Below, in pieces: positions 1 through 64,000 of a stretch of 64,000 nt of DNA. A model generated the notes under the pieces. That model did no database searches and had not been told where the DNA came from. It saw nothing but the letters and a program-made list of their open reading frames with translations. Numbering within the stretch: the stretch's first letter is position 1; every line of letters begins with the position of its first letter. Both the position numbers and the translations under genes were made by a program. Source of the stretch: Hymenobacter radiodurans (GTDB taxonomy: Bacteria; Bacteroidota; Bacteroidia; Cytophagales; Hymenobacteraceae); assembly GCF_004355185.1 (NCBI RefSeq), contig NZ_CP037922.1, positions 4,248,001-4,312,000 on the forward strand, in the 5' to 3' direction.

Positions 1-132
1 GAAATTGTGGCTGATGAAATGACTATGCTGGGTGGCAAGCCTCATACTGACGGAACTACTACCCAGGCTGCCCCGACTCCGGAGGCTCAGACGTTCCGTC
101 AGGAGCCGGAACTCGACCAGTTGCCCTTCTGA
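1..132 (+). CDS. ssb: Single-stranded DNA-binding protein SSB, C-terminal part
   Basis: The gene enters from outside the window; only the last 43 residues are present. The visible part starts with the end of the OB-fold (EIVADEMTMLGG), continues with a short Thr/Gln/Pro-rich linker and ends in the acidic tip ELDQLPF. That tip is the conserved SSB tail, which docks replication and repair proteins such as RecG onto single-stranded DNA. A strong hairpin terminator follows 30 bases downstream. The next gene is gldD; in flavobacteria ssb is usually followed by gldE and then gldD, but no gldE lies between them here. Confidence 0.9.
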   Translation, partial: EIVADEMTMLGGKPHTDGTTTQAAPTPEAQTFRQEPELDQLPF

Positions 133-161
133 AATTGCCCTAGCGGGTAGTAATGCTTGAA

Positions 162-188
162 AGCCTCGGCACGAAGCCGAGGCTTTTT
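162..188 (+). terminator. Rho-independent terminator of ssb
   Basis: A perfect 9-bp stem (AGCCTCGGC / GCCGAGGCT) with a 5-base loop is followed by a run of T. It ends the ssb transcript and separates it from gldD. Confidence 0.85.
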
Positions 189-255
189 GCGTTTCAAGGG
201 TCTTACGAACGAATTGGTAGAATCAGTAGATGGAGACAACATCTTCTTTTCCGCC

Positions 256-263
256 TACCTTTG
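256..263 (+). promoter_or_regulatory. Candidate -7 promoter box of gldD
   Basis: TACCTTTG matches the Bacteroidota -7 consensus TAnnTTTG and lies 24 bases before the chosen gldD ATG. No clear -33 TTG is seen at the usual spacing, so the call rests on the -7 box and its position after the ssb terminator. Confidence 0.5.
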
Positions 264-287
264 ATTATCATCTTCGCATTGTTTCAA

Positions 288-890
288 ATGCCTGTTTTTC
301 GACTTTATCGTAGCCTGAGTGCGGTTCTGCTTTTTGTAGGTGCCTCACTTACTTCTTGCACATCTTCTGGGGGCGACTATACGCCTAAGCCTAAAGGGTA
401 TAATCGTATTGATTTGCCCCCCCATACCTACCAGCAACTCCCGTCGGGCCGCCCCTATACATTTGAGTATTCGCAGCACGCGCGTATTCTGCGGGATTCA
501 TCATACTTAGCACAGCCCAATTGGATTAACATTTATTATCCAAAGCTGGGCGCTAATGTGCAGATCACTTATACTAACGTGCAGCAGAACCCCAAGCTGT
601 ATAATAAGATGATGGAGGATGCGCGTAAGCTCACCAGCAAGCACCAGATCAAGGCATCAGCCATTGACGAGAGCATCATGCAAACGCCTAGTGGGATGAA
701 AGTGGCCGTGTTTGAGCTAGCGGGTGACGTACCTAGCCAGTTTCAGTTTTATACAACTGATAGCACCAAGCATTTTTTCCGGGGGGCATTATACTTTCCT
801 ATCGCGACGGCCAATGATTCGCTCGCCCCGATCATTGACTATGTTAAGAAGGATATTGTACAGATGCTCAACACGTTGAAATATCAATAA
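288..890 (+). CDS. gldD: Gliding motility lipoprotein GldD
   Basis: A 200-residue exported lipoprotein. The ATG at 288 is preferred because it gives a compact lipoprotein signal peptide ending in SLTSC (Cys 24) and lies just after a -7 box. The mature protein carries GldD family landmarks: [12 protein letters not shown] near the start, NWINIYYP in the middle, and [18 protein letters not shown] near the C-terminus. GldD is needed for gliding and type IX secretion in flavobacteria, where it acts at the cell envelope; its exact biochemical role is not settled. Its usual partner gene gldE is not next to it. Motility of this organism cannot be inferred from this gene alone. Confidence 0.9.
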
Positions 891-903
891 CACTTTGCTT
901 AGT

Positions 904-952
904 GAGCAATGCAGGGAGCCAAGACGCCTTCGTCTTTTATCCTGCATTGCTC
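904..952 (+). promoter_or_regulatory. Long hairpin between gldD and recG
   Basis: A perfect 12-bp inverted repeat (GAGCAATGCAGG / CCTGCATTGCTC) encloses a smaller hairpin (AAGACG..CGTCTT) followed by TTTAT. It could end gldD transcription, but the right arm stops only 10 bases before the recG start codon, so it may also affect recG translation. A partial third copy (ATGAGCAAT) overlaps the recG start. Confidence 0.5.
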
Positions 953-962
953 ATTCCCATGA

Positions 963-3058
963 ATGAGCAATTTCTTCAATACCAAAATCGAGTATTTGCG
1001 TGGGGTAGGTACCCAGCGGGCACAGCTTCTGCAAAAGGAACTGAACCTTTTCACTTACGGCGACCTCATTCAGCGCTACCCCTTCCGCTACCTCGACCGT
1101 ACCCAGTTTTATAACATAGCGGACCTGCACGACGATCTGCCGTATGTGCAGGTGAAGGGCGTGTTGCGCAATCGTGAAGTGTTAGGGGAAGGCCCGAAAC
1201 AGCGCTTGGTAGCCAAAATTGCCGACGAGAGTGGTGAGCTGGAACTGGTGTGGTTTAAAGGGGTAAAATACCTGCAAAACGTCGTCAAGAACCACCAGGA
1301 ATACATTGTCTTCGGCAAGCCGACGATGTTCAATGGCAAGCCGCAAATGGCTCATCCAGAACTGGAGGAAGTAACGGAAGCCAAGCCGGGCCAAAGCTTC
1401 TTGCAGCCCGTTTACAACACTACCGAGAAGCTCAAAAACTACCATCGTATTGATAGCAAGGCGCTGGCCCGCATAGTGGCCGACTTGCTCAAAATTGCCC
1501 CCCGCACATTCCAGAGTCGTTGTCGCCGGCGCTGATTCAGCACTATGCGCTCATGGGCAAGGCAGATGCGTTGCAGCAGATTCACTTCCCGCAGAGTCCT
1601 GAGCTACTGCAAGCAGCGCGATTCCGGCTCAAGTTTGAGGAGTTGTTCTATGTCCAGCTCAAGCTGTTGCGCCAGCGAGACCAGCGTAAAGTAGAGCTAG
1701 CCGGCCAGATTTTCCGGGAGGTACCATCACTGGTTGATTTTTATAAGAACCATCTTCCCTTCGACCTCACTGGTGCCCAAAAACGTGTCATCCACGATAT
1801 CTACAAAGATTTTTGCGCCGGTAAGCAAATGAACCGCTTGCTACAGGGCGACGTAGGCTCGGGTAAAACCATCGTGGCCTTTATTGCTATGCTTATGGCT
1901 GCCGATAATGGCGCCCAAAGCTGCCTGATGGCCCCCACCGAAATTCTAGCTGACCAGCATTATGTTGGCCTCAAAGCATACGCCGACCAGTTGGGTATTA
2001 GTATAGGCAAGCTCACCGGCAGCACCCGTACTGCAGAGCGCCGGGTGTTGCATGAAGCACTGCGCGCAGGCCAGATGCATATGCTGGTGGGTACTCATGC
2101 CCTGCTGGAAGATGTAGTGCAGTTCCGCAACCTGGGCCTAACCATTATGGATGAGCAGCACCGCTTCGGCGTGGCGCAACGATCCAAGCTCTGGCAGAAG
2201 AACCCGCACGTCATACCCCATGTGCTAGTGATGACCGCTACGCCCATTCCGCGCACGCTGGCCATGACTTTATACGGAGACCTCGATGTCTCAGTGATTG
2301 ATGAGCTACCAGCGGGTCGTAAGCCCATCGTGACGGTGCATCGCTATGATGCTAACCGGCTCAAAGTATTTCAATTCCTGCGCGATCAAATCAACCTAGG
2401 TCGGCAGGTATATATCGTATATCCGCTCATTGAGGAATCGGAAACGCTGGACTACAAAGATCTCACAGACGGCTACGAAAGTGTGGCGCGCGCCTTCCCC
2501 GAGTTTCAGATTAGCATTGTGCATGGGCGGATGCGGGCTGAAGAGAAGGATTTCGAGATGCAGCGCTTCATAAAAAAGGAAACGCAGATCATGGTGGCAA
2601 CCACCGTCATTGAGGTGGGCGTGAATGTGCCTAATGCCTCCGTGATGGTAATAGAAAGCTCGGAGCGATTTGGCTTATCGCAGCTACACCAGTTGCGAGG
2701 CCGGGTGGGCCGGGGTGCTGACCAGAGCTATTGCATCCTGATGTCGGGCTATAAGCTCAGCAAGGATTCCCGCACTCGCCTCGAAACGATGGTGCGGACG
2801 AATAATGGCTTCGAGATTGCCGACATCGACTTAAAGCTACGCGGCCCCGGCGACCTGATGGGCACCCAGCAAAGCGGCGTACTTGATCTACTCATCGCCG
2901 ACTTAGCCAAGGATGGCCGTATTCTGAGCGAGTCGCGGGCGGCAGCTCAGCAGCTCCTAAGTGAAGATCCAGGTCTTAGCCGGCCCGACAACCTCAATAT
3001 TCGTCGCCATATCGAGTCGTTGCCCGCCACAGCTGTCAATTGGAGCCGAATCAGCTAA
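963..3058 (+). CDS. recG: ATP-dependent DNA helicase RecG (frameshifted in this assembly)
   Basis: RecG remodels stalled replication forks. The reading frame breaks at the C6 tract 1498-1503: the N-terminal frame runs to a stop at 1535, and the rest continues in another frame to 3058. Adding one C gives IAPPHIPESL across the joint and a 698-residue protein, the normal family length. The N-terminal part is the wedge/OB region (residues 1 to about 250). The helicase core shows Walker A GDVGSGKT (about 296), the DEQH box (MDEQHRFG), TATPIPRTLAMT and QLRGRVGRG. One missing base in a homopolymer of a repair helicase most likely reflects sequencing error rather than a real pseudogene. Confidence 0.93.
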
Positions 3059-3080
3059 CGTGAGCTTAGCTAATGAACAT

Positions 3081-3107
3081 AAAAAAAGCAACTAACTAGT
3101 TGCTTAT
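3081..3107 (+). terminator. Terminator-like hairpin after recG
   Basis: An A-run is followed by the palindrome AGCAACTAACTAGTTGCT. It lies between the converging ends of recG and the small minus-strand gene at 3121. Confidence 0.5.
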
Positions 3108-3120
3108 CAGGTACTTGGCT

Positions 3121-3345
3121 CTAATTATTACTTAGCTGGGCTTGTTCTTGCAACCACCACTGCTTACCATCGCCTGAGGTAGTACCTTGCAATGTAGCCT
3201 GCCGCGAAAAGAAAGAAACCATATGCACAGATAGCTCATTGGGAGCAACACGCTTAGTAGCAATATCTCCGGCAACAGGCTCTTTCGCCAACTTACCAAC
3301 TATGATGAGACTAAACAGTAATACAAACTTGAGTAATGATTTCAT
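3121..3345 (-). CDS. Small exported protein of unknown function
   Basis: I do not recognise this 74-residue protein. It begins MKSLLKFVLLFSLIIVGKLA, a positively charged start plus hydrophobic core typical of a signal peptide or single membrane anchor, and is followed by about 50 mostly polar residues with a WW pair near the end. The case for a real gene is the signal sequence plus a -7 box (TAACTTTG) about 40 bases upstream on the minus strand and a hairpin just beyond its stop. No lipobox Cys or known domain is visible. Confidence 0.5.
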   Translation of the reverse strand: MKSLLKFVLLFSLIIVGKLAKEPVAGDIATKRVAPNELSVHMVSFFSRQATLQGTTSGDGKQWWLQEQAQLSNN

Positions 3346-3384
3346 AATGTAGGTAAGCTAATAAACGACTGCCTTAGAGGGGCA

Positions 3385-3392
3385 CAAAGTTA
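3385..3392 (-). promoter_or_regulatory. Candidate -7 box for the small exported protein
   Basis: On the minus strand this reads TAACTTTG, an exact TAnnTTTG match, 40 bases before the ATG at 3345. Together with the box at 3690 it accounts for both ends of the 404-base gap 3346-3749; I see no gene inside that gap. Confidence 0.5.
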
Positions 3393-3689
3393 AAGCCAAA
3401 GGTGGTAAAGAGGCAAGGAAACAAATGACAATGACGAGGAAAGGCGATTTAAAAGCTCCTGAAGCGTTTTTTTTATTTTTGTTACTTCTCTCATCTGCCA
3501 TTTTTAGGGACACAAGTAGTAAGCGCTTACCGGTAATTTCATATTCGCCAATATTCTATCCACAAAGTAAGCGTACTCAAACCCTAATATTGAACACCAG
3601 AATATTAAGGCTTCATCAAGAAATGGTTACTTACTGATCCACTACCCGACTGGTAGCGGCGCCATATACGAGATGCCGTCGAAGATGGA

Positions 3690-3697
3690 TACCTTTG
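3690..3697 (+). promoter_or_regulatory. Candidate -7 box for the exported protein at 3750
   Basis: TACCTTTG is an exact match to TAnnTTTG, about 53 bases before the GTG start at 3750. The rest of the 3346-3749 gap is AT-rich and contains only a short, unconvincing open frame. Confidence 0.5.
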
Positions 3698-3749
3698 ATC
3701 CTATTTATTTCTGTTAATTATCATTTTTCCAATCTAACTGTCTTTCATT

Positions 3750-5201
3750 GTGCGATTTATATTTCCTCTTTCTCATTGCCTTATTTGGGCCATCAGTCTG
3801 GTCTTGGCTTTACCGGCGTTAGGGCAACGGGTAAAATCGGTAGCCTTTACCTACTTGCCCGAAAAGACGGACGACCGCTATAACCAACGGGTAGCCAAAA
3901 AAACGCTTCCTCTAACAGATGGTGGCTTCGTGATCTTAGCGCACCACACGGCTACTGAGTATGCGGTGGAGCGTTATGACAAAGAGCTAAAGCGCCTCTG
4001 GTCAACGGCCCTACCAGTTACAGCGGAGGAAAGCATTGATGGATTTGAACATAGTAGTCAGCAGGTTACAGCCATTATCTACCGCAAAGACGGTGCAGCC
4101 CAAAGCTTAACAGCGCAGCCGTTTGATTTGAGCACCGGCAAAATTGCCCCTCGGAAAAAGCTTACCGAAACTACTGCCCGCAACCGTCGCCCAGGGGCAG
4201 TTTTCTCCCTTGACGGTACTAAAATTGTGGCGTGGCAGTACGTCACCCGCGATGAGCAGATTCGGTCTATCAGCGCCAGCGTGTACGATGAGAAACTAAC
4301 CAAGCTCAAGGATCGGGTTTACAATTTTCAGGATCTGGGGGGCTTTTTTTCGACCACTATTCACGTCGACAACGAGGGCACACAGTACGTAACGCTGCTG
4401 AGCGACGAGATGAAGAAGCTCACGGTGCGCCGTTACCGCAATGATAATCCGGACATCAAAGTGATGTCGGTGGCCGTGGGGGGCTCCTTTGAGGGCAAGA
4501 GCATTATGGTGTTCGACGCCAAGTTTGCCCTTCAACCGGACTCCACACTCTACGCCGCCGCTATTTGCACGGAGCGCCTGACAGGCCTTTACTATAGCCT
4601 GAAAGTAGTAAAGTTCGATTTTGCGGGCCAAGGCACCATGAAGTTTGCCCCCGAGTTCCGCTTCAAGCCCGAATACTTAGCAGAAGTAAACAAGGCGACC
4701 CAATCAACAGCGAAGCGGTTGGAAGACGTGTATCTAAACGACTTGCTCTTCACCGCGGAAAAGCAGCTGATAGTCGTCGCGGAAAAGAAATATGAAGAGG
4801 GCGGCGATACTTCGCCAGTGCATGCCCGTGAGCTGCACTTATTCGGCTATAACGAGTTTCAGCTTCCAGAATGGCACAGCATCATCGATAAAAAGCAGGT
4901 AGCCTCACCCGCGGAAGCCTTTGCTGGAATCGGCTACCGAGTGGCAGTTTTTGGCCCCGAAATTCATATTCTAACGCAGGAAAAGCTGAAAGGTAAATCG
5001 GACTTGTACTTGCGCCGGGTGAACGCACAAACTGGTGTAGTAGAGCCGGCGAAAGGCTTGGGCCTTAACGTAGCCAATGACCAGCAGCTAGCTTACGTAA
5101 AGGACTTCACCGCTTGGCTAGACCCCAAAACTATCGTAGGTGTGAGCCGACCAAGCAAGAAATCGGCAGCATTACAGCTGAATAAAATTGCTGTAAAGTA
5201 G
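3750..5201 (+). CDS. Exported protein of unknown function
   Basis: A 483-residue protein starting at a GTG, with a signal peptide of about 25 residues ending LPALGQ. I do not recognise a named family. The mature part alternates short beta-rich blocks of the type GGFVILAHHTATEYAVERYD, which suggests a beta-propeller-like secreted or periplasmic protein; this is inference from pattern only. There is no lipobox and no C-terminal sorting domain. It stands alone between its own -7 box and a bidirectional terminator shared with fadE. It contains two GGGGGGC tracts (about 4336 and 4480), and both are in frame. Confidence 0.75.
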   Translation: MRFIFPLSHCLIWAISLVLALPALGQRVKSVAFTYLPEKTDDRYNQRVAKKTLPLTDGGFVILAHHTATEYAVERYDKELKRLWSTALPVTAEESIDGFEHSSQQVTAIIYRKDGAAQSLTAQPFDLSTGKIAPRKKLTETTARNRRPGAVFSLDGTKIVAWQYVTRDEQIRSISASVYDEKLTKLKDRVYNFQDLGGFFSTTIHVDNEGTQYVTLLSDEMKKLTVRRYRNDNPDIKVMSVAVGGSFEGKSIMVFDAKFALQPDSTLYAAAICTERLTGLYYSLKVVKFDFAGQGTMKFAPEFRFKPEYLAEVNKATQSTAKRLEDVYLNDLLFTAEKQLIVVAEKKYEEGGDTSPVHARELHLFGYNEFQLPEWHSIIDKKQVASPAEAFAGIGYRVAVFGPEIHILTQEKLKGKSDLYLRRVNAQTGVVEPAKGLGLNVANDQQLAYVKDFTAWLDPKTIVGVSRPSKKSAALQLNKIAVK

Positions 5202-5219
5202 TTACTACTTGTTAAGCAT

Positions 5220-5254
5220 AAAAAAGCCCCCAGACGAATCCTGGGGGCTTTTTT
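5220..5254. terminator. Bidirectional terminator, GCCCCCAG family
   Basis: Six A, then GCCCCCAG, loop, CTGGGGGC and six T. It serves both the plus-strand gene ending at 5201 and fadE ending at 5273. Unlike its relatives at 17104, 23164, 34186 and 57787, both arms have five C/G. Confidence 0.9.
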
Positions 5255-5272
5255 CTTAGAAATAAGTGTCAG

Positions 5273-7057
5273 TTAGTACACGTATTCGTTCGCCTCAATC
5301 ATGGCCGCGGCAATACGGCGACGGGCTTCTTTCGTATTGAACAGCTCCGCTTTAGTGAAGCGCTTAAGGCCGGTAGCCAGCAGTCGTTGCTCGTCACCTT
5401 CTGTCATGGCGGCAATCGCGTCTTTCGCTGATTTGGTTACTAAATCAATGGTGTCGGCCAAGTACACGCGGGCAATGTCGATCTGGTTGGCCAGTGCACC
5501 TTCGTTTTTCAGGCTAATTTCCTTCTCAACGCGTAGCAGCGTGCTCTCGGCAGTGTATACCTTGATGGACATGTCGGCGATGTTCATCAACACTTCCTGC
5601 TCTTTGGCCAATGAGTTCATGTACTTCTGCACGGCCGTGCCAGCTACCATCAGAATAGCTTTCTTGAGGTTAGCAATGATCTTCTTTTCGGCGCCAAACA
5701 GTGAATCATCAGCCTCGGCAAAGTCCGGGATGGCCAGTAACTCTTGCTGTACCGCCTGCGCTGGGCCCATCAAATCTAGCTCGCCCTTCAGACCTTTCTT
5801 CAGAATCATATCAACGGCCAGCATGCGGTTGATTTCGTTGGTGCCCTCAAAGATGCGGTTGATACGGGAGTCACGGTAAGCGCGGTCCATGGGGTAATCG
5901 GCCGAAAAGCCGTAGCCGCCGAAGATCTGCACGCCTTCATCACACACGAAGTCAAGCACTTCCGATCCTTCTACCTTCAGCATGGCGCATTCTACGGCAA
6001 ACTCGCGCGCAGCACCTAGCAGCGCTTCGTTCGATGATTTGCCTTGGCTCAACAACTCCTGCTCCATGCGGTAGATGTCCATGCCAGCGCGGTAAATAGC
6101 CGATTCAGCCGCATATACACGGATGGCTTGCTCGGCCAACTTGTGGCGGATAGCACCGAATTTAGAGATGGGCAGCTTAAACTGCACCCGCTCATTGGCA
6201 TACTTGATACTCAGGTTAAGCGCCATTTTGCTGGCACCCAAGCAAGCCGCAGCCAGCTTAATGCGGCCAATGTTCAGAATGTTGAAGGCAATCAGGTGAC
6301 CTTTGCCAATCTCACCAAGCACATTTTCCTTCGGAACCGTTACGTCCGAAAGAAATACCTGCCGGGTTGAAGAACCGCGAATACCCATCTTGTGCTCCTC
6401 AGGCCCGAACGTCAAGCCAGGCGTGTTACGCTCTACGATAAAGCCCGTGAACTTGTCGCCATCAACCTGGGCGAAAACAATAAATACCTCGGCGAAACCA
6501 GCGTTGGTAATCCACATCTTCTGACCGTTCAGCACATAGCTCTGGCCGTCTTCGGTCAGAATGGCTTTGGTTTTGGCCCCTAGTGCATCGGAGCCCGAGC
6601 CGGGCTCGGTGAGGCAATAAGCACCAGCCCACTCACCGCTTGTCAGCTTAGGCAGGTATTTGGTCTTCTGCTCTTCGTTTCCAAAGTACAGAATGGGCAG
6701 CATAGCGATACCCGTGTGCGCCGCGAAAGCCACCGGGAACGAATGGCCGCCACCTACGCCTTCCGTCACGCGCAGGGCCGTATTGAAGTCCATGTCGTAG
6801 CCGCCGTACTCGGCTGGCATCGACACACCAAACAAACCTAGCTCACCTGCTTTTTTCATTAATCCCGCCATCAGGCCTTCCTCGTGGTTGTCGAGGCGGT
6901 CCAGCAGCGGGTATACTTCACTAGTCACGAAGTCCAGACAGGTCTGGTACATCATGTTTTGCTCCTCAGTGAATTCAGCAGGAGTAAACACGTCTTGGGC
7001 GTCCGTCTCCTTAATGATGAATTCACCGCCTTTTCTGAGTTTGTTCGATACTTCCAT
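5273..7057 (-). CDS. fadE: Acyl-CoA dehydrogenase, FadE type
   Basis: A 594-residue flavoprotein that catalyses the first, FAD-dependent step of fatty-acid beta-oxidation. The start at 7057 (MEVSNKLRKGGEF) is chosen because the longer frame to 7147 would run through candidate operator sequence. Family features include AYCLTEPGSGSDA in the FAD/substrate region, NGQKMWITNAGFAEV, and IFEGTNEINR, which carries the catalytic Glu. The last ~180 residues form the extra helical domain found in long acyl-CoA dehydrogenases such as Bacillus subtilis FadE, which has a similar length. It follows fadA on the same strand with a hairpin between them, and has its own promoter with two copies of a repeat shared with the marR promoter. 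Confidence 0.92.
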   Translation of the reverse strand: MEVSNKLRKGGEFIIKETDAQDVFTPAEFTEEQNMMYQTCLDFVTSEVYPLLDRLDNHEEGLMAGLMKKAGELGLFGVSMPAEYGGYDMDFNTALRVTEGVGGGHSFPVAFAAHTGIAMLPILYFGNEEQKTKYLPKLTSGEWAGAYCLTEPGSGSDALGAKTKAILTEDGQSYVLNGQKMWITNAGFAEVFIVFAQVDGDKFTGFIVERNTPGLTFGPEEHKMGIRGSSTRQVFLSDVTVPKENVLGEIGKGHLIAFNILNIGRIKLAAACLGASKMALNLSIKYANERVQFKLPISKFGAIRHKLAEQAIRVYAAESAIYRAGMDIYRMEQELLSQGKSSNEALLGAAREFAVECAMLKVEGSEVLDFVCDEGVQIFGGYGFSADYPMDRAYRDSRINRIFEGTNEINRMLAVDMILKKGLKGELDLMGPAQAVQQELLAIPDFAEADDSLFGAEKKIIANLKKAILMVAGTAVQKYMNSLAKEQEVLMNIADMSIKVYTAESTLLRVEKEISLKNEGALANQIDIARVYLADTIDLVTKSAKDAIAAMTEGDEQRLLATGLKRFTKAELFNTKEARRRIAAAMIEANEYVY

Positions 7058-7112
7058 GACTATGTGAGGTTGAGAGTTGAGGTTAATTCTACGGGGGTAA
7101 ACAGCGATGAAA

Positions 7113-7129
7113 CTATTAGGCTTGCCGAG
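7113..7129 (-). promoter_or_regulatory. Candidate operator copy 1 upstream of fadE
   Basis: On the minus strand CTCGGCAAGCCTAATAG, a near copy of the site at 7181-7196. It lies between the fadE -7 box and its start codon, where a bound repressor would block transcription. Regulator identity is inferred from the third copy before the nearby marR gene. Confidence 0.45.
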
Positions 7130-7172
7130 CATTCGGGGCAAAATCATCCTTTGGTTTCATTACCGAAATATA

Positions 7173-7180
7173 CAAAAATA
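7173..7180 (-). promoter_or_regulatory. Candidate -7 box of fadE
   Basis: Reads TATTTTTG on the minus strand, an exact TAnnTTTG match about 115 bases before the fadE ATG. The candidate operator at 7181-7196 abuts it on the upstream side. Confidence 0.5.
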
Positions 7181-7196
7181 TGTTATGCTTGCCGAG
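7181..7196 (-). promoter_or_regulatory. Candidate operator copy 2 upstream of fadE
   Basis: On the minus strand CTCGGCAAGCATAACA, directly upstream of the -7 box. The same arrangement (GCAAGCCTAACATA followed by a T-rich -7 box) occurs before marR at 11506-11521, and the wider block ATACAAA..AATATGTTA.GCTTGC is shared by both promoters on the plus strand. Confidence 0.5.
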
Positions 7197-7200
7197 TACT

Positions 7201-7246
7201 TAGTGGAAAGAAAACCCCGTTTATTTCGGGGCTTTCTTTCCACTAA
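7201..7246. terminator. Terminator of fadA
   Basis: A 19-base near-perfect inverted repeat (TAGTGGAAAGAAAACCCCG on the left, its complement with one mismatch on the right) around a 7-base AT-rich loop. It follows the fadA stop at 7286 on the minus strand and directly precedes the fadE promoter. Confidence 0.8.
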
Positions 7247-7285
7247 TACAAACAGGATATCGTCCTGTCAAGTTCTAACGCTGAA

Positions 7286-8463
7286 CTACTTCAGCAGTTC
7301 GTAAATACCGGCTACGCCTTGACCACCACCTACGCAGGCGGTTACCATGCCGTACTTCTTGCCCCGCTCGCGCAGTTCGTCGAAGAGTTGAATGCTGAGC
7401 TTAGCACCGGAGCAACCTAGCGGGTGGCCCAAAGCAATAGCACCACCGTTCACGTTGAGCTTCTCCTCATCAATACCCAACTCACGCACCACAGCAATAG
7501 ACTGAGAAGCGAAGGCCTCGTTTAGCTCAATTAGGTCGATATCGTCGAGCTTCATACCGGCTTGCTTCAGCGCTTTCGGCACGGCCTTAATAGGGCCCAT
7601 ACCCATGATGCGCGGGTCAACGCCTTCGGCGGCGTAGGTCACCATGCGAGCGATGGGCTCCAGGTTCAACTCCTTTACCATGCGCTCCGACATGACAATG
7701 ACGAAAGCAGCCCCATCGGATGTCTGGGAAGAGTTGCCGGCAGTCACGCTCCCGTTCGCCGCAAACACAGGGCGCAGACGGGCCAAAGCTTCAATAGATG
7801 TATCGGCACGCGGACCTTCGTCGGTATCAACCACGTAGGAACGGGTTTTTTTCTTTCCCGACGCTTGATCGAGGTAAGTTTCCTCAACTGTGATAGGCAC
7901 GATTTGCTTTTTGAATTTGCCCCCTGAATCGCTTTGATAGCTTTTTGGTGAGAGTTGTAAGCAAATCTATCCTGGTCTTCGCGGCTGATGTTGTAGTCCT
8001 TTGCTACCGCCTCAGCAGTCAGGCCCATGCCCAGATAATAGTCTGGGTGATTCTTAACCAGGTTGTAATTAGGCACTGTTTTCCAGCCCACGGTTGGTAC
8101 CTGCGACATGTTCTCAGCGCCGCCGGCCACAATGCAGTCGGCCATGCCAGCCGTGATTTTGCTGGCGGCCATGGCAATCGTTTCAATACCCGAGCCGCAG
8201 TAGCGATTCACGACTAAGCCCGGTACGTTTATGGGTAAGGCCAGCAGGGAAATCATCCGACCGATTTGCAGGCCTTGCTCCGCTTCAGGCACCGCGTTGC
8301 CCACAATTACGTCATCTACGCGAGTGGGATCAAGCGCGGGCACGGATGCCATCAGGTGTTTGATAACTTCAGCGGCGAGGTCATCGGTACGGGTGAAGCG
8401 GAAGCCGCCGCGGGGGGCTTTTCCGACGGCCGTACGGTAACCAGCTACGATATATGCAGTCAT
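7286..8463 (-). CDS. fadA: Acetyl-CoA acyltransferase (thiolase), frameshifted in this assembly
   Basis: Thiolase performs the last step of beta-oxidation, cleaving 3-ketoacyl-CoA with CoA. The N-terminal half ([20 protein letters not shown], nucleophile region [16 protein letters not shown]) and the C-terminal half ([23 protein letters not shown]) lie in different frames. They join at the C5 tract 7920-7924. With one base added, the minus strand reads CAGGGGGGCAAATTC (QGGKF) and the gene encodes 392 residues, the normal family length. The tract is then one copy of the abundant GGGGGGCAAA word. It sits 48 bases after fadN; fadN-fadA-fadE is also the B. subtilis operon order. The break is most likely a homopolymer undercall. 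Confidence 0.93.
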
Positions 8464-8511
8464 TAGTGTAAGTCTTGAGGAAAGTGATAGAGTTGAAACC
8501 AGCTTCCGGCC

Positions 8512-10920
8512 TTAGTTTCTCAATGGCTTGCCCGTAGTCAGGATGCTCTGAATGCGCTCCAGCGTTTTGCGCTCACCGGTGAGCGACAGGAAAGCTTCAC
8601 GCTCCAGATCCAGCAGGTACTGCTCGCTTACTTCCGTAGGCTGCGACAAGTCGCCGCCGCACATGATATAAGCCAGTTTATTGGCAATTTTCACGTCGTG
8701 CTCCGAGATGTAATTGCCTTCCTTCATGGCATATACACCACTCATAAACATACCCAGCGCTCCTTTGCCGTGCACCTTAATATTGGTTTTCTGCACGGGC
8801 ATGGTGTACCCAGCATCAGCTAAGTCCAGCGCCGCTGCTTTTGCCTGAGCGATGACGCGTTGGCTGTTCACCACGATTTCATCGCCGCGGCGTAGGAAGC
8901 CGAGGTCAAATGCTTCGGCGGCGGAGGTAGAAACCTTGGCCGTGCTTACCGTTACAAACGTGTTGCGCAGCAAGTTAAATTCCGGTTCGCCCTCCTCGTA
9001 CTTCGCGGCCGTGCGCAGGGTCATTTCCTTGGTACCACCACCCGCCGGAATTACACCTACCCCAAATTCTACCAAGCCCATATATGTCTCGGCTGAGGCA
9101 ACTACCTTATCAGCATGCAGGCAGATTTCGCAGCCGCCGCCCAAAGACAAGCCGTGCGGCGCCGTCACGACGGGAATGCTGGAATATCGCATCCGCATCA
9201 TGGCGTTCTGGAACTGCTTGATCATCAGGTTTACCTCGTCGAACTCCTGTTCGATGGCATACATATAGAGCAGCGCCAAATTGGCTCCCGCCGAAAAGTT
9301 GGGTGCGTCGTTGCCTACCACAAGCGCGCGGTAGCCAGCTTCGGCCATATCCACACCCTTCATCAAGCCTTGAATAACATCGGAGCCGAGGGTGTTCATT
9401 TTAGAATGGAACTCAACGCCTAATACTCCGTCGCCGAGGTCATGAACGCTGGCACCGGCGTTTTTCCAGAGCACTTTGCCCGTGGTCCGCAGGTTGTCGA
9501 GAATGATAAAGTTCTCCACACCCGGAATTGACTGGTAGCTCTTGCTTTCGAGGTCGTAGTACTGCTTGGCGCCCGTTTCGGATACTTTGTAGAAAGACGT
9601 GTGGCCAGCGGCCAGCATCTCCTGTACCCAAGCGGCAGGCTGCTTGCCTTCGGTCTGCATCAGCTCCAAGCCTTGCTGCACCCCCAGCGCATCCCAGGTT
9701 TCAAACGGACCCATGTCCCAGCCAAAACCAGCCCGCAGAGCGTCGTCAATCTTATACAGTGAATCCGTGATTTCGGGAATGCGGTTGGTGACATAGGCAA
9801 ACAGACCCGCGAACATCTTGCGGTAAAACTCGCCGGCTTTGTCCTTTCCGCTGGCTAGCACCTTAAAGCGCGGCGCCAGCTGCTCGATGGTTTTGGTCAG
9901 CTCCAGCGTGGCAAACTTCACCTTCTGGCTGGGCTGATACTCCATCGTTTTCAGGTCGAGGGCCTGAATCTCCGATTTGCCCCCCGCGCCTTTTACTTTC
10001 TTGTAGAAGCCCTGGCCGGTCTTGTCGCCCAGCCACTTCTTCTCGCCCATTTGCTTCAGAAAGTCAGGCAGCGTAAAGACAGCTTTGGCTTCATCGTTCG
10101 GTAAGCCTTGCGCTAAGCCATTGGCTACGTTAATCAGCGTATCAAGCCCTACTACATCCGAAGTGCGGAACGTAGCCGACTTGGCGTGGCCGATAACCGG
10201 ACCAGTTAGCTTGTCTACTTCCTCCACCGTCAGGTCTAGCTGCTGCATAATTTGCAGCACATCCATGATGGCAAACACGCCCACTCGGTTGGCAATAAAG
10301 GCAGGCGTGTCTTTGGCTAGTACTGTGGTTTTACCCAAGTACAAGTCGCCATAGTGCATCAGAAAATCAACTACGGCCGGATCGGTGGCCGGCGTCGGGA
10401 TGATTTCGAGTAGCTTCAGGTAGCGGGGTGGGTTGAAGAAGTGGGTGCCACAGAAGTGCTTTTGGAAGTCTTCGGAGCGGCCTTCCGCTAATAAATGAAT
10501 CGGAATACCGGAAGTGTTCGACGTGATGAGCGTACCGGGCTTGCGCACCTTTTCTACCTTTTCGTAGAGGCTCTGCTTGATATCGAGTCGTTCTACCACT
10601 ACCTCAATGGTCCAGTCGCAGGAGGCAATGTCCTTGAGGTTATCGTCGAAGTTGCCGGTTTTAATGCGCGACGCGTCCTGCTTGCGGTACAAAGGCGAAG
10701 GGTTGGAGGCCACCGCTGCCTGCAAGGAAGCATTCACAATGCGGTTGCGCACGGCGGGGCTTTCCAAGGTCAGCCCTTTGGCTTGCTCCTCGGGCGTGAG
10801 CTCGCGGGGCACAATGTCGAGCAGCAGCACTTGGGCACCGATGTTGGCGAAATGGCAGGCAATACGCGAGCCCATCACGCCGGAGCCGAGCACGGCTACT
10901 TTCTTGATAGTTCGATTCAT
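8512..10920 (-). CDS. fadN: 3-hydroxyacyl-CoA dehydrogenase / enoyl-CoA hydratase, FadN type
   Basis: An 802-residue two-enzyme protein for the hydration and NAD-dependent oxidation steps of beta-oxidation. The start MNRTIKKVAVLGSGVMGSRI at 10920 puts the Rossmann dinucleotide motif at residues 10-15. The dehydrogenase catalytic and C-terminal domains (THFFNPPRYLKLLEI, DKTGQGFYKK) come first, and the crotonase domain (APHGLSLGGGCEICLHAD, GVGVIPAGGGTKE) comes after, at about residues 440-680. This dehydrogenase-first order is that of B. subtilis FadN, not E. coli FadB. It lies between marR and fadA and is probably cotranscribed with fadA. Confidence 0.92.
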   Translation of the reverse strand: MNRTIKKVAVLGSGVMGSRIACHFANIGAQVLLLDIVPRELTPEEQAKGLTLESPAVRNRIVNASLQAAVASNPSPLYRKQDASRIKTGNFDDNLKDIASCDWTIEVVVERLDIKQSLYEKVEKVRKPGTLITSNTSGIPIHLLAEGRSEDFQKHFCGTHFFNPPRYLKLLEIIPTPATDPAVVDFLMHYGDLYLGKTTVLAKDTPAFIANRVGVFAIMDVLQIMQQLDLTVEEVDKLTGPVIGHAKSATFRTSDVVGLDTLINVANGLAQGLPNDEAKAVFTLPDFLKQMGEKKWLGDKTGQGFYKKVKGAGGKSEIQALDLKTMEYQPSQKVKFATLELTKTIEQLAPRFKVLASGKDKAGEFYRKMFAGLFAYVTNRIPEITDSLYKIDDALRAGFGWDMGPFETWDALGVQQGLELMQTEGKQPAAWVQEMLAAGHTSFYKVSETGAKQYYDLESKSYQSIPGVENFIILDNLRTTGKVLWKNAGASVHDLGDGVLGVEFHSKMNTLGSDVIQGLMKGVDMAEAGYRALVVGNDAPNFSAGANLALLYMYAIEQEFDEVNLMIKQFQNAMMRMRYSSIPVVTAPHGLSLGGGCEICLHADKVVASAETYMGLVEFGVGVIPAGGGTKEMTLRTAAKYEEGEPEFNLLRNTFVTVSTAKVSTSAAEAFDLGFLRRGDEIVVNSQRVIAQAKAAALDLADAGYTMPVQKTNIKVHGKGALGMFMSGVYAMKEGNYISEHDVKIANKLAYIMCGGDLSQPTEVSEQYLLDLEREAFLSLTGERKTLERIQSILTTGKPLRN

Positions 10921-10990
10921 AAAAGCTGAAACGGGTAATCTGTTGACAGAAAATAGAATAGGTGAAAACCAAAACGCGCCAAAAAGCCCC

Positions 10991-11482
10991 CTAGGCGGAG
11001 GTTGTTTCGGGGCGAAGCGGCTTAAGCGTGAAGTCGTCGAACAGGGATTTGCTCTCAATCATGGCGTTGATCTGGCCTATCACCTTAAAGAGCGTATCCA
11101 GTTGCGCCTGCGGAATTTTCTCCCGCACTTTCTGATTGAAATGACGTACCGTTTGGCGCGAGATTTCCTTGCCCCGCAAGCCCTCTTCCGTCAGAAAGAT
11201 GCGCACTGAGCGCTTGTCTTGCGTGTCGGCTTGTTTGTAGATGAGGCCGCGCTCTTCCATGCTCCGCAGAATGCGCGTAAGGCTACGCGTCTCCAACCCC
11301 AGCAGGGGGGCAATTTTGGTGGCGGGGGTGCCATTTTCCTGATCAATATTCAGGAGCACGAAGCCGATGCTGGTCGTGATGTCGTGCTTGGCAGCCTGCG
11401 TATTATACATGCGCGAAATGGCATGCCAGCAGACTTTTACGTTATAATCGACGGTTTCTTCGGGTTTCATGGGGGCAAGCAT
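10991..11482 (-). CDS. MarR-family transcriptional regulator
   Basis: A 163-residue winged-helix regulator. The helix-turn-helix region (TPATKIAPLLGLETRSLTRILRSMEERGLI) and the wing (YKQADTQDKRSVRIFLTEEG) are typical of MarR proteins, which bind DNA as dimers and release it on binding a small ligand. The start may be 11482 (MLAPMKPEE) or the Met four codons later. It sits directly upstream of fadN-fadA-fadE and next to an acyl-CoA synthetase. Its promoter shares a repeat with the fadE promoter, so a fatty-acid or acyl-CoA-responsive repressor of beta-oxidation is a reasonable inference. Its TAG stop runs into GGGGGCTTTTT, a weak terminator-like tail. Confidence 0.85.
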   Translation of the reverse strand: MLAPMKPEETVDYNVKVCWHAISRMYNTQAAKHDITTSIGFVLLNIDQENGTPATKIAPLLGLETRSLTRILRSMEERGLIYKQADTQDKRSVRIFLTEEGLRGKEISRQTVRHFNQKVREKIPQAQLDTLFKVIGQINAMIESKSLFDDFTLKPLRPETTSA

Positions 11483-11505
11483 GTCCGGTAAACATACAAA
11501 GAATA

Positions 11506-11521
11506 TGTTAGGCTTGCATAC
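11506..11521 (-). promoter_or_regulatory. Candidate operator in the marR promoter
   Basis: On the plus strand TGTTAGGCTTGCATAC, matching TGTTATGCTTGC of the fadE promoter. On the minus strand it lies immediately upstream of TATTCTTTG, a plausible -7 box with one extra base, 24-40 bases before the marR start. This fits autoregulation. Confidence 0.45.
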
Positions 11522-11589
11522 TACTTTACTATAAAAAAGTTTAGCGCCTTAGCCATACTCTCTTTTCCTTACTGCAGCTTATTATACGA

Positions 11590-11621
11590 AAACGGCCCCG
11601 CCGTGGGGCGGGGCCGTTTTG
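11590..11621. terminator. Terminator of the acyl-CoA synthetase gene
   Basis: A very GC-rich hairpin, AACGGCCCCGCC with its complement around a 3-4 base loop, followed by T on the plus strand and by TTTTCG on the minus strand. It ends the minus-strand synthetase gene (stop at 11622). Confidence 0.85.
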
Positions 11622-13397
11622 CTAGCGGAGAGCGTTTTGGTGATACAAGCTCTCGATTAAGTCGCGGTTGTTTTCGGTGATTGCCTTCCGCTTGACTTTC
11701 ATCGTAGGAGTCATCTCGCCAGTTTCCACGGTCCAGAGATGATCCATGATGCAGATTTTTTTAACCTGCTCCCACTGCGCGAAGCCTTTGTTGTAGTCTT
11801 TTACCAGTGCTTCATACATCTCCACAATCTTGGGATCCTTCACAATCTCTTCATTGGAGGTAAAGGGCACCTGGTGGCGCTTGCACCAGTTCTTGAGTTC
11901 ATCAAAGGATGGTACCACCAGCGCCGACGGAAATTTCTGATCAGCGCCTACCACCATCGCCTGCTCAATCAGCGGCGACTCCTTGAGCTTGTTCTCAATA
12001 ACCTGTGGAGCAATGTATTTGCCCCCCGAGGTCTTAAACATCTCCTTTTTACGATCCGTGATTTTGAGGAAACGGCCGTTCACGAACTCCCCAATATCGC
12101 CGGTATGGAACCAGCCATCCTCGTCGATTACTTCTTTGGTTAGTTCAGGCTTATTGTAGTAGCCTTTCATGACGGAAGCAGATTTGGTCAGAATCTCACC
12201 GTCCGGGGCGATTTTGACCTCCGTATTTTCAATCACGGGGCCCACGGCGCCGATGTAGTTATTCTCCGGCTCGAAGCCGCTAACGGCAATTACGGGGGAA
12301 GTTTCGGTGAGGCCATAGCCTTCCATCACCGGAATGCCCGCCGCCCAGAACACGCGGGCCAGCCGCGGTTGTAGCGCGCCGCCACCCGACACAATACACT
12401 TCAAATTGCCACCCAACGCTTCCCGCCACTTGTTGAAGATCAACTTATTGGCCAGTGCTAGTTGGGTGTTGTAAAAGAAGCCCTGGTTTTTCTGGGTATC
12501 AAACTTTAACCCCAGATCCAGGGCCCAGAAGAAGAGGTTTTTCTTCACACCTTCCAAATCGTGGCCCTTGGCGACAATCTTATCATACACCTTCTCCAGC
12601 AGGCGCGGCACGGTGGTGAAGATCTGCGGCTTGACCTCACGCAGGTTGTCGGCAATTACTTCCATGCTCTCGGCGTAGTAAATGCTCACGCCGTTAATCA
12701 TGTACAGATACGTCACCATGCGCTCAAAAATGTGGCAGAGCGGCAGGAAGCTAAGGGCTATATCGTCTTTATTGACGGGTACCGAAGGCTGCGAATGGCG
12801 ACAGTTGCTGAGCAAGTTGTCATGGCTGAGCATCACCCCTTTCGGGTTACCGGTAGTGCCGGAGGTATAGATGATGGTGAGCAGGTCGTCGGGCTGCACG
12901 CCAGCTTTTATCGGGTCTAAATCGGCGGCGTTGCCTTTCTTACCCATGGCCAGCAGTTCGTCGAAGTGCCGAGCGCCTTCAATTTTATCAAACGTGAAAA
13001 TGTGCTGTACTTCGGGCAAAGCGGCAGTAGCCTCTTTTACCTTGGCGTACAGGTTTTTATCTGAAACAAACACGGCCTTTACACCGGCATCGGTGAAGAT
13101 GTATTTATAGTCTTCAACCGTAATGCTGGGGTACATAGGCACGCTCACGGCACCAAGTTGGGAAATACCAAAGTCGGCCAACATCCACTCCGGACGATTC
13201 ATGGAGATGATGGCCACCTTATCGTCCTTTCCAATTCCCAACTGCCGCAACCCTAAGCTTACCTGATTGGCAGCCTCACTTACCTGCTGAGTGCTCATCT
13301 TTTGCCATTCGCCATTGACTTTGGCGGTCAGACAATCCGACTTCGGATACTTTGCAAGCTGGTTAGGCAGAACATCAAACGCGCGCCGAACTTCCAT
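11622..13397 (-). CDS. Long-chain fatty acid-CoA ligase (AMP-forming)
   Basis: A 591-residue member of the acyl-adenylate family that activates fatty acids to acyl-CoA at the cost of ATP, feeding the adjacent beta-oxidation genes. Visible motifs are the P-loop IIYTSGTTGNPKGVMLSH (near residue 175), GYGLTETSPVI, DGWFHTGDIG and the hinge/C-domain KITDRKKEMFKTSGGKYIAP. Length and motif layout match the bacterial long-chain ligases of the LC-FACS group. It has its own terminator, and about 140 bases separate it from marR, so it is probably transcribed separately but belongs functionally with fadE/fadA/fadN. Confidence 0.92.
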   Translation of the reverse strand: MEVRRAFDVLPNQLAKYPKSDCLTAKVNGEWQKMSTQQVSEAANQVSLGLRQLGIGKDDKVAIISMNRPEWMLADFGISQLGAVSVPMYPSITVEDYKYIFTDAGVKAVFVSDKNLYAKVKEATAALPEVQHIFTFDKIEGARHFDELLAMGKKGNAADLDPIKAGVQPDDLLTIIYTSGTTGNPKGVMLSHDNLLSNCRHSQPSVPVNKDDIALSFLPLCHIFERMVTYLYMINGVSIYYAESMEVIADNLREVKPQIFTTVPRLLEKVYDKIVAKGHDLEGVKKNLFFWALDLGLKFDTQKNQGFFYNTQLALANKLIFNKWREALGGNLKCIVSGGGALQPRLARVFWAAGIPVMEGYGLTETSPVIAVSGFEPENNYIGAVGPVIENTEVKIAPDGEILTKSASVMKGYYNKPELTKEVIDEDGWFHTGDIGEFVNGRFLKITDRKKEMFKTSGGKYIAPQVIENKLKESPLIEQAMVVGADQKFPSALVVPSFDELKNWCKRHQVPFTSNEEIVKDPKIVEMYEALVKDYNKGFAQWEQVKKICIMDHLWTVETGEMTPTMKVKRKAITENNRDLIESLYHQNALR

Positions 13398-13553
13398 TTA
13401 TTAAGAGCAAAAGGGTGGGAAATACTGGTTAAATAAATGGATTTTTTCGCGGAAAGCCAACTACCTCCGTACGATTGCGCTGCTGGGGGGCAAATGTGGT
13501 GGATGGCTGACTCGATTTGCGTAATTTCGCCGGCCTGCCTTGCTTTTTGCCCG

Positions 13554-14702
13554 ATGAATCTGGCTATCTTCTTTGATCCGCTCCCTGAGGAGCTTGTGCC
13601 TCCATTTATTGCCCCTACCACACTTGGGGCGCACCTCACCTGCTTTCTGGATACATTTCCGGATTGGCGTGATGCTGATATGGCCATCATTGGCCTGAAC
13701 GAGTGGCGTGGTAGTGCCGCCGGCTCGCCTGACTTACACGGGGCCAACATTGTGCGCCACCGCTTTTACCAATTGCAGAAAGGCACTGCGCCACTCCGAC
13801 TCGTAGACTTGGGCAATCTTCGGCCCGGCTTAACTCTGGAAGACACCTATCGGCGCCTCTGCGAGATAGTCTCGATGCTCTTGGAACAAAAGACGGTGCC
13901 CATTCTGCTCGGAGGCAGCCACGATCTGGACTATGGGCAATTTCTGGCCTATGAAACCCTTGATCGGGCCGTCAGCTTTGCTACGATAGATGCCCGCGTA
14001 GACATGGCAGAGCACGATTCGGCGGCAGCCGAAGATTTACACCTGCGGCGCATGTTGATGCACGAGCCCAGCTTTTTGTTCAACTTCGCCCAACTGGCAC
14101 ACCAACAGTATTTGGCTACGCCGGAAGTATTGGCAGCCTTGGAAAAACTACACTTCGAAACATTGCGCCTAGGAGCCGTACGGACTGATGTCCGCCAAGC
14201 CGAGCCGCTATTGCGGCAGGCCGACTTTGTAAGTTTTGATGTAGCAGCACTGCGCTGGCAAGATGCGCCGGCTTATTCGCCGGCCAACCCCTTTGGCCTA
14301 ACTAGTGAGGAAGCGGCCCAGTTAGCTTGGTATGCTGGCCACAACGACCAGCTCAGCAGCTTTGGCCTCTATGGCTACCGCCCCGACCACGACCAGCACG
14401 GGTTAGGCGCTGCTACTTTGGCCACTATGCTGTGGTACTTTGTGGAAGGCTTTTATCATCGGCGCGGCGAGACTGATTTCCAAAGTACCCGCTTTAAGCG
14501 TTACGCAGTAGGGCTTCCAGGCACGCCAGCCAAGCTGGTTTTTTACAAAGCTAAGCGCACCGAAAAATGGTGGCTGGAAGTGGAAAGCCTGGCAGATAGT
14601 GCTATTAAGCGGGTTGTTCCCTGTAGCTACGAAGACTACGTCTATGCCGCGCAGGGCGACTTGCCTAACCGTTGGATTCTAACTCAGGCTCTGTTAGGCT
14701 AA
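13554..14702 (+). CDS. Arginase/formimidoylglutamase-family protein with degenerate metal site
   Basis: A 382-residue ureohydrolase-fold protein; the start MNLAIFFDPLPEE at 13554 is preferred over a longer frame from 13437. The first metal motif GGSHD is intact. The second, DAHxD in active enzymes, reads DARVD. The third, SxDxDxxD, reads SFDVAALR, so at least two Mn ligands (His to Arg, Asp to Ala) are missing. It is therefore probably not a working Mn-dependent hydrolase of arginine, agmatine or formiminoglutamate. No histidine-degradation genes are nearby. Similar degenerate members occur in Bacteroidota, where annotation pipelines often call them formimidoylglutamase; the true role is unknown. 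Confidence 0.8.
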   Translation: MNLAIFFDPLPEELVPPFIAPTTLGAHLTCFLDTFPDWRDADMAIIGLNEWRGSAAGSPDLHGANIVRHRFYQLQKGTAPLRLVDLGNLRPGLTLEDTYRRLCEIVSMLLEQKTVPILLGGSHDLDYGQFLAYETLDRAVSFATIDARVDMAEHDSAAAEDLHLRRMLMHEPSFLFNFAQLAHQQYLATPEVLAALEKLHFETLRLGAVRTDVRQAEPLLRQADFVSFDVAALRWQDAPAYSPANPFGLTSEEAAQLAWYAGHNDQLSSFGLYGYRPDHDQHGLGAATLATMLWYFVEGFYHRRGETDFQSTRFKRYAVGLPGTPAKLVFYKAKRTEKWWLEVESLADSAIKRVVPCSYEDYVYAAQGDLPNRWILTQALLG

Positions 14703-14756
14703 CCTGCTTTGGTGGCTGATTGAGGCCGATTTTTTTAGAAGCTTCTTCATTTTTAA

Positions 14757-15086
14757 ATGGATAACCCTTTATCGTCGGCAGCAAAAAACGAGGATCAACC
14801 AGTAAAACTCGACACTTTACCTGAATACACGGTGTCGCAGCTGGCTTTGCGCAATGGGCAGGACCGGGATGAAATTTGGGTTAGCTACCAAGGGCTGATT
14901 TATGATGTCGGTCGGTCGCGGCTCTGGACGCGTGGCAACCACTATGGGCACTGGGCCGGCCAAGACCTTACTGCTGAGTTACACCGCGACGCACCTCATA
15001 CGGCACATGTTTTCGATAAATTCCAGGTAATTGGCCGGCTAAAATTACCCCCCAGCCCCGTCTCTGCCAACCAGACCGGCCGGTAA
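14757..15086 (+). CDS. Cytochrome b5-like heme/steroid-binding domain protein
   Basis: A 109-residue soluble protein. Residues ~20-100 follow the cytochrome-b5-like fold pattern: YTVSQLALRNGQ, then IWVSYQGLIYDVGRS, then GNHYGHWAGQDLTAEL, then APH and F..FQVIGRL. The eukaryotic HPGG heme motif is replaced by a GNHYGHWAGQDLT segment, as in the small prokaryotic heme/steroid-binding family. The two His residues there could bind heme, but that is inference. No signal peptide is present. It sits 54 bases after the arginase-like gene and 42 before murQ, possibly in the same transcript. Confidence 0.75.
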   Translation: MDNPLSSAAKNEDQPVKLDTLPEYTVSQLALRNGQDRDEIWVSYQGLIYDVGRSRLWTRGNHYGHWAGQDLTAELHRDAPHTAHVFDKFQVIGRLKLPPSPVSANQTGR

Positions 15087-15128
15087 CCGTAAGCGCCGTC
15101 ATCCCACCCACCTATTCCGACCTATGCC

Positions 15129-15935
15129 ATGAACTCCACCGAAAGCTCTTCCCTTTTTAACGACCTCGAAACTTTATCCACGCACGATTTGCTGGCAGGC
15201 ATGAACAGCGTCGATCAGACGGTGCCGCTGACCGTAGCCAAGTCGTTGCCCCAAATTGAGGCCTTAGTAGAGGCTACAGTGGCCTGCATGCAGCGTGGGG
15301 GGCGTTTATTCTACATAGGGGCGGGTACAAGCGGGCGGCTCGGAATTCTGGATGCGTCGGAATGTCCGCCCACGTTTGGTGTGCCGCAGGGGATGGTTAT
15401 CGGCATCATTGCCGGCGGCGATACCGCCATTCGCCAAGCAGTAGAGAATGCGGAAGACGACGCTGAGCAAGCCTGGAAAGATTTGCAGCAGCATAGCATC
15501 AACCAGAACGATATGCTGGTGGGCATTGCTGCTTCGGGCCGCACACCGTATGTTATTGGAGGCTTGGAGCAGGCGCGGCGTCAGGGTATTGCCACGGGAT
15601 GTATTGTTTGCAATGCGGGCTCCTTGGTAGCCGCCGCCGCTGAATTTCCGGTAGAAGTCGTGACGGGGCCCGAGTTTGTGACCGGCAGCACGCGACTTAA
15701 AGCGGGTACGGCGCAGAAGCTGGTCCTCAACATGCTCACTACGGCTACCATGATTCGGCTGGGCCGGGTGAAAGGCAACAAAATGGTGGATATGCAGCTC
15801 AGCAACTATAAACTGGTAGACCGCGGTGAACGGATGCTGATGGATGAGCTCGGCATTGAACAGGCTGAGGCTGCGACGCTTCTCAAACAGCATGGCTCTG
15901 TGCGCGCAGCGATGGCAGCTCATGCCAGTCAGTAA
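15129..15935 (+). CDS. murQ: N-acetylmuramic acid 6-phosphate etherase
   Basis: A 268-residue SIS-domain enzyme that cleaves the lactyl ether of MurNAc-6-phosphate to GlcNAc-6-phosphate during recycling of cell-wall sugars in the cytoplasm. Family signatures are GGRLFYIGAGTSGRLGILDA, ECPPTFG, GIAASGRTPYVIGGLEQAR and the C-terminal KLVLNMLTTATMIRLGRVKGNKMVD. The length suits the shorter Bacteroidota MurQ group. No murP-like transporter or anhydroMurNAc kinase gene is adjacent. Confidence 0.93.
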   Translation: MNSTESSSLFNDLETLSTHDLLAGMNSVDQTVPLTVAKSLPQIEALVEATVACMQRGGRLFYIGAGTSGRLGILDASECPPTFGVPQGMVIGIIAGGDTAIRQAVENAEDDAEQAWKDLQQHSINQNDMLVGIAASGRTPYVIGGLEQARRQGIATGCIVCNAGSLVAAAAEFPVEVVTGPEFVTGSTRLKAGTAQKLVLNMLTTATMIRLGRVKGNKMVDMQLSNYKLVDRGERMLMDELGIEQAEAATLLKQHGSVRAAMAAHASQ

Positions 15936-15973
15936 AAACTAGAAGTGCCGGGCGCTGACTTATAGCCGACGGA

Positions 15974-15981
15974 TATTTTTG
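15974..15981 (+). promoter_or_regulatory. Candidate -7 box upstream of the gene at 16041
   Basis: TATTTTTG, an exact TAnnTTTG match 60 bases before the GTG at 16041 and downstream of the murQ stop. Confidence 0.45.
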
Positions 15982-16040
15982 GCGATGCATGGAACAGAAC
16001 GTTCTGTGGCACGTTTCTACCAAAAAACATCCGTCTTCTC

Positions 16041-16607
16041 GTGCATACCATTGAGCCGCATTATAATTGGATTGAGCAGTACTCGGCCTCCGAAGACCCC
16101 CGCTCGCCCCTGTTCGAGGCCGAAAACAGCCTTGATTCCTTCACGAACACGATCTACGGCTACTATATTCACCCCCAGTGGGATAGCTTAGAATCGGATA
16201 CCTTATTTCTCAAAATCCTCTTCGTAGATTATGAGCAAGGTATTGGTGTAATCGAATTTATAGGTGAGTGGAATGATGCTATTGAGAACGACGTCATGCA
16301 GCTCAAGCGCAACATTATCGACTTGATGGTGCATGAGGGCATTCGCAAATTCATCCTGATTGGTGAAAACGTGTTCAATTTCCATGGCTCCGACGACTCC
16401 TATTACGAGGAATGGTTTGAGGACGTGGAAGATGGCTGGATTGCCGGCGTCAATTTTCAGGAGCACGTACTGCGCGAAATGCGCCAATATAATATTGACA
16501 ACTACGTAAACTTCGGGGGTCAGCTCGATGAGTTGCCGTGGCGCACCTACGAGCCGCGCCGCTTATTTGAAGTGGTGGACAGCATGTTGCAACGCCGACT
16601 CAATTGA
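16041..16607 (+). CDS. Conserved protein of unknown function
   Basis: A 188-residue cytoplasmic protein with no signal peptide. It is acidic and rich in aromatic residues (IYGYYIHPQWDS, HGSDDSYYEEWFEDVEDGWIAG). I recognise it only as resembling conserved hypothetical proteins of Cytophagales. The start is a GTG (VHTIEPHYNW); the frame is open further upstream but without a better start. It lies downstream of murQ with its own -7 box and shares a terminator with the small lipoprotein gene. Confidence 0.75.
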   Translation: MHTIEPHYNWIEQYSASEDPRSPLFEAENSLDSFTNTIYGYYIHPQWDSLESDTLFLKILFVDYEQGIGVIEFIGEWNDAIENDVMQLKRNIIDLMVHEGIRKFILIGENVFNFHGSDDSYYEEWFEDVEDGWIAGVNFQEHVLREMRQYNIDNYVNFGGQLDELPWRTYEPRRLFEVVDSMLQRRLN

Positions 16608-16623
16608 GAAAAGTATAATCAAT

Positions 16624-16660
16624 AAAAAAGCCCCCAGAACGAGTCCGGGGGGCTTTTTTT
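16624..16660. terminator. Bidirectional terminator, GCCCCCAG family
   Basis: Six A, GCCCCCAG, loop, CCGGGGGGC and seven T between converging genes. The left arm has five C and the right arm six G. Confidence 0.85.
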
Positions 16661-16680
16661 GTGCTTTCGCACCACCTGAA

Positions 16681-16929
16681 TTAGTTGGTGGTGGTAGCAG
16701 CAGGAGTAGTAGTAGAAGGAGTTGCGTCAGCAGCATCTTCCATAGCATCAGACGTGTTCTCAGCAGCGTCGCGGGTCGAGTCAGCAGCCTCTTCCATAGC
16801 GTCAGCCTTTACTTCGCCAGCCTCTTCTACGTTCTCAGCAGCATTCTCTTGAGCGTTTTCAGTCTTCGTGTCGCAAGAAGCGAAAGTGAACGAAGCAGCA
16901 GCGAGGGCGAGGAACAATACTTTTTTCAT
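16681..16929 (-). CDS. Small acidic lipoprotein
   Basis: An 82-residue protein starting MKKVLFLALAAASFTFASCD at 16929, with a lipobox FASC placing the lipidated Cys at residue 20. The mature part is low-complexity, Ala/Glu/Asp-rich with repeated EEA, DAAE and DAME units that look like an amphipathic helix, then a Thr/Pro/Ala tail. No known enzymatic domain is visible. Such Ala/Glu-rich lipoproteins are common in Hymenobacter-like genomes; the function is unknown. Confidence 0.75.
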   Translation of the reverse strand: MKKVLFLALAAASFTFASCDTKTENAQENAAENVEEAGEVKADAMEEAADSTRDAAENTSDAMEDAADATPSTTTPAATTTN

Positions 16930-17103
16930 GATCAGGGTAAATTTGAGAGGGGGTTGAAAAATCAGTTTTAGGGTGAATCCCACGTCTTGCCGCGAGCGGA
17001 TTAACAGGAGATTCGAAGCTTTATACCCCAATCAGCAATAGGTAACCCGACAGGACCAAGAATTTTATTGATTATTCACAGATAGCAATATTTTTCATCA
17101 TGT

Positions 17104-17155
17104 ATCTCAGTAAAAAAGCCCCCAGAGCTACTCTGGGGGGCTTTTTTACTGAGAT
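17104..17155. terminator. Long palindromic terminator of der, GCCCCCAG family
   Basis: The constant core (A6 GCCCCCAG / CTGGGGGGC T6) is extended by locus-specific perfect arms ATCTCAGT / ACTGAGAT and by GAG/CTC inside. The only imperfection in roughly 24-bp arms is five C on the left against six G on the right. It ends the minus-strand der transcript. Confidence 0.9.
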
Positions 17156-17227
17156 AAGTCAACTGAATAAAAGTGATAATTGCTTATCTCTTATTGTCAG
17201 AATATCTCTATTCGGTTGAATAAGTAC

Positions 17228-18550
17228 TTACTTCTTGCGGAAAATAATACCGATTGGTACACCTGTAAAGTCGAAATGCTCGCGCAGACGATTTTCGAGG
17301 TAACGGCTGTAGCTGTCCTTTACGTACTGCGGCAGGTTGCAGAAGAAAGCGAAAACCGGGTTGTGCGTTGGTAATTGGGTCACGTACTTGATGCGCACCA
17401 TCTTACCCTTCACCGACGGTGGCTGATGCGCTTCAATCTCTCGCAGCATAACCTCGTTCAGCTGGGAAGTAGGCACCTTCTTGGTCTTGTTGTTATACAC
17501 CTGCACGGCCGTTTCAATGGCTTTGTGCACGCGTTGCTTAGTCAGCACCGACGTAAAAATGATTGGCGGATAGCTGATAGGAGCAATTTTCTCCCGAATC
17601 TGATCCTCAAACTCTTTTACTGTATTCGTCTGCTTATCCTCAATCAAGTCCCACTTGTTGACCACAATCACAATACCCTTACGGTTGCGGTCAGCCAAGC
17701 CGATGATGTTCACATCCTGCGCCTCAATGCCACGAGTGGCATCGAGCATCACGATGCACACGTCCGACTCTTCCATGGCCCGAATAGAGCGCAGTACGGA
17801 GTAAAACTCGATGTCTTCGTGCACCTTGTTTTTACGGCGCAAACCGGCCGTATCTACTAGGATAAAGTCATTGCCGAAGGCGTTATAACGCGTCTGGATA
17901 GCGTCGCGGGTGGTGCCGGCAATATCCGTTACGATAGTGCGCTCTTCACCGAGCAGCAGGTTGAACAAGCTGGATTTGCCCACGTTAGGGCGTCCCAGAA
18001 CTGCAATTTTCGGCAAACCGGAATCAGGCTCTTCTTCCCAGGGGTCATCGAAATGATTAACCACGGCATCGAGCAAATCACCGGTGCCGGAGCCATTTTG
18101 GCTGGAAATAGTGAAGATATCACCGTCGCCTACGCCTAAGGCATAAAACTCACCGGCCGCGTGTGCCCGCGCGTTTGTATCCGCCTTATTAGCGACTAGG
18201 TAAATCGGCTTTTTGCCCTGATAACGGCGCAGAACGTTGGCAAACTCTTCGTCTAAGCCGTGCAAGCCAGCGTCAACGTCGACCATAAACAGGACCACAT
18301 CGGCCTCATCAATGGCGAGCTTTACCTGCTTGCGGATTTCTTCTTCGAATACGTCGTCGGAGCCGTGCACGTAACCACCCGTGTCGATAACAGTGTAGTA
18401 CTTGCCGGTCCAGTCGCCGTAGCCGTAGTGCCGGTCGCGGGTTACGCCGCTCTCATTGTCCATGATGGCCTTACGCTGGCCAACTAAGCGATTGAAAAGT
18501 GTGGATTTGCCCACGTTGGGCCGCCCCACAATAGCGATGGTATTCTTCAT
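17228..18550 (-). CDS. der: Ribosome-associated GTPase Der (EngA)
   Basis: A 440-residue protein with two tandem GTPase domains and a C-terminal KH-like domain, needed for assembly of the 50S subunit. The first P-loop GRPNVGKSTLFNRL is at residues 8-21, with DTGGY and NKAD following. The second P-loop GRPNVGKSSLFNLL begins near residue 186, followed by DTAGLRRK and VNKWDL. It lies 118 bases after era on the same strand; two ribosome-assembly GTPases in a row suggests a shared transcript ending at the palindromic terminator at 17104. Confidence 0.96.
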   Translation of the reverse strand: MKNTIAIVGRPNVGKSTLFNRLVGQRKAIMDNESGVTRDRHYGYGDWTGKYYTVIDTGGYVHGSDDVFEEEIRKQVKLAIDEADVVLFMVDVDAGLHGLDEEFANVLRRYQGKKPIYLVANKADTNARAHAAGEFYALGVGDGDIFTISSQNGSGTGDLLDAVVNHFDDPWEEEPDSGLPKIAVLGRPNVGKSSLFNLLLGEERTIVTDIAGTTRDAIQTRYNAFGNDFILVDTAGLRRKNKVHEDIEFYSVLRSIRAMEESDVCIVMLDATRGIEAQDVNIIGLADRNRKGIVIVVNKWDLIEDKQTNTVKEFEDQIREKIAPISYPPIIFTSVLTKQRVHKAIETAVQVYNNKTKKVPTSQLNEVMLREIEAHQPPSVKGKMVRIKYVTQLPTHNPVFAFFCNLPQYVKDSYSRYLENRLREHFDFTGVPIGIIFRKK

Positions 18551-18668
18551 GATACGATGCCCCAGCCGCCAGTCCGACCTACGTCTGGCAGTGCCCGGGG
18601 ATATTAAGTGAAAGATGGTCGGACTTGAGGTAGAGGCAGGGAATGTGAAGCCTGCCCTCTTTACTTAG

Positions 18669-19562
18669 TTATTGATAGCCAAAACGGCTCAACGCTTTTG
18701 GGTCGGTGCGCCAGTTCTCGTTGACTTTTACGTGCGTTTCTAAGAACACCTGTTTGCCGAAGAACTTCTCCATTTCTTCCCGTGCCCAAGTGCCTACTTT
18801 TTTCAGCGCCTCGCCTTTGTGGCCGATGATAATCCCTTTTTGACTAGCCCGCTCCACATAAATAGTTGCCCGGATACGAATAATTTTCTCGTCTTCTTTA
18901 AACTCCTCCACGCCGACTTCGCAGCTGTAAGGGACTTCTTTTTTGTAGAGCTTAAAGATCTTTTCCCGAATCATCTCGGCGGCAAAAAACCGCTCTGGCT
19001 TATCGGTTAGCTCGTCTTTGGGATAATATGGCGGATGCTCAGGCAAGCGCTCCAATACTAGCTCCAGAACACGCTCGGTGCCTAAAGCATTCAATGCCGA
19101 TATAGCTAGCACTTCGGCAGCATTGGGGAGTTGCTCACGCCAGTAGGCCAGTTTGGCTTCTACCTCCGCCTGCTCGGCTTGGTCAATCTTATTAACCAAA
19201 ACGATAACTGGCGTTTCGGCCCGGCGCAGGCGCTCTACTACAGGCTCTTCGTCGTGCTTTTCGTAGATATCGGTCACAAACAGAATCACGTCGGCATCTT
19301 CCAGGGAAGAATACACGAAGCTCATCATGGCATTGTGCAGCTCATATTTGGGCTGAATAATGCCGGGCGTATCCGAGTAGACGAGCTGGAAATCATCGCC
19401 GTTCAGAATGCCCATAATGCGGTGGCGCGTCGTCTGGGCTTTGCTGGTAATAATGCTTAGCCGCTCGCCCACGAGCACATTCATAAGCGTCGACTTGCCC
19501 ACGTTGGGCTTGCCAATAATGCTTACAAAGCCGGCGCGGTGCGGTTTAGGTTCGGAATTCAC
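18669..19562 (-). CDS. era: GTPase Era
   Basis: A 297-residue 30S-assembly GTPase. The G domain begins IIGKPNVGKSTLMNVLVGE (residues 15-33), with SDTPGI and LVNKID following. The C-terminal KH domain, which binds the 3' end of 16S rRNA, shows IIIGHKGEALKKVGTWARE. Length is normal. The gene diverges from hemH, with -7 boxes on both strands in the 193-base gap. Confidence 0.96.
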   Translation of the reverse strand: MNSEPKPHRAGFVSIIGKPNVGKSTLMNVLVGERLSIITSKAQTTRHRIMGILNGDDFQLVYSDTPGIIQPKYELHNAMMSFVYSSLEDADVILFVTDIYEKHDEEPVVERLRRAETPVIVLVNKIDQAEQAEVEAKLAYWREQLPNAAEVLAISALNALGTERVLELVLERLPEHPPYYPKDELTDKPERFFAAEMIREKIFKLYKKEVPYSCEVGVEEFKEDEKIIRIRATIYVERASQKGIIIGHKGEALKKVGTWAREEMEKFFGKQVFLETHVKVNENWRTDPKALSRFGYQ

Positions 19563-19587
19563 GAGGAGGCTGCTGAAAATGAGGCTG

Positions 19588-19595
19588 CAAAGGTA
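19588..19595 (-). promoter_or_regulatory. Candidate -7 box of era
   Basis: Reads TACCTTTG on the minus strand, exact TAnnTTTG, 26 bases before the era start codon. Confidence 0.55.
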
Positions 19596-19720
19596 CGGCT
19601 TTCGGACGAGTGAACCGTGGTGCCCAATAAGTTAGGTGTTTGAATCAGGATGCTAAGCATTTAGTCCGACTATCTGTTCCTACTTTACGCATTCCTAGTT
19701 AGCGCAAACCATTGGTGCTC

Positions 19721-19728
19721 TACCTTTG
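19721..19728 (+). promoter_or_regulatory. Candidate -7 box of hemH
   Basis: TACCTTTG, exact TAnnTTTG, 28 bases before the hemH ATG at 19756. The same octamer serves era in the opposite direction. Confidence 0.55.
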
Positions 19729-19755
19729 TATTGCGTCCGACGTTCTGTACTATTT

Positions 19756-20796
19756 ATGCCTGAAAATGCCCCCCAGCGCCGTATCGGCGTTCTACTCGTC
19801 AATCTTGGTACGCCCGACTCGCCCCAAACCAGCGACGTACGCCGTTACCTCAACGAATTTCTTACCGATGGCCGCGTAGTAGATATGCCGGCCGCTGTGC
19901 GCTATCCCTTATTTCAAGGATTGGTGGTGCCGTTGCGCGCCCCTAAATCGGCCAAGATATACCAGCAGCTCTGGACCGATCGGGGCTCCCCCCTCCTCTT
20001 CCACGGGCTCGATTTGCAGAAACTGGTGCAAGAGCAGCTAGGCTCCCAGTATGTGGTGGCCTTCGGGATGCGCTATCAGAATCCGAGTATCGAAAAAGCC
20101 CTAGAAGAATTGCGTGAGGCCGCCGTCGACCGCATTATTGTGCTACCGCTGTTTCCGCAGTACGCTTCGGCTAGTACGGGCTCCGTGCAGCAGAAGGTGA
20201 TGGACATCGTGCGCAAGTGGTGGATAGTGCCCAGCATCAGCTTCATCAGCTCCTTTGCCGATGACCAAGGTTTTATCGACACCATTGTGGCTTTAGGAAA
20301 AGCCGAGATGGAGAAGCGCGACTACGACCACGTAGTGTTCAGCTACCACGGCATTCCGGAGCGGCACGTGCTCAAAGGCAGCTTCAACGGGTATTGCCAG
20401 CTAGGCAAATGCTGCAATACGTACAACAAGAACAACCGCTACTGCTACCGCGCTCAGTGTTTTGCCACGTCGCGCTTGGTGGCAAAAGGCTTGGGGTTAA
20501 GTCCAGATCAATATACGGTGGCCTTCCAAAGCCGCTTGCAAAGCCGCCTCCGTGACCCGTGGCTGCAGCCGTATACGGATGAGATTTTAAAGCCGCTGCC
20601 CGCAAAAGGCTTCAAGAACGTATTGGCTTTCAGTCCCGCTTTCGTTGCCGACTGCCTCGAAACGACCATCGAAGTCGGGGAAGAATTTAAGGAGCTATTT
20701 GAGGAAGCCGGCGGCGAGCATTGGCAGTTAGTACCGTCTCTGAATACGCATCCGCTTTGGGTAAATGCCGTGACGGAGATGATTCGTCAGAATTAG
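19756..20796 (+). CDS. hemH: Ferrochelatase with a Cys-rich insert
   Basis: A 346-residue enzyme that inserts iron into protoporphyrin IX in the last step of heme synthesis. The start MPENAPQRRIGVLLVNLGTP at 19756 follows a -7 box. Signature regions are VNLGTPDSP, FGMRYQNPSI, SYHGIPERHV (catalytic His) and VLAFSPAFVADCLETT. Directly after the catalytic His is an insert with five Cys (CQLGKCC then CYRAQC), absent from E. coli ferrochelatase. Some bacterial ferrochelatases hold a [2Fe-2S] cluster, and an internal Cys group like this could be such a site; this is inference. Confidence 0.94.
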   Translation: MPENAPQRRIGVLLVNLGTPDSPQTSDVRRYLNEFLTDGRVVDMPAAVRYPLFQGLVVPLRAPKSAKIYQQLWTDRGSPLLFHGLDLQKLVQEQLGSQYVVAFGMRYQNPSIEKALEELREAAVDRIIVLPLFPQYASASTGSVQQKVMDIVRKWWIVPSISFISSFADDQGFIDTIVALGKAEMEKRDYDHVVFSYHGIPERHVLKGSFNGYCQLGKCCNTYNKNNRYCYRAQCFATSRLVAKGLGLSPDQYTVAFQSRLQSRLRDPWLQPYTDEILKPLPAKGFKNVLAFSPAFVADCLETTIEVGEEFKELFEEAGGEHWQLVPSLNTHPLWVNAVTEMIRQN

Positions 20797-20820
20797 TTAG
20801 CTGTCTTACAGAAACAAATA

Positions 20821-20868
20821 ACCTCTATGCCCGACTAGCCAGTCACTGTTCGGGCATAGAGGTTTTTT
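20821..20868 (+). terminator. Terminator of hemH
   Basis: A perfect 14-bp stem (ACCTCTATGCCCGA and complement) with a 15-base loop and six T, 25 bases after the hemH stop. Confidence 0.88.
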
Positions 20869-20915
20869 AGCGCCTCTCAATAAGCTGCAACGTGGCGTTT
20901 AGTGCACTATTAAGT

Positions 20916-21719
20916 ATGAATATGTTGACACTGGCTATTTCCTGGGAGCAGATATGGGAAGTGGTCAGCAGTGCCCAGACATTCTATCTTTTCGTAGCTA
21001 TTGGGTTTGCGGCCCAACTCATCGATGGGTTGTTAGGCATGGGCTACGGCGTGGTCACGGCTATTAGTCTGATGTCATTGAATATGTCGCCGGCGACGGT
21101 GAGCGCGAGTATTCATACGGCGGAGATGTTTGCCAGTGGCGCTTCCGGCTACAGTCATTACCGGCTTGGCAACGTCAATCGGCGCTTGTTTAGGGCGTTG
21201 CTGGTGCCGGGTGTGCTGGGGGCCGTAAGCGGGGCATTTCTGCTTTCTTATTTTGGTGAGCATTTCTCCGCCTGGGTAAAGCCTACCCTAGCAGTGTACC
21301 TATTGCTCCTAGGGTTGCGCATTCTGCGACAGGCTTTTCAGCAGCCGGGGCCTTCTCGCCCCGTAAAGCATATTGGTTGGCTGGCCGGCGCGGGGGGCTT
21401 TTTAGACTCATTCGGTGGCGGCGGCTGGGGACCGTTGGTTACCAGCACGTTGCTTATGCGAGGCCGCGCCCCCCAATATGTTATCGGTTCTGTCAGCCTC
21501 ACCGAGTTTTTTGTCACCTTCTCCAGCGCGCTCACCTTTTTTGCCACCCTAGGCTTTTCGCACTGGCAGGTAGTATTGGGGCTAATCGTGGGAGGCTTAG
21601 CGGCGGCTCCTTTGGCGGCGCGCCTGGCCGGAAATCTACCCGTCCGTTGGATGTTTGCGGGCGTGGGCCTGATGGTTATTGTCTGGAGCCTTTGGACTAT
21701 CTATAGAGCCTTGAGTTAA
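20916..21719 (+). CDS. TauE/SafE-family membrane transporter
   Basis: A 267-residue integral membrane protein with about eight hydrophobic segments in two repeats. The start is taken as ATG 20916 (MNMLTLAISW); an upstream GTG at 20892 is also in frame. FAAQLIDGLLGMGYGVVTAI in the first half and GGFLDSFGGGGWGPLVTSTL in the second are the family repeats of putative sulfite/organosulfonate exporters. The true substrate is not known, and no sulfur-metabolism gene is adjacent. It follows the hemH terminator, and its own 3' end carries only half of a GCCCCCAG-type terminator. Confidence 0.88.
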   Translation: MNMLTLAISWEQIWEVVSSAQTFYLFVAIGFAAQLIDGLLGMGYGVVTAISLMSLNMSPATVSASIHTAEMFASGASGYSHYRLGNVNRRLFRALLVPGVLGAVSGAFLLSYFGEHFSAWVKPTLAVYLLLLGLRILRQAFQQPGPSRPVKHIGWLAGAGGFLDSFGGGGWGPLVTSTLLMRGRAPQYVIGSVSLTEFFVTFSSALTFFATLGFSHWQVVLGLIVGGLAAAPLAARLAGNLPVRWMFAGVGLMVIVWSLWTIYRALS

Positions 21720-21754
21720 TAGTGCTTATTCCATAAAAAAGCCCCCAGGATCAA

Positions 21755-22285
21755 CTAGACAATATTTCCGTTCTGGTCACGGCGGCGAAAAGCGTTTAAC
21801 TCGGCAGGCCGACGGTTCTGATAGAAGCGCTGCTCATCGTAGGAAGGCTGATTGTAGAAAGTCTCAGAACCAGTTTCGGGTAACGGCAGCTTCAGGGCCC
21901 GCAGCATCGCCTCTTCGTAGTCGCGGCTGATTTGAATCTCGGAATAAGGCGGATATTCCAATACCGATTCCATCGTCAGGGCCGGGACAAACACGTTATC
22001 CCCCTCTTCGTCCAAGGCAGCTACGCCAATGGGCAGCAGAATATGACGCTCGTTCTTGTTGATGCGCAGGTTGCTGCTCAGTTCAATATCGAGGTAGCGC
22101 ACTTTCAGCGCGTCTTCTTCCACTATCAGCTCTGCTACTTCGCCAAATTTCTGTCCGTCGGCGCCGCGCACGCTCCAGCCGCGTACATCGGGGCTACTAT
22201 CTGCTACTTCAAAATCGGTCAGGTCGCGCAGACGGCGTAGGTGCATACCCTCGGCAGGTGGAATAGGGGCAGAAGTTGGTTCCAT
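21755..22285 (-). CDS. PRC-barrel domain protein
   Basis: A 176-residue soluble protein. Residues ~15-100 form a PRC-barrel beta domain (DVRGWSVRGADGQKFGEVAE, then VRYLDIEL), the fold shared by the photosynthetic reaction-centre H subunit and RimM. The C-terminal part is a short charged tail rich in Arg, Tyr and Asn. Nothing suggests photosynthesis; such stand-alone PRC proteins are common in Hymenobacter-like genomes and may be stress-related. It is followed within 8 bases by a solitary terminator arm. Confidence 0.8.
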   Translation of the reverse strand: MEPTSAPIPPAEGMHLRRLRDLTDFEVADSSPDVRGWSVRGADGQKFGEVAELIVEEDALKVRYLDIELSSNLRINKNERHILLPIGVAALDEEGDNVFVPALTMESVLEYPPYSEIQISRDYEEAMLRALKLPLPETGSETFYNQPSYDEQRFYQNRRPAELNAFRRRDQNGNIV

Positions 22286-22357
22286 GAGTAAAGCAATAAA
22301 AGGCAGATAGAAGAGCAGCTATTTCCGAGAAAAGCCGATATTATTTCATGGATGAAA

Positions 22358-23017
22358 TCAGGCGGCAGGCTTGCTTAATGTGCCAACTACATCGGCGGCC
22401 CGCACCAGAAACTCCCGTACCGCAGGCACTTCCGCCTCTGTAATCTGATTGGGCAACTCGTCAGCTCGTTGCACCAGCTCAGCCACAGGGCGAGCTAAAG
22501 CAGGATAAGCTTTTTGCTGCATTGCCTGCATTAAAGCGGCTGCCGCCACCAAACCCGGCCGTATGCTAGCTTGGGGGTTATCGCTCAAGCGACTAGTGGC
22601 ACTGGTAAGGTCGTTGCGCTTCTCGGTGATGTTATTATCGCGCAAGTCGTTGCGGTCAGCTAGATCGACGAGCGTAGCCGTGAGCAGTTGGAGCCCACGC
22701 CGTCCGTAATCGGGAGTATCATCTTCATCGGCCGCAAATCGAGCCAATTCCTCAGTTGAAGCCGGCGTTTCTTCGGCAGCCATGTCCGTAACGGCTTGCG
22801 TGCCGCCATCGGCGGGCGGGGGCGTAGCGCGTGCTTGTGCCTCGGCATTGGTATCGGCCGGAGCAACGGCGCCCGTTGCGGGCGGCGCGGTAGCGGCAGG
22901 CTCCGAATCAGCGCGAAGTAAAAAGTAAGCTCCTACGGCCAACGCTGCCAGCACTAGCAAAATCAGTAGCCACGGACTGAACGAGTTTTTTTTACGTTGG
23001 ATATTTATTTCAGCCAT
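22358..23017 (-). CDS. Membrane-anchored protein of unknown function
   Basis: A 219-residue protein with a short Lys-rich cytoplasmic start (MAEINIQRKKNS), one transmembrane helix at residues ~15-34 (WLLILLVLAALAVGAYFLL), a Pro/Ala/Thr-rich linker to about residue 90, and a C-terminal helical domain (RRGLQLLTATLVDLADRN onward). I know no named domain for the helical part. It lies 72 bases upstream of the PRC-barrel gene on the same strand, and the two may be cotranscribed. Confidence 0.7.
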   Translation of the reverse strand: MAEINIQRKKNSFSPWLLILLVLAALAVGAYFLLRADSEPAATAPPATGAVAPADTNAEAQARATPPPADGGTQAVTDMAAEETPASTEELARFAADEDDTPDYGRRGLQLLTATLVDLADRNDLRDNNITEKRNDLTSATSRLSDNPQASIRPGLVAAAALMQAMQQKAYPALARPVAELVQRADELPNQITEAEVPAVREFLVRAADVVGTLSKPAA

Positions 23018-23163
23018 AAGTCAGGTTAAAGCAAGTATGTGGAATGCAGTACGGACGGCAGCCAAAATAGGTACTGAAGGCGGCTGACAGCTATGAGCAT
23101 TCAAGCTACCAGTATATATTAACACGTTGGAATACATAACTCTAACGCACCTCATTTAATATT

Positions 23164-23220
23164 ACCACGGAAGTAAAAAAGCCCCCAGACTAATCTGGGG
23201 GGCTTTTTTACTTCCGTGGT
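23164..23220. terminator. Long palindromic terminator of the cysteine desulfurase gene, GCCCCCAG family
   Basis: Constant core A6 GCCCCCAG / CTGGGGGGC T6 with an extra perfect outer arm ACCACGGAAGT and complement. The whole 26-27 base arms are perfect except for five C against six G in the core. Confidence 0.92.
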
Positions 23221-23231
23221 AAGCGACAAGT

Positions 23232-24389
23232 TTAAGCAGGCACTTTCCGATACATCTTAGCCAACTGCTCAACGGCAAATTTGACTTCTTCCGCCGTATT
23301 GTACTTACTCATCGAGAAACGGATAGCGCCCCGCTTGGGGTCGCAGTTTAGGGCGCTCAGCACGTGTGAACCCGCATTAGCTCCGCTCGTACACGCCGAC
23401 CCTCCGGATACCGACACCCGATTAATGTCGAGATTGAAGAGCAGCATCTCGTTTATATCCGAGGGGGGCAAGCTAACGTTTAGTACCGTATACAAGCTCT
23501 GGTCAGCTTCGGCGGAAGTACCATTAAACTGCACATCCTCGATTTCTGCTCGCAGAGACGTTATAAACAATTCTTTCAAGCTTTGAATATGGCGCTGATG
23601 GTCCGCCATATCTCGATAAGCAATTTCCAGTGCCTTGGCTAGTCCTACAATGCCGTACACATTCTCAGTGCCAGCTCGCACGTTGCGCTCTTGGGAGCCG
23701 CCGTGGATCAGGGGCGTCACTTGCGTACCGGAGCGGGTATACAGAAATCCAACTCCTTTCGGGCCGTGAAATTTATGCGCTGAACCGACCAGAAAGTGCG
23801 TTTTGAGTTGCTGCACATCGTGGCGATAATGCCCCATAGTCTGCACCGTATCCGTATGAAAAATAGCGTTATGCTGCTGACATAGCTCGGCAATAGATTC
23901 TACGTCGTTGAGATTACCGATCTCGTTGTTGGCATGCATCAGACTAACGAAAGAGCGCGGATGTACCGCCAACAGCTCAGCTAAATGCGCCAAGTCTAGG
24001 CGGCCACGCTCATCGTGCCGTACGTAGCTCAACTCTATATCACCGCCTTTTTCCAGCGCCTGCAATGTATGCAGCACGGCATGGTGCTCTAGGGGCGAAG
24101 TAATAGCATGCCGCAACCCCAGTGTACGAACACTTCCGAAGGCAGCATAATTATCAGCCTCAGTACCACCCGACGTAAAGGAAATCTCCGCGGGCGCCGC
24201 ATTTATCAGATGCGCGATGGTCTTGCGCGCATTCTCGATAGCAGCCCTTACCTGTCGCCCATGCCCATGAATGCTGCTTGGGTTGCCGAAGTGGTTTTGC
24301 AGAAAGGGCATCATAGCTTCTAGCACCTCGGGGTCGAGGGAGGTGGTAGCGGCATTATCGAAATAAACGGCTTGCTGAGTCATAGGCAC
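23232..24389 (-). CDS. Cysteine desulfurase (NifS/IscS type)
   Basis: A PLP enzyme of about 385 residues that removes sulfur from cysteine for Fe-S cluster assembly or tRNA thiolation. Landmarks are YFDNAATT near residue 9, SGGTEADNYA, EHHAVLHTL, the PLP lysine in SAHKFHGPKGVGFLY, and the persulfide-forming Cys in SGGSACTSGA, followed by the mobile loop typical of group I enzymes. The start may be 24389 (MPMTQQ) or the second Met. No iscU or scaffold gene is adjacent, so the acceptor is not indicated by context. Confidence 0.93.
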   Translation of the reverse strand: MPMTQQAVYFDNAATTSLDPEVLEAMMPFLQNHFGNPSSIHGHGRQVRAAIENARKTIAHLINAAPAEISFTSGGTEADNYAAFGSVRTLGLRHAITSPLEHHAVLHTLQALEKGGDIELSYVRHDERGRLDLAHLAELLAVHPRSFVSLMHANNEIGNLNDVESIAELCQQHNAIFHTDTVQTMGHYRHDVQQLKTHFLVGSAHKFHGPKGVGFLYTRSGTQVTPLIHGGSQERNVRAGTENVYGIVGLAKALEIAYRDMADHQRHIQSLKELFITSLRAEIEDVQFNGTSAEADQSLYTVLNVSLPPSDINEMLLFNLDINRVSVSGGSACTSGANAGSHVLSALNCDPKRGAIRFSMSKYNTAEEVKFAVEQLAKMYRKVPA

Positions 24390-24479
24390 CGATAAATAGC
24401 ACAGAGAAATGAGTACAAAGATTTGAACTAGATAGCCAGCACAGTAACACCATTCCGTATGCCGGCTATCTTATCAAAT

Positions 24480-25874
24480 CTATGCTTTAGCGGAGAGAAT
24501 CTCTTTGATGTCTCCGATGATCTTGTTAGCCAGATGATCGGCGGTAGCATTCGACTCCGACTCGGCGTAAATGCGGATAATGGGCTCCGTATTGGACTTG
24601 CGCAGATGCACCCACTCTTTATCAAACTCTATTTTAACGCCGTCGATGGTATTGATGGGCTGCTTCGCGTAGCGCTGCTGCACCTGCTCCAAAATCTTGT
24701 CGGTGTTGATGTCGGGCGTTAGCTCGATTTTATTTTTCGAGATATGATAATTCGGGTATGACGCCCGTAAGCGCGTCATCGTCAACCCAGATTTTGCCAA
24801 GTGAGTCAGAAATAAAGCAATTCCCACTAGCGCATCGCGGCCGTAGTGCAGTTCGGGGAAAATGATTCCCCCGTTACCCTCGCCACCAATAATAGCGTTG
24901 GTTTGCTTCATCATATTTACCACGTTCACCTCACCAACGGCAGCGGCGGCATAATTGCCCCCCAGTCGTTCCGTCACGTCGCGCAGGGCACGGGTGCTGC
25001 TCAGGTTGCTTACCGTGTTACCTCCACCGTTCTGCTTGAGGACATAATCAGCTACAGCTACTAGGGTGTACTCCTCGCCGAACATTTCGCCATTTTCGCT
25101 TACCAGCGCCAAGCGGTCTACATCAGGGTCTACTACGATACCGAGGTCGTAGCTACCTTTCTCGAGCACTCGCGCAATATCCCTCAAGTTTTCGGGCAAG
25201 GGCTCGGGGTTGTGGGCAAAGTCGCCAGTAGGCTCGCAGTGCAGCTTCTCGATTGTTGAGACGCCCAGAGCCTCCAACAAGAGTGGCACGGCTAGTCCGC
25301 CACTAGAGTTTACGCAGTCAATTACCACGCGGAAGTTTTTCGCCCGAATGGCCTCTACATCTACCAAAGGCAAAGCCAGTACGGCCTTCACGTGCTTTTT
25401 AAGGAAGCTTGAATCCGTGCTGTATTGGCCCAGCTTGTTTACCGGCGCAAAATTAAATTGCTCAGCATCGGCCAAGGCTAATACTTGCTGCCCATCTTGG
25501 TCAGAAATAAACTCACCTTTATTATTGAGCAGCTTCAGCGCATTCCACTGTTTTGGGTTGTGGGAAGCAGTCAGGATGATACCGCCACCGGCTTTCTTGG
25601 CGGGTACGGCCAGCTCTACGGTAGGCGTAGTGCTCAGGCCCAGATCTATTACATGGATTCCTAATCCCTGCAAGGTCGCGGCGACTAGTTTGCTCACCAT
25701 TTCGCCCGAAATGCGGGCATCACGGCCAATAATGATGGTGTTGTTCTGCGTGGTATTCAGTACCCACGTTCCGAAAGCGGCAGCATATTTTACTACGTCG
25801 ATGGGCGTAAGGCCCTCTCCCGCTGCGCCCCCAATGGTGCCCCGAATACCCGAAATTGATTTTATTAGTGCCAC
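24480..25874 (-). CDS. glmM: Phosphoglucosamine mutase
   Basis: A 464-residue phosphohexose mutase that interconverts glucosamine-6-P and glucosamine-1-P for UDP-GlcNAc synthesis. The catalytic phosphoserine loop reads TASHNPKQWNALK (near residue 100), the metal loop DPDVDRLAL, the sugar loop GEGNGGIIFP and the phosphate-binding tail RKSNTEPIIRIYAES. A GTG at 25874 (VALIKSISGIRG) is the best start. The sequence fits GlmM better than phosphomannomutase, but the family is hard to split by eye. It diverges from mazG, each with its own -7 box. Confidence 0.88.
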   Translation of the reverse strand: MALIKSISGIRGTIGGAAGEGLTPIDVVKYAAAFGTWVLNTTQNNTIIIGRDARISGEMVSKLVAATLQGLGIHVIDLGLSTTPTVELAVPAKKAGGGIILTASHNPKQWNALKLLNNKGEFISDQDGQQVLALADAEQFNFAPVNKLGQYSTDSSFLKKHVKAVLALPLVDVEAIRAKNFRVVIDCVNSSGGLAVPLLLEALGVSTIEKLHCEPTGDFAHNPEPLPENLRDIARVLEKGSYDLGIVVDPDVDRLALVSENGEMFGEEYTLVAVADYVLKQNGGGNTVSNLSSTRALRDVTERLGGNYAAAAVGEVNVVNMMKQTNAIIGGEGNGGIIFPELHYGRDALVGIALFLTHLAKSGLTMTRLRASYPNYHISKNKIELTPDINTDKILEQVQQRYAKQPINTIDGVKIEFDKEWVHLRKSNTEPIIRIYAESESNATADHLANKIIGDIKEILSAKA

Positions 25875-25896
25875 AAGCAATGGTTATTTTAAGACG

Positions 25897-25904
25897 CAAA
25901 AGTA
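25897..25904 (-). promoter_or_regulatory. Candidate -7 box of glmM
   Basis: Reads TACTTTTG on the minus strand, 23 bases before the GTG start. Confidence 0.5.
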
Positions 25905-26035
25905 GACAAACGCGCTGCTTTCTCTATGAAAGTAGTTTTAGGGTCATGACAATTTTTAGTCCTTAAATCATTTCCTATCGTTGATAATCGGGTGTTTTTG
26001 CCTGCACAAATATTACTGTATGCTGAAAGTGAGCG

Positions 26036-26043
26036 TATATTTG
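26036..26043 (+). promoter_or_regulatory. Candidate -7 box of mazG
   Basis: TATATTTG, exact TAnnTTTG, ending only 5 bases before the mazG ATG at 26049. This would give a leaderless or nearly leaderless mRNA. Confidence 0.55.
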
Positions 26044-26048
26044 ATTTA

Positions 26049-26888
26049 ATGGAAAATTCTTCCCCTTCTCGTCGTTCCGAGCAAATAGCTGCTTTTAGCC
26101 GTCTACTGGATGTGCTTGATCGGCTACGCGCTGAGTGCCCCTGGGACCGTAAGCAGACTATGCAAAGCTTACGACACCTCACTATTGAAGAAACCTATGA
26201 GCTTTCTGATGCTATTCTGCGCGATGACTTAGCAGATGTGCAAAAGGAACTCGGAGATGTATTTCTGCATTTGGCCTTTTATTCAAAAATAGCGTCCGAA
26301 AGTGGCCGTTTTGATATTGCTGACGTCCTTAACGCCCAATGCGATAAACTAATTTTTCGTCATCCGCATATTTATGGCGATACGCAAGTGGCGGATGAGG
26401 AGGAAGTGAAGCGCAACTGGGAGCAACTAAAGCTGAAAGAAAAAGGAAACACCTCCGTGCTGGGCGGAGTACCCGTATCACTGCCCGCGCTGGTGAAGGC
26501 CATGCGCATCCAAGAAAAAGCCCGCGGGGCAGGTTTTGATTGGGAAGAGCCAGCGCAAGTCTGGGAGAAAGTACAAGAAGAATTAGGTGAGTTCGGAGCT
26601 GAATTTGCCCCCCAGAACGCTGATTCCATTGATTCGGAGCGGGCGGCAAGCGAGTTTGGCGACTTATTATTTTCGCTGGTAAATTTTGCTCGCTTTGCCG
26701 GAATTAACCCTGAAGAAGCACTAGAACGTACTAACCGTAAGTTTATTCAGCGCTTTCAATACCTTGAAACAGAAGCCGCCCGCGACGGGCATCAGCTCAC
26801 TGATTTAACCCTGGCAGAGATGGATACGTACTGGGAAAGGGCCAAAAAACTGCCTGCTTCAGTTACGTATGAACAGGGTGAAAAATAG
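26049..26888 (+). CDS. mazG: Nucleoside triphosphate pyrophosphohydrolase MazG
   Basis: A 279-residue house-cleaning enzyme that hydrolyses NTPs to NMP and pyrophosphate. The start MENSSPSRRSEQIAAFSRLL at 26049 lies just after a -7 box. The MazG domains show CPWDRKQTMQSLRHLTIEETYE, ELGDVFLHLAFYSKIA (metal-binding EExxD-type helices) and a second copy EELGEFGAEF..SEFGDLLFSLVNFARF. Normal length for the two-domain type. It stands alone and diverges from glmM. Confidence 0.93.
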   Translation: MENSSPSRRSEQIAAFSRLLDVLDRLRAECPWDRKQTMQSLRHLTIEETYELSDAILRDDLADVQKELGDVFLHLAFYSKIASESGRFDIADVLNAQCDKLIFRHPHIYGDTQVADEEEVKRNWEQLKLKEKGNTSVLGGVPVSLPALVKAMRIQEKARGAGFDWEEPAQVWEKVQEELGEFGAEFAPQNADSIDSERAASEFGDLLFSLVNFARFAGINPEEALERTNRKFIQRFQYLETEAARDGHQLTDLTLAEMDTYWERAKKLPASVTYEQGEK

Positions 26889-26938
26889 CTTTTTTTTAAG
26901 TCGCACACCGTTTTAAACCGTTTAAACCCATATTTCAT

Positions 26939-26969
26939 TTGGCGGCACGCTGGTTTTTATTTAGGTTTG
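26939..26969 (+). promoter_or_regulatory. Promoter of the exbB-exbD-exbD-tonB operon
   Basis: TTG at 26939-26941 and TAGGTTTG at 26962-26969, separated by 20 bases, a good match to the Bacteroidota TTG-N19/20-TAnnTTTG promoter. The leader to the exbB start is about 190 bases and strongly structured. Confidence 0.6.
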
Positions 26970-26995
26970 CCATGCATAGACCTTCTGAGAAACTA

Positions 26996-27065
26996 GGCTC
27001 CGCACACGAGCAGACCCATATTTTATTCCCATTATTGAGGGGCAAATATGAGGGTGAGCGGAGCC
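26996..27065 (+). promoter_or_regulatory. Structured 5' leader of the exbB operon
   Basis: An outer inverted repeat GGCTCCGC / GCGGAGCC encloses a second one, CCCATATTT / AAATATG-AGGG, giving a branched or nested stem of about 70 bases. A T-rich stretch (TATTCTTTTTTC) follows about 20 bases later. It may be an attenuator or a stability element; no known riboswitch is recognised. Confidence 0.45.
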
Positions 27066-27164
27066 GCTGCTGTCTTTAGGCTATTCTTTTTTCACCAAAT
27101 ACCCCATTCATTTTCTCCTTACCTCTTCAACCTTTCACTACCAACCCCCTAATCCTCCGGCACA

Positions 27165-28040
27165 ATGGAACAGAAGAATGCCATGAACAAAAACGTGCGG
27201 CCTGCCGCCGCTACCGCTGCTCCTAAGGACGACGCGAAAGGCGGATCAGCGTTCGCCGCCATCGTAATTCCGTTGGCACTTATAGTCTCGATTATTATCT
27301 ACATGTTCGTTTTTGGCAATGGTGCCAACTTCCAGGGCGGTAATAATGAGAACAACCCAATCGAAGGTAACTACCTCGGCATCGTGTATAAAGGAGGCTT
27401 TATCGTGCCTATCCTGCTCACCCTGTTCTTGCTCGTTATCACCTTCTCGATTGAGCGTTACTTGACTATCAGCAAGGCTAAGGGTACTAAGAGCATCGAA
27501 AGCTTCGTACGCTCAATTCGTCAAAAGTTGAACGTAAATGACATCACGGGTGCGCTAGCTGTTTGCGATCAGCAAAAAGGCTCGGTAGCCAACGTTGTTA
27601 AAGCTGGTTTGCTGAAGTACCAGGAGATGTCGCGTGAGCGTGGCATGGACAAAGACCAGAAGATCCTGTCAATCCAGAAAGAGATTGAAGAATCTACTGC
27701 TTTGGAATTGCCTATGCTGGAAAAGAACCTGGTTATTATCTCAACCATCGCTTCTATCGCTACATTGGTAGGTCTGTTGGGTACGGTTGCTGGTATGATC
27801 AAGGCCTTCTCGGCTCTGGCACAAGCTGGTAACCCCGATGCTACAGCACTTGCAAACGGTATTTCGGAAGCACTGATCAACACGGCTCTGGGTATCCTTG
27901 GCTCGGCGCTGGCCATCATCGCCTACAACTACTTTACGAGCAAAATTGACGAGCTGACGTACAGCATCGACGAAGCTGGCTTCAGCATTATTCAGACGTT
28001 TGCCGCTCAGCACGGCGAAAAGGAAACTTACACGGCATAA
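27165..28040 (+). CDS. exbB: MotA/TolQ/ExbB proton channel protein
   Basis: A 291-residue inner-membrane protein that forms the proton channel energising TonB. An N-terminal helix (VIPLALIVSIIIYMFVFG, residues ~32-49) is followed by a second one at ~80-100 (PILLTLFLLVITFSIERYL), a cytoplasmic helical stretch, and the conserved C-terminal pair containing LVIISTIASIATLVGLLGTV and AALGILGSALAIIAYNYF-like sequence. The longer N-terminus is usual in Bacteroidota. It heads an operon with two exbD genes and tonB. Confidence 0.93.
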   Translation: MEQKNAMNKNVRPAAATAAPKDDAKGGSAFAAIVIPLALIVSIIIYMFVFGNGANFQGGNNENNPIEGNYLGIVYKGGFIVPILLTLFLLVITFSIERYLTISKAKGTKSIESFVRSIRQKLNVNDITGALAVCDQQKGSVANVVKAGLLKYQEMSRERGMDKDQKILSIQKEIEESTALELPMLEKNLVIISTIASIATLVGLLGTVAGMIKAFSALAQAGNPDATALANGISEALINTALGILGSALAIIAYNYFTSKIDELTYSIDEAGFSIIQTFAAQHGEKETYTA

Positions 28041-28105
28041 GTTGCGGTTAACGCACTAAAGCCTAGGGTTCCTACGTTTCTGAATTCAAACTAACAAAGC
28101 CAGAA

Positions 28106-28731
28106 ATGCCTAAAGTAAAGCCCCATAGAACGTCCCCTCGTTGGATATGACCCCGATGGTGGACTTGGCATTCCTGCTGGTGACATTCTTTATGCTCACC
28201 ACCAAGTTTGCCCCCGAGGAAGTGGTTATGGTGGACACACCATCCTCTACCTCAGACCTTAAGTTGCCCGATACCAACCTTATCACGCTTTCGGTTGATA
28301 AAGACGGCAAAACCTATTTTGCACTGGACAGTGAGCCTGCAAAAATCTTGATGCTGGAGAAAGTGGGGGCCAAATATGGTATCTCTTTTACTCCCCAGCA
28401 AAAGAAGCGCTTCGGCCAAATGACCAGTTTTGGTGTACCTATTCAGCAGCTTGGCTCCCTCCTCGACCGTAGCAAGGAAGAGATTAAGACCATTAAGCAG
28501 CCAGGTATCCCGACTGACTCTACGAACAATCAAATCATTGATTGGGTGATACAGGGAAGAGCTGCTAACCAACAGCTTTTCAAGAAGCCGGTTTATATCG
28601 CCATCAAGGGCGATAATAACGCGGATGTACCGACGGTTCGTAAACTTATCAAGTACATGCAGGATAAGGACATCAATCGCTTCAACCTGATTACTGATTT
28701 GGAGATGAAACCCAAATTGGTAAGTAACTAA
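28106..28731 (+). CDS. exbD: ExbD-family biopolymer transport protein with insert (frameshifted in this assembly)
   Basis: The N-terminus MPKVKPHRTSP begins at ATG 28106 but runs into a stop. The family core DMTPMVDLAFLLVTFFMLTT, with the essential membrane Asp, begins in another frame at about 28144. Adding one C to the C4 tract 28134-28137 gives ..RTSPSLDMTPMVD.. and a 208-residue protein. It is longer than classical ExbD (about 140) because of an extra periplasmic segment at about residues 90-150 (YGISFTPQQKKRFGQ to DWVIQGRAANQQ). It sits between exbB and a second exbD; paired exbD genes are common in Bacteroidota. Confidence 0.88.
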
Positions 28732-28745
28732 CCTCCCGTAGCGAA

Positions 28746-29270
28746 ATGGCAGAAATACAACAACAAGCCGATTCCGGAGGAAAAGGTGGGAAGAAACGGG
28801 CCAAGAAAATGTCGACTAAAATCGACATGACCCCCATGGTTGACTTGGCCTTTCTTCTTCTTACCTTCTTCATGCTCACGACTACGTTCAATAAGCCGAA
28901 CGTAATGCAAGTGACGATGCCGGTAAAACCTAAAAAAGATGATCCGCCATCTGAGATTAAATCATCGAATGCGATGACAGTCATCTTAGGTGAAACCAAC
29001 AAAGTATATTACTACGAAGGCCTGTTGGCTGACGATGTAAAGCCTGAGTTGAAGGTCACTAATTACGGCGCTACTGGTATTCGTAAGGTGTTGCTCGATC
29101 GTATGCGTGCTAACCCTCAAACTGTAGTACTGATTAAGCCCGCGCGGAAATCGGTTTACAAGAACATGGTTGACATTCTGGACGAGATGAATATCACAAA
29201 CCAGAAGAAATACGCACTGGTGGATATTTCACCAGCTGATACTGTACTTATAACCAAGTCAGGGCTATGA
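28746..29270 (+). CDS. exbD: ExbD-family biopolymer transport protein
   Basis: A 174-residue single-span inner-membrane protein. A Lys-rich cytoplasmic start (KGGKKRAKKMSTK) precedes IDMTPMVDLAFLLLTFFMLT, where the Asp is the proton-carrying residue. The periplasmic domain (TVILGETNKVYYYEG onward) has the usual ExbD/TolR fold signatures. It overlaps the start of tonB by 4 bases, indicating translational coupling. Confidence 0.92.
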   Translation: MAEIQQQADSGGKGGKKRAKKMSTKIDMTPMVDLAFLLLTFFMLTTTFNKPNVMQVTMPVKPKKDDPPSEIKSSNAMTVILGETNKVYYYEGLLADDVKPELKVTNYGATGIRKVLLDRMRANPQTVVLIKPARKSVYKNMVDILDEMNITNQKKYALVDISPADTVLITKSGL

Positions 29271-30094
29271 TGGATAATGCGCAATTGGCCCGTGCTTCCT
29301 TCGACGATATCGTCTTTGAAGGTCGCAACAAGGCCTACGGAGCATTTGTGCTCCGCCGCTTGTATAGCAAGCACCTAACCCGCGCTCTTCTTATTGGTAT
29401 CGCCATCTTCGCAGTTCTAGTAAGCTTCCCCATTATTGCTCGCATGTTTGAGGGCAGTAAAGCAGAGGAAGATGCTAAAAACTTAAAGGTGAACGAGCTG
29501 ATGGAAGCGCCACCACTGGATAAAGCAGTGCCACCGCCACCACCGCCGCCACCACCAGAGGCGCCACCACCGCCACCACCAAAGCTCTCCACGATTAAGT
29601 TTACTCCTCCTGTCATTAAGAAAGACGAAGAAGTAGTAAAGGAGGAAGAAATTCCGGATCAGGATGAGTTGAAGGATAAGGTGGTTGCTACCGAAACCGT
29701 AAAAGGAAACACTGATGAGGTGGACCTAAGCGGTTTGGAAGGTGAAGGCGACGCAGCAGTAGCTGAAGTAGTAGACACGAAAGTGTATACCTATGTAGAG
29801 CAAATGCCGCAATTCCCTGGTGGTAACGATGCTATTGTTGGTGCCATTCAAAAGGCCATCAAATACCCAGCATTGGCACTACGCAATCAAGTAGAGGGCA
29901 AAGTTTTCGTAAACTTTACTGTAAACCCACAAGGTGAGGTAACGGATGTGAAAATTACCAAAGGCATTGGGGCCGGCTGCGACGAAGAAACCGTTCGCGC
30001 TGTGAAGACTCTTCCTAGGTTTGCTCCTGGTAAGCAGAATGGCCGTGCAGTAAGCGTATCATTTACTGTTCCGGTAACCTTCGCTATCAAGTAA
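29267..30094 (+). CDS. tonB: Energy transducer TonB
   Basis: A 275-residue protein linking the ExbBD motor to outer-membrane receptors. The cytoplasmic start carries the Bacteroidota signature FDDIVFEGRNKAYGAFVLRR, then a membrane helix at ~42-60, a spacer with runs of proline (residues ~85-105, written here as P10-EA-P6), a Glu/Lys-rich linker, and the C-terminal TonB domain (MPQFPGGNDAIVGAIQKAI through FVNFTVNPQGEVTDVKI to the end). It overlaps exbD by 4 bases and is followed by a strong terminator. Confidence 0.94.
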   Translation: MMDNAQLARASFDDIVFEGRNKAYGAFVLRRLYSKHLTRALLIGIAIFAVLVSFPIIARMFEGSKAEEDAKNLKVNELMEAPPLDKAVPPPPPPPPPEAPPPPPPKLSTIKFTPPVIKKDEEVVKEEEIPDQDELKDKVVATETVKGNTDEVDLSGLEGEGDAAVAEVVDTKVYTYVEQMPQFPGGNDAIVGAIQKAIKYPALALRNQVEGKVFVNFTVNPQGEVTDVKITKGIGAGCDEETVRAVKTLPRFAPGKQNGRAVSVSFTVPVTFAIK

Positions 30095-30116
30095 TTCACT
30101 TACTTTTTGAAGCTCA

Positions 30117-30153
30117 AAACCCCAAGCAACCGCTGTGTTGCTTGGGGTTTTTA
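30117..30153 (+). terminator. Terminator of the exbB-tonB operon
   Basis: A 14-bp perfect stem (AAACCCCAAGCAAC and complement) with a 6-base loop and T run. Its right arm overlaps the -33 element of the promoter for the second tonB. Confidence 0.88.
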
Positions 30154-30171
30154 TTTGTATAAATATTTTTG
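30142..30171 (+). promoter_or_regulatory. Promoter of the second tonB gene
   Basis: TTG at 30142-30144 and TATTTTTG at 30164-30171 with 19 bases between. The -33 triplet lies inside the right arm of the preceding terminator. Confidence 0.55.
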
Positions 30172-30307
30172 TCGGCATGCATACTAGTTGAAATATATAG
30201 AGCGTTGAGAGTTTGAAAGCCGGAGCGGAAGCAATGAGAAGTAGATAGTATAAGGCTTGGGTAATAGCGTGTTGCGGCCTCCTTTCACCTTTAAGCCTAT
30301 ACAACCC

Positions 30308-31141
30308 ATGAAAACCCTCAATCTACTCACCGCCACCCTCGACGATATCGTCTTCGATGGCCGCAACCAAGCGTATGGCGCCTATCTGCTGCGTCGGCTG
30401 TACAATCGGCACCTAGCTACGGCGCTGGCTGCTACGTTAGCACTCTGCCTAGTGCTACTCAGCGTCCCTATACTGGTGCAGCGCCTCTCTCCAGCAATTG
30501 CAGACGTGACATTGCCAACCGATCCTGGAATTATCAAGCTTGAGCCTATCATTTTGCCCCCCACTGATCTTGTCAAACCTCAGCCAACTACTCCGCCGGC
30601 AACGCGGGCTGTAGTAACAAGGATTAATCCCCCTAAAACGATGCCGCAAGTAGTGGCAGATAATGCGGTCACGGAGCCACCGTCAACACATAATACAACT
30701 AGCGATATTACGCCTGCCGGCGCTGTTGTCGGCCCTGTAGCTATTGCGGGCAATGATACTGGCGTGATTACCGATCTGCCAAGTACAGGTGCTGACTCAG
30801 GCAAGACGGCAGCAGGCGCCATTACGAAGCCCTTCCTAACTGCCGAAGTGATGCCTGAGTTTGCGGGCGGTCCGGAAGCGTTACGGCGCTACATGCAACG
30901 CAACTTGCGCTTCCCAAGTCAAGCGGCGAGCGTTGCCATATCGGGACGGGTGTACGTTTCCTTTACGGTGAATCCTGATGGCAACATATCCGATGTATCG
31001 GTGATTAAGGGACTGGGCTACGGGACAGATGAAGAAGCGGTGCGGGTAATAAGTAAAATGCCCCCCTGGTCGCCTGGTCGCCAAAACAACCACGCCGTTC
31101 CAGTGCGTTACACAATGCCTATTACCTTCCAGTATCAGTAA
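30308..31141 (+). CDS. TonB-family protein, paralog of the upstream tonB
   Basis: A 277-residue protein. The start MKTLNLLTATLDDIVFDGRN at 30308 aligns with the upstream TonB (shared DDIVF.GRN.AYGA..LRRLY). It has one membrane helix (~35-55), a Pro/Thr/Ala-rich spacer without long proline runs, and a C-terminal TonB domain (MPEFAGGPEALRRYMQRNL, VYVSFTVNPDGNISDV). It has its own promoter and terminator, so it is probably expressed independently and could serve a different receptor set. Confidence 0.9.
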   Translation: MKTLNLLTATLDDIVFDGRNQAYGAYLLRRLYNRHLATALAATLALCLVLLSVPILVQRLSPAIADVTLPTDPGIIKLEPIILPPTDLVKPQPTTPPATRAVVTRINPPKTMPQVVADNAVTEPPSTHNTTSDITPAGAVVGPVAIAGNDTGVITDLPSTGADSGKTAAGAITKPFLTAEVMPEFAGGPEALRRYMQRNLRFPSQAASVAISGRVYVSFTVNPDGNISDVSVIKGLGYGTDEEAVRVISKMPPWSPGRQNNHAVPVRYTMPITFQYQ

Positions 31142-31180
31142 ACTAACTTTGCTAGTAAGGATTGCAGCTTCTTACTGAAT

Positions 31181-31220
31181 AAAAAATCCAGGGCGCAAAA
31201 CCATGCGCCCTGGATTTTTT
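31181..31220. terminator. Terminator of the second tonB gene
   Basis: A 16-bp perfect stem: A6 plus TCCAGGGCGC, loop, then the complement ending in T6. It is symmetric and could act in both directions. Confidence 0.9.
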
Positions 31221-31339
31221 GTATCCGCTTAGCCTTAAAATATGCTATATGATATATATTTTGGGCTGGGCAGCGAACAATCTACCTACATTTATACGTT
31301 AAGGCACTAACTGCATACTTTTCCCGTTAGATCACGCCT

Positions 31340-31597
31340 ATGTTGAATCGCCAAACAACGGATGAACGCTTGGGGAAGCGCGGCGCTCATAATGTAATGC
31401 GCTACTTTTCGCTGTTCATGGCCTTAGCTTATATTAGCTTGGGCATTTTCCTTTGGTTTGCCTCGCCTGAGGCTTTTTCGTTGTCACCGGCCGTACAACG
31501 CACGCTGGGGGGCATTTTTGTCCTCTACGGAATTATTAGATTTGTCCGCACCTATCAGCAACATTTCAAGAAATCCAATGACACTTCTGCGCGCTAA
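31340..31597 (+). CDS. Small two-helix membrane protein
   Basis: An 85-residue protein with a charged N-terminus (MLNRQTTDERLGKRG) and two hydrophobic segments at ~23-43 (LFMALAYISLGIFLWFA) and ~53-70 (TLGGIFVLYGIIRFV). I do not recognise it. It overlaps the following PstS-like gene by 20 bases, which indicates one transcript and probable translational coupling. Confidence 0.7.
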   Translation: MLNRQTTDERLGKRGAHNVMRYFSLFMALAYISLGIFLWFASPEAFSLSPAVQRTLGGIFVLYGIIRFVRTYQQHFKKSNDTSAR

Positions 31598-32537
31598 CTG
31601 GCGAGCAGCCGGCGCTTTGCTTCTGCTCTCCGGCTTACTCAGTACAGGTTGCAATCAAGGAAATCCTGCTGACAGAGACACGCCAACCAGTGGTCGTCTC
31701 AACATCAGTGTGGATGAAACGTTTGAGCCCATCGTGCGGTCACAGGTCGATACTTTTCAGAAGCTTTATCAATCGGCTACTGTTACGGCAGCTTATAAGC
31801 CTGAAGAGGCCGTTATGCAGGACTTGATGACGGATAAAGTCCGTGCTGTAATTGTGTCGCGGCAATTGACTGAAGCCGAAAGGGCCAATTTCAAAAAGCA
31901 GACGATCACGCCGCGCATAACTAAGATTGCTACGGATGGATTGGCAATTATCGTGCACCCGAGCAATCCTGACTCGCTGCTCACGCTGGCTCAACTGCGA
32001 GCTATTTTTACTGGTCAGACGGCGAAGTGGACGCAGGTAAGCGGCAAGAAAGGGCTAGGCGACATTAACGTCGTGTTTGATGCCAACCGCTCCAGCACCA
32101 CCCGTTATGTGCAGGATTCAGTAACCCAGGGAACGCCTTTAACAAAGCGCGTGTTCGCGGCAAAATCGAACCCTGAACTGCTTGATTACGTTGCTACGCA
32201 TCCCGACGCAATCGGCGTGGTGGGAGCCAACTGGATAAGTGACCGTGACGACTCGTCTGTGCAGAGCTTTCTGCGCAAGGTGCGGGTAGTGGGCATAAGT
32301 GCCCTCGACAACCCAAAAACACCTGACGATTACGTGCAGCCCTATCAGGCTTATTTGGCCCTCAAGACGTATCCTTTGCGCCGCGAGCTGTATGTTATCA
32401 ACCGTGAGGCCCGGACGGGCCTCGGCAGTGGATTTGCTTCGTTTGTGGCTGGCACCAAAGGCCAGCTGATTATTCTGAAGTCGGGACTGATGCCGGCCAC
32501 CGGCCAAACACGCATCGTGACCACTTCAACTAAGTAA
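31578..32537 (+). CDS. PstS-like periplasmic substrate-binding lipoprotein
   Basis: A 319-residue protein starting MTLLRANWRAAGALLLLSGL at 31578; LLSTGC is a lipobox with Cys near residue 25. The mature part is a PBP-like domain of the phosphate-binding (PstS) group: INISVDETFEPIV-like start, LAIIVHPSNPDSLLTLAQLR, FTGQTAKW and FDANRSSTTRYVQDS. No pstC, pstA or pstB gene is present, so phosphate import is not supported. It lies between the TonB genes and a TPR gene, an arrangement I recall from other Bacteroidota, so a link to the TonB/ExbBD system is possible. The role is unproven. Confidence 0.82.
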   Translation: MTLLRANWRAAGALLLLSGLLSTGCNQGNPADRDTPTSGRLNISVDETFEPIVRSQVDTFQKLYQSATVTAAYKPEEAVMQDLMTDKVRAVIVSRQLTEAERANFKKQTITPRITKIATDGLAIIVHPSNPDSLLTLAQLRAIFTGQTAKWTQVSGKKGLGDINVVFDANRSSTTRYVQDSVTQGTPLTKRVFAAKSNPELLDYVATHPDAIGVVGANWISDRDDSSVQSFLRKVRVVGISALDNPKTPDDYVQPYQAYLALKTYPLRRELYVINREARTGLGSGFASFVAGTKGQLIILKSGLMPATGQTRIVTTSTK

Positions 32538-32582
32538 ACTTTAAACTCTTTCACTCACTCTTCTTCACTAACCCTTTTGCTC

Positions 32583-34180
32583 ATGAACTTCAAGCCCTGG
32601 AAGCTTTCGTTCCTCGTTGCCTTGTCGGTTTCCGGCTCTGCCGCTTTCGCTCAGAGTGCGCAGACCGCACAAAAGTCACTCGAACTGGAGCGCTACAATG
32701 AAGCCCGTGGTGCTCTGCTCCGTCAAGGTCAGTCGCCTGAGGCAATGTACGAATTGGGTCGCCTGTACCAAATGCGGGAAATGCCTGATTCAGCTGCATT
32801 CTACTTCAGCAAAATCACTCCAAATGCCGATTCGCCTATGTCGTTGGTAGCCGCTGGTCGTGCTGCGCTGGCGAAAGGGAATGAGGCAGAGGCGGCAAAC
32901 CAGTTTGACAAAGCGGTAAAAGCCACCAAGAAGAAGGAGGCATTCAATACGCTAAAGCTGATTGCCCAAGCTTACGCTGAGTCTGATGTTAAAGACACGG
33001 CTAAGGCTATAGCCTATGTGAACGCTGCACAAACGGCGAACAAAGGCAAGGACGATTTGGGTCTAATGATTGCCCGCGGCGACATTTACCAGAAGTCTGA
33101 GAATGGTGGCGGCGAGTCAATGGGCAGTTACGACCGCGCGTTGATCGTAGATCCAAACTCGGTGATGGCCAACTACCGTAAAGGCCAGTTGTATGTGCGT
33201 TCGCGTAACTTCAACGAGGCTCGTACTTCTTTTGAGAAGGCTATCAGCCTCGACGCGAACTTCGCCCCTGCTTATCGCGATCTGGCTGAGATGTACTACT
33301 TCGCCAAGCAGTATGACTTAGCGCTGTCCACCTTTCAAAAGTATATGTCGATAGCGGAGAAGACGCCTAGCACGAATGCTAAGTACGCTTCTTTCCTCTA
33401 CCTAACTGGTAAATACCCAGAGGCCCTGACTGAGATACAAAACGTATTGAAGACAGATCCGAATAACCTGACAATGAATCGTTTGCTGGCTTACTCTCTC
33501 TATGAGAACAAGCAGAACGACCTAGCATTGCCAGCAATGGAGAAGTACATGAAGATGGCCCCCGCCAACAAGATTATCCCGAGGATAATGTCTATTATGG
33601 CAAAATGCTAATGGGTGCTGGTCGTACGGATGAAGGCGTTGCTATCATCGAGAAGGCTATTCAAGCCAATCCGGATAAAGCTGGTGATCTGCAGAATGAC
33701 TTGGCTCAGGCTTACCTAGCTAAGAAAGACTATGCGAAGGCTATTGCCACGTACCAGGCTAAAATTGCTGCTCAGGGCGATAAGCCTGAGCTAGCTGACC
33801 AGATCTATCTGGCCCGTGCTTATGAGCAAAACAAGCAGTTTGCGGAAGCTGACAAACTCTATGGTGCGGTAGCAACAGCTCGCCCTACCTACGTGCCAGT
33901 ATATCTGATGCGTGCTCGCGCTAACTTTGGTCTGGATCCAGATTCCAAGCAAGGTACCGCCAAGCCTCACTATGAGAAGTTCATTGAGGTGGCTAAAGCA
34001 AACGACCCTACTAAATACAAGGAAGGTTTGGTTGAGGCTAACAAGTATCTTGGCTACTACTACTATCAAAAAGGCGAGAAGGCCACTTCACTACCTTATT
34101 GGAAGGAAGTAATAGCTTTGGACCCAAATGATACGCAGGCTAGCACCGCTATCACTGAAATTACAAAGCGTAAGAAGTAA
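32583..34180 (+). CDS. Exported tetratricopeptide-repeat protein (frameshifted in this assembly)
   Basis: A TPR protein with a signal peptide (MNFKPWKLSFLVALSVSG, cleavage near AFA/Q). Multiple TPR units are visible (YNEARGALLRQGQSPEAMYE, ARTSFEKAISLDANFAPAYR and others). The frame from 32583 stops at 33611, and the matching frame continues to 34180. The missing base is either in the C5 tract 33559-33563 or in CCC near 33577-33580. The latter keeps NKIIPEDNVYYGKM, the former gives RQQDYPEDNVYYGKM. Restored length is 532 residues. It follows the PstS-like gene by 45 bases and ends at a palindromic terminator. A scaffolding role in the periplasm is inferred. Confidence 0.85.
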
Positions 34181-34185
34181 TTCAC

Positions 34186-34246
34186 TTCAATAAGTCATAA
34201 AAAAGCCCCCAGTATATGCTGGGGGGCTTTTTTATGACTTATTGAA
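34186..34246. terminator. Long palindromic terminator, GCCCCCAG family
   Basis: Constant core A6 GCCCCCAG / CTGGGGGGC T6 with outer perfect arms TTCAATAAGTCAT and complement, between converging genes. Arms of about 27 bases are perfect except for five C against six G. Confidence 0.92.
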
Positions 34247-34266
34247 GGTAGGCAGCATAATTAAGC

Positions 34267-35328
34267 CTACTCATTGGCATTGGCGGCAAACTTCTCCCAC
34301 TTCTCTAGCACGGTAGCAAAATCGGCTGGCAACTCTGACTCGAAGTGTAATTGCTGACCCGTATCAGGATGCTCGAATCCTAATGATTTGGCGTGCAATG
34401 CTTGGCGAGGCATTATAGCAAAAGCTTTCTCAACAAAAGCCTTGTAGGAGCCCGTACGCTGTCCGTACACGATTTTGTCGCCCCCATAGGTCGCGTCGGA
34501 GAACAGTGGGTGGCCAATATGTTTCATGTGCACCCGGATCTGATGCGTACGTCCGGTTTCGAGGTTGCATTGCAGTAGCGCTACATGTCGGAATGTTTTG
34601 AGCACCTTGTAATGCGTAACAGCGTGCTTTCCCTGCTCACCATCAGGAAATACGGCTTGTACCTTACGATCTTTCGCGCTACGGCCTACATGGCCTCTTA
34701 TAGTGCCTTCCATCTCCTTCGGAATCCCCCAGACCAGTGCCAGGTACGTGCGCTCGATAGTATGATGGAAGAACTGCTGCGAGAGGTGTGTCATAGCCCA
34801 CTCCGATTTGCCTATTACCAGCAGGCCCGAAGTATCCTTATCAATGCGATGTACTAGTCCAGGACGTATTTCGCCGTTGCGGCCCGTAGGAAGATTCTTT
34901 AGGTGGTGGGCCAATCCGTTGACCAACGTGCCCTGCCAGTTTCCGAAAGCCGGATGCACAACCAGTCCGGCAGGCTTGTTTACAAGTAGCAAGGCCGAAT
35001 CCTCGTAGGGAATATCCAGCTCCATCGGTTCAGGTACCACCTTAAACTCCCGGGGCGGCTCCGGCAGCGTGATGGTGATAATGTCATACGGCTTAATTCG
35101 GTAGCTGGCCTTAACCACTTTTTCGTTCACCTGCACTGCTTCAGCCAGAATAGCATTCTGAATCTTGGTGCGCGAGGTGTGCGAAAGCCGATTTAGCAGA
35201 AACTTGTCTAAGCGCAGCATCTCCTGCCCCCGATCTACCTGAATACGGTGGTGCTCATAGAGTTCGTCGCCGCCCTCGCCCATTTCTTCGTCAGCCAGAT
35301 CATCGGGGGGCAAATTTTCAGTAAGCAT
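34267..35328 (-). CDS. rluD: RluA-family 23S rRNA pseudouridine synthase
   Basis: A 353-residue enzyme with an N-terminal S4 RNA-binding domain (MLRLDKFLLNRLSHTSRTKIQ, residues ~36-80) and the catalytic pseudouridine synthase domain. The catalytic Asp lies in LVHRIDKDTSGLLVIGKS; LVNKPAGLVVHP and ETGRTHQIRVHMKHIGHPL are further signatures. RluD, which modifies helix 69 of 23S rRNA, is the likeliest member given the S4 domain, but RluC-type specificity cannot be excluded. Confidence 0.9.
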   Translation of the reverse strand: MLTENLPPDDLADEEMGEGGDELYEHHRIQVDRGQEMLRLDKFLLNRLSHTSRTKIQNAILAEAVQVNEKVVKASYRIKPYDIITITLPEPPREFKVVPEPMELDIPYEDSALLLVNKPAGLVVHPAFGNWQGTLVNGLAHHLKNLPTGRNGEIRPGLVHRIDKDTSGLLVIGKSEWAMTHLSQQFFHHTIERTYLALVWGIPKEMEGTIRGHVGRSAKDRKVQAVFPDGEQGKHAVTHYKVLKTFRHVALLQCNLETGRTHQIRVHMKHIGHPLFSDATYGGDKIVYGQRTGSYKAFVEKAFAIMPRQALHAKSLGFEHPDTGQQLHFESELPADFATVLEKWEKFAANANE

Positions 35329-35367
35329 AAGTAGCTGGTGCGCTTTTGTTAATCAGGTCTCAAAACA

Positions 35368-35398
35368 AGAAAGCCGGAACATTAAGTCCCGGCTTTCT
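35368..35398 (-). terminator. Terminator of the ompH operon
   Basis: A 10-bp stem (AGAAAGCCGG and complement) with an 11-base loop, followed by TTGTTTTG on the minus strand, 23 bases beyond the ompH stop. Confidence 0.75.
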
Positions 35399-35420
35399 AA
35401 GGCAATAGGATAAAGAAAGA

Positions 35421-36056
35421 TTACTTCTTTTTGCCCTTCTTAGCAGTGTTTGCTGCTGGCGTAGCAGCCGGTGCGGCTGGTGTAGTCTTAGCCGGTGCTG
35501 CAGCAGCAGCTTGATTGGCACCAGGTGTTACACCCATTTTCTTGAGGATCATATCGGAGATATCGCCTTCTTTAGGGCCGTGTAAGAGCACTGGGCTAGC
35601 ACCATCCGAGTTCAATACATAGGTGTAACCGTTTTCAGTGGCTACTGCATCAATTGTCTTTTGTAGCTTATCCAAAGCGGGCTTCAGCAGCGTTTGCTGC
35701 TTCTGCTGGAGTGAGTTGTCGGCGCTGCGCTGAAACTCCTGAATAGAGCCCTGCAGGCCCGTCAATTCTTTCTCTTTGTCGGCGCGTACTACTTCCGTCA
35801 TGGCACTGGCACCCTTCTGATAAGCCTCAGCCTTGGTCTGATAATCAGCAATTTTGCTCTTTAGCTGAGCTTCCAGCTGCGAGCTATACGCTTTCAGATC
35901 TGACTCGATCTGCTTGCTTTCAGGCATCTGGCTGAGCACATAGTCCACGCTAGTGTATCCGATCTTTAGCGGAGCCTGGGCTAGGGTAGTCGTAGCGGTT
36001 GTGAAAGTAAGGGCGGCCGCGGCCAAAGCAAAGCGGATTTTGTTCATGGTGGTCAT
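35421..36056 (-). CDS. OmpH/Skp-family periplasmic chaperone
   Basis: A 211-residue exported protein with a signal peptide ending TTLAQA, a core beta strand (LKIGYTSVDYVLSQMPESK), and two long coiled-coil helices (ESDLKAYSSQLEAQLKSKIA onward), as in Skp, which shields outer-membrane proteins in the periplasm. The C-terminus is an unusual Ala/Pro/Thr-rich tail ending in Lys. It lies 33 bases after a second OmpH-like gene and after bamA, as expected for outer-membrane assembly. Confidence 0.9.
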   Translation of the reverse strand: MTTMNKIRFALAAAALTFTTATTTLAQAPLKIGYTSVDYVLSQMPESKQIESDLKAYSSQLEAQLKSKIADYQTKAEAYQKGASAMTEVVRADKEKELTGLQGSIQEFQRSADNSLQQKQQTLLKPALDKLQKTIDAVATENGYTYVLNSDGASPVLLHGPKEGDISDMILKKMGVTPGANQAAAAAPAKTTPAAPAATPAANTAKKGKKK

Positions 36057-36088
36057 TAAAAGGGAAGTTGCAAGTTAGAAAGTCAAAG

Positions 36089-36772
36089 TTAATTTTTTCG
36101 TTTTACCGGCTGAGCCGGCTGCCGGGTGCGAGGGGCCGGACGGGTAGCAGCAGGGGCATCAGTCGCCTCAGCCTCTACACCATCGGTGGGCGTAGTTGGC
36201 GTTTCTACCGTCTGTACTGCGCCCTTTGTACCAGGTTGGTTCTTTTCTTCAGAAGCTAAACCCAGTTCCTCCAGCACAAATTCAGTGTAGTCATGGACTG
36301 GATTCGTATAGAGCATGGTTAGGTCGCCAGCCTTATCAAATACAATCGCCAACTGTTTCTTCTTGGCCACCCGTTCGATAGCCTCAAACACTTGATCCTG
36401 AACAGGTTTAGTTAATTCTTGGCGCTTTTTGAATAATTGCCCTTCGAAACCGAAGATCTTATTCTGATACGCTTTTATTTCCTGCTCTTTCTTTAATATC
36501 TCATCCTGCCGCTTCTTTTTTGCAGCTTCCGTCAATAACACTTCTTCTGCCTGATAAGTGCGATATAGCTTATCAAGATCCTTCTTTTGGTTCTCGATAT
36601 CTTTTTGCCAATTCCCAGACAGCGTATTCAACTCCTGCTGGGCAGCAGCGTAGGCCGGCAGTTTACCCATTACAAACTCGGAATCCACATACCCAAACTT
36701 TTGCGCTTGAGCTGCAGAAACCGTTAGTAATCCTGCTAGTACAATGAAAAGAGAAGAAAGTAGCTTTTTCAT
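36089..36772 (-). CDS. OmpH/Skp-family periplasmic chaperone
   Basis: A 227-residue paralog of the downstream gene. Signal peptide MKKLLSSLFIVLAGLLTVSA ending QAQ, core strand KFGYVDSEFVMGKLPAYAAA, and long charged helices with QDEILKKEQEIKAYQNKIF. The last 45 residues are a Pro/Thr/Glu-rich tail ending PVKRKN. Tandem ompH genes downstream of bamA are the rule in Bacteroidota. It lies 38 bases after bamA. Confidence 0.9.
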   Translation of the reverse strand: MKKLLSSLFIVLAGLLTVSAAQAQKFGYVDSEFVMGKLPAYAAAQQELNTLSGNWQKDIENQKKDLDKLYRTYQAEEVLLTEAAKKKRQDEILKKEQEIKAYQNKIFGFEGQLFKKRQELTKPVQDQVFEAIERVAKKKQLAIVFDKAGDLTMLYTNPVHDYTEFVLEELGLASEEKNQPGTKGAVQTVETPTTPTDGVEAEATDAPAATRPAPRTRQPAQPVKRKN

Positions 36773-36810
36773 GGCGGAGATTTTAAGAATCTAGCTAACT
36801 GGCTAATGAA

Positions 36811-39321
36811 TTAGCGAATCTGCTGGCCAATAATAAAGTGGAAAATACCCTCCTTTTTAGTCTGGCCAGGCACTGTGTCAAGTGGTAAGCCATAGTCGAA
36901 CCCGAGCAAACCGAATGCCGACATAAATATGCGGGCACCCACCCCTACCGAACGGTACAGCTTATAAGGATTGTAATCGGTATACTGATCAAAAGCATTA
37001 CCGGCTTCTGCAAAGCTCAACACATACACCGTTGCTGCCGGATTAAGCGACACTGGATAACGTAGCTCCATTACGTATTTATTGTAGGCTACACCTCCAC
37101 TCGAAGCTTGTCGAGCCGTTGGAATGGAGTTGGCATCTCCTGGGTCACCATACCCACGCAGACCGATATATTCTGTACCGATGAGGAAGTTAGAGGAGCC
37201 ACCGTAACCTAAGCCTGAGCCACCCAATTTGAAGCGCTCGAAAGGTCCAATCTGCCGATCAGAGCCATACGAGCCGATGTAGCCAAAGTGAGCCCGTGAA
37301 TTAAGTACCAGCTTTCCAACGATTGGGGTAAACCACGAAGCGTCGAACATCCACTTGTGAAACTCAACCCATTCATTAACGGAAGGATGAGCGCCATTGA
37401 ATACTGAATAAGGAGGCGTCAGGTTCAAGCTTAGTGACAGCGACGAACCACGACGCGTATATGTTGGATTATCAATGCTATTGCGTGATAGGGTCGTATT
37501 TAGTGTGATATTATTCGCATTACCAGTACCGTTCCGGAAGAACTCCGTACCGAAAGCCGGATACTGATTCAACTTATACTGGCTAATGGAAAGCGAATTG
37601 CTAAGAGTAAAGTAGTCGTCAGGGAAGCGCAATTGCCGACCTAAGCCAATAGAAGCGCTGTTTACCTTGATGAATCGGTCAGTGCTGGCATCTAGCGCTT
37701 GCCCTAAACGCTGAATGCTTTTATTCAGGCTAAAGGTGAGCGAATTACGCTTACGACCCCCTAGCCAAGGTTCAGTGAAAGAGAAGGAATAGGCTTGATA
37801 TTGTAAACCATTGGCCTGCACGTTCAAAGCTAACCGTTGCCCGTCACCAGCAGGCACTGGCTTCCAGTTGCGGAAGTCACCAGCCTTACGCAGTGAGAAG
37901 TTGTTAAAAACCAGACCTACTGTACCAATAAAACCTGCATAACCACCCCAGCCGCCTGAAAGCGTGATCTGGTCAGAAGGTTTCTCAACTACTGTGTAGT
38001 TAATGTCTACTGTGCCCTCTGCTGGGTTAGGTACGGGATTAATACCAACTTTCTCTGGGTCAAAGTAACCAAGCGTCGATATCTCCCGCTGCGAGCGAAT
38101 TAACAGTTCCCGGTTAAATTTGTCCCCCGGTAGCGTCCGTAGCTCACGGCGTAGCACATGGTCGCTCGTTTTGGTATTACCTGCTATGTTCACCTCCTTG
38201 ATACGGGCCTGAACACCTTCGCTAATCCGCATCTCTAGGTCAATAGAGTCACCCTCAATCTTGGTTTCTACCGCATCAATATTGAAGAACAGGTAGCCAT
38301 CATTCATGTAGAGCGACTGCACGTCCTGCCCCGTAGGGTTGTAGCTAATACGCTTCTCGAGCTCTTCTTTGTTGTAAACGCTTCCCTTCTTGATGCCTAG
38401 AACCGACGCCAGTGTCTTATCATCGTATAGATAGTTGCCGTTCCAAGTAATGTTGCGGAAGTAATACTTGGGGCCTTCATCTACTGTAATTCGTAAGGCC
38501 AGCCCGTCCTCCTGACGAATCAACGTATCAGAAACGATAACAGCGTCTCGGTAGCCTTCAGCATTATAAAACTCCAGCAGATTTAGCTTATCCTCTTCGT
38601 ATTCAGCCCGTTGAAACTTACCTGCTGTCAGCAGTTTATACGACTTTTTAGCTTTTGTCTTCTTAAGCTTCTTCTGCAGCTTCCCATCAGTGAATGCTTC
38701 GTTACCTTCAAAAGCAATATCACGAATACGAATTTTATCCCCTTTATCTACTTTGATTTTGAGTACGACACTATTAGAAAGACTTGAGTCAGGTACTTGC
38801 GTAATGCTAACCTTAGCATCAAGGAATCCTTTGTTTGTATAGAATTTGCGTACCTGAGTGCGGGTGTTATTTAATAAAGCATCCGTAACCACTTTACCCC
38901 GGATAAGCTTGATCTTATCGCGCAGTTCATCACCTTGTCCTTTACTAATGCCTACAAAGTCGAATTTAGATAGGCGAGGACGCTCACTAAGGAAGAAATC
39001 GAGGAAAACGCGTTGCCCATCTATGCGAGTAACGGATACACTCACATCACCGAGAATACCCTGTTCCCACAAGCGGCGAATAGCTTTGCCAATCTCCTCT
39101 CCCGGGATAGTTACTGGGTCGCCAACTCGCAGACCTGTGATGCCGATAAGCGTATTTGCATCCAGATACCGCGCCCCACTAATGGTAATACCCCCTAGCT
39201 CGTAGCGCTGAGGCTCGGCAGGCGCTGCAGGAGTTTGGGCCTGCAACTGTCCGATGCCAACTATGCCAAGCGACACTACGAGGGCTAGTCGCGTGATAAA
39301 TTTATTAAGAGAAGCAATCAT
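36811..39321 (-). CDS. bamA: Outer-membrane protein assembly factor BamA
   Basis: An 836-residue Omp85 protein that inserts beta-barrel proteins into the outer membrane. A signal peptide (~29 residues, ending LQAQ) is followed by POTRA repeats (GGITISGARYLDANTLIGIT, IRIRDIAFEGNEAFTDGKLQ, YFRNITWNGNYLYDDKTLA, IKEVNIAGNTKTSDHVLRRE) to about residue 450. A C-terminal barrel carries the lid-loop region GSGLGYGGSSNFLIGTEYIG. It lies 9 bases after uppS. Confidence 0.95.
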   Translation of the reverse strand: MIASLNKFITRLALVVSLGIVGIGQLQAQTPAAPAEPQRYELGGITISGARYLDANTLIGITGLRVGDPVTIPGEEIGKAIRRLWEQGILGDVSVSVTRIDGQRVFLDFFLSERPRLSKFDFVGISKGQGDELRDKIKLIRGKVVTDALLNNTRTQVRKFYTNKGFLDAKVSITQVPDSSLSNSVVLKIKVDKGDKIRIRDIAFEGNEAFTDGKLQKKLKKTKAKKSYKLLTAGKFQRAEYEEDKLNLLEFYNAEGYRDAVIVSDTLIRQEDGLALRITVDEGPKYYFRNITWNGNYLYDDKTLASVLGIKKGSVYNKEELEKRISYNPTGQDVQSLYMNDGYLFFNIDAVETKIEGDSIDLEMRISEGVQARIKEVNIAGNTKTSDHVLRRELRTLPGDKFNRELLIRSQREISTLGYFDPEKVGINPVPNPAEGTVDINYTVVEKPSDQITLSGGWGGYAGFIGTVGLVFNNFSLRKAGDFRNWKPVPAGDGQRLALNVQANGLQYQAYSFSFTEPWLGGRKRNSLTFSLNKSIQRLGQALDASTDRFIKVNSASIGLGRQLRFPDDYFTLSNSLSISQYKLNQYPAFGTEFFRNGTGNANNITLNTTLSRNSIDNPTYTRRGSSLSLSLNLTPPYSVFNGAHPSVNEWVEFHKWMFDASWFTPIVGKLVLNSRAHFGYIGSYGSDRQIGPFERFKLGGSGLGYGGSSNFLIGTEYIGLRGYGDPGDANSIPTARQASSGGVAYNKYVMELRYPVSLNPAATVYVLSFAEAGNAFDQYTDYNPYKLYRSVGVGARIFMSAFGLLGFDYGLPLDTVPGQTKKEGIFHFIIGQQIR

Positions 39322-39330
39322 TCTAAAAAC

Positions 39331-40077
39331 TTACGAAACGGTTAGTTGCTCACTGGTTTTGCCAAACCGGCGCTCACGGCGCTGATAGGACTGAATGGCA
39401 TCGTAGAAGTGCTCACGCCGAAAGTCAGGCCACAACAAATCAGTGATATAAAGTTCAGTATAAGCTAGTTGCCAAAGCAAAAAATTACTGATACGCTGCT
39501 CACCACTTGTCCGAATGAGCAACTCGGGGTCAGGAATGCCCCCCGTAGCAAGGTATTGGGCTACAGTTGCCTCATTCACGGCCGCGGGCGCTAGTCGGCC
39601 AGCGTCTACTTCCTCGCTAATGCGTCGCATGGCCTGAGTCAGATCCCAACGGCCACTATAACTTAACGCTAGTACCAGCGTCATGCGAGTACCAGCTCGG
39701 GTCAACTCTTTAGCTTCGGCTAGTTCACGCTGACAGGATGCTGGCAAACTATCGATCTGCCCAATAGACTCCAACCGAATACCGTTTTTGAGTAGGGTGG
39801 GAGTTTCCTGGCGAATAGTATGCACCAAAAGCTGCATCAAGGCGGTCACCTCATAAGCTGGCCTGGCCCAATTTTCGGTCGAAAAGGCGTAGAGCGTTAG
39901 ATACGAAATGCCTAGCTCGGCAGCCGCTTCTACGGTGTCCCGCACAGCGGTAATAGCGCTTTGGTGGCCAAAAATCCGAAGGCCACCTTTTTGCTTAGCC
40001 CAACGCCCATTGCCATCCATAATAACGGCTACGTGGGCAGGTAAATTCTGAGAGTCAATTTCGGACCGAGAGGCCAT
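39331..40077 (-). CDS. uppS: Isoprenyl transferase (undecaprenyl diphosphate synthase)
   Basis: A 248-residue cis-prenyltransferase producing the lipid carrier for peptidoglycan and O-antigen synthesis. The catalytic Asp is in AVIMDGNGRWA (Asp 21), followed by GHQSAI, YLTLYAFSTENW and the C-terminal IRTSGEQRISNFLLWQLAYTE. Normal length. It is immediately upstream of bamA, a typical Bacteroidota arrangement. Confidence 0.95.
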   Translation of the reverse strand: MASRSEIDSQNLPAHVAVIMDGNGRWAKQKGGLRIFGHQSAITAVRDTVEAAAELGISYLTLYAFSTENWARPAYEVTALMQLLVHTIRQETPTLLKNGIRLESIGQIDSLPASCQRELAEAKELTRAGTRMTLVLALSYSGRWDLTQAMRRISEEVDAGRLAPAAVNEATVAQYLATGGIPDPELLIRTSGEQRISNFLLWQLAYTELYITDLLWPDFRREHFYDAIQSYQRRERRFGKTSEQLTVS

Positions 40078-40162
40078 TGCTATTTTTTGCGTAAAGAGGC
40101 TGCAAGTTACGCAAATGGTTGCATTTGCCTTCCGTATATGAGCGCTATAGGTCTTCTGCGCT

Positions 40163-40885
40163 TTATTCGGGGCAATAGATTTTATAGAATGTATAGGATA
40201 TGCTTACCCCGTTGTAGAAATACCAGTCTTTGGTATGAGGATTCGCGATAAACTCGTTTTGGTCGCCTAAGTGATCTAATTTATCCGAAAATGTCTTGCG
40301 AGCGCCGGCCTCTAGTCCGAGATTCCACCGAGGAGATAAAGCATATTTTATACCTGCACCAACCGGAATCGCAACACCGAGCATACCTCCGCTAGTGCTA
40401 GGAATATTAAATCCCTGGCCCTCAAATGTCGTTTTGGTGTTGGCGTAAAATCCAGCAACTCCAATAAATACATAAGGCGTGAAGTGAATTTTGTCCTTGC
40501 GATTATGGTAATTAAAGAAGTTGTATTCCACTACGCACGACACTTCAGCCAAGCCACCCTTCATAGTAGCTTGCCGATAGCTATTTAAGGGTGCCGTCGC
40601 ATCATTTACACCTTTAACATTTTCGTCATTGGCCTGTAGCATTCCGCCCGTAAAAGCCCCCCGAAGCGTAATTGGTACTGAAATATCCTTTCGATAGAAA
40701 ATAGTCAGAACTGGTCTGTTATTCTCGAACTGATAATTCGGTGAGAGTTCACCTTTATAATTTAGCCCCCCAATGCCAATACCCAACTCACTGGTATTTT
40801 GGGCGTTAGCAGAAGCAATAAAAAAAACACTCCCTACTAGCACAAGGCAAGTAAGGAGTGTTATGCGGAGAAACGATTGCAGCAT
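40163..40885 (-). CDS. Outer-membrane beta-barrel protein, DUF6089 type
   Basis: A 240-residue exported protein. Signal peptide ends IASANAQ. The rest alternates amphipathic strands with aromatic turns (ELGIGIGGLNYKGELSPNYQ, PYVFIGVAGFYANTKTTFEG, WNLGLEAGARKTFSDKLDH), a small 8-strand-like barrel. It closely parallels the gene upstream at 40928. DUF6089 proteins are widespread in Bacteroidota beside nadK, uppS and bamA; the function is unknown. The final residues are YKIYCPE. Confidence 0.85.
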   Translation of the reverse strand: MLQSFLRITLLTCLVLVGSVFFIASANAQNTSELGIGIGGLNYKGELSPNYQFENNRPVLTIFYRKDISVPITLRGAFTGGMLQANDENVKGVNDATAPLNSYRQATMKGGLAEVSCVVEYNFFNYHNRKDKIHFTPYVFIGVAGFYANTKTTFEGQGFNIPSTSGGMLGVAIPVGAGIKYALSPRWNLGLEAGARKTFSDKLDHLGDQNEFIANPHTKDWYFYNGVSISYTFYKIYCPE

Positions 40886-40927
40886 CAGACTGACTCTTGA
40901 GTGAAATAGACAGCCAGATACTAGTGG

Positions 40928-41827
40928 CTATCGGAATTTAGGGCTCTTCACGCGTGGCTGAAGAATATAGTTAAGCGTGATACCAGTAACGATGTACCAG
41001 TCATCTTCATTGCTTTTACCACGCATATTTCCTGGATCATCAAAGCCAGCAAACTCGCCAGTACGGCTAAGTGTAATGTCGCGACCGAAATACTGAGCAG
41101 CAGCGCTACGAAGATCAGCATCCTGAGCAAAGTTACCGCTTACATCATCAATGTAGTCAGTGAATGTCTTGCGCCAGCCTATTTCCAAGCCGATGTCAAA
41201 GTCCTTATTGATTTTGTAGCGAACGCCGCCACCAAATGGAATAGATATCTGAGTTTTGCTGTATCCTTCTGTCTGGCCTTCAGTATTCAGGGGCTGAAGC
41301 TCTACATAATCACCAGGATTCAAAGTCGTTGCGTTATCCTTCACTAAACCTTTGGGGTTATGGTAGAAGGCAGCAACACCTGCAAATACATAGGGCACAA
41401 AATCAGGACGCTTTACGTACGTATTGCGGTTCTCGATCAAGTCGAAAACACCAATTGCTGATAATTCAACTATGTCGTTGCGGAAGGCGAAGTTACGGTT
41501 GTAGCGATACTTAGCATCCGAATCGTTCTGGTTTGCAGCTTTCGTGTCGTCGCCAGTGATACGGCCATAAGATAGACCAGCACGACCAGATATCCGGGGG
41601 GCAAAACGGCGTGTGAAAGTCAAACCTATGTTAGGCCGTGTAGCAGCAAAACGGAAGCTGGGAACGCTAGCCTTCGGTACAATATCACCGAAATAGTTCA
41701 TAGCGTTCAGGCTTACCCCTACGGAATTGTACTGCTTCCGTCTGTTAAACTGCTGAGCGCTTGCCTCGTTGGCTACTAGTGCAAGCACGAGCAACACAGC
41801 TAAGGTGTGGGTAAAGAAATGCTTCAT
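40928..41827 (-). CDS. Outer-membrane beta-barrel protein, DUF6089 type
   Basis: A 299-residue paralog of the next gene. The start MKHFFTHTLAVLLVLALVAN at 41827 gives a signal peptide ending ASAQ. Shared features are SVGVSLNAMNYFGDIVPKAS, PYVFAGVAAFYHNPKGL, DIGLEIGWRKTFTDYIDD and a final DDWYIVTGITLNYIL strand. It carries extra loops compared with its neighbour. Its -7 box lies about 73 bases upstream. Confidence 0.85.
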   Translation of the reverse strand: MKHFFTHTLAVLLVLALVANEASAQQFNRRKQYNSVGVSLNAMNYFGDIVPKASVPSFRFAATRPNIGLTFTRRFAPRISGRAGLSYGRITGDDTKAANQNDSDAKYRYNRNFAFRNDIVELSAIGVFDLIENRNTYVKRPDFVPYVFAGVAAFYHNPKGLVKDNATTLNPGDYVELQPLNTEGQTEGYSKTQISIPFGGGVRYKINKDFDIGLEIGWRKTFTDYIDDVSGNFAQDADLRSAAAQYFGRDITLSRTGEFAGFDDPGNMRGKSNEDDWYIVTGITLNYILQPRVKSPKFR

Positions 41828-41899
41828 AATCAAACCAGGGTTAGTAATATCAGATTTTGAGAGAGCAGGGTAGCCAATAGGCATAGTAGCAGTCGGCGA

Positions 41900-41907
41900 C
41901 AAAAGTA
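41900..41907 (-). promoter_or_regulatory. Candidate -7 box for the DUF6089 genes
   Basis: Reads TACTTTTG on the minus strand, exact TAnnTTTG, 73 bases before the start at 41827. It may drive the whole downstream group through bamA and ompH. Confidence 0.45.
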
Positions 41908-41954
41908 GGGGTTGTAAAGAACTTTAAAAACAAATATTACAAATAGCCTTTCAC

Positions 41955-42848
41955 TTATACAGGTGTTCCAGCAGGGTTTCGCCGATCCAGACCCCAATTC
42001 AGCTTACTGCGCAAGGTGGTCAGAAAATTAACGTGATTCAATTTTACGAGTCGTGCCCCAAAGTTTTCACGGCGTACAGCAATCTGCACATTAGCCTCCA
42101 CGGGAACCGAACGGGAATCAAGCGACAGCAGGAAATTATTGCTTCTACCTTCTATTTCAAAGGAAATCACGCTACGATCTGACACGATAAGAGGACGCAC
42201 ATTAAGATTGTGCGGACATACGGGTGCAATAATGAAATTGTTGGTTTGCGGCAACATTACGGGCCCTCCACAGCTCAAAGAATATCCGGTAGAGCCCGTT
42301 GGAGTAGCTACAATCAGGCCATCTGCCCAATAGGAATTCAAATACTCACCATCTATGTAGGTATGCACCACAATCATAGACGATGTATCACGCTTGAGAA
42401 TGGAGAATTCGTTAAGACCAAAATTAATCTTCCCGAAAACCTCCGGATCCGTTTCTACGCGAATCAAACTTCGTTCCTCAATTACGAAATGCCCCTTATA
42501 TAAGGCGTCAATTGCCTGCGCGATGCGCTCTGGGGTGATGGTAGCTAAGAAACCGAGCCGACCAGTATTAATACCTAAAATCGGAATCTGCAGGCTTCCA
42601 ACATAGGTTACTGTATCCAATAGAGTACCGTCGCCACCGATACTGAGGATAAATTGTACGCCTCGCAGAGAATCACCACGCTGAAAAACCGTAATTTTTT
42701 CGGGCAAGCGAAGCCGAGATGAGAGAGAAGAGTGAAACGACTCAGCAATAAGAATATCAGTCTGACGAGATACCAGATCATCTAGCAAAGCCTGAACGAA
42801 AGGCAAGGTAGAGTCGTCGAGGGGCTTACCAATTATGGCGATTTTCAT
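41955..42848 (-). CDS. nadK: NAD kinase
   Basis: A 297-residue enzyme that phosphorylates NAD to NADP. The ATP-binding motif SIGGDGTLLDTV is near residue 70, followed by GINTGRLGFLA, LNEFSILKRDTSSM, and the glycine-rich loop ATPTGSTGYSLSCGGPV. Normal length. It is part of the conserved envelope-gene order between a CBS protein and uppS. Confidence 0.95.
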   Translation of the reverse strand: MKIAIIGKPLDDSTLPFVQALLDDLVSRQTDILIAESFHSSLSSRLRLPEKITVFQRGDSLRGVQFILSIGGDGTLLDTVTYVGSLQIPILGINTGRLGFLATITPERIAQAIDALYKGHFVIEERSLIRVETDPEVFGKINFGLNEFSILKRDTSSMIVVHTYIDGEYLNSYWADGLIVATPTGSTGYSLSCGGPVMLPQTNNFIIAPVCPHNLNVRPLIVSDRSVISFEIEGRSNNFLLSLDSRSVPVEANVQIAVRRENFGARLVKLNHVNFLTTLRSKLNWGLDRRNPAGTPV

Positions 42849-42887
42849 AACAAAAGAGTAACCTGCGGTAAACCGTCGGGGTAGAAT

Positions 42888-44327
42888 TTAGATAGGAAAA
42901 TCGGTACGAAAGAAGAACCCGCCTTCGCCTCGGCCATTACGGGTGTATTCTACCGTTAGTACCCGATCGTAGTAGGTGACAAAATGCAAACCTACCCCAG
43001 CAGCCCCTAATAATTGGTTAGGCAACCTGTTTTCAGGAATGGTTGTACGAGCTAGCACGTACCCAGCATCGGTAAAGGTATTCAAATAAATAACCAAGGG
43101 TAAGGTGTTTATCTTGGAATTAGATATACCCTGCAACTTGATTTTACCAGCATCGAAAAGTCGGTAAGACACACTTTGTCGCGCTAATCCGTAATGGCGG
43201 CCGTCTACAACATAAGCATCATACCCACGCACATGAGCGTCGTAGCCAAGCGCTCGGTTGTCGGCATAGCCTAGCCGTTGAGCAAGTCGTAGCTGGCCCT
43301 GCAAACTGAAGTTATAGTAAAAATTGCCCCCCAGAGCGAAATATTGAGCATAACGGCCTATGAGGGTAGTAATATCAGGATTATTTGATGTCAGAAAAAT
43401 GCGATGCGATAATGACACCTGAGCAAATCGGCCAGTAAGCGGGTAGGCGAAGGTGTTGCGCTGATTTAGGGTACTGGTGAGCTTAAACTCTAAATACTCA
43501 CGCTGAGAACCGCTGAGAAAATAGACAGGATTCAGCTCAATGACAGAATCAGAAACCTGCTCTTTATAATATGCTACATCGAAGGCAGAGAAGCGCTGAA
43601 CTGATTGGCGCCAGCGCAGCCCTAGTGAACCGTACTGGCGCATAAGCGGAAACCCATCTTCGGGGCGAAATGTCACGAGCCGGTCGCGAAGAGTGGCATA
43701 GTCGAGGGCACGGCTGCGGGCGTAGGAAATGCCTGCCCCAAAACCAATACGTCGGCGCGGACCATAGCCAGGTGCTTCATAAAACAACTCATAACGGCGG
43801 TTGAAGCCCAACTGCACATTAGCGCGTACTTCCTCATTGCGGCCCCGAAAGTTCTTGCGCACAATGTATAGCCCATAATTAACCCGACGCCATCGATCGG
43901 GGCGGTCCAGCCAGGCGTTGAAATTGCGCTCAGCAAACGAAAGTGTGGGAATAGGAAAGGTGTACCACCGCTCCTGCACTGCAAACAGTACTGTGATTTC
44001 GCCATTTCGGCAAACCGTCTGCTGAATGACGCTATGAAACAGCCGCAGGTTGAATAGCCGCAGGCGGTTACTTTCCAAACGAGCAGCCAACGTAGCAGCG
44101 GTCAGTGTGTCACCTTCTTGGAAATCCAACTCAGCGCGTAGCACTACTTCCTTGGTTACTTCATTACCTGCAAATAAAATGGTGCCTACACGCACAACAG
44201 CATACTGCGGGCATTGCGCCTGCAGCAAGCTATCAGCTGGAGCGCGTTTTACAGAGTCAGGAAACGGGCCGGGGGGCAAAATACTGCTACCCAGCAGTAA
44301 GGAAAGCAAACAAGCGAGCAGACTCAA
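42888..44327 (-). CDS. Omp85-family outer-membrane protein with one POTRA domain
   Basis: A 479-residue exported protein. After a signal peptide, residues ~45-120 form a POTRA-like domain (VVRVGTILFAGNEVTKEVVLR, RLRLFNLRLFHSVI). The rest is a barrel with repeated amphipathic strands such as YELFYEAPGYGPRRRIGFGA, and ends FFFRTDFPI. It is shorter than BamA and TamA. Homologs at this locus have no established function; transport of a lipid or protein across the outer membrane is possible. It lies 40 bases before nadK. Confidence 0.8.
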   Translation of the reverse strand: MSLLACLLSLLLGSSILPPGPFPDSVKRAPADSLLQAQCPQYAVVRVGTILFAGNEVTKEVVLRAELDFQEGDTLTAATLAARLESNRLRLFNLRLFHSVIQQTVCRNGEITVLFAVQERWYTFPIPTLSFAERNFNAWLDRPDRWRRVNYGLYIVRKNFRGRNEEVRANVQLGFNRRYELFYEAPGYGPRRRIGFGAGISYARSRALDYATLRDRLVTFRPEDGFPLMRQYGSLGLRWRQSVQRFSAFDVAYYKEQVSDSVIELNPVYFLSGSQREYLEFKLTSTLNQRNTFAYPLTGRFAQVSLSHRIFLTSNNPDITTLIGRYAQYFALGGNFYYNFSLQGQLRLAQRLGYADNRALGYDAHVRGYDAYVVDGRHYGLARQSVSYRLFDAGKIKLQGISNSKINTLPLVIYLNTFTDAGYVLARTTIPENRLPNQLLGAAGVGLHFVTYYDRVLTVEYTRNGRGEGGFFFRTDFPI

Positions 44328-44467
44328 GTAGGTAACAGTAGAAATGAAGAATCAGGGGGAGCGCAATTCTCATTCCGCAATGCCAAGAATATCACTGATC
44401 CTGCAATAGATATCTGCTGGCCTATCTTTCTATGCACTTCCACTTCTCTTTCCTCAAAGAATTACTC

Positions 44468-45145
44468 TTAAAGGCTCAAATACTTCAGGAGGGCATCAAA
44501 GCGGTCCTGCTCGTCTTCGCCTACATCAGTAGCACCACTAAACTGAGCGGTGATAACGTAGCCAAACCGTTCTAGCGTAGCTACGATGCGAGTAAGCGAA
44601 GGCGTGTTGAGCTTCAGCGTCAGCCGGATTTTATATGGGTCGCTTTCATCCTGCGCAACGTGGGCGCTTAAAATTTTAGCGTTATTCTCTTCTACGTACC
44701 GGCTTATTTGGGTAAGAGAATAATCGCGCTCATCCATGGAGAGCACCAAAATGCCCCCCTGCCCTACGGCGATGGGCATTTGGCCGAGCGCGGCCAGCGT
44801 ATCACCTACCGTCACTACACCCATGTATTCGCGCTGCTCGTCGAGGACGGGTACCAACTGAATTTTATTCTGGATAGCTATTTCCATGATGCTATAGAAA
44901 TGTTGATCGTGCTGCACATGCACATCAGCGTAGCCCAGCGTCAGGTGGCTGAGCAACTCCTCCGTCTGGTCATAGTCCAGCAGATCAGATTCGGTAATAA
45001 GACCGCGGTACTGGCGGTTATCGACGACGGGCAGTTGCCCCACGTGAAACTCCTCCAGCCATTTGGCAGCCTTCCCGGTCGAGTCCGTCACTTGTAGTGC
45101 CGGAATCATATGGTTGAGCAATTCTTCGGCAAGCATAGAATGCAT
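44468..45145 (-). CDS. CBS-domain protein
   Basis: A 225-residue cytoplasmic protein; starts at 45145 (MHSMLAEELL) or 45136 (MLAEELL) both fit better than a longer hydrophobic frame from 45202. Two CBS motifs are visible (LPVVDNRQYRGLITESDLLD; LVPVLDEQREYMGVVTVGDTL), then a C-terminal ACT-like region (GGILVLSMDERDYSLTQISR). CBS pairs bind adenine nucleotides. The target is unknown, but this gene conventionally sits next to nadK in Bacteroidota. Confidence 0.88.
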   Translation of the reverse strand: MHSMLAEELLNHMIPALQVTDSTGKAAKWLEEFHVGQLPVVDNRQYRGLITESDLLDYDQTEELLSHLTLGYADVHVQHDQHFYSIMEIAIQNKIQLVPVLDEQREYMGVVTVGDTLAALGQMPIAVGQGGILVLSMDERDYSLTQISRYVEENNAKILSAHVAQDESDPYKIRLTLKLNTPSLTRIVATLERFGYVITAQFSGATDVGEDEQDRFDALLKYLSL

Positions 45146-45269
45146 GTGTAGGCTGAGAAACGGAAGTAAACGTGGATAAGCTACAAACCAAAAGGCAAAC
45201 AAGCGCCAAGGAGCAAACTTTGTTTAGCTAAGTTGGCTCCGGGTTGCAAACAGAAATGAGATTTGCTTT

Positions 45270-46061
45270 CTATGATACGGAACTAACGACCTGCTGGCGC
45301 TTAGTGCTATGCAGAAACTGACGGAGCCGAGCATTGAACGCTTCGGGGCGCTCCATCATGGGCGCGTGACAACAGTGGTCCAGAAAATGCAGCTCGGAGT
45401 TGGCGATAAGGCGGTGAAACTCATGCGCTACTATCGGGGGTGTAATTGTGTCGTTCAAACCCCAGACGAGCAGGGTTGGCACCTGAATTCGGCCTAAGTC
45501 TTTGGCTAAATTATGGCGCTGAGCTGAACGGGCGATATTAATGATACGAAGCACCTTGATGTTCGAGTTCGTAACGTTAAATACCTCATCTACTAAGTCT
45601 TTGGTCGCTAACGACGGATCGTAAAACGTGTAAGCCACCCGCTGCTGCACGAAGCCGTAGTTGCCCCGTTTCGGAAAGGAGCTACCCATGGAGTCTTCAA
45701 ACAAACCGCTACTCCCAGTCAGCACCAAACGCTGCACCTGCTGCGGATTGTGCAGCGTATACACCAGCGCTACATGACCGCCCAACGAGTTACCAAGTAG
45801 TGTAAAAGGTTGATGCAGCCCCATCTCGGCCACAAATTCTTCTACATATCCCACCAAGCCAGGCACGCCAGCCTTGGTGAGAGGCATCTCATAAATCGGC
45901 AGCATGGGGATGATGACGCGGTAGTCGCGCGCGAAATCACTTACAACGTCCTGCCAGTTGCTCAGGGCGCCAAACAAGCCGTGCAGGAGCAGGAGCACCT
46001 CGCCGGTGCCTTCCTCCACGTACTGAAATCCATTCTTTTCCTTAATCTGCAATTCCATCAT
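45270..46061 (-). CDS. Alpha/beta hydrolase
   Basis: A 263-residue soluble hydrolase. The oxyanion region LLLLHGLFGALSNWQ, the nucleophile elbow LLGNSLGGHVAL (Ser), the acid region LLVWGLNDTITPP and the His in DHCCHAPMMERPEAF form a complete catalytic set. The substrate is unknown. It lies 9 bases after pabA on the same strand and is upstream of the CBS gene. Confidence 0.9.
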   Translation of the reverse strand: MMELQIKEKNGFQYVEEGTGEVLLLLHGLFGALSNWQDVVSDFARDYRVIIPMLPIYEMPLTKAGVPGLVGYVEEFVAEMGLHQPFTLLGNSLGGHVALVYTLHNPQQVQRLVLTGSSGLFEDSMGSSFPKRGNYGFVQQRVAYTFYDPSLATKDLVDEVFNVTNSNIKVLRIINIARSAQRHNLAKDLGRIQVPTLLVWGLNDTITPPIVAHEFHRLIANSELHFLDHCCHAPMMERPEAFNARLRQFLHSTKRQQVVSSVS

Positions 46062-46070
46062 CTCGGCTTC

Positions 46071-46691
46071 TCAGCGGGCTGACGCGGGTACGGCGGGTGC
46101 CGACCGAGCGTCCATTGCAATGATACAACACTTGACCCAATTGCCGAGCAAGGCTAAGCCGTGACTCGTCAGTAATGCTTCGGGATGGAACTGTACGCCG
46201 TAAAGCGGCAAGGAGTGGTGACGTAAGGCCATTATTTCTTGATGTTCATCCGTAGTGTGAGCCAACGGCACTAGTGTTTCAGGCAAGTCACTGATTACTA
46301 AGGAGTGATAGCGCGTAACAATAAGCTTGGGGGGCAAATTATGAAATAACATCTCCTGGGGGGCAAATTTAATTTCCGAAACTTTGCCGTGCATGGGGCG
46401 CACAGCACGTTGCAGTTTTGCCCCAAAAAATTCGCCTAATGCTTGGTGCCCTAGGCACACGCCCAGCATCGGTATCCGCTGATGATACGCTTGAATTAGT
46501 TCGAGCATTACGCCTGCTCTGTCCGGTGTACCTGGTCCCGGCGACAATACGATTGCATCGAACTCCAGCTCCCTGATAGCTGCCAAAGGCACATCGTTGC
46601 GCACGACTTGCACCTGCACCTGCAACTGCTGCAAGTAGTCTAGCAGGTTGTAAGTGAAGGAATCGAAGTTGTCGAGCAGAAGAAGCCGCAC
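46071..46691 (-). CDS. pabA: Glutamine amidotransferase, PabA/TrpG family
   Basis: A 206-residue class I amidotransferase subunit. A GTG at 46691 (VRLLLLDNFDSFTYNL) is the best start; the family N-terminus begins exactly here. The triad is Cys in LGVCLGHQALGEFFGA and His/Glu in GVQFHPEA; VLSPGPGTP is the oxyanion loop. It provides ammonia for aminodeoxychorismate or anthranilate synthesis. No trp genes are near, so PabA is favoured weakly. Two GGGGGGCAAA words, 30 bases apart (46326, 46357), lie in this gene. Confidence 0.9.
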   Translation of the reverse strand: MRLLLLDNFDSFTYNLLDYLQQLQVQVQVVRNDVPLAAIRELEFDAIVLSPGPGTPDRAGVMLELIQAYHQRIPMLGVCLGHQALGEFFGAKLQRAVRPMHGKVSEIKFAPQEMLFHNLPPKLIVTRYHSLVISDLPETLVPLAHTTDEHQEIMALRHHSLPLYGVQFHPEALLTSHGLALLGNWVKCCIIAMDARSAPAVPASAR

Positions 46692-46820
46692 AGGATAACT
46701 AGTTGAATAACTAAGGAACTGAGCTGTTGATGGGTTGAAAGGTTGCAAGCGTAAAGCTTTGCTTATTCACCTTACAAGCGACAAACAAATTAGCTCCAGT
46801 AATAGCTCAATAGTTCAGCT

Positions 46821-47342
46821 CTAAAATACCCCCCGCAGGCGGGTCAGAAGAGTACTAGCGAAAGGCATTACAAAACCCACCACCTCCAAGGCTACCGGGG
46901 TGGCCTGTCGCACAACGGGGAGCATTTGCGAGTCGCCAGTTAGGGTGGGCGAGAGCAGATTTACCCCAGCTAAGCCCAATCCGTGCAGGAGCAAGCTTAA
47001 GCCCAATATCCATTTCAACGCCCCAGCAGCACCGCCCAATAAGTTGTCGAGCAAGCCGAGCGGGGTCAGATGCACGGCGCTCTTTACAAAACTGCCTAAC
47101 AGATGAACTCCCCAAGCAATGAGCACGCACACCAGCAAGAATGACACGATGGGGAGTAGCCCAAAGGCTTCGCCCACATAATGCCGAACCAGCGGAATAG
47201 CATCGTTGAGCAGGCTGAGCCCGCCTACTACTCCCAGCACAAAGGCCAACAGCGACGCGACTTCCAACAATAAGCCCCGCCGAAATCCCTTCACTGCGCC
47301 CACGCCCACCACCAACAGCAAAAAGAGGTCGAAACCAGACAT
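46821..47342 (-). CDS. CvpA family membrane protein
   Basis: A 173-residue inner-membrane protein with four hydrophobic segments. The start FDLFLLLVVGVGAVKGFRRG and GALKWILGLSLLLHGLGLAG match the CvpA family, first described for colicin V production. It lies 130 bases upstream of pabA. Confidence 0.88.
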   Translation of the reverse strand: MSGFDLFLLLVVGVGAVKGFRRGLLLEVASLLAFVLGVVGGLSLLNDAIPLVRHYVGEAFGLLPIVSFLLVCVLIAWGVHLLGSFVKSAVHLTPLGLLDNLLGGAAGALKWILGLSLLLHGLGLAGVNLLSPTLTGDSQMLPVVRQATPVALEVVGFVMPFASTLLTRLRGVF

Positions 47343-47359
47343 TTTGGAAGGGGCTAAAA

Positions 47360-47416
47360 ATCAGGAGTTGGGATCTAGAAATAGGTTCAGGCAACTTCTA
47401 GCACCCAACTCCTTAA
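47360..47416 (-). terminator. Terminator of the yqeY-like gene
   Basis: An outer 10-bp stem (AGGAGTTGGG and complement) and an inner one (TCTAGAA / TTCTAG) form an extended hairpin with GATTTTTAG following on the minus strand. Confidence 0.7.
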
Positions 47417-47419
47417 AAA

Positions 47420-47884
47420 TTACACGTTAGTATTGTTCAGTAAGTGACCTACAACTTGCGAAATCATGCGTCCGTCTGCTTGGCCACCTAACTCGCGAGC
47501 TGCTACCCCCATTACTTTGCCTAGGTCTGAAGGACCAGTGGCGCCCACGCGCTGGATAATATCAACGAGACGCTCAACCAAATCGGCTTCGGAGAGTTGC
47601 TGAGGTAAATATTCTTCGATGATGGCCAACTCCGCTAACTCAATCTCTTCAAGGTCGGAGCGGAACTGCTTCTGGTAGGTTTCGGCGGCTTCGCGGCGCT
47701 GCTTGGCCTGCTTGGTGAGCAGCTTGATTTCGGCCTCAGGCGTGAGGGCTGCGCCGTGGGCACCTTCAGCTGTTTCGGCCAGCAGGATCTGGGCCTTGAT
47801 GCTACGCAGAGCCGTGAGGCGTACTTTATCTTTGGCAAGCATTGCCTGCTTAATAGCGGCGTCGATAGTTTCTTTCAGGGCCAT
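47420..47884 (-). CDS. GatB/YqeY-family protein
   Basis: A 154-residue cytoplasmic protein; start MALKETIDAAIKQAMLAKDK at 47884. The family pattern is clear: RLTALRSIKAQI, KQAKQRREAAETYQ, EIELAELAIIEEYLPQQLSE and GKVMGVAARELGGQADG. YqeY resembles the tail of GatB, the amidotransferase acting on tRNA, but its own function is unclear. It diverges from pdxJ. Confidence 0.92.
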   Translation of the reverse strand: MALKETIDAAIKQAMLAKDKVRLTALRSIKAQILLAETAEGAHGAALTPEAEIKLLTKQAKQRREAAETYQKQFRSDLEEIELAELAIIEEYLPQQLSEADLVERLVDIIQRVGATGPSDLGKVMGVAARELGGQADGRMISQVVGHLLNNTNV

Positions 47885-47970
47885 ATTAGGGAATTTTAAA
47901 GTAAAAAAAGCCGCCTGTGACGAACGGGCGGCGAGCCAACGAACCAAAAAAAGCTCCCGTAAAATCGGTG

Positions 47971-47978
47971 TACTTTCG
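47971..47978 (+). promoter_or_regulatory. Candidate -7 box of pdxJ
   Basis: TACTTTCG, one base off TAnnTTTG, 47 bases before the pdxJ ATG. Confidence 0.35.
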
Positions 47979-48024
47979 CGGTGCGCTGGCTTCAGATCAA
48001 AGCCAATTTTCGCTTTCTAAAGAG

Positions 48025-48738
48025 ATGACAAAACTAAGCGTAAACATAAACAAAATCGCTACCCTGCGGAATGCCCGCGGCCACAACCGCCCCGATGTGC
48101 TGCAAGTGGCCCGCGACTGTGAGCGGTTTGGAGCTCAGGGCATCACGGTGCACCCGCGGCCCGATGAGCGCCACATCCGCTACCAAGACGTGCGCGATCT
48201 TAAACGGATTGTGACCACCGAGCTAAACGTGGAAGGCAACCCGACGCCCGATTTTATTAATCTGGTGCGGGAAGTGCGCCCCGAGCAGGTAACACTCGTA
48301 CCCGATGCGCCCGATGCTATTACTTCCAACGCAGGTTGGGACACCATCGAGCATCAGATTTATCTCTTGGGCGTTGTGACGGAGCTCAAGGCGCTGGGGT
48401 GTCGGGTTTCCATTTTTCTCGATCCCAATCCGGCCATGGTAAAGGCTGCCGTAGGCACGGGCACCGACCGGATTGAGCTGTACACAGAGGCATATGCCCA
48501 ACAATTTCATGCTGACCCGGCCGCGGCTATTGCGCCTTATCGCACCGCGGCTATTCTGGCGCAGGAGCTTGGTATTGGCCTGAATGCCGGCCACGATTTA
48601 GACCTGGACAACCTGGCTTATTTAAAGCAGAACTTGCCCGGCTTGGAAGAAGTAAGTATCGGGCACGCGCTCATCTGTGATGCACTCTACTTCGGGTTGG
48701 AAAACACAATTCAGCTGTACCGTCGGCAATTGGTGTAG
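48025..48738 (+). CDS. pdxJ: Pyridoxine 5'-phosphate synthase
   Basis: A 237-residue TIM-barrel enzyme that condenses aminoacetone-phosphate derivative and deoxyxylulose-5-phosphate to pyridoxine 5'-phosphate. Start [19 protein letters not shown]; active-site segments are [36 protein letters not shown], and [13 protein letters not shown]. Normal length. Confidence 0.96.
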
Positions 48739-48819
48739 GAACGCATCACGCCCGCTGTGGCGTTAGACCGTACGCTTTTCGCTTACTTTATTAGGCCGCG
48801 TTTCCCCAACTTCTACTAC

Positions 48820-49878
48820 ATGCCTCGTCTTTCCCTCTCCGATTTTCTGCAAGGCTCGCCCGACGTGCCCATTCTGGATGTGCGGGCACCGGTAGAATAC
48901 GCCCACGGCCACATTCCGGGAGCCGTAAGTTTACCCTTATTTACGGATGAGGAACGGGCCCGCATTGGCACCGCTTACAAGCAGGTTAGTCAGGAGAGAG
49001 CCATTCATATCGGTCTGGATTTTTTTGGACCGAAGATGAGCAAGATGGTGAAGCTAGCGCAGAAAATTGCCCCCCAGAAGGAGGTGCGCCTGCATTGCTG
49101 GCGGGGTGGCATGCGCAGCGGAGCCGTGCTGTGGCTGCTAGAGTTGGCCGGTTTTAAAGTGCATCTGCTGGATAAAGGCTACAAAGACTACCGCCGCTGG
49201 GCGCTAGCTCAATTTGCTCAGCCGCGTTCCTTGTTCGTGCTGGGTGGCCTGACGGGCAGCGGTAAAACCGACGTACTGCACGAGCTAGCCCGCCAAGGTG
49301 AGCCCATTGTTGATCTAGAGGGTTTGGCCAGCCACAAAGGCTCGTCGTTTGGCAGCATTGGGTTGTCGCCGCAGCCTACGGCCGAACAATTTGAGAACGA
49401 CTTGGCTCTTGCATTGGCAAATTTGCCCCCCAACGCCGTGCCGTGGTTCGAAGATGAAAGCTTGTCTATCGGCCGCGTGACCATTCCGAAGCCACTCTTC
49501 GAGCAAATGCGCCTTGCTCCGCTCGTGGTGCTCGACATTCCGCGGGCGGTGCGCACCAGTAAGCTAGCAGCTGAATATGGCCGCGAAGACCCCGCCGAGC
49601 TAGCTGGGGCCATTCAGCGCATCAGTAAGCGTTTGGGTGGGTTGGCAACGAAGGAAGCATTGACGGCCATTGAGGCAGGAGACATGGAAAAAATGGTAGA
49701 CATCGCGCTTGATTATTATGACAAAACCTACGGCCACGGGTTAAACACCAAAATCAACAGCACTATCGTGCGTGTTCCTTCCAACACCTGCGACCCGGTA
49801 GTGAATGCCGAACTGGTGCGGGCCGCGGCCAAAACGGTAGTCGCCCAGTCTCTTTTTGCTTCCCGGGGCGTCGCTTAA
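48820..49878 (+). CDS. mnmH: tRNA 2-selenouridine synthase (SelU/MnmH)
   Basis: A 352-residue enzyme that replaces sulfur of 2-thiouridine at the wobble position of tRNA with selenium from selenophosphate. Start MPRLSLSDFL at 48820. The N-terminal rhodanese domain has the active Cys in LHCWRGGMRS (Cys 93); a P-loop domain follows (GGLTGSGKT, 142-150). The next gene is selD, which makes selenophosphate, so the two form a working pair. Confidence 0.95.
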   Translation: MPRLSLSDFLQGSPDVPILDVRAPVEYAHGHIPGAVSLPLFTDEERARIGTAYKQVSQERAIHIGLDFFGPKMSKMVKLAQKIAPQKEVRLHCWRGGMRSGAVLWLLELAGFKVHLLDKGYKDYRRWALAQFAQPRSLFVLGGLTGSGKTDVLHELARQGEPIVDLEGLASHKGSSFGSIGLSPQPTAEQFENDLALALANLPPNAVPWFEDESLSIGRVTIPKPLFEQMRLAPLVVLDIPRAVRTSKLAAEYGREDPAELAGAIQRISKRLGGLATKEALTAIEAGDMEKMVDIALDYYDKTYGHGLNTKINSTIVRVPSNTCDPVVNAELVRAAAKTVVAQSLFASRGVA

Positions 49879-49932
49879 TTCCAACCTCCACCGTAAGCTG
49901 CAAAGCGCTACGATACCCTTCTTATTGAATCT

Positions 49933-50983
49933 ATGATCTCCGAAGAAATCGACCAAATCCGCCTCACTCAGTATAGTCATGGGGCAGGCTGCGGCTGCAA
50001 AATCGCGCCGAAAGTGCTTGACCAAATTCTGCACACCAGCATTTCGCAGTCCCAAAACGATAAGTTGCTAGTAGGCAATAGCTCCCGCGACGATGCAGCC
50101 GTGTTCGATATCGGTGGCGGGCAGGCCATTATCAGTACCACCGACTTTTTCATGCCCATCGTAGATGACGCCTACGACTTTGGGCGTATTGCCTCGGCCA
50201 ATGCCATCAGCGACGTGTATGCCATGGGCGGGCGGCCGGTGATGGCTATTGCCGTGCTAGGTTGGCCCATCGATAAATTGCCCCCCGAGGTGGCGCGCCG
50301 TGTTATCGAAGGTAGCCGTAGCATCTGCGCCGAGGCGGGCATACCGCTGGCGGGCGGCCACAGCATCGACTCACCAGAACCCATTTTCGGCCTGGCCGTG
50401 ACTGGTATGCTTGATATTCCTAACCTCAAGCGCAACGACACGGCCACGGCGGGCTGTGAGCTTTACCTTACCAAACCGTTGGGCGTGGGCATGATGACAA
50501 CAGCGCAAAAACGCGCCATTCTGCGTCCTGAGCACGAGCAAATTGCCCCCCAGCAAATGATGCAGCTCAACAAAATTGGCTACGCACTCGGCCAGCTTGC
50601 CGCCGTGCACGCCATGACTGATGTGACTGGGTTCGGTCTGCTCGGGCACTTGGCGGAGGTATGTGAGGGCAGCAACGTGACGGCAGAAATTGACTTCGCG
50701 AAAGTGCCTTTGCTCAAGGAAGCAGAGGAATACCGTCAGCAAAAAGCAGTGCCCGGCGGCACTATCCGTAACTGGGACAGCTACGGCCACAAAATTGGGC
50801 CGGTGACGGATGAGCAGCGTCAGTGGCTGTGCGACCCGCAAACGTCGGGGGCTTGCTGGTGTGCGTAGCGCCGGAAGGACGCGAGGCGGTGGGGGCATTT
50901 TTGCTCAATACGGTCTCGACTTGCAATCCTTTGGCACGCTGCGGCCACATACGCCGGGCGAGGCCTGGATTCAGGTTCGGTAA
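49933..50983 (+). CDS. selD: Selenide, water dikinase SelD (two frameshifts in this assembly)
   Basis: SelD makes selenophosphate from selenide and ATP. The active Cys and Lys are in SHGAGCGCK (Cys 20, Lys 23); [16 protein letters not shown] and [13 protein letters not shown] are the ATP/metal segments. The frame breaks at the G5 tract 50847-50851. With one G restored it reads [17 protein letters not shown], then breaks again at the G5 tract 50891-50895. With one G restored there too it ends [25 protein letters not shown]. The repaired protein is 350 residues, the family length. Both breaks sit in GGGGGC where GGGGGGC is expected. Confidence 0.93.
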
Positions 50984-50986
50984 GCG

Positions 50987-51580
50987 GTGAAGATATTCCA
51001 GATACTGCGGCCCTTGCTGGAAATTGGGGTGGTCGTGTTTGCTATTGTCTTCGGGCTACGCTTTATCACCAGCTTTTTCTCACAGAAAAGCAAAGTCTAT
51101 CGGCCTACATTTCTGCGGCAATTTTACCTGCTATTCTGGCCATTGCTGTGCCTAGGCGTGGGCTTGCCTAACATGGGCTTCTACTTCTACACGACTCACT
51201 TAGCGCCCCACGAAGCCGTTTTGCTGCTGGCTCTGGCAGCCGTACTGCTGGGCTTTTCGATGCCAGCATTGCTGCTGCACGCTCAATATTACGCTCGCAA
51301 TCTGCACACCACGCTGGTTTTTGACCCAAAGGACAATCGATTGGAAGTGTATGAAGGCCGTGTGCGCATTCCGTTCCGACAAAGCGAACTGGTGCGTGTG
51401 GAACGCGTTACTTGCAAGTCGAAGCGACTATTTTGGAGCAACTACGACTTTCTGCGCCTGCACCTACGCACTGGCGAAGTACTCACGCTTACGTCTTTGC
51501 TACTCAACCTCGCCCCGCTGACGGAATTTTTGCGTAATACGCCCCTGGAGCACCGACAGCGCTGGTTTTGCTGGACCTGA
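50987..51580 (+). CDS. Membrane protein of unknown function
   Basis: A 197-residue protein starting at a GTG 3 bases after selD. An N-terminal hydrophobic segment (LLEIGVVVFAIVFGLRFI), then two more at ~40-60 and ~70-95, are followed by a soluble beta-rich C-terminal part (LVFDPKDNRLEVYEGRVRIP onward) that looks PH-like. I know no name for it. Tight spacing suggests cotranscription with selD. Confidence 0.7.
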   Translation: MKIFQILRPLLEIGVVVFAIVFGLRFITSFFSQKSKVYRPTFLRQFYLLFWPLLCLGVGLPNMGFYFYTTHLAPHEAVLLLALAAVLLGFSMPALLLHAQYYARNLHTTLVFDPKDNRLEVYEGRVRIPFRQSELVRVERVTCKSKRLFWSNYDFLRLHLRTGEVLTLTSLLLNLAPLTEFLRNTPLEHRQRWFCWT

Positions 51581-51648
51581 GTGACCGAATTGGCAACGCA
51601 TCAGCCCCGAACGCGTTTGCTTACTAGAAGATCTGAACCTCGCTATCT

Positions 51649-52418
51649 ATGCAATTACACTACCGCGAACAGGGCCAAGGCACACCGCTGGTTATTCTGC
51701 ACGGCCTTTTTGGTACCCTCGACAACTGGCAAACCTTGGCGAAACGCTGGGCGGAACTTCATCGGGTTATTGCCGTGGACTTACGCAACCACGGCCGTTC
51801 GCCCCATACCGAGGAGCATACCTATGAGTTGATGAGTGAGGACGTGCGGGAGCTTTTCACCCAACTCCAGCTCGAAGCTCCTACCCTACTTGGCCACAGC
51901 ATGGGGGGCAAAGTAGCCATGCGCTTCGCCCTCGATTACCCTGATTTGCTGGCGCGACTGGTGGTGCTGGATATTGCGCCCAGCTTCTCGGATATGCTCC
52001 ACCAAGACAACATTTTGGCGGGCCTTCACGCTGTAGATCTACCACGCGTAGAAAACCGGCAGCAGGCCGATGAGATGATGGCCCAGCATATAAAGCAGGA
52101 TTCGGTACGGCAGTTTTTGCTAAAAAACCTTTACCGCCGCGAAGACCATTCGTTTGCCTGGCGCCTTAACCTAGAGGCGCTCACCTCACATATGGCACAC
52201 GTCGGTGCGGAGATAAAAGCCCCCCAGCCTTTCCTAAAGCCCGCTTTATTTGTTCGGGGGGCAAATCGGACTACATCACAACGGAGGACAAGCTGCATGT
52301 TATTCCGGCACTTTTCCCCAATTCCCAGGTTGAAACCATCCCTGATGTAGGCCACTGGCTCCACACCGAAGCTCCTGACAAGGTGTTTGAGCTGGTTAAT
52401 GCCTTTATGCAAGGTTAA
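51649..52418 (+). CDS. Alpha/beta hydrolase, YbfF-like esterase (frameshifted in this assembly)
   Basis: An esterase-like hydrolase. LVILHGLFGTLDNWQTLAK, the elbow LLGHSMGGKVAM and DLRNHGRSPH match YbfF-type enzymes. The frame breaks at the G6 tract 52256-52261; with one more G it reads VRGGKSDYITTEDKL and ends with the catalytic His in VGHWLHTEAPDKVFELVNAF, giving 256 residues, the usual family length. The tract is again a GGGGGGCAAA word. Confidence 0.9.
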
Positions 52419-52458
52419 GGAACTAACCTCTTGCACTACATATCAAATCCGACTTCTC

Positions 52459-53163
52459 TTGCCCGGCATCCTCTATCTTATTCCCACTATCCTAGCCGAT
52501 GATACGGCCGCACAGGTCCTGCCGGCGCAGGTAGCTACGCACGTGGCCGCGCTCTCGTATTTTCTGGTAGAGAATGCCCGCACGGCCCGGCGCTTTGTGA
52601 AGAGCGTGGCCCCAGCGCACGTAATTGAAGATCTGCGCTTCACGGTGATTGATAAAGACTCGTCGGAAGCAGAAATCAGAGCGGCGCTGAAGCTGGTATC
52701 TGCCGGCCAAGATGCGGGCATTCTATCGGAAGCTGGCTGTCCTGGTGTGGCTGATCCGGGCGCAGAAGTAGCCCGGGTAGCGCACCAATTAGGCATTCAG
52801 GTAGTGCCGTTAGTGGGTCCTTCGTCGTTGTTGTTGGCTTTAATGGCCTCCGGCTTGAACGGGCAAAGCTTTGTATTCCACGGCTATTTGCCCATTGAAA
52901 AAGCCAAGCGAATCGCAGCGTTAAAGCAATTAGAGCGGGCGGCTCTTACCCACCATCAAACACAGCTTTTTATCGAAACGCCTTACCGCAATATGCCGCT
53001 GCTGGATGACTTGCTGGCGCATTTACAGCCTACTACCCGCCTATGCATTGCTGCCAGCCTCACGGCGCCAAATGAGTTTGTCCAAACGCATACCGTAGGC
53101 GATTGGAAGGGCAAGCTGCCCGAGATCCATAAGCAGCCAGCCGTCTTTCTACTTGGTAAGTAA
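52459..53163 (+). CDS. SAM-dependent methyltransferase, RsmI/tetrapyrrole-methylase family
   Basis: A ~234-residue methyltransferase. The family start is LYLIPTILADD..; the likely start codon is the TTG at 52459 (LPGILYLIP), but an ATG at 52399 is also in frame and overlaps the previous gene. AGILSEAGCPGVADPGAEVA and VPLVGPSSLLLALMASGLNG are the conserved SAM-binding blocks, and FIETPYRN is typical of RsmI, which methylates 16S rRNA C1402. It is shorter than E. coli RsmI, so it may be the second, truncated-type member known in Bacteroidota. Confidence 0.85.
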   Translation: MPGILYLIPTILADDTAAQVLPAQVATHVAALSYFLVENARTARRFVKSVAPAHVIEDLRFTVIDKDSSEAEIRAALKLVSAGQDAGILSEAGCPGVADPGAEVARVAHQLGIQVVPLVGPSSLLLALMASGLNGQSFVFHGYLPIEKAKRIAALKQLERAALTHHQTQLFIETPYRNMPLLDDLLAHLQPTTRLCIAASLTAPNEFVQTHTVGDWKGKLPEIHKQPAVFLLGK

Positions 53164-53182
53164 CAGGTAGTAGAATCCGATT

Positions 53183-55369
53183 TTACTTAAACAACTGATA
53201 CACAATCAGCGACGACACATAGGCTAGGCCGGTCATGTAGACTAGCTGCATTAGGGGCCATTTCCAGCCTTTCGTCTCGCGGTACACTACGGCCAGCGTG
53301 CTCATGCATTGCATGGCAAATACATAGAACACTAGCAGAGAAAACGCGCGAGCCGGCGTAAAAAATGGCTGCCCATTTTCGTCTTTCTCAGCGGCGAGCT
53401 TTTGTTGCACCGTGCGCATGTCCGCGTCTTGGCCTACGCTATAAATCGTAGAAATGGTCCCCACAAATACTTCACGGGCCGCAAAAGACGTGATCAACGC
53501 AATACCGATTTTCCAGTCGAAGCCTAGGGGACGAATAGCCGGTTCCAGCGTTCGGCCAAATAGCCCAGCATAAGAGTTCTCCAGCTTCTCAGATGCAATG
53601 TGGTTATCCGTTTCCTCCGGCGACAGTTGTTGCTGAACGGCCGTGGCACGCGCCTGCTGCTCAGCTTTGTCTAAGGCATCGCCCGGTCCATACGATGCTA
53701 GCACCCACAGAATAACGGAAATGGCCACGATGACTTTACCTGCCTGAAACACGAAGGTTTTGACCTTCTCGACGATTGTAATACCTACGTTTTTCCAGCG
53801 AGGCCAGCGGTATACCGGAAACTCCATAATAAAGTAGCTCCGCTCCTGGGTTTTTAGGAGGAACTTCAAGGCCAAAGCTGAGAATATAGCCGATAGGAAG
53901 CCTAATAGGTACAAGCCCATCAGCACCACGCCTTGCAAGTTGAAGAAGCCCAGCACTTTTTCATCGGGCACCACTAAAGCCGTCAGAACGGTATAGACCG
54001 GAATACGAGCCGAGCAACTCATCAGCGGTGTGACGAAGATGGTAATGATGCGGTCTTTCCAATTCTCAATGGTGCGGGCGCTCATTATAGCGGGCACAGC
54101 GCAGGCCACGCCCGAAATGAGCGGCACCACACTCTTCCCGTTCAGTCCGAACTTGCGCATGATGCGGTCCATCATGAACGTGACGCGGGCCATGTAGCCG
54201 GTCTCTTCCAACACCGCGATAAACGCAAACAGCAACGCAATCTGTGGAATGAAGATCAAAACGCCCCCCAGACCCGCAATAACCCCTTCGGTGAGCAGAT
54301 TAATGAGCGGCCCGTTGAAGTTGGTTTGGATAAGTGAGTTGATCAGCGCAATGCCCTGATCGATCAAATCCATGGGGTAGCTGGCCCAGGCAAACACCGC
54401 CTGAAACATCATAAACAGCACCCCGAAGAAAATCAGGTAGCCCCAAACCCGATGGGTCAGGACCTTGTCAAGTTTATTGCTGTACGGCTCATTGCGCTCA
54501 GTGCGCGTCACTGATACCGTGTTGAGCAGAATCTCATTGATGCGGGCGTAGCGGGCAATGGTTTCTTGTGCCTGGCGAGCAGTGGGCTCGAAACCATATT
54601 GTTCCACCAACTCCTGCACGTATTGGCACTGATCAGGCGTCAGAAAGCTGATGTGCCGGAACTGGTGCGCGTAGTGCAACGCCAAATAATCGTTGTGCAG
54701 ATTGAAGTAATACCGAATCTGCCGGATCATGGGCAACAGTTCCTCCGCGGGCTCATAGAAGCTCACCGTGGGTGCATCGAGGTGTTGCGCCATGACAATC
54801 TTCAGCGCGGCCACACCAATGCCCTTGCGGGCGTTCATAGGAATGACGGGAACACCTAGCTCCTGCTGCAACTCCGCAATATCAATTTGGACGCCGTGCT
54901 GCTCAGCTACGTCCATCATGTTGAGAGCCAGCACAGCTGGCAAGCCCAAATCGGCGAGTTGCGTGAACAGCAACAAGTTACGCCGCAGGTTGGAAGCATC
55001 TACCGTGACCACTACGAAATCGGGATACTGCGCCGATTCGCGGTCGTAAAGCAAGTCGGTGATAACCTTCTCGTCCAGGCTCTTCGGGTACAAAGAATAC
55101 GTACCTGGCAAGTCGATGATTTCAGCGCGGTGCTGGGGCGTGAGTTGGCTAATACCGGTTTTGCGGTCAACCGTTACGCCGGGAAAGTTGCCGACCTTTT
55201 GATTCAGGCCCGTAAGCTGATTGAACAGCGAAGACTTACCCGAGTTTGGATTACCTACTAAGGCAATACGCGTCAGCTCTCTGCGGGCGTGAGGCGTATG
55301 TATAGTGTCAACGCCTAGAGCGACGGCCGCCGGAGCGGATTCTGTATGTATAGTTGCCAGGCGAGCCAT
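53183..55369 (-). CDS. feoB: Ferrous iron transport protein B
   Basis: A 728-residue Fe(II) importer. The N-terminal G domain has GNPNSGKSSLFNQL (39-52), FPGVTVDRK, DLPGTYSLYP and NMMD. The C-terminal half holds the membrane domain with the two Gate motifs, including FIPQIALLFAFIAVLEETGY and GVACAVPAIMSARTI, and the final FYVFAMQCMSTLAVVYRETK. It lies 9 bases after feoA. Confidence 0.96.
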   Translation of the reverse strand: MARLATIHTESAPAAVALGVDTIHTPHARRELTRIALVGNPNSGKSSLFNQLTGLNQKVGNFPGVTVDRKTGISQLTPQHRAEIIDLPGTYSLYPKSLDEKVITDLLYDRESAQYPDFVVVTVDASNLRRNLLLFTQLADLGLPAVLALNMMDVAEQHGVQIDIAELQQELGVPVIPMNARKGIGVAALKIVMAQHLDAPTVSFYEPAEELLPMIRQIRYYFNLHNDYLALHYAHQFRHISFLTPDQCQYVQELVEQYGFEPTARQAQETIARYARINEILLNTVSVTRTERNEPYSNKLDKVLTHRVWGYLIFFGVLFMMFQAVFAWASYPMDLIDQGIALINSLIQTNFNGPLINLLTEGVIAGLGGVLIFIPQIALLFAFIAVLEETGYMARVTFMMDRIMRKFGLNGKSVVPLISGVACAVPAIMSARTIENWKDRIITIFVTPLMSCSARIPVYTVLTALVVPDEKVLGFFNLQGVVLMGLYLLGFLSAIFSALALKFLLKTQERSYFIMEFPVYRWPRWKNVGITIVEKVKTFVFQAGKVIVAISVILWVLASYGPGDALDKAEQQARATAVQQQLSPEETDNHIASEKLENSYAGLFGRTLEPAIRPLGFDWKIGIALITSFAAREVFVGTISTIYSVGQDADMRTVQQKLAAEKDENGQPFFTPARAFSLLVFYVFAMQCMSTLAVVYRETKGWKWPLMQLVYMTGLAYVSSLIVYQLFK

Positions 55370-55378
55370 CCGCGCCGG

Positions 55379-55642
55379 TTAGTTTTTCAATAAAATGGTA
55401 GCCGCTTCGCTCACTCGTAGCGAGAGCGTATAATCTTCGTCGCCGAGTACCAGCGTGATGGGGCACCCCAACGGAGCGCGGCTATTCAGGCGCACCTGCG
55501 TGCCCGGAATGCAGCCCATCTCCAACAGCTTCAACGCCATCTCGGGGTCTTGCAGGCAGCAAATCGTCGCGCTCTCGCCCAGACGAAGGTCTTTCACACT
55601 ACGTTGGGTCGTAGCGGCAGCGGTAGTAGAACGGATGGCCAC
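55379..55642 (-). CDS. feoA: Ferrous iron transport protein A
   Basis: An 87-residue SH3-like protein required for FeoB activity. SVKDLRLGESATICCL, LLEMGCIPGTQVRLNSRAPLG-type turns and YTLSLRVSEAATILL match the family. It is immediately upstream of feoB and carries the operon promoter. Confidence 0.92.
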   Translation of the reverse strand: MAIRSTTAAATTQRSVKDLRLGESATICCLQDPEMALKLLEMGCIPGTQVRLNSRAPLGCPITLVLGDEDYTLSLRVSEAATILLKN

Positions 55643-55674
55643 AGGCAGGATCGGTTATTTAGACAGGATTCAAA

Positions 55675-55705
55675 CAAAGGTACGCCCCATTTAGGTTTCG
55701 GCCAA
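55675..55705 (-). promoter_or_regulatory. Promoter of feoAB
   Basis: On the minus strand TTG (55703-55705), a 20-base spacer and TACCTTTG (55675-55682), 33 bases before feoA. Good match to TTG-N19/20-TAnnTTTG. No clear iron-regulator box is recognised. Confidence 0.6.
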
Positions 55706-55825
55706 AAGATGGTTTTCTTCATCTGTATATAAGAAGCAGTTTGAGTGTCTTAGAATTATTCCATCAGAAAATTGCACAGGTATAACTATTCAAGGAAAAC
55801 AGGGATGACATTGGCACATTCATTG

Positions 55826-55833
55826 TAGTTTTG
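55826..55833 (+). promoter_or_regulatory. Candidate -7 box of the first tandem paralog
   Basis: TAGTTTTG, exact TAnnTTTG, about 24 bases before the start at 55857. Confidence 0.5.
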
Positions 55834-55856
55834 GGGTACAACTACTCATTCCTGCT

Positions 55857-56756
55857 ATGTTCAAACGTGTACTTTATCTAGTCGTTTCTGCTCTAATGCT
55901 GCCCTATTTCAGCTTTGCGCAGGCCGATAGAATTTCAGGTCGGGTGGTTGATAAAGAAACGCAGGAGCCTATTCAGTATGCTTCCATCGGCTTGAAAGAA
56001 GAGCAAGCGGGTGCTTTAACCAACGAATACGGCTATTTCCAGATAGCCATGCCGGAAAAAAATCAGAAAGATTCTCTGATTGTAATGGCGTTGGGCTTTA
56101 AGCGTACAGCCATTCTAGTTAGAAAAAGCGACAAGAATCTGGAGGAAATTATCATTGAAGTGCCAAAGCGCGACTATTTGCTGAACGCAGTCAAAGTTGA
56201 GGCCAGTAAGGTGAAGCCTATCGGACTTGGTGCCCGCTCCAATACACCTGGCGATGGCATGATTCAAGGGATGCCAGGCACCCAATATGCTTTTTACGTC
56301 AAGAATGACAAAGGCAAGAAACTAGGTTTAGTACGCACAGTATCATTCTTTATTGGTGAGCACGGCTTCCCCCGTGAGCCCTTCCGCATCCGGATCTATG
56401 CTCCCGATGGCAACTACAGCTCGCCAAACTCCGATTTGCTGACCGAAAACGTTGTGGTATCGGCTATTAAAGGTGGCGCCTGGTACACAGTTGATTTAAC
56501 TCAGTACAACATCGTAGCGCCGGACGAAGGATTCTATGTTGCTATGGAGTGGATCGTGACGGGCGATAAGTTCTACACCACCAATTTTATGGACACTTAC
56601 ACTCCTTATGGGCAGATCTTACGGCCAACGTTCGAGTTCAAGGAGAGCCGGACTTGGAACTACACCATCGGGCGTGGCTGGAGCTTAATAACCTTGGCTA
56701 ACAATGGCATGCGTTACAATGCCATGATTAAGGCCGAGGTAGATATGTACAAGTAA
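55857..56756 (+). CDS. Exported carboxypeptidase-regulatory-like domain protein, tandem copy 1
   Basis: A 299-residue protein with a signal peptide ending SFAQA. The N-terminal domain (ISGRVVDKETQEPIQYASIG, LTNEYGYFQI) is a carboxypeptidase-regulatory-like/carbohydrate-binding fold, the same type as the plug-side extension of SusC-like receptors. The C-terminal half (SFFIGEHGFPREPFRIRIYA, then YTVDLTQYNIVAPDEGF) is unfamiliar. No receptor gene is adjacent. It is followed by a close paralog with near-identical DNA in two blocks. Confidence 0.8.
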   Translation: MFKRVLYLVVSALMLPYFSFAQADRISGRVVDKETQEPIQYASIGLKEEQAGALTNEYGYFQIAMPEKNQKDSLIVMALGFKRTAILVRKSDKNLEEIIIEVPKRDYLLNAVKVEASKVKPIGLGARSNTPGDGMIQGMPGTQYAFYVKNDKGKKLGLVRTVSFFIGEHGFPREPFRIRIYAPDGNYSSPNSDLLTENVVVSAIKGGAWYTVDLTQYNIVAPDEGFYVAMEWIVTGDKFYTTNFMDTYTPYGQILRPTFEFKESRTWNYTIGRGWSLITLANNGMRYNAMIKAEVDMYK

Positions 56757-56857
56757 CATTTACCTGCTTTACTCTACTTATTAAGCTGTTTCTAAGGTCA
56801 GCTTTTACCTACCTATTTCTCTTACAAACTTGTCTTCCGGTCTGTAAACTTCCCTTT

Positions 56858-57757
56858 ATGTTCCAACGCGTACTATTCACCTTTACCCTCTGTCTGCTGC
56901 TTCCGGCACTAAGCATGGCCCAGGAGACTCGGCTATCCGGTCGCATTATCGACAAGAAGACAAAAGAGCCCATCCCCTTCTCTTCCATTGGTTTGAAGGT
57001 GGAGCAGAGTGGTGCTCTTACCAACGAAATCGGCATCTTTCAGATGAACGGTCCCACCAAAAATGCGCAGGACTCCCTGATCGTTCTGGCGCTGGGGTAT
57101 GAGCGCACGGCAGTGCTGGTGAAGCGTGGCGTTAGCCAAGCCGACATGGTAATTGAAGTTTCCAAACGGGTGTATGAACTGGCTGAAGTAAAAGTACAAG
57201 CCAGCAAGGTGAAGGACTTGAAATTAGGCGCACGCTCCAACACGCCCGGCGACGGCATGATTCAGGGAATGCCGGGTAGCCAATACGCGTTCTTTGTAAA
57301 AAATGAAAAAGGCAAAAAGCTGGGTAACGTGCGCTCCGTATCTTTTTACATTGGGGAACACGGCTTTCCGCGCGAGCCTTTCCGAGTGCGCATCTATGCT
57401 CCCGATGGCAACTACAGCTCGCCAAACTCCGATTTGCTCACTGAGAACGTCGTGGTATCGGCGCCGGGCGGCGGACAATGGTTTACCATTGATTTAACTC
57501 AGTACAACATCGTAGCGCCGGACGAAGGGTTCTATGTCGCCATGGAGTGGATCGTAAGCGGTGACAAGTTCTACACCACCAATTTCGACGATAACTATAC
57601 CCCTTACGGTCAGATCATGCGGCCAACGTTCGAATTTAAGGAGAGTCGGACCTGGAGCTATACGCTCGGTAAAGGCTGGACACTGATGACTATGTCGGGC
57701 GCTGGCGGCTTGCGCTACAACGCTATGATCAAGGCGGAAGTAGATATGATTAAGTAA
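56858..57757 (+). CDS. Exported carboxypeptidase-regulatory-like domain protein, tandem copy 2
   Basis: A 299-residue paralog of the previous gene with the same signal peptide type (SMAQE), the same domain order and nearly identical C-terminal blocks (EHGFPREPFRVRIYAPDGNY, DLTQYNIVAPDEGFYVAMEW). The N-terminal halves differ more. It has no clear promoter of its own in the 101-base gap and may be read from the first gene. It ends at a GCCCCCAG-type terminator. Confidence 0.8.
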   Translation: MFQRVLFTFTLCLLLPALSMAQETRLSGRIIDKKTKEPIPFSSIGLKVEQSGALTNEIGIFQMNGPTKNAQDSLIVLALGYERTAVLVKRGVSQADMVIEVSKRVYELAEVKVQASKVKDLKLGARSNTPGDGMIQGMPGSQYAFFVKNEKGKKLGNVRSVSFYIGEHGFPREPFRVRIYAPDGNYSSPNSDLLTENVVVSAPGGGQWFTIDLTQYNIVAPDEGFYVAMEWIVSGDKFYTTNFDDNYTPYGQIMRPTFEFKESRTWSYTLGKGWTLMTMSGAGGLRYNAMIKAEVDMIK

Positions 57758-57786
57758 TTCTTATGTTATCCAATCATTAGTTTATT

Positions 57787-57832
57787 CACTAATAAAAAGC
57801 CCCCAGAAAAATTCTGGGGGGCTTTTTTGTGA
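57787..57832. terminator. Terminator, GCCCCCAG family
   Basis: Core A5 GCCCCCAGAA / TTCTGGGGGGC T6 with short outer CAC/GTG pairing, between converging genes. Five C on the left, six G on the right. Confidence 0.88.
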
Positions 57833-57859
57833 TAGCAGAGCCTAACTCAAGAGCCTGCT

Positions 57860-58468
57860 TTACTTATTGATCACGGCTATTTCAACGCGACGGTTCTGCT
57901 GGCGACCAGCGGCCGTTGCATTCGACGCGACAGGTTTCGACTCGCCCATGGGCTGAATAGCCACGCGCGAAGCTTCGATCTTACCGTTCTGAACCAGCCA
58001 GTTTTTCACAGCCTCAGCACGCTGCTCACTTAGCTCTTTGTTGTACGACTTGGTATCTCGCGAATCAGCATGACCAATGATACGCAGTTGCTTACCAGCC
58101 GACCGTTGCCCAATAGAAGCCGATATCTGCTCCAATGCTTTGGCCGCACTCGGCTTAATGGTAGCCTTATCAGTATCAAACAGCACCGTTTCCTCGATGC
58201 CATACACACTGTACTGGTCATTGCCACGCACTGACACGTCCGGAAGATTAACTTCTGGGAAATCGACGTCGAGCAAATTCAGCGCATCCGTATCAATTAA
58301 GTCACCGTCGGCAACCGCGACGGCAGGACCAGCCTCACCTTCCCGATAGACCACTGCTGTATCAGCAGTAGCTTCTTCGGGCTCATTTTTGGTGGCCGGA
58401 TTTTTCAGGTTGTCGCAGCTAGCCAATAAGGCAGCGGCGCTAAGAATTGCAAACAGGGACTTTTTCAT
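57860..58468 (-). CDS. OmpA-family lipoprotein
   Basis: A 202-residue protein. Start MKKSLFAILSAAALLASCDN at 58468 with lipobox LASC. An acidic linker (DALNLLDVDFPEVNLPDV) precedes the OmpA peptidoglycan-binding domain: VLFDTDKATIKPSAAKALEQ, LRIIGHADSRDTKSYN, LSEQRAEAVKNWLVQNG and GRQQNRRVEI. It anchors the outer membrane to the cell wall. A 21-bp perfect hairpin lies directly before its start codon. Confidence 0.9.
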   Translation of the reverse strand: MKKSLFAILSAAALLASCDNLKNPATKNEPEEATADTAVVYREGEAGPAVAVADGDLIDTDALNLLDVDFPEVNLPDVSVRGNDQYSVYGIEETVLFDTDKATIKPSAAKALEQISASIGQRSAGKQLRIIGHADSRDTKSYNKELSEQRAEAVKNWLVQNGKIEASRVAIQPMGESKPVASNATAAGRQQNRRVEIAVINK

Positions 58469-58474
58469 AGCAGA

Positions 58475-58523
58475 AGAACCGTTGTGGAACCCTGTTCTAC
58501 GCACAGGGTTCCACAACGGTTCT
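58475..58523. promoter_or_regulatory. 21-bp perfect inverted repeat before the OmpA-like gene
   Basis: AGAACCGTTGTGGAACCCTG plus T and its exact complement around a 7-base loop, starting 7 bases upstream of the OmpA-like ATG and 26 bases after the hydrolase stop. No T run follows in either direction, so it may be a terminator without a tail or a translational element. Confidence 0.55.
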
Positions 58524-58548
58524 TTGAGGCTATTGCCTTGCTTGCCTT

Positions 58549-59946
58549 CTATTTAGCTTTCTCGGTAGCTTGCACTATAATCCACTGCCGAATTGCCTCC
58601 TGAGCCTGAGGGGAGAAAGTTGGCTGCGGTTGGCCGTTTACCACTGTCCACTCCGATGGGTCAGCCTGAAACATATGATTTACACCAGGCAATTTGCGGC
58701 TATTTACCGAAGAACTGCTTTTCAGGCCTTTCTGCAGCGAATTAAGATTGACGTCGGCTTCGATATAAGTGTCGGCAGTACCAGAAAGCAATAATACAGG
58801 GCACTTCACACTAGGCAATTTATCAGCTGGATTAAAATCAAGGAAATAGCGATACCGGTCGGTGGTCAACAAGCCAGCGCTAATCTTAGCCGTGGCCATG
58901 TCGATAGATGGATTCGTTTCTCGTAGCATAATAGCCACTAAGCGCTGAGCCTTGGTGTTATCAGGCGTTTGACGAATAACATCTAGGATGGCTTGCCGGC
59001 GCATAACGCCTATTTGCATCTGCGTCACGCTAGCCCCCAAAGAGCGATATAAATCGGCTTGCTGCTGCAGCACTAAGTCGCGGCCGGATATTCCACTGGC
59101 GGCCATTGTAACCACGAAATTAGGAGCCTCTTCATCGGCGGCGGCTAGCAAAGCAAGGTTGCCACCCTCTCCATGTCCAACAACCCCAACTTTAGCAGCA
59201 TTAATTTCAGGACGGCTACGCAGTGCACGCATAGCTGCCTGTAGGTCGGTTAATAAGGCGGGAGGCGTTGCCTCGTTATAGTCACCACCTGATTTACCAA
59301 CTCCTCTATCGTCGAAGCGAAGCACGGCGATACCACGACGAGTCAGGAAGTCGGCCAGCGCGCCCATGGGGCGGTAGTCACCTACCGTGGCATCACGATC
59401 TTGGGCTCCCATATCCGAAATCAATACAACAGCAGGAAATGGGCCTTCACCAGCTGGCACCGTGAGCATACCGCCCAAAGTTAGATTAGCGTCGGTGTTG
59501 GGCACAGCTATTTCCTCCTCGCGATAAGGAGGCGTGAGCCGAGCGCTTTTAGCCGTGCTAATCGGGGCCGACGTGTAACCAAGTGTCAAGGCTACTTGGT
59601 AGCCAGGCTGTTGCCAAGTACCCGTTAATGCTTTCCCATCGGCTGAAACCAAGCCCATGAACTGACTGCCGGCTTCGGGAGCCATGAATACGATGGTATC
59701 ACCTCGTACTTCCACGCTGACTGCCATACGGCTGATCTTTTGCTGCGGTACATCAAGCGTAGCAAAGAAAGAGCCCCCCGTGAGAGCCACTACCCTGAAT
59801 ACTACCTCCAACTGGCCTCCGGGCACAGGTAAAGGACCCTTCCACAATCCATCTAATGCTGGTGCCGCCGCTCGAGCTGGAGCTGCCACAAGCAGTGCAA
59901 TTACCAGACAAAAGCTTAAAAAAGATGAGTAGATAATTTTCTTCAT
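58549..59946 (-). CDS. Exported alpha/beta hydrolase-family protein lacking the nucleophile Ser
   Basis: A 465-residue protein with a signal peptide ending ARAAA. Residues ~30-140 are a beta-rich N-terminal domain; the rest is an alpha/beta hydrolase of the dienelactone/S33-like group (FPAVVLISDMGAQDRDATVG, FLTRRGIAVLRFDDRGVGKS). The elbow reads VVGHGEGGNLAL where the family normally has GHSEGG, so the catalytic Ser is Gly. The acid (SGTADTYIEADVN) and His (GVNHMF) are still present. It is likely a pseudoenzyme or uses another mechanism. Confidence 0.82.
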   Translation of the reverse strand: MKKIIYSSFLSFCLVIALLVAAPARAAAPALDGLWKGPLPVPGGQLEVVFRVVALTGGSFFATLDVPQQKISRMAVSVEVRGDTIVFMAPEAGSQFMGLVSADGKALTGTWQQPGYQVALTLGYTSAPISTAKSARLTPPYREEEIAVPNTDANLTLGGMLTVPAGEGPFPAVVLISDMGAQDRDATVGDYRPMGALADFLTRRGIAVLRFDDRGVGKSGGDYNEATPPALLTDLQAAMRALRSRPEINAAKVGVVGHGEGGNLALLAAADEEAPNFVVTMAASGISGRDLVLQQQADLYRSLGASVTQMQIGVMRRQAILDVIRQTPDNTKAQRLVAIMLRETNPSIDMATAKISAGLLTTDRYRYFLDFNPADKLPSVKCPVLLLSGTADTYIEADVNLNSLQKGLKSSSSVNSRKLPGVNHMFQADPSEWTVVNGQPQPTFSPQAQEAIRQWIIVQATEKAK

Positions 59947-60071
59947 GCAAAAAGGGGTGAGTAGTGGAGTAGGCTAATCGGGGCCGACCAAATGGCAACC
60001 TTAATACATAAGATGCTGCCACATCAGATCGGAAATTCCGCCCTATACAAAACATGCACCAGAGGCACGCA

Positions 60072-60123
60072 AAAATGGCACTGAGAACAGAAAAAAAACT
60101 TTTTCTGTTCTCAGTGCCATTTT
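60072..60123. terminator. 24-bp perfect palindromic terminator of murF-alr
   Basis: Two 24-base perfect arms (AAAATGGCACTGAGAACAGA.. and complement) around a 4-base loop, with T tails in both directions. It lies 254 bases beyond the murF-alr stop on the minus strand. The 430-base gap 59947-60376 otherwise holds only AT-rich sequence with no gene or promoter I can support. Confidence 0.8.
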
Positions 60124-60376
60124 ATTTATAAACCAAGAATAAGAGGATTGCTTTGCGCTAAGTTTATATAGCAATTGAACCCCGCTAGTAATGTAAATGC
60201 ATTGGCAACAAATATTAAAAAAACCTAGTAACCTAAAGAGCGCTTAAGAAAATTTAAAATTTCGTCGGTGCATTTTGGTGGCTATATCGATGCTAGTGAT
60301 ACTCATTTCTATTTTACATTTTTAAATTATATTAAGGGATAGATAGAGAAATATAGAACCTTTATTTACAAAGCAA

Positions 60377-62871
60377 TTATTCACTTATGAATATGCGCTT
60401 TACTCGCTCGCTTACATTCGTCAGTAGCTCATAGGGTATGGTGCCGATGCGGGAAGCCAACTCTACCAATGGCATCTCCTCGCCAAATACGACTACTACG
60501 TCGCCGGCTTGTGCATCGGGAATGTGGGTGACATCGACCATGCACATATCCATACACACGTTGCCGATGATTGGCGCCCGTAGGCCGCGTATCACTACTT
60601 CGCCTACGCCGTTGCCAAAACGCCGATCATAGCCGTCGGCATACCCAATGGCTATAGTGGCCGTGCGCCGCTCAAAGTCGGTAGCGACACCCCGACGCCC
60701 GTAGCCAACTGTTTGACCAGCAGGCAACTTTTTAACTTGAGAAATGACCGTATGCAATGCGCTAACGGGTCGCAGAGCCGCTGAATCCTGGCCCGATGCT
60801 TCTACTCCGTACAGGCCAATTCCCAGGCGCACCATGTCGAGATGAGCCTCTGGAAAGCGGATGATGCCAGCAGAATTTAGCGCATGCTTCAACACAGGGT
60901 AGCCTAAAGCCGCTTCCACCAGCGGCGTCATTCGCTGAAAGGCGGCTAGCTGCTGGTGCGAAAATTCATTGTGCTGCTCTTCGTCGGCGCCGGCCAAATG
61001 GGTCAGCATACTGGCTACACGCAGCTGGGGGCTTTTTTCCGCAATAAGGCACACAGCTTATCCAGATCTTCTTCAGCAAAGCCCAACCGCCGCATACCCG
61101 TGTCGAGTTTCAGGTGAATAGCTGGCATCGGCTGCTCTTCAGCGGCCAGAAGATAATCGTGCAGACGCTCGAAGGAGTAGATTTCGGGCTCTAAATGATA
61201 TTGATGTAGCTTTTGGAAGCTGTCGGGCGACGGGTTCATCACCATAATCGGCAGGCTAATGCCGTGTTGCCGTAGCTCTACGCCTTCATCGGCATAGGCC
61301 ACGGCCAAGTAGTCGGCGCGGTGAAACTGGAGCAGGTTGGCTACTTCGTAGCTGCCGCTGCCGTAGGCAAATGCCTTGACCATCACCATCAGACGGGTGC
61401 CGGGCGCGAGGCGGGCGCGGTAGTAGTTGAGGTTGTGCACCAACGCATCCAGGTTCACCTCCAGCACCGTACCGTGGATTTTTTGCTGAAAAGCAGCCAC
61501 AATCCGCTCAAATTCAAACCGGCGGGCACCCTTTACCAGAATCGTTTCGTGGCGAAACTGCTCCGGCTGAAAAGCCGCCAGAAACGCTTCTGTACTGGCA
61601 TAAAAAGCCCTCCGGAACTCGCTAAATAACTGCTGGTGCGCGCTTATCGCCTCGCCAATACCGATAATCCGCCCGACACCGTGCGCGGGCAGTTGGGCTG
61701 CAATCCGAGCGTACAACTCCGCTGCCGGTAAGCCCGACTCTAGCACGTCGGAGAGAATAAGCGTGCGCTGCCCGCGGCGAGGTTGGCGGGCCAGGGCATC
61801 AAGGGCCAGCGTGAGACCCGCCAGGTCGTTGTTGTAGGTATCATCGAGAACGTAGCAGTCGTTGAGGGCCTGCTTCATCTCCAGGCGCATGGCTACGGGC
61901 AACAGCCGGTCGAGGCGGCGCTGAATCTCGGTGGCTGGCACGGCGTACCACAGCAGCACGGCCAAGCAATGCAGAGCGTTTTCTACCGAAGGCTCATCGG
62001 CGAAGGGCAAGGTAAAGGTGTATTCCTCAACTCTCGAGCGGACCAAACGCACATGCACCACCGTGCGCTCGGCGCTGGCTTCCGTTACCGTGACGCCCAA
62101 ATTTGCCTCCTGCTGATGCTGCCGACTCCACGTAAAGGTGCGGGCCGGACCAAGCATCTGCTGGGCAGCACTGTGAATGGCTTCATGGTCGCGGCAGTAG
62201 AAGAGCGTATCTACCGCTTCAAAAAGCTGCATTTTCTCCTGCACTTTCTCTTCCGCCGAAGAAAAACCCGCATCGTGCGCCGTACCGAGGTTAGTGAAAA
62301 TGCCGAGCGTGGGCTGAATAACAGCCGCGAGCTTCGCCATTTCGCCCCGCTCCGAAATACCCGCCTCAAAAATTCCCAGCGTGTGTGTTGCGTTCAGCTC
62401 CCACACGGATAGCGGCACGCCCACTTGCGAATTGTAGCTGCGCGGGCTTTTACAAATCAGCTCATCGGAGCTGAGCAATTGGGCCAGCCACTCTTTTACA
62501 ATGGTTTTGCCATTGGAGCCCGTGATACCAACTATCGGAATAGTAAACTGCTGCCGATGCCAGGCCGTCAACGCCTGCAAAGCCGCTAGACTGTCCTGAA
62601 TCAGCAGAAAGCCGGCCTCGGGGAATGCCAATTTGCCCCCCGGTATCTCCTCTACCCTATCAACTACAAACAGACGCACGCCGCGCTTATACAGGTCGGG
62701 CAGGTAGCGGTGGCCGTTGTGCTGGGCTCCGCGGATGGCAAAGAACAGGGAGCCGGCTGGCTGCCCCACGCGCCGGCTGTCGAGCAGCAGGTGCTGCACG
62801 CGACTCGCCTCGGGAGGCGTTTGGAGCAAGGTGCCGCCGGTGAGAGCGGGCAGATCGGAGAAGGATAGCAT
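60377..62871 (-). CDS. murF-alr: Fused MurF ligase / alanine racemase (frameshifted in this assembly)
   Basis: A bifunctional enzyme: MurF adds D-Ala-D-Ala to UDP-MurNAc-tripeptide, and the racemase makes D-Ala. This fusion is typical of Bacteroidota. The start ATG 62871 (MLSFSDLPALTGGTLLQTPP) lies 7 bases after a -7 box. The MurF part has the P-loop VGITGSNGKTIVKEW; the racemase begins near residue 470 (VLEVNLDALVHNLNYYRARL) with the PLP Lys in MVKAFAYGSG (about 499). The frame breaks at the G5 tract 61027-61031; with one G more it reads RKKAPQLRVASM and gives 831 residues. An essential enzyme is very unlikely to be disrupted, so this is probably an assembly error. Confidence 0.94.
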
Positions 62872-62877
62872 GGAGAG

Positions 62878-62885
62878 CAAAGGTA
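62878..62885 (-). promoter_or_regulatory. Candidate -7 box of murF-alr
   Basis: Reads TACCTTTG on the minus strand and ends 6 bases before the ATG at 62871, predicting a leaderless mRNA. The divergent box of the next gene begins 10 bases away. Confidence 0.6.
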
Positions 62886-62895
62886 AGGCGTGTGG

Positions 62896-62903
62896 TATCT
62901 TTG
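62896..62903 (+). promoter_or_regulatory. Candidate -7 box of the RarD-like permease gene
   Basis: TATCTTTG, exact TAnnTTTG, 26 bases before the GTG at 62930. Confidence 0.55.
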
Positions 62904-62929
62904 CGGTCTTTACCGTTTGTTTCTTCGTT

Positions 62930-63840
62930 GTGCAACTTACTCGCTACCACCTGGCCGCACTCGCGGCTTTTCTTATTTGGGGCTTTTTCCCCATTCCGCT
63001 TCGTATGCTCGCCAGCTACAGCAGTGGGCAGATTCTTTTTTTCGGGTCCTCATTTCCCTCCTGATTTTACTGATCATTAATCTGCTGTTCCGCACCTCGG
63101 CCGTGCGCGCCACGTGGCGCAAGTGGCGTACAGCACCCATAGGCGAGCGGCGCGGGGTGGCTGGCAGCACCTTACTGGGGGGCATTTTGCTTACGTCCAA
63201 CTGGCTGCTATTCATTTATGTCATCAATAAAGTAAGTGTGCAAGCAGGCTCCTTCGCTTACCTCATCTGTCCTATCCTGACGGCGTTGCTCGGGTTTCTG
63301 GTGCTGCGCGAAAAGCTGCGGCGCAATCAGTGGCTGGCCATCGGGTTGAGCGCCTTGAGCTGCGCGTTGCTGGGTACGGGCTCGGCGCGCACATTACTGA
63401 TGAGCTTGGTGGTAGCGTCCACTTACGCCCTGTACCTTATCACCCAGCGCCGCCTGCAAGGCTACGACCGGCTAGTGCTGCTCACGGTGCAGCTTTCGCT
63501 CGCTGCCGCCTTTATTTTGCCCACCGCCAGCTTATTAGGCGCCTCTCCCCTAGCCGGTTTTCACGACCTGCATTTGCTGCTGATAACGGCTATTTTGAGT
63601 ACTGTTTTTACGGTACTACCGCTATTTCTAAATCTATATGCTCTAAATACGCTGCCTTCGGGCACAGTAGGTATTCTGATGTATTTGAATCCGGTAGTAA
63701 GCTTTCTGCTGGCTTTTCTTTATTTCAATGAGGCCGCGACTACTATTCAGGCTGTCGCGTACGCTATTATTCTGGGCTCCGTCGTGCTGTATAATATGCG
63801 TTTTGGGGCCGCAGCAATAAGTAGTAAGCCCAGCATTTGA
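62930..63840 (+). CDS. RarD-like EamA-family permease (frameshifted in this assembly)
   Basis: An inner-membrane protein of the drug/metabolite transporter family with about ten helices in two EamA repeats. A GTG at 62930 (VQLTRYHLAALAAFLIWG) starts it. The frame breaks at the T7 tract 63036-63042; an eighth T restores SGQILFFRVLISLLILLIIN and gives 303 residues. NWLLFIYVINKVSVQAGSFA and GTVGILMYLNPVVSFLLAFL are RarD-type signatures. The substrate is unknown. Confidence 0.88.
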
Positions 63841-63888
63841 TCCTTTTGTGCGTGGGTTGAGTTACTACTAAACACCTTTTCACAAAGC

Positions 63889-64000
63889 ATGCAGCAGCCC
63901 GCTAAGAAATTTTATACACCGCCCGAAGCGCTTCAAAAAATAGCCGCTTTCTGCACCTACCAAGAACGTACGTTCAAGGAAGTTGAAGAGAAACTGCGTA
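63889..64000 (+). CDS. recX: RecX-family regulatory protein, N-terminal part
   Basis: The gene runs off the window; 37 codons are visible. MQQPAKKFYTPPEALQKIAA followed by FCTYQERTFKEVEEKL matches the first RecX repeat, whose members bind RecA and modulate its filament. No recA is next to it here. Confidence 0.75.
   Translation, partial: MQQPAKKFYTPPEALQKIAAFCTYQERTFKEVEEKLR

Follow-up and report, generated by a model that had tools for sequence, protein, structure and literature searches.

A clade-restricted A/T-tract-GCCCCCC word dispersed over the chromosome of Hymenobacter radiodurans and its close relatives

The window analyzed here, a 64,000-nt stretch of the Hymenobacter radiodurans chromosome (NZ_CP037922.1, positions 4,248,001 to 4,312,000), carries script-called ORFs, including those for GldD, a phosphoglucomutase/phosphomannomutase and an Omp85-type protein, together with terminator hairpins, and a short word, [AT]4GCCCCCC, recurs in both. 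Thirty-seven sites of this word lie in the window, 31 of them within ORFs. The sites, the hairpins and the weaker copies are given below in window coordinates (G061, G063 and G085 are relatives of the window's genome, G000).

413..422, plus strand: TTTGCCCCCC, weaker copy with three A/T only, outside the 37 sites
781..791, minus strand: word site in ORF 153-890 (GldD); not intact in G085 and G061, G063 uncovered
1493..1503, plus strand: word site in ORF 963-1535; intact in G061, seven C in G085, G063 uncovered
4337..4347, minus strand: word site in ORF 3750-5201
5223..5251, no strand: terminator-like hairpin, inverted C5/G5 pair
8412..8422, minus strand: word site, intergenic or at an ORF edge; intact in 3/3 relatives
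9975..9985, plus strand: word site in minus-strand ORF 8512-11058 (3-hydroxyacyl-CoA dehydrogenase)
11305..11315, minus strand: word site, ORF strand uncertain; GCGCCCC (one base off) in two outgroups
12017..12027, plus strand: word site in minus-strand ORF 11622-13397 (AMP-binding enzyme)
13485..13495, minus strand: word site in ORF 13437-14702; intact in three relatives
16627..16657, no strand: terminator hairpin, C5 arm/G6 arm; G6 arm is word site 16647-16657 (minus)
17115..17145, no strand: terminator hairpin C5/G6, includes word site 17135-17145 (minus)
19764..19774, plus strand: word site in ORF 19726-20796
21392..21402, minus strand: word site in ORF 20892-21719; intact in three relatives
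23178..23207, no strand: terminator hairpin C5/G6, includes word site 23197-23207 (minus)
23463..23471, minus strand: TTGCCCCCC, weaker copy, not in the wider word
24953..24963, plus strand: word site in minus-strand ORF 24480-25880 (phosphoglucomutase/phosphomannomutase)
26603..26613, plus strand: word site in ORF 25992-26888 (MazG)
30552..30562, plus strand: word site in ORF 30257-31141 (TonB-type protein)
31056..31066, plus strand: second word site in ORF 30257-31141; intact in three relatives
31507..31517, minus strand: word site in ORF 31458-32537; intact in three relatives
34202..34231, no strand: terminator hairpin C5/G6, fold z -5.1, includes word site 34221-34231 (minus)
35305..35315, minus strand: word site in minus-strand ORF 34267-35328 (RluA-family pseudouridine synthase)
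40652..40662, plus strand: word site in minus-strand ORF 40163-40885
40761..40771, plus strand: another word site in ORF 40163-40885
41596..41606, minus strand: word site in minus-strand ORF 40928-41902; intact in three relatives
43322..43332, plus strand: word site in minus-strand ORF 42888-44327 (Omp85-type protein)
44271..44281, minus strand: another word site in ORF 42888-44327
44749..44759, plus strand: word site in minus-strand ORF 44468-45202
46329..46339, minus strand: word site in minus-strand ORF 46071-46748 (glutamine amidotransferase)
46358..46368, minus strand: word site on the same strand, 29 bp from 46329..46339
49065..49075, plus strand: word site in ORF 48757-49878 (rhodanese domain)
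49421..49431, plus strand: another word site in ORF 48757-49878
50276..50286, plus strand: word site in ORF 49933-50868 (AIR synthase-related)
50541..50551, plus strand: another word site in ORF 49933-50868; GCGCCCC in two outgroups
51903..51912, minus strand: TTTGCCCCCC, weaker copy, not in the wider word
52215..52225, plus strand: word site in ORF 51649-52350
52256..52266, minus strand: another word site in ORF 51649-52350
57796..57826, no strand: terminator hairpin C5/G6, fold z -4.1, includes word site 57816-57826 (minus)
62631..62641, plus strand: word site in minus-strand ORF 61015-62880 (Mur ligase/alanine racemase)
63177..63187, minus strand: word site in ORF 62890-63840

Exact copies of TTTGCCCCCC number 15 in the window against 0.15 in shuffles (maximum 2 in 100 shuffles), and those of TTGCCCCCC number 23 against 0.78 (maximum 4). 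This agrees with the initial annotation, in which about 23 copies had been counted by hand at the same places to within a few bases and fewer than one was predicted by chance. Genome-wide, TTTGCCCCCC occurs 1,202 times (624 + 578) and a reversed-word control 5 times (1 + 4), an enrichment that the annotation had even understated. TTTGCCCCCC is contained in a longer consensus, about 5'-A(A/T)4-G-CCCCCC-(A/G), and WWWWGCCCCCC is found 2,991 times in the 4.9-Mb genome (control, 28), about once per 1.6 kb of chromosome. Twenty of the 23 window copies of TTGCCCCCC fall inside [AT]4GCCCCCC sites, and the copies ATGCCCCCC and AAAGCCCCCC, previously described as related, are part of this same wider word. 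The C tract is mostly exactly six long: after [AT]4G, 444 kb of chromosome contained 66 runs of C4, 122 of C5, 262 of C6, 7 of C7 and 1 of C8. Chance or composition is ruled out by the window shuffles and the genome-wide reversed-word counts, and the word is not a piece of a longer dispersed repeat, because sequence conservation in its flanks ends beyond about 14 bp. Together, these data support a genome-wide signal word.

GCCCCCC lacking the A/T tract is not enriched (41 vs 51 expected). In the tracts, TpA steps are avoided (17/275 vs about 160 expected) and five AnTm tetramers are about equally common at coding sites (32-38 each). Because of the TpA avoidance, the A/T part appears to be a stiff AnTm tract, suggesting that the word is read through the shape of double-stranded DNA.

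Across the sampled chromosome, 194 of 275 full sites lie inside ORFs, where codon usage predicts 6.5 (maximum of 20 resamplings, 10), an approximately 30-fold excess; the counts are thus far from the codon-usage level that the annotation had named as its refutation. As it had observed, copies occur mostly in genes and in both orientations, 93 on the same strand as the gene and 101 on the opposite one, with all six phases used. The first 120 nt of genes are mildly enriched (41 sites vs about 25 expected), and no excess was seen at gene ends, where the last two 60-nt bins hold 11 and 8 sites against 12.7 expected. Codons under the sites match the two outgroups at 83/124 and 81/125 positions and flanking codons at 360/507 and 352/504, a slightly lower match that we did not find convincing as an amino-acid cost of the word. 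Inverted word pairs form terminators, a usual arrangement for uptake words; the majority of copies nevertheless lie within ORFs, and a looser pattern with 443 sites yielded 36 convergent neighbor pairs closer than 50 bp, so that the word as a whole is not characterized by inverted pairs behind genes.

The full word shows no replication polarity: forward and reverse sites number 65/64 in 0-2.4 Mb and 77/69 in 2.4-4.7 Mb, or 141 vs 134 by replichore, with replichores approximated from GC skew only (positive in 9/10 first-half stretches, negative in 8/10 second-half stretches). In the short form TTTGCCCCCC, the G6 strand coincides slightly more often with the presumed leading strand (56 vs 42, stretch sums). 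Sites number 6-16 per 20 kb across 19 chromosome stretches, and no departure from random toward even spacing was demonstrated within regions (P 0.24-0.49).

The word is restricted to a small clade. Four of 120 Hymenobacter genomes (the window's genome, H. roseosalivarius, H. qilianensis and Hymenobacter sp. BT188) hold 2,483-3,473 copies each and the other 116 hold 6-48; samples of 291 and 395 genomes from the order and phylum gave no sign of an independent origin. The annotation's placement in Hymenobacter agrees with these named relatives. Other Hymenobacter lineages are enriched in other words, CCTACCCC and the palindromic CCTAGG, and the genus therefore seems to have dialects, although the sister-lineage words, some of them palindromic, have no clear core in common with the A/T-tract-GCCCCCC word. 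On the second replicon the density falls to about a tenth of the chromosomal value (11 sites in 180 kb), but its GC content (0.52-0.65) is higher than that of the chromosome and would by itself yield fewer chance A/T tracts; sampled plasmid-sized contigs are also nearly free of sites. Phages were rejected as carriers: sites were counted in 166 of the 177 viral stretches found, of which 157 had a single one and the richest had 4 in 12.6 kb, with no trace of the word system. Searches of open-access literature brought up no description of a comparable word from Hymenobacter or Bacteroidota.

Individual sites are kept within the clade and absent from the two outgroups. In relatives, 24/34 and 24/37 sites are intact (identical 11-mers, 22 and 24), more than for control 11-mers (16/64 and 26/75 identical). 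In the window region, 20 of 53 site places are present in all four genomes. At 15 places the site is absent from one of the three genomes scored strictly, at 2 it is private to one genome, and 10 further places, found in one strict genome and in G061, for which scoring was lenient, may conceal gains. In H. qilianensis, one C is missing at 13 of 33 aligned C6 word sites with matching flanks (6 further sites were set aside for mismatching flanks), whereas A/T6 runs are shortened in 1/13 cases and non-word C6 runs in 0/3. Given the 93% completeness, we tentatively read the loss as homopolymer assembly error and not as a modification signal, the 3 non-word C6 runs being too few for a firm decision.

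Known readers of uptake words are type IV minor pilins. The T2SSE pilus ATPase family (PF00437) was found in 0/12 genomes searched (controls, 14/14 matched), so that such readers would have no machine there. ComEC (PF03772) is present in 12/12, including 8 non-word genomes, and is not specific to the clade. The C5 methyltransferase family PF00145 was found in 0/4 clade genomes; PF01555 (N6/N4) occurs in G063 and, as fragments, in G061, but neither in G085 nor in the window's genome. Cytosine methylation of the word was rejected, as the window's genome lacks both families searched.

The thousands of copies in four genomes, against near-chance counts in other relatives, point to a putative protein that reads the word on the chromosome. 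We tentatively favor a pilus-independent DNA uptake or self-recognition word, inferring both the reader and uptake or recombination as the process. The word would be the recognition site of a protein reading double-stranded DNA; a DNA-level process overriding codon choice would have written it into one small Hymenobacter clade, where it has since been kept. Cells of the clade would preferentially take up or recombine word-bearing DNA, perhaps through Bacteroidota machinery that needs no pilus and has ComEC as its last step, and alleles with the word would thereby replace alleles without it. Strand and phase neutrality, absence of polarity, TpA avoidance, the lack of enrichment without an A/T tract, conservation, terminator pairs, scarcity on the second replicon, the gene-start excess, ComEC and the sister-lineage words are consistent with uptake. 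Riemerella also belongs to the Bacteroidota. According to PMC8459023, it is competent though its authors found no pilus homologs; the Riemerella uptake proteins named there are DUF5689, carboxypeptidase regulatory-like domain, HhH and DUF1343 proteins. The copy number, 2,991 per 4.9 Mb, lies inside the range of 943 to 5,918 given for uptake words, in smaller genomes, in the portion of PMC3630211 available. Arguing against uptake are the missing T2SSE, the non-specificity of ComEC, the unrelated sister words, the lack of a gene-end excess or orientation preference, and the few private sites (2) against 15 places missing from one genome. The uptake sequence that the annotation had listed among its candidates is thus possible, minus the usual pilus ATPase; the literature searched yielded no competence test for the clade. 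In a bolder and more doubtful form of the uptake reading, the Hymenobacter words (A-tract-GCCCCCC, CCTACCCC and CCTAGG) would be mutually exclusive self-recognition signals for pilus-independent Bacteroidota uptake or exchange, and the reader would have switched specificity several times within the genus.

Somewhat unlikely in our view, the word could instead be a chromosome-maintenance site, to which a nucleoid-associated, recombination or repair protein peculiar to the clade would bind, with selection of sites on both strands for packing or repair. Recognition of shape plus bases suits such proteins, the sites are distributed around the chromosome, and the word is kept with few clearly private sites; however, even spacing was not shown, hardly any sites occur on the second replicon or the sampled plasmid-sized contigs, and unrelated words in sister lineages are hard to square with one housekeeping binder. 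It is improbable that a mismatch-repair or methylation-linked system converts near-matches into the word, which would then be HIP-like and perhaps without further function. One-off variants do exceed expectation mostly at the core ends (GGCCCCC, 13 vs 1.6; GCCCCCA, 19 vs 1.2; GCCCCCT, 14 vs 1.9), those at internal positions being mostly near or below it, as reported for HIP1 in the available part of PMC4390886. In the same text HIPs are highly iterated words whose place is taken in some relatives by a different one, and their author's model attributes them to biased mismatch repair. However, the present word is non-palindromic, the two methyltransferase families searched are missing from the window's genome and the second replicon nearly lacks the word; HIP1, another of the annotation's candidates, thus finds no support in its methylation form. 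A polar signal for recombination or chromosome segregation, like the Chi and KOPS that it had also named, is very unlikely: the word is G-rich on one of its strands and occurs genome-wide, and the short form leans, but the full word is unpolarized, and its length of 12-13 bp and A/T tract read by shape do not suit a strand-read octamer. It is hardly credible that the word is a side effect of codon usage or mutation bias or, as the annotation had suggested, of the terminator-core repeat: terminators do contain the word but are only one use of it, with 194/275 sites in ORFs at 30-fold the codon expectation, other members of the genus at chance level, the second replicon nearly free and nothing conserved outside about 14 bp.

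H. roseosalivarius and H. qilianensis are available in culture (DSM 11622 and JCM 19763), so that pull-down, modification sequencing and transformation could test how such words are written, read and switched.

Among known systems, the USS of the Pasteurellaceae has an A/T tract next to a G/C core, and its inverted pairs serve as terminators. Like this USS and the DUS of the Neisseriaceae, the Hymenobacter word is present thousands of times in its lineage and lies in genes in both orientations (PMC2346458, in part); lineage dialects are known for DUS (PMC3630211, in part), as they seem to exist in Hymenobacter. In contrast, Hymenobacter is no proteobacterium and, in the 12 genomes searched, has no T2SSE-family ATPase and so no type IV pilus of known type. 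DUS dialects have the core CTG in common, as stated in the accessible part of PMC3630211, while no clear core is common to the Hymenobacter sister words. Uptake words favor one orientation in reading frames and, in Pasteurellaceae, are biased to gene termini, as far as the available text of PMC2346458 describes; here the orientations are near-equal and an excess lies at gene starts but not at ends, a mixed outcome. The three classes of over-frequent words named in the available part of PMC4390886 are Chi, uptake sequences and HIPs. Resemblance to HIP1 and the alternate HIPs of cyanobacteria lies in the very high copy number, replacement in some relatives and end-located one-off variants; the lack of a palindrome, the A/T tract that avoids TpA and the absence of both searched methyltransferase families from the window's genome are differences. 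The sister-lineage words, with no clear common core and some palindromic (CCTAGG), are more like HIPs than uptake dialects. Chi is a G-rich, genome-wide, strand-read octamer, whereas the full word is longer, has an A/T tract and lacks replication polarity. KOPS is a genome-wide G-rich double-strand word defined by ori-to-dif polarity, which was not seen here with approximate replichores. The Hymenobacter word, a product of one clade whose sister lineages have words of their own, fails one defining feature of each of Chi, uptake sequences and HIPs.

The initial annotation described the word as scattered through the window far above chance, and the counts bear this out. The short form TTTGCCCCCC has 15 copies in the window versus 0.15 expected from dinucleotide shuffles, and TTGCCCCCC has 23 versus 0.78; in the whole genome, TTTGCCCCCC occurs 1,202 times and the same word read backwards 5 times. 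We aligned the sites of a 444-kb chromosome sample (the window together with 19 stretches, each 20 kb long), anchored on GCCCCCC without a seventh C. The consensus has an A/T run over positions −5 to −1 (less marked at −6), followed by G, six C and a base that is mostly A (0.69) or G (0.25), and the aligned sites hold nothing strong beyond these elements. The C-run length after four A/T bases and G peaks at six (C4, 66; C5, 122; C6, 262; C7, 7). In coding DNA, GC6 is enriched after AnTm tracts (178 vs 4.5 expected) and after TpA-bearing A/T tracts (16 vs 2.3) and shows no enrichment without a four-base A/T tract (41 vs 51), while an A tract directly on C6, with the G missing, does not occur (0 vs 2.7). 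C5 following the tract is likewise enriched (48 vs 7). All five AnTm tetramers are nearly equal in coding sites (32 to 38 each), TpA falls in the tract of 17 of the 275 full WWWWGCCCCCC sites in the sample against ~160 expected from the W4G background, and one-off core variants are mostly at or below expectation when internal and above it at the ends. The tract pattern would fit the trace of a protein reading the narrow groove of a stiff A tract.

Among 120 genomes of the genus, WWWWGCCCCCC is abundant in H. radiodurans (2,991 copies; control, 28), H. qilianensis (2,483; 21), H. roseosalivarius (3,096; 47) and Hymenobacter sp. BT188 (3,473; 33); the remaining 116 hold 6 to 48, about the control level. 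TTTGCCCCCC likewise has 975 to 1,202 copies in these four and 1 to 24 elsewhere in the genus. BamA of the other three word genomes is 96–98% identical to that of the window; for the next closest members of the genus, identity does not exceed 82%. A draw of 291 genomes from the order contained no additional rich genome (top count 71, control 14), and among 395 from the phylum the genome of the window was the sole rich one, the runner-up having 72 (control 38).

With ORFs called by a simple script, 194 of the 275 sites lie inside ORFs (93 on the gene strand, 101 on the opposite); of the remainder, 77 fall in inter-ORF DNA and 4 at ORF edges. The proteins and their codon usage predict 6.5 ORF sites. 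We consider it highly likely that the word is a double-strand word read by a protein and spread by a process at the DNA level. Neighbouring sites less than 50 bp apart, under a looser pattern, are convergent in 36 of 47 pairs, 29 of them with starts 20–22 bp apart, and convergent close pairs form terminator hairpins. Five of the six inter-ORF hairpin pairs in the window carry C5 on one arm and C6 on the other, so that the full word is retained on one arm and one base is apparently left unpaired:

Window 16627-16657, hairpin, C5 arm and G6 arm
Window 17115-17145, hairpin, C5 arm and G6 arm
Window 23178-23207, hairpin, C5 arm and G6 arm
Window 34202-34231, hairpin, C5 arm and G6 arm
Window 57796-57826, hairpin, C5 arm and G6 arm
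Window 52216-52265, seventh convergent pair, within a gene

The hairpin formed in two of three folded stretches, the cut of the third having excluded one arm. The sample holds 42 hairpins, of which 18 are 5/6 or 6/5, 9 are 5/5 and 5 are 6/6; the 6/6 type is commonest in BT188 (4 of 7) and H. roseosalivarius (3 of 5). Within the 444 kb, six 5/6 or 6/5 hairpins are flanked by a gene on just one side, and all six have C6 in the 5' arm of the transcript.

Window sites are intact at 24 of 34 positions in H. roseosalivarius, 24 of 37 in BT188 and 22 of 37 in H. qilianensis, and at 0 of 34 and 0 of 33 in the outgroups G015 and G012. Site 11-mers are identical at 22/34, 24/37 and 20/37, respectively, and control 11-mers of like composition at 16/64, 26/75 and 27/75. 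The flanks are conserved slightly below the clade average (0.82–0.85 vs 0.85–0.88); conserved surroundings are therefore not the explanation. On the H. qilianensis chromosome (loci L161-L164), 13 of 33 aligned C6 word sites are one C short, some within genes, probably through assembly homopolymer errors; these C6 to C5 indels make its site tally too low, and it was scored leniently in the comparison of places. The region has 53 site places: 20 are common to all four genomes, 15 are absent from exactly one of H. radiodurans, H. roseosalivarius and BT188 (H. qilianensis lenient), 10 occur in one of these three plus H. qilianensis, 2 are private to a single one of the three and 2 to H. qilianensis, the rest being partly uncovered. 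We read the word as written mostly before the species split and then maintained with slow loss, with the reservation that lenient scoring may hide gains.

Uptake or self-recognition is the spreading process that we tentatively favour. ComEC was found in 12 of 12 genomes, and PF00437 (T2SSE family: pilus, type II and VirB11-type ATPases) in 0 of 12, with controls detected in 14 of 14. Riemerella belongs to the same phylum as Hymenobacter. Its authors describe it as transformable, with ComEC, DprA, ComF, RecA and four function-unknown proteins, and state that pilus homologs were not found in its genome (PMC8459023), so that pilus-free uptake has, on that account, precedent among kin. As to methylation machinery, PF00145 was found in none of the four word genomes; PF01555 gave no match in H. 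radiodurans or BT188, one in H. roseosalivarius and two weaker pieces in H. qilianensis.

The genome (4,918,966 bases) comprises contigs C2 (4,728,901), on which the window spans 4248001-4312000, and C1 (190,065), the latter taken to be a plasmid or second replicon. Full-word counts on the forward and reverse strands are 65/64 in 0–2.4 Mb and 77/69 in the remainder. The two halves were set by the sign of GC skew, which is positive in 9 of 10 stretches of the first half and negative in 8 of 10 of the second. Summed over stretches, TTTGCCCCCC has its G6 slightly more often on the strand presumed to be leading (56 vs 42), and site spacing in three contiguous regions is indistinguishable from random. 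The 180 kb of C1 that we sampled contain 11 sites (~0.06 per kb; chromosome sample, 0.62). On four smaller H. qilianensis contigs, 2 sites lie in the 120 kb sampled out of ~396 kb. Six short BT188 contigs were covered in full or over their first 20 kb: five of them together have 1 site in ~97 kb, and the other, which we take to be chromosomal, carries 13 in 20 kb. Site-poor replicons are often of higher GC (0.52–0.65), which accounts at most for part of the density gap.

Other genus members carry other words. CCTACCCCC is abundant in G080 (3,530 copies), G078 (3,409), G058 (3,140), G027 (3,123) and G108 (2,419), with 294 to 1,259 in nine further genomes and 10 to 147 in the other 106 of 120. 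CCTAGG is abundant in G070 (8,806), G086 (8,591), G055 (7,530), G013 (5,949), G019 (5,749) and G105 (5,585), with 1,209 to 2,331 in four further genomes and 63 to 888 in the other 110. The three rich-genome lists (WWWWGCCCCCC, CCTACCCCC, CCTAGG) share no member. A second word, CCTACCCC, in some CTACCCC or CCTACCC, was seen at loci L055, L063 and L189-L204 (G078, G058, G036, G081, G002), with genome counts of its CCTACCCCC form reaching 3,530; words of this type are 5- to 20-fold above codon expectation in coding DNA and lie mainly on the gene strand in G078, G058 and G002. A third family surrounds the palindrome CCTAGG (ACCTAGGT, GCCTAGGC, CCCTAGGG, ACCTAGGG), at L037 (H. cavernae), L051, L053, L066, L076, L083 and L207-L208 (G055). 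Across eight genomes or loci, the sampled coding DNA holds such dialect words at ~5 to 44 times codon expectation. AGGTATAG or AAGTATAA, possibly another word in the family, is enriched in 22-kb Pontibacter loci (L084, L086, L087, L089, L091, L093, L095, L103, L105; up to 25 copies vs 2.8 expected). AGCTAACAG in L049 (H. rubripertinctus; 11 copies vs 0.07 expected) and CTAACTCTC in L092 (P. pamirensis; 8 vs 0.12) are perhaps tandem repeats. GGATCC counts stay at 0–30 in 43 of the genus's 120 genomes and reach 42–325 in the others, which looks like restriction-site avoidance in part of the genus.

For the H. radiodurans word itself, a role as the site of a maintenance binder appears rather unlikely, and an origin as the product of HIP-like repair is improbable. 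Since no known family matches this word on all tested features, we assign it to none; among the other words of the genus, those of the CCTAGG family are HIP-like, and the complement of the CCTACCCC-type word resembles KOPS (GGGNAGGG).
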